Shown one piece after another: positions 1-20,975 of a DNA stretch of 20,975 bases. The stretch lies in IMG/VR virus record IMGVR_UViG_3300037189_014309, positions 1 through 20,975 of that record. One strand, written 5' to 3'. The position numbers and the translations under genes were made by a program. Origin of the DNA: a virus. A model generated the notes under the pieces. That model did no database searches. It saw only the letters and a program-made list of their open reading frames with translations, and was not told where the DNA came from. The first letter of the stretch is position 1, and the number at the start of each line of letters is the position of its first letter.

Positions 1-1
1 C

Positions 2-1057
2 AACGATTGGGTTAAAATGATCGGGCGTAAACCACTAAGCGGTGACGTGCTTGAATTTCCACATCTAAGAGATGACTATGCTCTTAACAGTTACGACATA
101 GGGTTGCCAAGATACTATGTGATCGAAGATGTAGGCCGTGCCAGTGAAGGCTTTAGTATAACATGGTGGCCGCACCTATATAGATTAAAATTAAAGAAAA
201 TAACTGCTAGCCAGCAGTTTGCTGACTTGCTTAATCAGCCAGCATTGCTCAGTGACGGTACTCCTACCAATTCTACTGTTGGTAGTTTATTAAGCACAGC
301 CGCTAAAGAAAATCTTATCAATGATGCTGTGATTGCAGAAGCAGAAGCAAATGCACCACTCAGCGGATACGAGACTAGACAATTTTATACATTGGCAGTG
401 GACCCAACTACTGGCTTGCCAATATTAAAAACAGCTGACGAAACAGATATCAATGCAAGTGCAACTACAGAAGATGCCAGCGAAACTAGCGGTAAGCCTA
501 AGCGTAGCGGATACACTGGTTATTTACTAGGTGATGGTACTCCTCCAAATGGCGCTGAATTTGGTCACGGTATAAGTTTTCCAAACGATCCATTTAATGG
601 AGATTACTTTTTACGCACTGACTTTTTGCCTAACAGATTATTTAGGTATGACGGACTGATGTGGATTAAAGTTGAAGATGTTCAACGTATGACAATGACC
701 AATGACGATCCAACAAGACCTATTGTTAATTCTCGTCAAACACTCAAAACTAGTTTTATCAATAACACAAATATCACTGGTTCTATCGAAGTTGGCTACG
801 ATGTATTTGTTGCTAATAGTTCATCTATTGGTAGTGTATTAACTAACATAAATTATGTAGCAGGCATGGTTGCCACAGTTTATATTCTTGATGTTGCTGT
901 TACTACTGTAGTCAGTAACGGTACAGGCGGCAAAGCTCTAATCACTTTTGACAGACAAGCTAGCACCGGTGATACTATACAGTGGAAATTATTCACTGCC
1001 AGCGTACCACAGAGACAAAGCCTTAGCAAGGCTCTTAAACCTAAGGCAGATCTATAA
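2..1057 (+). CDS. 14: T4-like neck protein gp14, 5'-truncated by window edge
   Basis: The reading frame is open from the first complete codon (base 2), and the residues before the Met at base 17 (NDWVK) read as protein. That Met is therefore probably internal and the true start lies outside the window. The visible part begins with GRKPLSGDVLEFPHLRD and continues with YYVIEDVGRASEGFS, TWWPHLYRLKLK and SQQFADLL, a layout I associate with gp14 of cyanophage-type T4-like phages. T4 gp14 has a comparable PKEGDLIYFP segment. A FLPNRLFRYDG element lies at about 200-215 and the C-terminus is QSLSKALKPKADL. In T4, gp14 forms part of the neck that closes the filled head and joins it to the tail. The downstream gene matches gp15, which fits the T4 order 13-14-15. 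The stop overlaps the next start (TAATG). Assignment is from remembered family motifs, without an alignment. Confidence 0.7.
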   Translation, partial: NDWVKMIGRKPLSGDVLEFPHLRDDYALNSYDIGLPRYYVIEDVGRASEGFSITWWPHLYRLKLKKITASQQFADLLNQPALLSDGTPTNSTVGSLLSTAAKENLINDAVIAEAEANAPLSGYETRQFYTLAVDPTTGLPILKTADETDINASATTEDASETSGKPKRSGYTGYLLGDGTPPNGAEFGHGISFPNDPFNGDYFLRTDFLPNRLFRYDGLMWIKVEDVQRMTMTNDDPTRPIVNSRQTLKTSFINNTNITGSIEVGYDVFVANSSSIGSVLTNINYVAGMVATVYILDVAVTTVVSNGTGGKALITFDRQASTGDTIQWKLFTASVPQRQSLSKALKPKADL

Positions 1058-2529
1058 TGCAACATTTTTATGACGGGCAGATACGCCGTTACATTGTTCA
1101 GGTAATACGTTTTTTCAGTAATTTTGTTGTCAAGTACAGCGACGGAACTCTAGTACGTGTGCCAGTTATATACGGCGATCAAGATAGACAAGTAGCAAAT
1201 ATTGTTAAACAAAATTCTGAAAACGCTATCAATGCGGCTCCACGTATTGCTGTCTATGTTACTGGGCTAGAACTAGATACATCTAGATTAGGCGATGCCA
1301 CATACATTGGAAGGGTTAATGTAAGAGAACGTGATACTTGGGTAGATCCAGACACTGGACGTTTGGCCTATACTAGTGAGCAAGGTGAAAATTACACAGT
1401 TGAAAGATTAATGCCAACTCCATATAAACTAACTTTAAAAGTTGATATGTGGACAACTAGCACCGATCAAAAATTACAGTTGATGGAACAAATCCTAGTT
1501 TTATTCAATCCCAGCGTTGAAATACAAACTACTGACAACTACATTGACTGGACTAGTTTAAGTGTATTGAATTTAGACAGCACAAATTTTAGTAGCCGTA
1601 GTGTGCCAGTAGGTACAGACAGTCCTATTGACATTGCTAGTCTAACAGTAAGTACACCTATTTGGATTAGTCCTCCGGCCAAGGTCAAACAACTTGGCAT
1701 TATTACCAGCATCATTTCCAACGTGTTCAACGGTGTTAACTACGACGACAACAGTTATATTGATGGCTTAGGATCTGATCCTGGACTTACGGGCGGCACT
1801 AACTTGCCAAATGCTCCTATTGCCAGAGCGCATGCCACTGTGGCCAATTTAGGAGTGTTAGTTTACAATGGCGTGGCCAAACTGCTTGACAAGCATGAAG
1901 CAGTAATACCAAATGATCGGGACATTGCCATTGCAGAAAAGATTGGGCCGCCAATTAGTTGGAGAACAATTTTAGAACAGTATCCTGGTCAGTATCGTGC
2001 TGGATTTAGCATACTTAGAATTGTGCAAGATACAGGCCATGAAGTCATAGGTACTGTGGCATTAAATCCCATAGACGATACATTGCTAACTGTTAATTGG
2101 GATCAAGATACCTATCCTACCAACACACTAATTCATTACAACAACGGATATACCAGCGTTAGAACAACCAGTCCGGGTACGTTTGATGCTATTATTAATC
2201 CGCAAACTAAAGGCCCTAAGGGATCGGGCCTAACACCTATATCTGCTACCAGATATCTAATCATTGAAGACCTAGGCGGTGTGGACAACATAGATGGCCC
2301 CGATGCGTGGAAAAACAATGACGGAACAGATTTTGTTGCCAAAGAAAACGACATCATAGAATGGAACGGATCTCACTGGCATGTAGTATTTGAGGCTGCT
2401 CAGAACTCAGACACCATAGTGTATCAAACTAATATATACACTGGAGTGCAATACAAGTGGAATGGTATTGCATGGGTTAAATCGTTTGAGGGTGAATATA
2501 GAGCAGGTTCATGGTATCTAGAACTATAA
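1057..2529 (+). CDS. 15: T4-like tail sheath stabiliser gp15 with extended C-terminus
   Basis: This is the clearest phage marker in the window. The N-terminal ~225 residues carry the hallmark series of the T4 gp15 family: MQHFYDGQIRRY at the start, then RVPVIYGDQDRQVANIV, QNSENAIN, NVRERD, YTVERLMPTPYKL, DQKLQLMEQILVLFNPS and TTDNYIDWTSLSV. In T4, gp15 caps the tail tube and sheath and stabilises the extended sheath at the head-proximal end. T4 gp15 is about 270 residues; this protein has 490. The extra C-terminal part includes YLIIEDLGG, IIEWNGSHWHVVFE and QYKWNGIAWVKSFEGEYR, Trp/Gly-rich motifs resembling small beta domains appended to structural proteins of marine T4-like phages. The start overlaps the gp14 stop by one base, so translation is probably coupled. 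It is a virion protein and expected to be expressed late. Confidence 0.86.
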   Translation: MQHFYDGQIRRYIVQVIRFFSNFVVKYSDGTLVRVPVIYGDQDRQVANIVKQNSENAINAAPRIAVYVTGLELDTSRLGDATYIGRVNVRERDTWVDPDTGRLAYTSEQGENYTVERLMPTPYKLTLKVDMWTTSTDQKLQLMEQILVLFNPSVEIQTTDNYIDWTSLSVLNLDSTNFSSRSVPVGTDSPIDIASLTVSTPIWISPPAKVKQLGIITSIISNVFNGVNYDDNSYIDGLGSDPGLTGGTNLPNAPIARAHATVANLGVLVYNGVAKLLDKHEAVIPNDRDIAIAEKIGPPISWRTILEQYPGQYRAGFSILRIVQDTGHEVIGTVALNPIDDTLLTVNWDQDTYPTNTLIHYNNGYTSVRTTSPGTFDAIINPQTKGPKGSGLTPISATRYLIIEDLGGVDNIDGPDAWKNNDGTDFVAKENDIIEWNGSHWHVVFEAAQNSDTIVYQTNIYTGVQYKWNGIAWVKSFEGEYRAGSWYLEL

Positions 2530-2960
2530 CAGAACAAATTGTCTGTAGCGGTGCATTATTTTACGCCAAGTCTACTGGTAGATTTTTACTATTACAAAAA
2601 GCTGAAGGCAAGCACAAGGGAACTTGGGGGCTAGTTGGAGGCACGACTGTAGAAGGTGAAACTGCATGGCAAGGTCTTCAAAGAGAAATCACAGAAGAAA
2701 TTGGTTCTATTCCAAAAATTATAAAAACAATTCCATTAGAAACTTTTGTTAGTGGAGATAATGTTTTTAATTTTCACACATATCTTTGTGTGATACAAGA
2801 TGAGTTTATTCCTATACTAAGCGACGAGCATACTGCATGGGCATGGTCAACTATTGACTTTGCTCCTAAACCACTGCATCAAGGCCTGCGTAATAGTTTT
2901 TCAAACAAGACCATTCGTACTAAATTACAAACAATATTTGATATCATGGAGCTTATTTGA
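2511..2960 (+). CDS. Nudix hydrolase
   Basis: The 149-residue protein contains a Nudix box at residues 44-65 that fits G-x5-E-x7-RE-x2-EE-x-G: Gly44, Glu50, Arg58-Glu59, Glu62-Glu63 and Gly65. The Arg and Glu residues that bind the catalytic metals are all present. Nudix enzymes cleave a nucleoside diphosphate linked to another group (such as NADH, ADP-ribose, dinucleotide polyphosphates or oxidised dNTPs). The substrate cannot be told from this sequence. The strand before the box (FLLLQK) and the GTWGLVGG entry are typical of the fold. The gene starts inside the last codons of gp15 (19 base overlap) and its stop overlaps the next gene. It thus belongs to the structural-gene transcript, and no strong ribosome site is visible. 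T4-like phages often carry a Nudix gene, so an ordinary housekeeping role during infection is as likely as any link to the halogenase cluster. Confidence 0.88.
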   Translation: MVSRTITEQIVCSGALFYAKSTGRFLLLQKAEGKHKGTWGLVGGTTVEGETAWQGLQREITEEIGSIPKIIKTIPLETFVSGDNVFNFHTYLCVIQDEFIPILSDEHTAWAWSTIDFAPKPLHQGLRNSFSNKTIRTKLQTIFDIMELI

Positions 2961-3793
2961 TGTTTAATTTTTTTAAAAAAAAGAAAAGCTGGGTTCGATT
3001 TTATTCTTTAGATCAAAGTATTGCCACAGTTTATCCAGTTACTGAGAATAGACTAGTTGATCGCGATTGGAATGGCCTTGGAGATACCTCAAGGAATCTC
3101 GATCATCAAGGCAAACAAACAGTTCTTAACTGTCCAGCAATCAAACAAATAACCAATATTGGATACGTGCTTAGAGCACCGGCAGATTTTGTTATTAAAA
3201 CAACGGGTAATGGAGTTGACTTGTATTGGCAATCTCCAATATTTTTTAAACGACCCAGTAACAAATATTCTTTTAATAGTGATGAAGGATATTATATTAG
3301 CCAGCATACTCCGCCGCAGACTGAGCCAGTAATACCCACTGACCTTCCAAACACTAATCGTCCAACTTTGCATAGTGCTGTAAAAGTTGAAACACCGTGG
3401 AGAGTAAAGACCAGTGATGATATCGTGTTTTTACAAATACCAGTTTCTTATAACAATGAAGCAAGGTTTACTGCGGCCACTGGTATTGTTGATCCAAAAT
3501 ATATGCATGCCGTTAGTGTTCAACTATTTTGGCATGTCATGGAGGGAGAAACTTTAATCAAAGCCGGTACACCTCTAGTACAATATGTTCCTATTAGTAG
3601 AGAGCTAGTTGCTAAAGGAAATACTGAATTTATTGTTGACGTTGCCGACGAAGTAGATCTTGAAATTGAGGAGGCTTATGTGTTTGCTAACCATAGCCGT
3701 TTTCCAAAATTTGATACTGTAGGTAAAAAAATTAGAGTTATTACTGATCTCTTTAATTTTTACCGAAACAAATATCCCAAATCAAAAATTTAA
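2960..3793 (+). CDS. Uncharacterised protein, paralogue 1 (unk-1)
   Basis: I do not recognise this 277-residue protein with certainty. It is clearly homologous to the product at 16414-17220. Shared blocks are RFYSL near the N-terminus, NCPAI at 57-61, APADF at 73-77, ETPWR at 144-148, RFTAA at 169-173, VQLFW at 187-191 and AGTPL followed by Q-x-VPI at about 202-212. Strand-rich, Trp/Pro-rich text with no signal peptide or membrane segment suggests a cytoplasmic beta-sandwich or cupin-like protein. There is a weak resemblance to DUF6065-type bacterial proteins (Cys-Pro block, then a late hydrophobic strand and an xGxP turn), recalled from memory only. I start it at the ATG at 2960, which overlaps the Nudix stop as TGATG; a TTG three bases upstream is also open. 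Its stop overlaps the stop of the opposing gene. Co-occurrence of both copies with halogenases suggests a part in the same pathway. Confidence 0.8.
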   Translation: MFNFFKKKKSWVRFYSLDQSIATVYPVTENRLVDRDWNGLGDTSRNLDHQGKQTVLNCPAIKQITNIGYVLRAPADFVIKTTGNGVDLYWQSPIFFKRPSNKYSFNSDEGYYISQHTPPQTEPVIPTDLPNTNRPTLHSAVKVETPWRVKTSDDIVFLQIPVSYNNEARFTAATGIVDPKYMHAVSVQLFWHVMEGETLIKAGTPLVQYVPISRELVAKGNTEFIVDVADEVDLEIEEAYVFANHSRFPKFDTVGKKIRVITDLFNFYRNKYPKSKI

Positions 3794-4380
3794 ATTGATA
3801 GTTTAGTCAATGGACTTTTGTTAATATTGCCTTTAACAAAAGTATTAAAACTTAGACTTATTCTAGGAATAGTTCCGTGATAGGGTTCTACTCTATGTTC
3901 AACAGAACTAGGAAATATAACCATAGAACCAGCTGTAGGTAATACTGACCAGCTTCTAGAATTATAAAGATTAGATTCAACTGTGTTAAATTCTATAACA
4001 TCGTATTGACTAGTAATAAATTTAATTTTTCCAGTGTCGCCCTCGGACTGCAAATACACAACTCCGGACAATATAGAATTAGGATGCCAATGCCTATGAT
4101 GTGTTTGCCCAGGTTCTGTTTTATTAAACCAACTTTCAGTTATGTAGATTTCAACGTCTTGACTAGCTGACATTATCCCGTAAAAATATTCTGATATCTC
4201 TCGGGATATGTGTGTTAGTAGATTATCAAATTTTGGATCGCTTAAAACAAATTGAGATTTACTAATTGAATTTTCGTAATTTGGTAACCACTCAACTTCC
4301 GATAAGTCAATGTTACTTACATCTACGTAAGTACTAAACACTGGCTTTGAGAACAAGGGGAATAACATTTTTTCGGGCAT
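3790..4380 (-). CDS. 2OG-Fe(II) oxygenase-like protein, HxH type (OxyA)
   Basis: The 196-residue protein has the layout of the phage/bacterial 2OG-Fe(II) oxygenase family PF13759/TIGR02466: FPLFSKPVF start, an HWHPN loop (His97, His99) followed by SGVVYLQ, a GKIKFI strand, FPSSVEHRVEP (His162) and RISLSFN (Arg173). The distal His and Arg are the usual iron and 2-oxoglutarate ligands. The first metal loop reads H-x-H-P instead of the classical H-x-D. The family would couple 2OG decarboxylation to hydroxylation of an unknown substrate in the cytoplasm. It is the only oxygenase gene apart from the large minus-strand operon and lies head to head with FDH1. A TAGGAA ribosome site precedes the ATG, and a TATAAT-like box and a palindrome lie just upstream. 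It resembles OxyE, OxyI and OxyK of the main operon. Confidence 0.82.
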   Translation of the reverse strand: MPEKMLFPLFSKPVFSTYVDVSNIDLSEVEWLPNYENSISKSQFVLSDPKFDNLLTHISREISEYFYGIMSASQDVEIYITESWFNKTEPGQTHHRHWHPNSILSGVVYLQSEGDTGKIKFITSQYDVIEFNTVESNLYNSRSWSVLPTAGSMVIFPSSVEHRVEPYHGTIPRISLSFNTFVKGNINKSPLTKLSI

Positions 4381-4458
4381 GATGGTTCCTAGAATTTAAA
4401 ATGTGCGCACATTATATGATATATAGTACTACACATAATATTTTTTTAAAGATCTGAC
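4381..4458. promoter_or_regulatory. Divergent intergenic region between OxyA and FDH1 with perfect palindrome
   Basis: This 78 bp gap must hold the promoters for OxyA (leftward), and for FDH1 (rightward) unless that gene is read from upstream. A 14 bp perfect palindrome, AATGTGCGCACATT, lies at 4400-4413. Next to it, on the minus strand, is a TATAAT hexamer (4411-4416), a possible -10 box for OxyA. The palindrome would then sit at about the start point, where a dimeric repressor could bind. The rest is AT-rich, with a T-run at 4440-4446 before FDH1. No consensus late octamer and no good ribosome site for FDH1 are visible. The promoter call is tentative because AT-rich DNA gives chance matches. 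Confidence 0.45.
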
Positions 4459-5925
4459 ATGATAAAATCAATTTGTATTTTAGGAGGCGGCAATGCAGGC
4501 TTAATGACTGCATTATATCTTCGTGCCAGTTTTCCTAACCTCGCTATTACCTTGCTCAAATCAACCAAGATTGGAACAATTGGAGTAGGTGAAGGTAGCA
4601 CAGAACATTGGAAAATGTTTGCAGAAGCAGTTAATATTCAAAATTGGGAAATTATTAAAGAGTGTGGTGCAACACTCAAAGCTGGAATTAAATTTGAAAA
4701 TTGGCACGGCGATGGCACTAGTTATTACCATAGCTTGCCTGAATACATGGCAGTCGATGACCGGTACACTGGCCTACCATATACTATGATGCGCATGATT
4801 GCTGACGGGGTAGGTACCGAAGAACTTCATTGGGAACTTGCTATGCAAGGACTTCATCAGGAACCCTTAGATCAATTATTTTACCAATTCCATTTTGATA
4901 GCGAAAAACTAAATGCATTTTTTGAGCGCAAATGTGTTGAAAGAAATATCAACATTATAGAAACAGAAGTTGCTGATACTGTGATTGACGCTGATGGATT
5001 TGTATCCGGTGTTATTGACACTAATAATGTCACATACTCTGCAGAATTTTTTATAGACAGCAGTGGGTTTCGTAGAGTAATAAGTTCTAAATTAGGATCT
5101 ACATGGGTAGACTGGTCAGAATACCTGCCTATGAATAGTGCTATAGCATTTCCAACACCTTACGAAGAAAAAATACCGCCATATACCCTAGCCAAAGCAT
5201 TGAGCAGTGGCTGGCATTGGCGTAGTCCTGTTCAGCATAGATTTGGTAACGGTTATGTGTTTAGTGATCAGTTCATTACAGAAGATCAAGCTATAGCAGA
5301 AATACAAAAAGAATTTAAAGATCCTATAAAGATTGCACGTAAGGTAAGTTTTGTATCGGGTAAAATCAACAAGGCTTGGATTAAAAATTGTATAAGTGTT
5401 GGCCTAAGCAGTAGTTTTGTAGAACCATTAGAAGCCAGTAGTATTTCTACAACTATACAACAATGCAGATTGTTAGTAGCAGGATTATCAACTTGGGCAA
5501 GAACTGACACTGTTACGGAAAAACATTACAATAAAGAATTTGACGTTATACTAACTAATATTTTAGATTTTATCCAACTGCATTATCTTACACAAAGAAC
5601 TGATTCAGAGTTTTGGCGTTGGTGTAAAAATAATTTAAAACTAACAGAATTTAATGCCGAGCATATAGAAATTTTTAAAAAGAATTTTGTCAATCAACTA
5701 AGTCTTCCAATGTATAACTATTGCATATACGATGCCGTAAATTGGATACAGGTCATGCACGGCCTAAGGATGTTTGATATAGAAAATATTAAAGAACAGT
5801 ATAAAACTCATAGTCATTTAACAGAGCGTTCAATATATGAATGTTCAACTGTACCAACATTAGCTGATGGCGGTTGGTATACTAGTAGAGAAGCAGTTAA
5901 CATTGTAAAGGCAAGAACTGCATGA
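4459..5925 (+). CDS. Flavin-dependent (tryptophan-type) halogenase FDH1
   Basis: The 488-residue protein is of the Trp_halogenase family (PF04820). An N-terminal FAD-binding GGGNAG is at 9-14, followed by GVGEGSTEH at about 42-50. The conserved lysine, expected to guide hypohalous acid (PrnA Lys79), is Lys74 in ATLKAGIKF. A second FAD motif DSSGF is at about 200-204, a W-x-W element (WHWRSP) at 252-257, and VEPLEASSI around Glu325. Such enzymes use FADH2, O2 and a halide to halogenate an aromatic carbon. The W-x-W-x-I-P signature has Ser in place of Ile. The EASS stretch differs from the E-S-T-G of PrnA, whose last two residues help bind chloride. It resembles FDH2 at both protein and DNA level (a 26-base identical run, 5131-5156 against 6597-6622), so the pair arose by tandem duplication. 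The stop overlaps the FDH2 start (ATGA). Halide and substrate are unknown. Confidence 0.92.
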   Translation: MIKSICILGGGNAGLMTALYLRASFPNLAITLLKSTKIGTIGVGEGSTEHWKMFAEAVNIQNWEIIKECGATLKAGIKFENWHGDGTSYYHSLPEYMAVDDRYTGLPYTMMRMIADGVGTEELHWELAMQGLHQEPLDQLFYQFHFDSEKLNAFFERKCVERNINIIETEVADTVIDADGFVSGVIDTNNVTYSAEFFIDSSGFRRVISSKLGSTWVDWSEYLPMNSAIAFPTPYEEKIPPYTLAKALSSGWHWRSPVQHRFGNGYVFSDQFITEDQAIAEIQKEFKDPIKIARKVSFVSGKINKAWIKNCISVGLSSSFVEPLEASSISTTIQQCRLLVAGLSTWARTDTVTEKHYNKEFDVILTNILDFIQLHYLTQRTDSEFWRWCKNNLKLTEFNAEHIEIFKKNFVNQLSLPMYNYCIYDAVNWIQVMHGLRMFDIENIKEQYKTHSHLTERSIYECSTVPTLADGGWYTSREAVNIVKARTA

Positions 5926-7436
5926 TTAATAACATTTGTATTCTAGGTGGTGGTACCGCAGGATTAATATCAGCATTAATGATTAAATCTGCATTTCAAA
6001 ATTTAAAAGTCACTGTTATTGAAAGCAGTAAAATTGGCATCATAGGTGTAGGCGAAGGTAGTACAGAACATTGGTCTAAATTTATGCACCATATTAATAT
6101 CAGTACTCCTGATATAGTCCGAGAAACTGATGCTACATTTAAACTTGGTATTAAATTTACCAACTGGCATGGCGACGGCACTAGTTATTATCATAGTTTA
6201 ACCGAAGAGTATGGTGGCGTATCTGATAATCATGGGATACGATATTCCTGGCTTAGGATGCTAGTTGAAGATTGGGATCCTATCGATACTGTACACGATC
6301 CGGTATTTAAACGTGGTCGATTCCTCGAACCGTTAGCAACTACCGTACACCAATATCATTTTGATACGCACAAACTTAATAATTATCTTCATAAACTATG
6401 CTCCAAAAGAGGCATTTCTGTTATTGATGCCGAAATAAACGATGTAATTTTAGATGAGCAAGGATATGTTAAAGAACTGATAGACGCAGACAACAACACA
6501 TATCCCTACGAATTTTATATTGATGGTAGCGGGTTTAATAGAATAATTTCTAAAAAACTAGGAGCTAAGTGGATTGATTGTTCAGCTCAATTGCCAATGA
6601 ATAGTGCTATAGCATTTCCAACTACAAGAACTGATGAAATTCCAGGTTACACTGAATCAACAGCATTGAGTAGTGGATGGTGTTGGCGCATTCCGACACA
6701 AAATAGATACGGCAACGGCTATGTGTTTTGTGATGATTTTATTTCTGAAACACAAGCATATGATGAAGTTAGTATGCATTATAAAAAATTAGGTATTGCT
6801 GATAATTTAGAAATTGGTAAAAAAGTTAAATTCAACGCAGGCTATGTTGATAAATTTTGGATTAAAAATTGTGTGTCGGTAGGACTAAGTGGAATGTTTG
6901 TTGAGCCGTTAGAAGCATCAAGCATTGGAGCCACTATACAGCAAATTGCCGGGCTTGCAGGACAAATTTTTTATTATGAACGCGGCAATGATGTCATTTC
7001 TAATTTGTATAACACTACTTTAGAAGATGTTGCTAAAAATATTATTGATTTTATTCAATTGCATTATTTTACACAAAGAACTGATTCAGAATTTTGGCGT
7101 TGGTGCAAAAATAATATAGCAATGACAGAATTTAACAGTCAATATTTAGAGCATTTTAAACAACATAGCGTAAATGGTTTACCATTTTTAAATAGACCGT
7201 TAATAATGTTCGGAGATATGAACTATACTCAAGTTATGCATGGACTACGAATGTTTAAAAACAACGAATATTTAAAATCAAAATATAATAATCATATTAA
7301 AGAAGCATACGAACATATAGCAGACACAACACTAAGACAAGGTGCTCGAGCCGATGATACCATTCCATGGTTTACTCATCGCGCCGCCCTTGAAGAATTA
7401 AAAAATAGAGGAATGAGCATTGAATACAAATTCTAA
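5922..7436 (+). CDS. Flavin-dependent (tryptophan-type) halogenase FDH2
   Basis: The 504-residue paralogue of FDH1 has the same features: GGGTAG at 9-14, GVGEGSTEH at about 42-50, the catalytic-type Lys74 in ATFKLGIKF, a DGSGF FAD motif near 201-205, WCWRIP at 253-258 (a full W-x-W-x-I-P match) and VEPLEASSI with Glu331. The W-x-W-x-I-P motif is used to separate flavin halogenases from flavin monooxygenases, which need not apply to FDH1. Translation starts by an ATGA overlap with FDH1, so the two are likely made together and may form a pair acting on different positions or substrates. The two diverge most at residues 90-140, where substrate specificity would be expected to differ. No flavin reductase gene is nearby. 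Confidence 0.93.
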   Translation: MINNICILGGGTAGLISALMIKSAFQNLKVTVIESSKIGIIGVGEGSTEHWSKFMHHINISTPDIVRETDATFKLGIKFTNWHGDGTSYYHSLTEEYGGVSDNHGIRYSWLRMLVEDWDPIDTVHDPVFKRGRFLEPLATTVHQYHFDTHKLNNYLHKLCSKRGISVIDAEINDVILDEQGYVKELIDADNNTYPYEFYIDGSGFNRIISKKLGAKWIDCSAQLPMNSAIAFPTTRTDEIPGYTESTALSSGWCWRIPTQNRYGNGYVFCDDFISETQAYDEVSMHYKKLGIADNLEIGKKVKFNAGYVDKFWIKNCVSVGLSGMFVEPLEASSIGATIQQIAGLAGQIFYYERGNDVISNLYNTTLEDVAKNIIDFIQLHYFTQRTDSEFWRWCKNNIAMTEFNSQYLEHFKQHSVNGLPFLNRPLIMFGDMNYTQVMHGLRMFKNNEYLKSKYNNHIKEAYEHIADTTLRQGARADDTIPWFTHRAALEELKNRGMSIEYKF

Positions 7437-8967
7437 AATTGTTATCCTGGGCGGTGGCACAGCGGGTTGGCTGACAGCGTTGTTTATACAGCGCAACTGG
7501 CCTAAAACTGAAATTTCTGTTATTGAAGATCCTAACCGGCCACCTATTATTGCTGGCGAAAGCGGCAATACTACATTTGTAACTTTATTACGGCATCTTA
7601 AGATCGACAACGAAGACTTTATTAGAAAAATAAATGCCACTCCAAAACTAGGAGGAAAATTTACAGATTGGGGAGCATTAGATACAGAATTTATTCATTG
7701 CTTACAAACTGACTACGCTCCTTGGTTGGACGGGTGGACCGATTATGTTGAAAAAAACGATGGTGAAGAGTTAACCGTTGGAACTCTACTCAGCATAATG
7801 ACTGCTGAAAGAGCCAAGGATACTTATTTAAAAACACTTATTGGCAACAATACGCCATTAGCCGATGCATTTTTTGCCAACTATTATATTAAAGAAAATA
7901 AAGTTCCGTTTGGTGCAACTAGCGAAATACCTTGCACACCTATGTGGCATTTTGAGAGTAGAGGCGCTGCCGCATATTTTAAACAAACAGGTCTTGATCG
8001 AAAAATCAATCTAATTGAAGGCAAATTTCAAGAAGCAGTTCGCAACGAAAAGGGTGACATTACTGCTATTAAGTTAGATGGCGATAGAACTATTGAAGGC
8101 GATTGGTTTTTTGATTGTAGTGGATTTGCTCGCTTGCTCATGGGCAAAACCATGGAGGAGCCTATTGTTGATAATACAAATTATTTTCCTGCTAGATCGG
8201 TTGTTGCATGGTGGGACGAACCATGCCCATGTGTAACTACTAATGCAACTGCTATGAAATACGGTTGGTCTTGGAACATCAATATACGTAACAGATCGGG
8301 CAACGGATACATCTATGATCCAGATCATATCAGCTTAGATCAAGCTGTTGAAGAAGCAAGTCAACGATTTAATAAAAAAATAGAACCAATAGCTAACTTT
8401 AGTTTTATGCCAGGCATGATGCGTCGAGCATGGAGAAATAACGTGTTTGCTATTGGATTGAGCAGTGGATTCTTAGAGCCGTTAGAAGCCAACGGTATTG
8501 CTGTTATTGTCGAAAGTTTGTTTGGCATACAAGATTACTGGAATCCTGCAACTAAAGATTATCCTACCACTACAGTTAATAGATTTAATGATAGGATATG
8601 GAAAATCACTGAAGATATTAGTGATTTTCTTACACTCCATTACCGGGGAAATCGAACTGATACCGAGTTTTGGCGCAGTCACAAGTACGATGCTTTTAGA
8701 ATTCCTGATTCTTTAAGATCTAAACTAGATAGCTGGAAAGAATTCTTTTATAATAACAAGCCTGAACCGTGGGCAACTGGGTATTCTTCCACTGCATGGT
8801 TAATGGTTATTCAAGGATTAGGAATTTTTAACCATGCGCCGCAATCAGAAATGCAAAAAAAGTTTCTACCAATAGGAAAAAATGTGCTAAATATAAACAA
8901 ACTAAAGTATCAAAAGTTAGTTGAGCCGTTTTGGACCATTGAAGAGTGGTTAAAGAAAACTACATAA
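7420..8967 (+). CDS. Flavin-dependent halogenase FDH3, divergent subgroup
   Basis: This 515-residue halogenase is distinct from the other four. GGGTAG lies at 11-16, but the usual GVGE-S/G-ST block is replaced by AGESGNTTF at 45-53. The conserved lysine is Lys76 in ATPKLGGKF, the FAD motif DCSGF is at 232-236, the tryptophan motif is WSWNIN at 283-288 (Asn in place of Pro), and the late motif is LEPLEANGI with Glu356. Key chemistry residues are kept, so it should still be a halogenase, probably with a different substrate. The start is a TTG at 7420: no in-frame ATG precedes the FAD motif, and an AGAGGA ribosome site lies 7 bases upstream. It overlaps FDH2 by 17 bases. It could instead be a flavin monooxygenase that has lost halogenation, given the altered W-x-W-x-I-P. 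Confidence 0.87.
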   Translation: MNTNSKIVILGGGTAGWLTALFIQRNWPKTEISVIEDPNRPPIIAGESGNTTFVTLLRHLKIDNEDFIRKINATPKLGGKFTDWGALDTEFIHCLQTDYAPWLDGWTDYVEKNDGEELTVGTLLSIMTAERAKDTYLKTLIGNNTPLADAFFANYYIKENKVPFGATSEIPCTPMWHFESRGAAAYFKQTGLDRKINLIEGKFQEAVRNEKGDITAIKLDGDRTIEGDWFFDCSGFARLLMGKTMEEPIVDNTNYFPARSVVAWWDEPCPCVTTNATAMKYGWSWNINIRNRSGNGYIYDPDHISLDQAVEEASQRFNKKIEPIANFSFMPGMMRRAWRNNVFAIGLSSGFLEPLEANGIAVIVESLFGIQDYWNPATKDYPTTTVNRFNDRIWKITEDISDFLTLHYRGNRTDTEFWRSHKYDAFRIPDSLRSKLDSWKEFFYNNKPEPWATGYSSTAWLMVIQGLGIFNHAPQSEMQKKFLPIGKNVLNINKLKYQKLVEPFWTIEEWLKKTT

Positions 8968-8970
8968 ATA
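8963..8970 (+). promoter_or_regulatory. T4-type late promoter octamer CATAAATA
   Basis: CATAAATA overlaps the FDH3 stop codon and lies 20 bases before the next ATG. It matches the NATAAATA form of the late promoter box described for T4-like cyanophages and T4's TATAAATA with one change. A start 6-7 bases beyond the box would fall just before the AAGGAG ribosome site at 8978-8983, a geometry that suits a short leader. It would let the 78-residue gene be made late and independently of the halogenases. Confidence 0.5.
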
Positions 8971-8990
8971 CTTATAGAAGGAGAGCATAA

Positions 8991-9227
8991 ATGCCAATTT
9001 ACCAAGGAATTTACAGAGATGGGGACAACCCAAATACCCATAAACTTCATGTTTATAGAGTATTTTGTGAAGCAAACAGCAGACAGGATGCAGATGATAT
9101 TTTTTACTCAAACCACGGACCAAAGTGGGTTGTAGCAGGAGCTCAGAAAGTTCTTGACGAATCTACAGTACCTGAAGATACTGTATTTGAAGTATTAAAT
9201 CCTAATCACGATTTTCCACTACCTTAA
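8991..9227 (+). CDS. Small protein of unknown function (78 aa)
   Basis: I do not recognise this protein. It is soluble, mixed in charge, with the text YQGIYRDGDNPNTHK, an AxSRQDADDIFY helix-like stretch, GPKWVVAGAQKV and an acidic end with NPNHDFPLP. It has one Trp, three Tyr-containing segments and one Cys, and no signal peptide or membrane span. The start is well supported: AAGGAG lies 7 bases upstream, the best ribosome site in this half of the window, behind a late-type promoter box. It is last in the halogenase strand, and its stop directly abuts the stop of the opposing operon. Possible roles include a small virion or regulatory protein, or a substrate or carrier for the enzymes around it. 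None of these is shown by the sequence. Confidence 0.78.
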   Translation: MPIYQGIYRDGDNPNTHKLHVYRVFCEANSRQDADDIFYSNHGPKWVVAGAQKVLDESTVPEDTVFEVLNPNHDFPLP

Positions 9228-9833
9228 TCACAATTTATAGAAGAATTTTTTAGATTCTTCCTGCACTGCCTGGCTAGCATACTCGAAGGGTAACCCTAAA
9301 CAAGGTCGAGTATCAAATTTACGCCAGGCATCTTTGCCTTCAGCAAATACATATTGTAAAAAGCACTGGACCTGTTTCTTACCAGGATTTGGGTTGCGCC
9401 AATGCTTTTGATCTCTACCGCAATATACAATAGCCTGGCATTCTTCTAGGTCAAATTCGTGCGCTTGCCCGTTTCGATCTTCAACGATCAGTGGCCATGG
9501 TACATCTTTTTCCAAGCAGATTGACACAGAAATCTCACTGCTAGGTTTATCATAGTGTTTGTCTAGACAAGTATTATTGTAATATATTCTTGCATATGAA
9601 TATACCGGGATGATCTTTGCACCAAGAACTTCTTCAATTCTAGGTTGTACAGTGACCATTAGTGCTTCCATCATTAAGGGGCTGTATCTAGCAAATGTAT
9701 TTTCACACACATCGTCTAACTGTCCATTAGGATATAATGCGTGACACGCAGTTTCTTGCATTTCAAATTCTAAAGTAGTAAACTTTGCCAAATCTTTGCT
9801 AATAATATTGTCTATGATATAAAAATCTTCCAT
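9228..9833 (-). CDS. Prolyl-4-hydroxylase-like 2OG-Fe(II) oxygenase (OxyB)
   Basis: The 201-residue protein is a P4H-type 2OG oxygenase. The core is YSYARIYYNN leading into KHYDKPSSEIS, where His93 and Asp95 form the H-x-D iron motif. The distal ligand is His144 in RDQKHWRNP, and Lys152/153 may bind 2OG. Strands between them (PWPLIVEDRNG, LEECQAIVYCG) fit a double-stranded beta-helix. The substrate is unknown; relatives hydroxylate proteins or free amino acids. It is the last gene of the minus-strand operon, separated by 9 bases from OxyC, and has its own strong ribosome site (AAGGAG), unlike most of its neighbours. It is the only oxygenase here whose start is not overlapped by the upstream gene, so it may be expressed at a different level. 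Confidence 0.87.
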   Translation of the reverse strand: MEDFYIIDNIISKDLAKFTTLEFEMQETACHALYPNGQLDDVCENTFARYSPLMMEALMVTVQPRIEEVLGAKIIPVYSYARIYYNNTCLDKHYDKPSSEISVSICLEKDVPWPLIVEDRNGQAHEFDLEECQAIVYCGRDQKHWRNPNPGKKQVQCFLQYVFAEGKDAWRKFDTRPCLGLPFEYASQAVQEESKKFFYKL

Positions 9834-9842
9834 ATTCGCTCC

Positions 9843-10385
9843 TTAAATTAAAGGCATTAGTCCCATGTTAGTAAAAGGGCGCTCTATAAAATCCATGCTA
9901 GGTGTTGTTACAATATCAAATCCTATCGTAGTTCTGACACCCTGAAACGGAGTTATAGCTTCTACCATGTGTTGCCTGTGTCCTGGACCAAAATAAATCT
10001 GTCCAGGTTTATTTACAATTTCGTAATTTTCAAATACTGTTTTTGTGTTTTTAGGATCAATACAAATATATCCATGATATTCAAAATCATGACCGTGCCA
10101 TTTTAATAGTTGGTCTTGCGTGTGATAATTAATCCAGGCTTGAAACCATAATGGACGATCATTACCTAACTGTTCTCTTATCAAGTTACGTAGTTCTTTA
10201 TAAATTTGATAAAAAGAAGTAGACGGCGATGTTAATGCAAAAATATTATACATATGATACGACCATGTTGAATCTTTACTAGGAAAAATTTCAGTAAACA
10301 ATCGATGTGCCCTACTGATATCATCAAAAATTAAATCTTGATTGTTAGCAATGTAATCTGATTGATATAAAGTATAATCAGTCAT
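9843..10385 (-). CDS. 2OG-Fe(II) oxygenase-like protein (OxyC)
   Basis: The 180-residue protein has a double-stranded beta-helix core with the metal loop KWHGHDFEYHGYI: His97 and His99, then Asp100 and His104. Next come KPGQIYFGPG, a late HRQHMVE (His136 or His139) and Arg151 in GVRTTIGFDI. This pattern (His loop, P-G turn, H-x(2-3)-H, R-x-T-I-x-F) matches 2OG-dependent oxygenases, although it is ambiguous whether an H-x-H or an H-D pair holds the iron. It has little visible similarity to the other oxygenases outside the ligand motifs. The start overlaps the OxyD stop by 4 bases, so translation is coupled. It could be a non-catalytic relative if the first ligand pair is not functional. Confidence 0.75.
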   Translation of the reverse strand: MTDYTLYQSDYIANNQDLIFDDISRAHRLFTEIFPSKDSTWSYHMYNIFALTSPSTSFYQIYKELRNLIREQLGNDRPLWFQAWINYHTQDQLLKWHGHDFEYHGYICIDPKNTKTVFENYEIVNKPGQIYFGPGHRQHMVEAITPFQGVRTTIGFDIVTTPSMDFIERPFTNMGLMPLI

Positions 10386-10990
10386 ACAAATATTTTTCCT
10401 AGATTAATGTTAATTAAGCATCTAAAATCAGATTCTTTACAAAAACTAGCAGTATGATAGTAGTGTCCCGGAAATGCTAACAGCTTACCTTTCTTTGGTG
10501 TTATTCTATGTTTAATAGTAAAATTATCTTCTTTAATGCGGTCAATGTCTGCTTGCCCAGAATCGTAAGTATCATTTGTTTCGTTAAAAATAATAGTATC
10601 ACCGTCACTGTCATTTACATAATAGATTGCATTCCAGTGCGGAAAAAAACTATCAATATGTGGCAAAAGCATATCTGCATCTGGAAGATTATTAGGCAAA
10701 GTTAAATTAGCCCTCATTCTATACATTCTATTAAATGGCAATTTAGATTGACTAGTTAAACTTAGTACCAGTGGATAAACTAACTGGAAGAAATTACTTG
10801 TAGGTTTATTGTTTTCATAAAAGAAATGATTGAACCCCACTGGATTACGATTTAGTCCTTTAAAACAATCGTCGCCCGACACCATGTTTTTATTTAATAC
10901 CCATGGAAATTCCCAACTTGTAAATGTTTCAAGGAGATGGTTTTGATAATCTACTGGTATTACATTATCAATTTCTATAATATCATTCAT
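10382..10990 (-). CDS. Prolyl-4-hydroxylase-like 2OG-Fe(II) oxygenase (OxyD)
   Basis: The 202-residue protein shows a complete facial triad and 2OG site: LLPHIDSFFP gives His111 and Asp113, PGHYYHTA gives the distal His179, and DFRCLININ gives Arg190. The order Y-x-M-R-x-N, H-x-D, YYVNDSDGDTIIF and P-x-KGKLLAFPGHYYH is typical of the P4H-like branch often found in marine T4-like phages. It resembles OxyH in the same operon (H-x-D, YYVN-x2-DG-x-T, GK-x3-F-x-G-x-YH), so the two may be distant duplicates. The start overlaps the OxyE stop by 8 bases and no clear ribosome site is seen. The substrate is unknown. Confidence 0.88.
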   Translation of the reverse strand: MNDIIEIDNVIPVDYQNHLLETFTSWEFPWVLNKNMVSGDDCFKGLNRNPVGFNHFFYENNKPTSNFFQLVYPLVLSLTSQSKLPFNRMYRMRANLTLPNNLPDADMLLPHIDSFFPHWNAIYYVNDSDGDTIIFNETNDTYDSGQADIDRIKEDNFTIKHRITPKKGKLLAFPGHYYHTASFCKESDFRCLININLGKIFV

Positions 10991-11597
10991 TTCTTTTTAT
11001 ATTTCCTGATATTGATATTCTTAAATCATCCGATGTAGTAAATGGATAGACCATATGCTGTAAGCATGACGGGAATAAGAATATGTTTCCTTCAAACTGT
11101 TTATCTACTGGAAATTCTGCTTCTCTAATTTCACCAAATACATTAGTATAAAAAAAACTAAACATGCCGGCCCTTGGAACATTAGAATTTTTAGATATGC
11201 TTGTAGCTAACTCGTCATTAATGTCATATGGTACCTTTAACCATATAACAAAACTAAAATCTCCGTCGTGTAAATGTATAGGATTAAATTCATGTTTCTT
11301 TTGAAAATTTGCCCAGAATAGTCTTAATGATAAATTATCTCCAGTTAAATTTTTTCCTGTAAATGAAATATTAAATCCTGCCGCATACGCTTGAGCAAGG
11401 TTAACTACATATTTTTCTAAATTAGTTCTTGATTTTTCTAATAAGTATGAAGATTCTAAGTTACCTGCTAATTTTTCTATCAGGCGATTTTCTAAATCAA
11501 GTTCGGCTATTTCTGCTTTTAATTCTTCAAGCAATTCTGCAGGCACTGAATCCTTAATAAATCCGTAATTTGAAAAATTTCCGTAGGCTATACTCAT
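10983..11597 (-). CDS. 2OG-Fe(II) oxygenase-like protein, HxH type (OxyE)
   Basis: The 204-residue protein contains the loop IHLHDGDFSFVIWL (His108, His110, Asp111), a PRAGMFSFFY strand, LFPSCLQHMVYP with His181, and DLRISISGN with Arg193. This is the same arrangement as OxyA, OxyI and OxyK (PF13759/TIGR02466-like), with H-x-H-D-G replacing H-x-H-P-N. The N-terminal 80 residues look largely helical (ELLEELKAEIAELDLENRL) and may form a lid or dimer surface. The ATG overlaps the OxyF stop by 4 bases, with a GGAA about 8 bases upstream. Iron binding by the H-x-H pair is inferred from alignment of the motifs by eye; the substrate is unknown. Confidence 0.8.
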   Translation of the reverse strand: MSIAYGNFSNYGFIKDSVPAELLEELKAEIAELDLENRLIEKLAGNLESSYLLEKSRTNLEKYVVNLAQAYAAGFNISFTGKNLTGDNLSLRLFWANFQKKHEFNPIHLHDGDFSFVIWLKVPYDINDELATSISKNSNVPRAGMFSFFYTNVFGEIREAEFPVDKQFEGNIFLFPSCLQHMVYPFTTSDDLRISISGNIKRNE

Positions 11598-12205
11598 ACA
11601 CTAATTCCAAAAAAGGTAATAGTTAGTCTAGAATTTTCCAATGTATCTCCGAAATACCCATCAGCCGCATGCCATACATTTGGGGCAAACATTACACATC
11701 TATTAAAGTTATTTTCAACAGTCATTGTTTTTTTAAAATATTCACGTTGCTCTGTTTTTGATGAGATAAATTTGTTTCTTTCTGCTGGATCTGTTTTTAA
11801 TTCTTCAAAGAACGCATCATTAAAATTAATATCAGTGTTAGATATTTTTTCATAAAATGAAATCCCTGTGTTAGGACTTGCAAGTTTATCTAAAAAAATA
11901 ACGCCTGCTATATTAAAATGCGGTTCGTCCTGATGTAACCATCCTAGATTATAACTGCCATCTACTGATGCAAAATTTATTTTTAATAAACTAAAAGAAT
12001 TTTTATCATGTACATGAGTAATTAATAAACTAGCAAATTTATTAAAAAGGTCTAAATTTAATTGATCTAATGTAGTTGTACGAACACCCGGCCATGTTGA
12101 TTTTTCATCTTTAGAAAAAGATTGTTTTAAAGCATAATGCCGCCATAGGTCAGGTGCTTCAAAAAAATTATCAACTACTTTGATAGGCTGTGGTAAAATT
12201 CTCAT
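11594..12205 (-). CDS. 2OG-Fe(II) oxygenase, DUF6445-like (OxyF)
   Basis: The 203-residue protein starts with a VVDNFFEAPDLWRHYAL segment, then STWPGVRT, GWLHQDEPHFNIAGVIFL (His91, Asp93), NTGISFYE, VWHAADGYFG (His179) and NSRLTITFF (Arg193). The order fits the DUF6445-like group of predicted 2OG oxygenases, a family name I give from memory. All three iron ligands and the 2OG Arg are present. It is a close paralogue of OxyG, its upstream neighbour: both share FYEDPDLWR-type, WPG-x-RT, GW-x-H-x-D, AGVI-x-L and WH-x-AD-x-FG motifs. They probably arose by tandem duplication. The 4-base overlap with OxyG implies coupled translation; there is no obvious ribosome site of its own. Confidence 0.86.
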   Translation of the reverse strand: MRILPQPIKVVDNFFEAPDLWRHYALKQSFSKDEKSTWPGVRTTTLDQLNLDLFNKFASLLITHVHDKNSFSLLKINFASVDGSYNLGWLHQDEPHFNIAGVIFLDKLASPNTGISFYEKISNTDINFNDAFFEELKTDPAERNKFISSKTEQREYFKKTMTVENNFNRCVMFAPNVWHAADGYFGDTLENSRLTITFFGISV

Positions 12206-12909
12206 GTTTTTATAAAAAATACTTGCGTTAATCTAGTATCATCTTTAGTAGTTCCAAAGAAATTATCAGCACTATGCCAACATCTGGAATCAAACATTAC
12301 TAAACGATTATACACAGTATCTACTGTAATACTTTTTTTGAAAAAAGTCAACTGTTCTTCTCGATATTTTGCTAAAATAACTCGTTCTTCTGGACTAGTT
12401 TGATTAACATCTTTTTCGTACAGTTTGGTATACTTCTCTCCATTAAAATCTGTAGAGTCTTCATAGATAGTAGTACCAGATCCTATTGGCGCATTTTTAC
12501 TGAGATATATTACGCCCGCAACTTGAAAAGCTGGATCGTCATCGTGAACCCATCCTCTGCCAAATGATTCGTCAATTAGTTGGAATCCTGTTTGTATTTC
12601 TCTTGCTTTACTAATACCGTATTCTTTTAGTATGAACAAAAGTTTTTTCATAGTAACTTTGAACAAATCTGGATTAAGTCTATGTAATAATTCTGTTCTG
12701 ATTCCAGGCCAATTGCCTCTACTACCTTTAAAAAACTCTTGATCTAATGCGTAGTCTCTCCAAAGATCTGGATCTTCGTAAAAATTGTCAACAACTATAG
12801 TTGGAAATTTAGGATACAAAAAATGATTTTTTAAGTCGTTAGATTTAATAAAATCAGCACTAGTCTGATTTTGATAATTTATAAATCTGTTTAAAAATTT
12901 ATCATCCAT
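12202..12909 (-). CDS. 2OG-Fe(II) oxygenase, DUF6445-like (OxyG)
   Basis: The 235-residue paralogue of OxyF has a longer N-terminus (about 30 extra residues) before VVDNFYEDPDLWRDYAL. The catalytic motifs are GWVHDDDPAFQVAGVIYL with His122 and Asp124, SGTTIYE, CWHSADNFFG with His212, and DTRLTQVFF with Arg226. An insertion between the strands (about residues 150-190, charged) is also present in OxyF and may shape substrate entry. The start overlaps the OxyH stop by 8 bases. As with its twin, the sequence says nothing about the substrate. The pair may modify successive positions or act as a heterodimer; both ideas are inference. Confidence 0.86.
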   Translation of the reverse strand: MDDKFLNRFINYQNQTSADFIKSNDLKNHFLYPKFPTIVVDNFYEDPDLWRDYALDQEFFKGSRGNWPGIRTELLHRLNPDLFKVTMKKLLFILKEYGISKAREIQTGFQLIDESFGRGWVHDDDPAFQVAGVIYLSKNAPIGSGTTIYEDSTDFNGEKYTKLYEKDVNQTSPEERVILAKYREEQLTFFKKSITVDTVYNRLVMFDSRCWHSADNFFGTTKDDTRLTQVFFIKT

Positions 12910-13489
12910 TTTTAATATCAGCAGTAAAATTAATTGTGATTGCTATTCGTTTGTTAAGCATCTTAGGACATGTGCTTGCGTGGTAATGCCACCCGTTGAA
13001 TAGTACTGCTTTACCTTTTTCTGGCATTGACCTGTGTAATACATTATACTTTTCGCTGGCTTCTGTTTCTCTAAAAACAACAGTTTCGCCGTCTGCTTTA
13101 TTAACATAGTAAACTGCCACATAGTGTTCTTGTTCAAAATCTCTATGAGGAGTATTATATTTGTACGGCATGTTGGGTAATGGGTATCGAGTGTTTAATA
13201 AAAATCCCACACGTATACGCAATAGATCTAAAATTTTAAAATTGCCGGCTTGTTCTAATCCTTCTAACAAAGGTTTAAAAAAATCTAAATGAGGATTATC
13301 TTTATTTGGATAGTAAATTAGATTACCAAAGCTAGGGATTGATGCAGTTAATGGGCTTGCAACTTCGTTAGTTGTGTCTTCCATAAAATGCCAGTCAAAA
13401 TTAATATCAGTTAGGTAATTATAAATTTCATCCTGAAAACTAGGGCTTACAACATTATTGTATTCTCTTGGTTTAAATATTTCTGTCAT
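12902..13489 (-). CDS. Prolyl-4-hydroxylase-like 2OG-Fe(II) oxygenase (OxyH)
   Basis: Read from the ATG at 13489, the protein has 195 residues. A longer frame opens at 13516, but only the inner start has a good ribosome site (AGGA, 7 bases upstream) and it lessens overlap with the upstream gene. Motifs are RIRVGFLLN, NTPHRDFEQEHYVAVYYVN with His115 and Asp117, DGETVVFRE, KGKAVLFNGWHYHAS with His168/His170, and KRIAITINF with Arg181. This is a complete P4H-like 2OG oxygenase and the nearest relative of OxyD in the window. It lies between the JmjC-like gene and OxyG. The substrate is unknown. Confidence 0.88.
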   Translation of the reverse strand: MTEIFKPREYNNVVSPSFQDEIYNYLTDINFDWHFMEDTTNEVASPLTASIPSFGNLIYYPNKDNPHLDFFKPLLEGLEQAGNFKILDLLRIRVGFLLNTRYPLPNMPYKYNTPHRDFEQEHYVAVYYVNKADGETVVFRETEASEKYNVLHRSMPEKGKAVLFNGWHYHASTCPKMLNKRIAITINFTADIKNG

Positions 13490-14204
13490 GATTAATCCTA
13501 TAATAGTTTCTATCAATTGAGTTAGATTGGGGATCTGTTGGAAATCTATTCCAACATGGAACGCTCATACTTAATCGTTGGCCTTTAGGATATGCACAAT
13601 GCAACATTCTTGACGGTATGTATAAAGCATCTCCAGGTTTAAGAGTAACATGTAGTGCTACTTCTAGTTGATCTTCTGTTACTTTATTATTCACAATACC
13701 AACTTTGTGCATATACGAAACTCTATTATTAAAAACTTTCCACTCGGTTTCACCTTCTACTTGAAAAATAAAATTTGCCGAGTAGTCATCGTGTATAGGA
13801 AATGATGTTGCATCGTCTAATCCGCAGTAGACATGGATTGCGGCATTTACTGCAAATATACTTTCTATTTCTTTTAACAACTCATTAGTTTTTAAACTAT
13901 GAAATGCATAATTAGTAATAACGAAACCCCATCCTTCATTAATTCGTTTTGCACACCATGCTTTATCTTGTATTTTTTTGTTCCATATCCATGATTTTGA
14001 ATGTTCTGGTATTTCAACCTTCATGTCTTCATTGGGGTTGATCATTTCAAAGAAATAAAATTGAGGATTATTAAGACAGTATTCAACGTCATCCCATGAC
14101 AGATATTCTCCGGGGTTTTTCATCAATCCTGGAAAATAATGAGGCTTGTCCTCATATAAAAGATTAGTCTCTTGTAATATTCTGTATGCTATATCGCTCA
14201 TCAT
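13473..14204 (-). CDS. JmjC/cupin-type 2OG oxygenase (cupin_4/cupin_8-like)
   Basis: The 243-residue protein is of a different oxygenase class from its neighbours. Its motifs are ATSFPIHDDYSANFIFQVEG with His138 and Asp140, ETEWKVFNN with Lys156, LKPGDALYIPSRMLHCAYP with His202, and QRLSMSVPCWNR. This is the JmjC-type layout seen in bacterial ribosomal oxygenases and cupin_4/cupin_8 proteins, which hydroxylate protein side chains (for example YcfD on a ribosomal protein Arg). That precedent makes a protein or peptide target plausible here. Two adjacent ATG codons exist; the second (14201) is 6 bases from AAGGA and may be the real start. It overlaps OxyI by about 40 bases, the largest overlap in the operon. 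Confidence 0.84.
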   Translation of the reverse strand: MMSDIAYRILQETNLLYEDKPHYFPGLMKNPGEYLSWDDVEYCLNNPQFYFFEMINPNEDMKVEIPEHSKSWIWNKKIQDKAWCAKRINEGWGFVITNYAFHSLKTNELLKEIESIFAVNAAIHVYCGLDDATSFPIHDDYSANFIFQVEGETEWKVFNNRVSYMHKVGIVNNKVTEDQLEVALHVTLKPGDALYIPSRMLHCAYPKGQRLSMSVPCWNRFPTDPQSNSIDRNYYRINHDRNI

Positions 14205-14796
14205 CCGTCCTTATAATTTTCATATTAAAAGAAATTGAAATTCTTTCCTCATCTGTTTCATTTGATGAAACACCGTGCGGCAACCATCCTGGAAACATGA
14301 TCAATCTGCTAGTTACTGGATCATAACTAATTGCCGATGCGCTGATAGGTTTAAAATTTTTCATAGGAGCAAAAGATACTGTACAAAAATCTTGCATAAA
14401 ATTTTTATACACAGTAAATTTACCCTGACCTGGTTTAGCCTTTACATAAAATGCGCCAGATACAAATGAACCATCGTGCATGTGTACCATATTTGAATTA
14501 AATTTATAATTAATGTTAAACCATAAATTTTCTAAAACAGGAAAACACCATTCTTCGTCAAAGCCAAAATCTCTTATACAGTTGTGCGTCTGTTCTATGA
14601 TCTTATCTTCGAGTACTTTTAACTCTGGAAATATACCTGGCCTAAAATCTTTACTTTGCCAACCACCGTCATTGCTTAATTTTCTCCCAACTGGATCCTG
14701 TTCTTTTAAAGAATGACATAGTTTGACCATGTCAGATGTGTCAATACCTGTGTCTTCCCACCAAACTGGTGTTGGAAAGTATAAATCAAAATTCAT
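14164..14796 (-). CDS. 2OG-Fe(II) oxygenase, PF13759/TIGR02466-like, HxH type (OxyI)
   Basis: The 210-residue protein begins with LYFPTPVWWED, the classic start of this family. It continues with LWFNINYKFN, VHMHDGSFVSGAFYVKA (His105, His107, Asp108), GQGKFTVYKN, LIMFPGWLPHGVSSN with His174, and ERISISFNMKI with Arg185. SG-x-FYV after the metal loop and the late FPGWLPH are strongly diagnostic. As in OxyA, OxyE and OxyK, the metal loop reads H-x-H. The gene sits between OxyJ (4-base overlap) and the JmjC-like gene. The C-terminus (DDERYSIQNITRD) is polar and probably disordered. Relatives are common in marine phages, mostly without known substrates. Confidence 0.87.
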   Translation of the reverse strand: MNFDLYFPTPVWWEDTGIDTSDMVKLCHSLKEQDPVGRKLSNDGGWQSKDFRPGIFPELKVLEDKIIEQTHNCIRDFGFDEEWCFPVLENLWFNINYKFNSNMVHMHDGSFVSGAFYVKAKPGQGKFTVYKNFMQDFCTVSFAPMKNFKPISASAISYDPVTSRLIMFPGWLPHGVSSNETDEERISISFNMKIIRTDDERYSIQNITRD

Positions 14797-15590
14797 AGGT
14801 TAAAAAGATCCTTTACACGTTTAGGATTTTCGTGACTAAATGCAAATGTATGGCTCCAACGAAAATCTACATTTTCGCTAACATAGGCTGTATGATGTAC
14901 ATTAGCTTGATATACTGTCATAGTTTTTTCTATCGATGGCGCGGTTCCTAGATATTCAAATCCCCATCTAGATAATTCTTCATTACTAAAATTAAACCAA
15001 GCATCTGCTCTTGTTGGGGTTGTTGACATTGAAGTCCACTCTTCAAACAACAGATGGGTTGTATCTACCTGGAAGTCGTATATTTCGTCATGCATTGTTC
15101 CGTGATACTTATATAACTTTGTTCCGCTGTCTTGTATATCGTGCCCAGTAAACCATAAGTTAGCCACCATTCCGTAAACATAGTCTATGTGGGGTATTCT
15201 CCAACAAGTAATAGGTCGACTTCTTTCTTTGTAATAAACATTACCCCATTCATGTAGTTGCGGACCATACCAATCAGAAGTAATTAGTTTTGCATACATG
15301 TCTCTAATTACTCCGGACGGTGTTTTATAAATCCATTCTGGTAAATGAATAGTGTCAAACGGATTAGGTGCTCGGTATTCGGGATAACTATTATCGATTT
15401 GTATAGGAAATGACGCTATTAAATTTTTAAAAATTTCATAACTATCATTTTTAAATGGATTATCAACTAACCAATATCCTACACCGTAGCCTAAATCTAC
15501 ATATTCATATTCTAATTCATCAACTGACTTCATTTCAATCACAGAATGAAAATTATTAGAATCAGGATAACAGTATTTTAAGTTAATCAT
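14793..15590 (-). CDS. Large 2OG-Fe(II) oxygenase-like protein (OxyJ)
   Basis: At 265 residues this is the largest oxygenase of the cluster. It has ITCWRIPHIDYVYGMVANLWF with His134 and Asp136, SGTKLYKYHG, a long Trp- and Asp-rich middle (EEWTSMSTTP, DAWFNFSNEE), then TVYQANVHHTAYVSENVDFRWSHTFAF, giving the distal His232 or His233 and Arg244. The overall order (VDNPF start, H-x-D, SGT, HH-x-AY, R-x-SH-x-F) recalls OxyF/OxyG, with an insertion, so it may be a distant member of the DUF6445-like group. All ligands are present. It starts on an ATGA overlap with OxyK and ends on one with OxyI. No ribosome site is visible, so expression should depend on coupling. Confidence 0.82.
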   Translation of the reverse strand: MINLKYCYPDSNNFHSVIEMKSVDELEYEYVDLGYGVGYWLVDNPFKNDSYEIFKNLIASFPIQIDNSYPEYRAPNPFDTIHLPEWIYKTPSGVIRDMYAKLITSDWYGPQLHEWGNVYYKERSRPITCWRIPHIDYVYGMVANLWFTGHDIQDSGTKLYKYHGTMHDEIYDFQVDTTHLLFEEWTSMSTTPTRADAWFNFSNEELSRWGFEYLGTAPSIEKTMTVYQANVHHTAYVSENVDFRWSHTFAFSHENPKRVKDLFNL

Positions 15591-16180
15591 TTTATATTAA
15601 AAGTCATAACAATACGCTCTTGATCAGTATTGTTTGGCTCTACCCTATGTTTTAAATAACCTGGAAAAATCAATACATCGTTTTCTTCACATGGCAGTGT
15701 TCTATATAAAGTTTCTTCTGGATGAATTGGAAATAAATTTTTATGATACTCTAAAGGATCTTTAAATTGTATAAATCCACTATTAGGAGGAAGTTTTATA
15801 TACGAAGCAACTACAAAGGTTGCATTATTATGATTGTGTTCAACCGTGAGGCCACCGTTCATGTGTCGGTTAAACCAAGAGCGAGTAACTTCGGAATAAG
15901 TATAAGAAAATCTATGCTCTCGTCTTATATCTGCAATTTTTCCGCCAAGCCAATTTTGAAAATTTGCTAATTCGTCCCAAGTGTGAGGTTGGAGATTTTC
16001 ATTGACTGAGACAGTCGATAACGCATCGCCATATTCTAATTTAGAATTTTCGTCTACTTGGCCAAATAAATTTTGAATTTTTGGAAGTAAAACTTCTTTA
16101 TTAAACTCGTATTTAAATTTATAAATTTCTGGCGGGAAAAGAAACAATCCGCCATTATTCAGCTGTAACACCTTCTTCAA
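15587..16180 (-). CDS. 2OG-Fe(II) oxygenase-like protein, HxH type (OxyK)
   Basis: The first oxygenase of the operon encodes about 195 residues. Motifs are LFLFPPEIYKFKY at the N-terminus, YSEVTRSWFNRHMNGG, TVEHNHNNATFVVASYIKL (His115, His117), SGFIQFKDP, LIFPGYLKHRVEPN with His178, and ERIVMTFNIK with Arg189. It is closest in style to OxyA (FP-x-H-RVEP near the end) and OxyI. The longest frame opens with TTG at 16180, but GGAG lies directly against that codon; a GTG at 16171, nine bases from the GGAG, is better spaced and may be the true start. The gene overlaps the 84-residue gene upstream. The metal loop again reads H-x-H. Substrate unknown. Confidence 0.8.
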   Translation of the reverse strand: MKKVLQLNNGGLFLFPPEIYKFKYEFNKEVLLPKIQNLFGQVDENSKLEYGDALSTVSVNENLQPHTWDELANFQNWLGGKIADIRREHRFSYTYSEVTRSWFNRHMNGGLTVEHNHNNATFVVASYIKLPPNSGFIQFKDPLEYHKNLFPIHPEETLYRTLPCEENDVLIFPGYLKHRVEPNNTDQERIVMTFNIK

Positions 16181-16409
16181 CTCCAGTAAGAGTTTCGATG
16201 GCCAATGTTAGACCCATAATAACCCCCTCCATTTTTAAAAGATCGGCAGTTATTTCTTGTCTCTTTGAAAAATCAATACTAGTAACACCGTATGGATTAA
16301 GTTTTACGTTAGAAAATTCTTCTTCTAATTTTTTAAGTTCTTCTTCTCCATCGGCTTTTTGAATTTTAACTTTTTCAATAGTTTCTTGTAGTTTGCTAAT
16401 AACAGTCAT
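16155..16409 (-). CDS. Small helical/coiled-coil protein (84 aa)
   Basis: I do not recognise this protein. Residues 1-35 are strongly heptad-like and charged (SKLQETIEKVKIQKADGEEELKKLEEEF), suggesting a coiled coil. A central turn, LNPYGVTSIDFSKRQ, is followed by a second helix (EITADLLKMEGVIMGLTLAIETL) with a hydrophobic face. There is no Trp and one Tyr. It looks like a helical hairpin that could form oligomers or bind one of the enzymes. The ribosome site AAGGAG, 7-8 bases before the ATG, is the best in the minus-strand operon, so it is probably made in larger amounts than its neighbours. It lies between unk-2 and OxyK. A scaffold, chaperone or substrate role is possible but not shown. Confidence 0.75.
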   Translation of the reverse strand: MTVISKLQETIEKVKIQKADGEEELKKLEEEFSNVKLNPYGVTSIDFSKRQEITADLLKMEGVIMGLTLAIETLTGVEEGVTAE

Positions 16410-16413
16410 GTTG

Positions 16414-17220
16414 TTATCTCCTTGTTTTATACTTATTTAAAATAGTTGTCACTCTCTGTAATCTAGAAGACAATTTATCATGTTGTAAAAATACACAGTT
16501 AGATGCGTAATTAAACTCTCGTTCTTTTTGAATATCTGTATCTGTAGCATTATCTATAGTTACATCATACGAACTTGTACTTAGTGCATCTCTTGGAATT
16601 GGTACAAATTGGCATAAAGGAGTTCCGGCACGTACTATAGTTTCGCCGTTCATGACTTTCCAGAATAGTTGAACGTTAACAGTATGACCATATCTAGGAT
16701 CTAGAATTCCAATGGCTGCTGTAAATCTACTTTCGTTACTGTATGTAACTGGCATCTGAATTAACACAATATCTTCGCTAGCATCAATCCGCCAAGGGGT
16801 TTCTAATTTGATAACGGTTTTAACTGTAGTTTCTGGATCGTCAACTATTGGCTCTGTTTGAAGTCGGCCATGTAATACTACATAAGAACTAGGCGAGTGA
16901 TCTGAAGACTTGTTAAATTGATATGGTTCTAACCATTCTATTGATACTCCGTCTCCATTTGTTTTAATTTTAAAATCTGCAGGAGCGGTAACTATCCAAC
17001 CTGAATTTGTAATCTTATTGATTGCAGGACAATTTTTAGTTGCAGGAACATCAGGATGTTCGTGAGTATTTTTAAAATTTCGATCTAACGAAGATGAACG
17101 TATTACAGGAAATAACTGCGCAACACCAGGCGTTAAAGAGTAAAATCTAATAAAAGGTTTTTTCTCTTTACGCCAGCTGCCAAATAACCATTTACAGAGC
17201 GTGGTCATCTTTACCGCCAT
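16414..17220 (-). CDS. Uncharacterised protein, paralogue 2 (unk-2)
   Basis: This 268-residue protein is the homologue of unk-1 at 2960-3793. Shared blocks are IRFYSL, NCPAINKITN at about 63-71, APADF at 79-83, QTEP, LETPWR at 139-144, SRFTAAIGILDPRY, VQLFWKVM at 183-190 and AGTPL-x-QFVPI at 198-208. It lacks any nucleotide-binding, metal or membrane motif that I can name. The N-terminus has a short Lys/Arg/Trp-rich lead that differs between the two copies. Two in-frame starts exist (17220 and 17208); the first has a weak AGAG upstream. It overlaps the end of FDH4, so it is translated with the halogenases. This placement supports a role tied to halogenase function, for instance substrate presentation or product binding, which is inference. 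Resemblance to DUF6065-type proteins is tentative. Confidence 0.8.
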   Translation of the reverse strand: MAVKMTTLCKWLFGSWRKEKKPFIRFYSLTPGVAQLFPVIRSSSLDRNFKNTHEHPDVPATKNCPAINKITNSGWIVTAPADFKIKTNGDGVSIEWLEPYQFNKSSDHSPSSYVVLHGRLQTEPIVDDPETTVKTVIKLETPWRIDASEDIVLIQMPVTYSNESRFTAAIGILDPRYGHTVNVQLFWKVMNGETIVRAGTPLCQFVPIPRDALSTSSYDVTIDNATDTDIQKEREFNYASNCVFLQHDKLSSRLQRVTTILNKYKTRR

Positions 17221-18808
17221 AGATATTATCTCTTAGATATTCATAATGGCTTGGCAGTTTTTTAACATAGTCTATGACAAAGTCTCTGTATTCTTCATAT
17301 CTGCGTTTTGCATATCCAATTTCTTCTTGTTTTCGATTCTGATCCATTCTAGTTCCGTTAACAAAAATTAATTCTTTAGTTGAAATTGATTTAACACCCA
17401 TGCCTGCGGCAATAAACATATTACCCACATAATCTGCAGGATATGATTGATTGCTTGCAATATTTCCAAAGAAGTTTGGATATTGACCTTGTGTTGGTAA
17501 AAACTCGTTGAACATTTCTGGACAATATTCGTTATGTTCTGTACACCAACGCCAATATGGAGTATCCATTCTTCTTGACATTGCATAGTGCTGACTTACA
17601 AAATCTCTAAATCGACATACTTCGTGTTCTACAGCCAAATTAAATCCTTCGCGTTCTGCTCGGGTAACATAACCTTCTCGGCGATTTAGTGCTTCAACTA
17701 GTTTAATAATATTTTCATGAGTCGTTAATAGTCCTGTTGACTCCAATGGTTCAACAAATCCGTAACTTAGGCCTACGCCTACAACATTCTTAACCCATGC
17801 TCTACGTCTGCGACCATGTTTAATTACAATATTAAACATTTCTGCATTTTCGGCACGTTCTTTACTACCTGTTGTTGCTAGATGATTTCGGAATTCACGC
17901 TTGGCTTCTTCGTCCGAAGTAAATCTAGATGAATATACATAACCTGTACCAATACGATTCCATAATGGAATATTCCAAACCCACCCGTTGCCAAGTGCAT
18001 GACAGTCTGTTACATTGTGCATTTCTTTTTCACGATCTTCATATGGAATTCTGCAAGCCCATGCACGATCATTAGCAAGATATTTGTCAAACGGTCTAAA
18101 CTCTGATCCCATCCATTGTTCAAGTAACAAGGATTTAAATCCTGTGCAATCAATCCAAAGATCAGATGTAAGGACTGTACCGTCTCTTAATAAAATGTCT
18201 GTTAAGTATTCTAAGTTATTTTTCTTAAAAGAATGTACTTCACCTTCAATGTATTTTACACCATTTGGAATGGCTATTTTGTTTTTAAGGTACTGACCAA
18301 ACAACGTAGCATCCATGTGATAAGCAGTATCCCATTTAAAATCATAATTACGTAGTATACCTTGTTCGTTTTTAGATTGTTTATTGTATTTGGCCAACAT
18401 AGTGTTGCCTGTACAGTAAAACTCTGCAAAAGTCTCCGGAGTATATTCATCTGGGTACAGCGTTGCCAGTTCAGACCATGCCTGATGTGCGCTAGGTTTG
18501 TCAGTAAAGTCTAGTCCTGCACTAAATGGATATTCGAAACTAGTTCTATCGTTGTCTCTAAAATTTGTAAATCTAATTGAGTTTTTATAAGTGGCATTAC
18601 ATTCTGCCATCCAATCTTCGTCTTTGAGTCCTAGTATACCTAAAAATTTATTAATATGGCCTAGGGTACTTTCGCCCACTCCTACAGTTCCAATTCTTGC
18701 CGACTCAACTAGAGTAATATCAAGATGGGGGCATAGTTTAGAAAGAGCGGCTGCGGTCATCCAGCCTGAGCTTCCGCCGCCGATGATAGTTACTTTATTA
18801 TAGTGCAT
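17192..18808 (-). CDS. Flavin-dependent (tryptophan-type) halogenase FDH4
   Basis: I start this halogenase at the ATG at 18808, preceded by AAGGA with 6 bases spacing, which gives 538 residues, the same length as FDH5. A longer frame opens at 18844 but has no support. GGGSSG is at 10-15, GVGESTLGH at about 43-51, the conserved Lys75 in ATYKNSIRF, DCTGF at about 220-224, WVWNIP at 276-281 (full W-x-W-x-I-P) and VEPLESTGL with ESTG at 356-359, matching the Glu346-Ser-Thr-Gly of PrnA that contacts substrate, lysine and chloride. This is the canonical halogenase signature. It belongs, with FDH5, to a different subgroup from FDH1-FDH2. It is separated from FDH5 by 39 bases and overlaps unk-2. Confidence 0.94.
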   Translation of the reverse strand: MHYNKVTIIGGGSSGWMTAAALSKLCPHLDITLVESARIGTVGVGESTLGHINKFLGILGLKDEDWMAECNATYKNSIRFTNFRDNDRTSFEYPFSAGLDFTDKPSAHQAWSELATLYPDEYTPETFAEFYCTGNTMLAKYNKQSKNEQGILRNYDFKWDTAYHMDATLFGQYLKNKIAIPNGVKYIEGEVHSFKKNNLEYLTDILLRDGTVLTSDLWIDCTGFKSLLLEQWMGSEFRPFDKYLANDRAWACRIPYEDREKEMHNVTDCHALGNGWVWNIPLWNRIGTGYVYSSRFTSDEEAKREFRNHLATTGSKERAENAEMFNIVIKHGRRRRAWVKNVVGVGLSYGFVEPLESTGLLTTHENIIKLVEALNRREGYVTRAEREGFNLAVEHEVCRFRDFVSQHYAMSRRMDTPYWRWCTEHNEYCPEMFNEFLPTQGQYPNFFGNIASNQSYPADYVGNMFIAAGMGVKSISTKELIFVNGTRMDQNRKQEEIGYAKRRYEEYRDFVIDYVKKLPSHYEYLRDNIYGGKDDHAL

Positions 18809-18847
18809 AATTTGTCCTTGTTTTTGCGTTATATTTAACCACAATTA

Positions 18848-20464
18848 TCATGGTGTATTATCTTTTCCGCCATATATATTTTCTTTAAGAAATTCATAGT
18901 GGCTTGGTAGTTTGTCAATTATGTTAGTTACATATTCTTTGTATTTGTAGTATTGTCTTTTAACATAGTCAAGTTCTTCTAGTTTAGTAGTTTGCTGGAA
19001 TTTACTTCCGTTATGTAAAATTAATTCTTTAGTAGATACCGGTTTTACTCCCATGCCGGCGGCTATGAATAATGCCGCAACAAAATTGTTGTTAGGATAT
19101 ACTCTGTTCAATGTTATACTTCCAATCAAAGAAGTATATTGAATATGTTGCAGTTGGTAATCTCCAATCATTCCAGGACAGTATTCATGTTCTTCAGTAC
19201 ACCACTTCCAATAAGGGGTGTCGTCGCGCATTGATAATGCATAATGCTGGCTAACAAAATCTCTAAACTTTATAACTTCATTTTCTACAGCAAAATTAAA
19301 CCCTTCTTTTTCAGTGCGAGTCACTACACCTTTACGTCGATTTAGTATTTCAACTAATTTTGTAACATTTTCATGCGTTGTTAACAATCCTGTGGATTCA
19401 AGAGGTTCAACAAACCCATAACTTAGTCCCACTCCAACTACATTCTTAATCCAAGCACGATGTCGACGACCATGTTTGATGTCTATATGAAACATTTCTG
19501 CACGTTCTGCACGTTCTGCAGATCCAGTCGTAGCCAAATGTTTTTTAAACTCTTCTTTGGCTTCTTCTTTTGAAGTAAATTTAGAAGAATACACATATCC
19601 TGTACCAATACGATTCCATAAAGGTATGTGCCAAACCCATCCATTACCAAGTGCATGGCAATCTGTATAGTTGTGCATTTCTGCTTCAGCATCTTCGTAA
19701 GGCAATCTACAGGCCCACGCAGAATCATTGGCCAAATAGTCATCAAATGATTTAAATTCAGACCCCATCCAGTGTTCTAATAATAACGATTTAAATCCTG
19801 TGCAATCTACCCATAAGTCGGCAGTTATAGTTTGCCCGTCAGATAGTAATATTTCACTAATATAACCTTGACTATCTTTAACATGGGAAACAACATCACT
19901 TTCTATATAGGTCATTCCGCTGGGTAGAGCAATTTTATTTTTTAAGTACTGTCCAAATAGTTGTGCATCTACATGATATGCAGTATCCCATTTAAAATCA
20001 AAATGTCTTAGATGATTTTTTTCGTTTTTTGTTTGTTTGCATTTATCTGACAGCATGGTGTTTACTGTAGCATAAAACTCTGCAAATGTGTTAGGGGTAA
20101 ATTCGTCTGGATAAAGAGTTGCTAACTCTGACCATGTGGCAAGACCGCCTGGTTTATCAGTAAAATCTAAACCTTCGCTAAAAGGATATTGGAAACTGGT
20201 GCCGTCATTTTCTCTAAAATTTGTAAATCTAATACCATTTTTGTAAGTGGCGTTACAAGTCTGCATCCAATCTTTGTCTTTAAGATCTAGCAAATCTAAA
20301 AATTTAGTAATATGGCCTAGAGTACTTTCACCAACTCCTACTGTTGATATAGAAGGAGATTCAACTAGGGTTAACTTTATATGGGGACATAATTTGGCTA
20401 GGGCGGCAGCGGCCATCCATCCAGAACTTCCCCCGCCAATAATTGTGACTGTGTTTACTCTCAT
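18848..20464 (-). CDS. Flavin-dependent (tryptophan-type) halogenase FDH5
   Basis: The 538-residue protein is a close paralogue of FDH4, with long identical peptide runs throughout. Signatures are GGGSSG at 10-15, GVGESTLGH, Lys75 in ATYKNGIRF, DCTGF, WVWHIP at 276-281, GRRHRAWIKNVVGVGLSYG, and EPLESTGL with ESTG at 356-359. All elements expected of an active FAD-dependent halogenase are present. It is the first gene of the minus-strand operon, next to an exact TATAAATA box that ends only 4 bases before the ATG, and has no clear ribosome site. The two copies differ most near residues 100-115, 190-200 and in the C-terminal 100 residues, so they may differ in substrate. Reduced FAD must come from a reductase outside the window. 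Confidence 0.94.
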   Translation of the reverse strand: MRVNTVTIIGGGSSGWMAAAALAKLCPHIKLTLVESPSISTVGVGESTLGHITKFLDLLDLKDKDWMQTCNATYKNGIRFTNFRENDGTSFQYPFSEGLDFTDKPGGLATWSELATLYPDEFTPNTFAEFYATVNTMLSDKCKQTKNEKNHLRHFDFKWDTAYHVDAQLFGQYLKNKIALPSGMTYIESDVVSHVKDSQGYISEILLSDGQTITADLWVDCTGFKSLLLEHWMGSEFKSFDDYLANDSAWACRLPYEDAEAEMHNYTDCHALGNGWVWHIPLWNRIGTGYVYSSKFTSKEEAKEEFKKHLATTGSAERAERAEMFHIDIKHGRRHRAWIKNVVGVGLSYGFVEPLESTGLLTTHENVTKLVEILNRRKGVVTRTEKEGFNFAVENEVIKFRDFVSQHYALSMRDDTPYWKWCTEEHEYCPGMIGDYQLQHIQYTSLIGSITLNRVYPNNNFVAALFIAAGMGVKPVSTKELILHNGSKFQQTTKLEELDYVKRQYYKYKEYVTNIIDKLPSHYEFLKENIYGGKDNTP

Positions 20465-20468
20465 GGTT

Positions 20469-20476
20469 TATTTATA
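20469..20476 (-). promoter_or_regulatory. T4 late promoter octamer TATAAATA upstream of the FDH5 operon
   Basis: The minus strand reads TATAAATA here, an exact match to the T4 late promoter box, placed after the terminator of the preceding gene and right before the first gene of the 11 kb minus-strand operon. If start-site spacing follows T4 (box at -13 to -6), transcription would begin at about the ATG of FDH5, giving a leaderless or nearly leaderless message. The position argues for late expression of the whole operon. A chance match cannot be excluded in AT-rich DNA. Confidence 0.55.
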
Positions 20477-20498
20477 GTGTAGTTTTATACCAGAGAAA

Positions 20499-20525
20499 AA
20501 AATAGGCGCATAAAGCGCCTATTTT
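20499..20525 (-). terminator. Intrinsic terminator
   Basis: An 11 bp perfect stem (AAAATAGGCGC pairing with GCGCCTATTTT) encloses a 5-base loop. On the minus strand the stem is followed by further T residues, giving a run of seven, as expected for a Rho-independent terminator of the gene at the right edge. On the plus strand the T-run is only four, so activity in that direction should be weaker. It isolates the halogenase/oxygenase operon from the upstream structural gene. Confidence 0.85.
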
Positions 20526-20539
20526 GACTAATAAAATTA

Positions 20540-20974
20540 TTAGTTAGCCGGACTATAGCCCTTCCATCCAGGATATCTTACCCATGCAGGAGTATCCGGT
20601 GTGCTTGGTTGATGTGGTTTGTCCACATGTGGTTCTTCTGTTTCTGCCCTAGCTAGCAATTCTTCTAGCGTTACAGGCACAACTGGAACAGGTTTTGGAA
20701 TCAATGATTTAATTAAAACTTGGTTTTGATACCAAGCACTGTTTTGATCTAGTTGACCATGTTCTTTGATGTCATCAAAAATTGCACCAAGCTGTGCGCC
20801 AATGTCGCCATATGCTACTGTTCTAGCTACACCGTGGTCAGTAAAGGCGCCATCACGCTCGATCCAAACCATGATTCGTTGACTTGGACTATATTCTAAT
20901 GTCCAGAAACGATTAATTTCATCTGGTGCATCAACCCACATAATTGTTGCGCCAGGTCCTTCGTAAATCTCGTG
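20540..20974 (-). CDS. Probable phage tail-region protein, 5'-truncated by window edge
   Basis: The frame is open to the window edge. The codons before the Met at 20941 read as protein (HEIYEGPGATI), so that Met is probably internal and the true start lies outside. The visible 3' part includes RIMVWIERDG and a segment AYGDIGAQLGAIFDDIKE, followed by SAWYQNQVLIKSLIPKP. A YGDIG-x-QLD-x-LY-x-DI motif of this sort is common in small tail-region proteins of phages, which is why I call it tail-related; the exact function is unknown. The C-terminus is Pro-rich (PKPVPVVPV, then TPDTPAWVRYPGW) and probably extended. It is followed by a strong terminator, consistent with the end of a late structural transcript. 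Confidence 0.6.
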   Translation of the reverse strand, partial: HEIYEGPGATIMWVDAPDEINRFWTLEYSPSQRIMVWIERDGAFTDHGVARTVAYGDIGAQLGAIFDDIKEHGQLDQNSAWYQNQVLIKSLIPKPVPVVPVTLEELLARAETEEPHVDKPHQPSTPDTPAWVRYPGWKGYSPAN

Positions 20975-20975
20975 C

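Follow-up and report, generated by a model that had tools for sequence, protein, structure and literature searches.

VirX1, a halogenase of cyanophage Syn10 (PDB 6qgm), is to our understanding known as a single biocatalyst. In Syn10, VirX1 is surrounded by glycine-rich tail-fibre genes (A), the gene of a small protein (c), a place for a second halogenase, and D, a relative of DUF6065 proteins. A close relative of VirX1 is encoded at 17192-18844 in the DNA analysed here, where it belongs to a module that also holds D, a small conserved protein (s), oxygenases and tail-fibre genes. Some phages glycosylate their own tail or capsid proteins with their own enzymes; here, a dozen or more enzymes would oxidise and halogenate instead of transferring sugars. 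Expansions of 2OG-Fe(II) oxygenase genes in S-SCSM1 (24 genes) and S-CREM1 (10 genes) are treated as separate auxiliary metabolic genes in the excerpted reports, whose discussion in those excerpts mentions neither the block, its order, a link to A and c nor a late promoter (PMC9602691, PMC9964418). They are of the same Pfam types as the genes described here, and S-CREM1 holds the same block. In the excerpt describing the proteusin brominase, a flavin halogenase acts on a ribosomal peptide within a peptide-tailoring cluster (PMC10858898); the locus described here differs in having no evident precursor peptide or protease and in its putative substrate, a structural tail protein. In the excerpted open PMC literature, which did not extend to the syn9 and VirX1 papers, halogenase and 2OG genes are nowhere treated as one block or tied to tail fibres, and no report of a modified residue was found in the literature surveyed. 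Bacterial and archaeal relatives of D match DUF6065 (PF19541), above the cut-off at one locus (L258) and just below it at three (L256, L257 and L259), and at L255 the D relative, itself without a Pfam match, abuts a 2OG gene; the D copies described here, in contrast, have no Pfam match at E 0.1.

The window, the whole stretch of DNA analysed, is a complete IMG/VR record of 20,975 bases, itself a genome fragment, and contains the following features.

2..1057, plus strand: virion structural protein (phrog_11591), a neighbour truncated by the contig end
1057..2529, plus strand: gp15, long, jumbo-phage type (PF16724), a neighbour outside the module
2511..2960, plus strand: NUDIX hydrolase by domain match, neck-side neighbour
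2957..3793, plus strand: second D copy (phrog_7084), 41% to the first copy
3790..4380, minus strand: 2OG no. 12, HxH...H (PF13759; three homologues only)
4459..5925, plus strand: halogenase P (PF04820)
5922..7436, plus strand: halogenase Q (PF04820)
7420..8967, plus strand: halogenase R (PF04820)
8991..9227, plus strand: small protein, identified by conservation, 3'-terminal in the second halogenase operon
9228..9833, minus strand: 2OG-like no. 11, HxD...H (phrog_2954, labelled 'ferrochelatase')
9843..10385, minus strand: 2OG-like no. 10, HxH...H (phrog_2696)
10382..10990, minus strand: 2OG no. 9, HxD...H (phrog_274)
10983..11597, minus strand: 2OG no. 8, HxH...H (PF13759)
11594..12205, minus strand: 2OG-like no. 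7, HxD (PF20043 (DUF6445)/phrog_1644)
12202..12909, minus strand: 2OG-like no. 6, HxD...H (PF20043 (DUF6445)/phrog_1644)
12902..13516, minus strand: 2OG no. 5, HxD...H (PF13640/phrog_274)
13473..14204, minus strand: JmjC-type oxygenase no. 4 (PF08007, E 2.7e-15)
14164..14796, minus strand: 2OG no. 3, HxH...H (PF13759)
14793..15590, minus strand: 2OG no. 2, HxD...H (phrog_1644/3234)
15587..16180, minus strand: 2OG no. 1, HxH...H (PF13759)
16155..16409, minus strand: s, small conserved protein separating D from the 2OG run, by homology
16414..17220, minus strand: D (phrog_7084), related to DUF6065 proteins, with a dUTPase fold predicted from a model
17192..18844, minus strand: halogenase V, VirX1 type (VirX1, PDB 6qgm, E 5.7e-192; 70% identical to 18848-20464)
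18848..20464, minus strand: halogenase W, VirX1 type (PF04820, 356.8 bits; 59.7% to S-CREM1)
20469..20476, minus strand: TATAAATA, putative T4-type late promoter motif, the only exact copy in the window
20494..20523, minus strand: terminator-like hairpin with a T run in the gap from c to the first halogenase, from sequence
20540..20974, minus strand: c (phrog_1787, PHROGs), small protein truncated by the contig end, with the C-terminal tail ...PAWVRYPGWKGY

Enzymes and phage type

The first-pass annotation had described an array of five flavin halogenases, twelve 2OG-oxygenase-like genes and two copies of an uncharacterised family beside the neck genes of a T4-like phage. All five halogenase ORFs are indeed complete and without internal stops, matching PF04820 over near full length with 293-368 bits (cut-off 21). 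VirX1 is the closest solved relative of halogenase 17192-18844, whereas halogenase 5922-7436 has 24% identity to the VirX1-type pair and is nearer PrnA in the PDB search. GGGxxG, T-x-K and PLE are present in all five, in columns invariant across eight aligned sequences; from PrnA, we take these to be the GxGxxG motif, the catalytic Lys and the Glu, respectively. WxWxIP, presumably the flavin-dependent halogenase signature, is exact in three of the five and replaced by WHWRSP in 4459-5925 and WSWNIN in 7420-8967. Of the duplications, the VirX1-type pair (70%) alone appears recent.

The twelve cupin/2OG-type genes, all on the minus strand, are upheld by Pfam or PHROGs matches and ligand motifs, 9228-9833 being a putative 2OG enzyme by motif only. 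The Pfam scan gave no match for 9228-9833, 9843-10385 and 14793-15590 and only matches below the cut-off for 10382-10990; these four were assigned by PHROGs matches and conserved ligand motifs. Ligands reported as almost all intact are conserved, but the iron-ligand motif takes two forms, HxD in seven genes and HxH in five, the latter also carried by the solved PF13759-type structure 3bvc. Scored on 3 to 64 homologues per subfamily and leaving out the C-terminal His of 11594-12205, the first two ligands show no variation in 11 of 12 subfamilies, and in the remaining one 22 of 25 homologues retain them. An Arg follows the C-terminal His in all homologues of 10 of the 12 subfamilies (63/64 in one), its position varying in no. 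11 and no. 7 being left out of this scoring. JmjC-type no. 4 matches PF08007 with 56.5 bits against a cut-off of 22, keeps its HxD...H ligands in 55/55 homologues and has the histidyl-hydroxylases NO66 and MINA as its closest solved relatives by sequence. Recent tandem amplification of one 2OG gene was rejected as an origin, the copies being distinct subfamilies with orthologues in other phages.

The uncharacterised family present twice is phrog_7084, at 2957-3793 (+) and 16414-17220 (-). D is a predicted dUTPase-fold protein: its model has a mean pLDDT of 92, and its 17 Foldseek matches at E ≤ 0.001 are all dUTPases or dCTP deaminases (TM at most 0.68 by target and 0.37 by query; against dUTPases, Foldseek E 8.4e-5 and Z 10.3). 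Asp82, Asp174 and Gln204 are conserved in D and, as we assume, resemble dUTPase motifs. As a counterpoint to a tail-protein substrate, the fold of D hints at nucleotides. The s protein matches its S-CREM1 and syn9 counterparts at 52-53% over 64 aa.

The neck-gene neighbourhood is confirmed by gp15, the tail sheath stabiliser, at 1057-2529 (PF16724), and the phage belongs to the T4 superfamily as claimed, but is of jumbo type. The closest relatives of this gp15 are phages of 284-490 kb, and the long form is found in 13 of 14 long related records (44-64% identity), which indicates a jumbo phage of the T4 superfamily rather than a cyanophage. A cyanophage origin also receives no support from the psbA/psbD family, found in 1 of 29 long records. 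A NUDIX hydrolase is annotated at gp15 in several PA5oct-like phages as well.

A conserved unit in fixed order

The halogenase, D, s and 2OG genes form a conserved unit in fixed order. On uncultured contigs the recurring order is c, halogenase, D, s and 2OG subfamilies 1-11. Outside the window, D-led runs with at least six labelled 2OG genes keep the window order in 34 of 37 cases; in the other three a single gene is inserted or displaced. Another 14 runs with fewer than six labels, including syn9 and S-CREM1, were excluded from this count, and 13 of them are in order. Junctions between 2OG genes overlap or abut in 540 of 609 cases with a median overlap of 4, the median halogenase-D overlap is 26, and the median A-c gap is 18 nt. 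Purifying selection was found in all 22 gene families measured (median dN/dS 0.035-0.195). The block therefore behaves as a unit, given the kept order, overlapping junctions, purifying selection and conserved ligands, and the earlier argument for selection on the set as a whole holds.

Neither a chimeric assembly nor the occurrence of these genes only singly in relatives accounts for the window. Its layout is repeated at loci L187, L189, L177 and others, and at least three halogenases with at least five 2OG genes occur in 50 of 171 non-redundant groups besides the window, a fraction that is no population frequency since every group was gathered either with a halogenase or phrog_7084 as query or from phages that bear a halogenase. 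Cultured phages with the block are syn9 and S-CREM1, in which it is shortened, S-RIM44, P-TIM40 and Sf-FR1; some carry two tandem halogenases, so that known phages are not limited to single ones.

Linkage to tail-fibre genes and late motifs

The first operon usually lies directly behind the A genes and c. The A genes, off the contig here, are mostly present as three tandem copies, and c orthologues mostly sit between them and the halogenase. PF21722 was matched by all five A proteins scanned and phrog_863, 'tail fiber assembly', by the one A scanned, while the A profile gave no match against the PDB (single hit at E 0.55). A has conserved His, Asn and Gly. The c protein has no PDB match at E 0.001 and four matches at that threshold in the viral library, namely syn9 gp40, two uninformatively named proteins and one uncharacterised S-RIM2 protein. 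The tail Trp/Tyr of c are conserved, the Trp being invariant in 40 aligned proteins, and the model predicts a folded tail with high confidence (pLDDT 90-95), suggesting that the Trp may be retained for structure. The small proteins c and s were weighed as RiPP precursors, for which c offers its Trp/Tyr tail, though a folded one in the model; no protease or recognition domain is among the window Pfam matches.

The linkage was counted from both sides in interdependent tests, which cover largely the same contigs and closest relatives only and use A and c alignments derived from halogenase-bearing loci: for A-selected viral loci with room, a same-strand halogenase lies within 3 kb in 58/58 (37 groups) and c is next in 72/72, and for c-selected loci with room, a halogenase lies within three genes in 70/70 and A upstream in 74/74. 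A and c match the same 20 of 50,697 phage records, c matching one more in part, and a VirX1-type halogenase stands behind A/c in all 20 records with A, as judged by hit coordinates. In groups selected by halogenase or D, 77 of 82 c genes have a same-strand halogenase within three genes; among the five exceptions, A/c converge from the other strand in L185, L191 and L192, the halogenase precedes c in L128 and lies further off in L156. Conversely, a VirX1-type halogenase lacks c within the sampled stretch in 39 of 172 groups, some of them cut by ends, and A and c are both missing from 6 of 26 phage records that carry a halogenase of this type (identity 38-60%, coverage 99-100%). Residue counts of A were rejected as tracking 2OG number, the correlation with His being weak (rho 0.38, 55 groups) and equalled or exceeded by Asp, Phe, Ala and Thr.

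S-SZBM1 virions contain the fibre-side products _51 to _54 (PMC9146016 Table 1). A (_48, _49), c (_47), the halogenase (_46), 2OG proteins (_42 to _44) and _50 are absent from the 30 virion proteins listed for this one phage after a standard search (PMC9146016). The A proteins of S-SZBM1 would yield 8-9 tryptic peptides of 7-30 aa.

Exact copies of TATAAATA, which we take from the consensus to be a T4-type late promoter motif, occur in 16 of the 55 c-halogenase gaps counting the window; 15 of these 16 copies lie 31-36 nt ahead of the start codon. Outside the window the figure is 15 of 54 gaps, against 0.14 expected from the overall density of the motif. The motif lies upstream of c in 33 groups, of A-type genes in 18 and of halogenases in 23; late motifs of this type are likewise found ahead of gp13, terminase, sheath and portal genes. 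A terminator-like hairpin is present in 24 of 32 c-halogenase gaps of at least 40 nt (window included). No exact late motif was found before the second operon (P-Q-R type; 0/40), and a sigma-70 and terminator scan of bases 1-20000 was near shuffle level. As a further counterpoint to a tail-protein substrate, a late hot spot could gather unrelated genes.

Proposed function and alternatives

From the computed linkage and motifs we infer a substrate and activity, and give roughly an even chance to the block being a late-expressed module for hydroxylating and halogenating the A/c tail proteins of the phage itself. The flavin halogenases would put Cl, Br or I on aromatic side chains during virion assembly, and the Fe(II)/2OG and JmjC enzymes would hydroxylate side chains of A and/or c, with His, Asn/Asp, Pro and Arg as candidates. 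Each enzyme would have its own site, in the Gly/His/Asn-rich conserved part of A or in the Trp/Tyr tail of c, with D and s, at a guess, presenting the substrate. The convergent P-Q-R operon with its small protein may add halogenation in the jumbo lineage, and the result would be a host-binding tip stabilised or chemically altered beyond the genetic code. Protein-type chemistry is favoured because JmjC no. 4 is nearest to histidyl-hydroxylases and A has conserved His, Asn and Gly. Among the targets first proposed (a virion protein, a host protein or peptide, or a small molecule), the A/c linkage favours a virion protein, the presumed target genes being off the contig.

An A/c-tied block in some large phages, including cultured marine ones, suggests chemical modification of their own host-binding parts. 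Somewhat short of an even chance is the broader claim that this would be the first known virus-encoded multi-enzyme pathway for virion-protein oxidation and halogenation, in which up to 12 oxygenases and five halogenases have their own sites on A, as a tail-fibre adhesin, and its companion c, A/c are the native VirX1 substrate and the module has travelled as a whole between cyanomyoviruses and jumbo T4-superfamily phages with other hosts. Cyanophage genes regarded as 'auxiliary', VirX1 included, would become parts of a single ordered system whose named substrate can be tested. Should the reading be true, host-binding tips with such chemistry would bear on adsorption and stability, and chemists would gain halogenases and oxygenases that fit proteins as substrates.

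Flavin halogenases and 2OG enzymes typically belong to natural-product pathways. It is nevertheless unlikely that the enzymes act late in infection to make or alter a small molecule or peptide, such as a halogenated indole, a signal or an antibiotic-like compound protecting the infected host. The 25 window ORFs scanned contain no scaffold-building gene (NRPS, PKS or RiPP cyclase), and none is named in the cultured-phage stretches; such a product would leave the A/c linkage unexplained, and eleven constrained 2OG families are many for one small product, although the antibiotic idea is published for cyanophage prnA in the excerpted sources (PMC9964418, PMC2984593).

Modification of a host component (a surface protein, the ribosome or LPS), blocking superinfection or aiding lysis late in infection, appears more doubtful still. 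The position of JmjC no. 4 nearest to NO66/MINA is in its favour, as JmjC relatives modify ribosomal proteins, and syn9 has 2OG genes outside the block as well. However, the late motifs are common to structural genes, the A/c linkage stands against it, and the set is found whether or not a record has psbA (present in 1/29 long records), therefore probably in phages of different hosts.

There is only a slim chance that halogenases and 2OG enzymes act on pyrimidines in nucleotide or DNA hypermodification, as the dUTPase matches of the D model, its three conserved residues and the nearby NUDIX gene might indicate; the window has no thymidylate-synthase or hydroxymethylase-like Pfam match, JmjC no. 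4 is nearest to protein hydroxylases, and the NUDIX gene belongs to the jumbo-phage gp15 neighbourhood. Slimmer yet is the prospect of separate auxiliary metabolic genes at a variable site, with 2OG consumption steering nitrogen status or with a role in DNA repair, as proposed by Sullivan 2010 in the excerpt (PMC3037559) and in keeping with the usual cyanophage insertions between structural genes (PMC2984593, excerpt), since a 2OG sink would need one enzyme, whereas the genes are distinct subfamilies with conserved ligands, under purifying selection, with late motifs and in the order fixed in 34 of 37 runs.

Gene content and layout of the window

The window is an entire IMG/VR record, 20,975 bases long and with a linear topology class. 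Pfam and PHROGs scans confirmed the genes of the first-pass annotation, namely five halogenases (PF04820), twelve oxygenase genes (cupin-type) and a two-copy family (phrog_7084), arranged in two operons which run convergently:

Left flank: virion protein (phrog_11591), gp15 (PF16724) and a NUDIX gene
2957-3793 (+): second copy of D (phrog_7084), lying with the twelfth oxygenase between the NUDIX gene and P
4459-5925, 5922-7436 and 7420-8967 (+): halogenases P, Q and R, followed by a 78-aa protein
16155-16409 (-): s, small protein of 84 aa, followed in the operon by eleven oxygenases
16414-17220 (-): D (phrog_7084)
17192-18844 (-): halogenase V, VirX1-type
18848-20464 (-): halogenase W, VirX1-type
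20540-20974 (-): small protein c (phrog_1787), first gene of the minus-strand operon and right flank, truncated by the contig end

Three of the twelve oxygenases had no Pfam match and one had sub-cut-off matches only; these four were assigned from PHROGs matches and ligand motifs. The oxygenase ligands, described earlier as intact in almost all of the genes, are conserved among homologues; the first two form HxD in seven proteins and HxH in the other five. These two ligands are invariant among homologues in 11 of the 12 subfamilies and present in 22 of 25 homologues in the remaining one. HxH does not indicate decay, because the solved structure 3bvc (PF13759 type) also carries it. The PHROGs labels 'DNA endonuclease V', 'ferrochelatase' and 'minor coat protein' look wrong for the oxygenase-type proteins at 12902-13516, 10382-10990, 9228-9833 and 12202-12909, and S-RIM44 and syn9 carry the same labels in RefSeq.

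W and V are 70% identical and, judged from this similarity, represent a recent duplication. The second halogenase at this place in syn9, S-RIM44 and P-TIM40 is more distant, at 34-40% identity to the window copy. The small protein at 8991-9227 has no convincing family match; most of its 49 relatives in 246 loci occupy the 3' end of that second halogenase operon, and the median dN/dS is 0.11.

Conservation of the block in viral contigs and cultured phages

Viral contigs were scanned with alignments of D, VirX1-type halogenases and P/Q/R-type halogenases, retaining the best 80 of 216, of at least 590 and of at least 584 relatives, respectively (loci L015-L250). Adding nine phage stretches (L006-L014) and the window itself gave a total of 246 loci in 172 groups at >30% shared 31-mers. 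Gene calling used a simple script, and assignment relied on phmmer, the seeds being taken from annotated phages and the window. At least two halogenases were present in 81 and at least three in 56 of the 171 groups outside the window (82 and 57 of 172 including it), per stretch examined. The co-occurrence proposed as a check, at least three halogenases with at least five 2OG genes, was found in 50 of these 171 groups (51 of 172 with the window), counts which are not population frequencies as a halogenase or D query fetched every locus.

Gene order is also conserved. When each 2OG gene was labelled by its best window copy, the window's order was kept in 34 of 37 D-led runs with at least six labels outside the window, the other three (L054, L055, L113) having one inserted or displaced gene. 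Fourteen runs of at least six 2OGs with fewer than six labels were excluded from this count, and 13 of their short label lists are also in order (exception, L091). Convergent halogenases occur in 35 of 47 groups (window counted) in which D is followed by at least six 2OGs and the stretch extends at least 1.5 kb further; they are absent from 12, syn9 and S-CREM1 among them. Alternative layouts also occur, such as halogenases interspersed with 2OGs where A, the glycine-rich tail-fibre genes, and c are absent (L166, L216, L233, L242). The genes are under constraint, with median pairwise dN/dS of 0.035-0.195 in 22 families (3 to 216 pairs each; ten or fewer pairs in four families).

Among cultured phages, syn9 has c together with two halogenases, D, s and the run gp45-gp54, in which nine genes match oxygenase seeds. 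In S-CREM1 a single halogenase is accompanied by D, s and nine genes annotated as oxygenases, JmjC among them. Shorter sets occur in S-RIM44, P-TIM40 and Sf-FR1, lying two small genes ahead of gp13-gp14-gp15 in S-RIM44 and Sf-FR1, and Pelagibacter phage HTVC008M has a split version. D matches 14 phage records, each time with a halogenase directly ahead by coordinates. The halogenase, D, s, c and JmjC of the window are 47-60% identical to those of S-CREM1 (oxygenase subfamily 2, 40%); identity to S-RIM44 and Sf-FR1 is 45% for the halogenase, 35-41% for D and 26-29% over about 165 aa for gp15.

The closest gp15 relatives of the window are those of Sinorhizobium phage Phosso (469 kb), PA5oct-like phages (about 287 kb) and Atu_ph07 (490 kb). 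A long gp15 of this type was found in 13 of 14 long records searched (44-64% identity), where coordinates place the closest halogenase about 1.4 to 11 kb away; the fourteenth (G016) gave a weak match only. psbA/psbD (PF00124) occurs in one of 29 long records. Combined, the long jumbo-type gp15, the rarity of psbA/psbD and the cultured-phage sets indicate a module common to two phage lineages, which suggests that it was transferred between them.

One 188 kb contig deposited as part of a flavobacterial genome (L251; Nonlabens xiamenensis NZ_RMVE01000006.1) has, in the stretch examined (104323-125135), a region of fibre, halogenase, D and 2OG genes resembling that of P-TIM40 and is probably a phage contig within the assembly. 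A 23 kb unannotated contig from a human faecal sample (MT835646.1) has two halogenase genes about 9 kb apart, and the VirX1-type query also matches four Campylobacter phage records.

Linkage to tail-fibre genes and late expression signals

Upstream of c there are usually up to three copies of A (roughly 270 aa), themselves behind larger fibre genes. A belongs to PF21722 and to phrog_863 ('tail fiber assembly'), with conserved His, Asn and Gly, e.g. SGHGES, GANRxNQH and GHPQGG, and contains few Lys and Arg residues. Among 50,697 phage records A matches 20 and c the same 20 plus one partial, about nine distinct phages by our grouping of the 20. A VirX1-type halogenase lies behind A/c in all 20 by coordinates, another halogenase intervening in some. 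Six more records with this halogenase are without A and c (S-B64 and S-H35, two each, Sf-CH11 and Sf-CH1a).

The linkage was also observed in viral loci fetched with c (best 80 of 210 relatives, 37 groups) or with A (79 loci from the best 80 of at least 190, 39 groups). Where the contig gave room, every c-fetched locus had A no more than two genes upstream (74 of 74) and a halogenase within three genes (70 of 70), and every A-fetched locus had c as its next gene (72 of 72) and a halogenase at most 3 kb away (58 of 58). The two sets comprise closest relatives only, have many contigs in common with one another and with the first scans, and derive from query alignments built from halogenase-bearing loci. 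In the 172 groups as a whole, a same-strand halogenase lies no more than three genes from c in 77 of 82 cases. The exceptions have A/c on the opposite strand converging on the block (L185, L191, L192), a halogenase ahead of c (L128) or a more distant halogenase (L156). Conversely, VirX1-type halogenases without c occur in 39 of 172 groups per stretch examined, some of these stretches being truncated where the contig ends.

In the jumbo form, a terminator-like hairpin separates c from the halogenase in 24 of 32 gaps of at least 40 nt (window counted). The T4 late motif TATAAATA is exact in 15 of 54 c-halogenase gaps outside the window, against 0.14 expected from overall density, and all 15 lie 31-36 nt upstream of the start codon. 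The only exact copy in the window also lies in this gap, but 12 nt from the start codon, which would give an almost leaderless message. Across all 172 groups, 151 of the 247 exact sites sit 8-90 nt ahead of a same-strand ORF: c (33), halogenases (23), A-type (18), 2OG (9), gp13 (5), fibre (3), terminase (2), sheath (2), portal (1) and unassigned (55). The motif was absent from the c-halogenase gap (14-39 nt) of the five cultured phages examined, and the exact motif was found ahead of none of 40 second operons.

Putative function of the module and of protein D

VirX1, cyanophage prnA and 2OG expansions are known singly (PMC3037559, PMC9964418, PMC10452541, PMC2984593, PMC9602691, PMC9146016) and, in the portions of these papers available, are treated individually, as auxiliary genes with roles in antibiotics, host metabolism, nitrogen status or DNA repair. 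The literature searched, as far as its accessible text goes, did not describe the ordered block or connect it with A/c. The novelty would lie in the system, not in its enzyme folds, and its function is putative.

Linkage, gene order, constraint, late motifs and enzyme families are shown by the computations; on the favoured reading, the enzymes would be active and act late in infection on A and/or c, the phage's own tail proteins, D and s presumably serving recognition. Halogenases require reduced flavin; a reductase is absent among the Pfam matches of the window and supply from the host is thus assumed. Evidence against modification of A/c comes from S-SZBM1 virions, for which Table 1 of PMC9146016 includes _51 to _54 while A, c and all block enzymes are missing. 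A may be scarce in these virions, lost, or missed owing to modification. Comparing His residue counts of A with 2OG number gave an unspecific outcome.

An AlphaFold2 model of D at 16414-17220 (42 sequences) has a mean pLDDT of 92 and resembles dUTPases (Foldseek E 8.4e-5; Z 10.3 over 126 residues, rmsd 4.3). Asp82 is kept in 42 of 42 sequences, Asp174 in 98% and Gln204 in 93%. Ten loci in genome contigs hold relatives of D; at least three of these contigs are phage-like (L251-L253), and some of the relatives are DUF6065-type proteins. In a Dehalococcoidia MAG (L255:9803-11117), a D-like gene directly adjoins a PF13640 2OG gene, an instance of the D-2OG pairing beyond phages. The haloarchaeon Halospeciosus flavus (L259:3987-12021) has a DUF6065-like gene with a Baseplate_J-bearing stretch before it and an integrase gene after it; this may be a provirus carrying a D-like gene beside tail genes.
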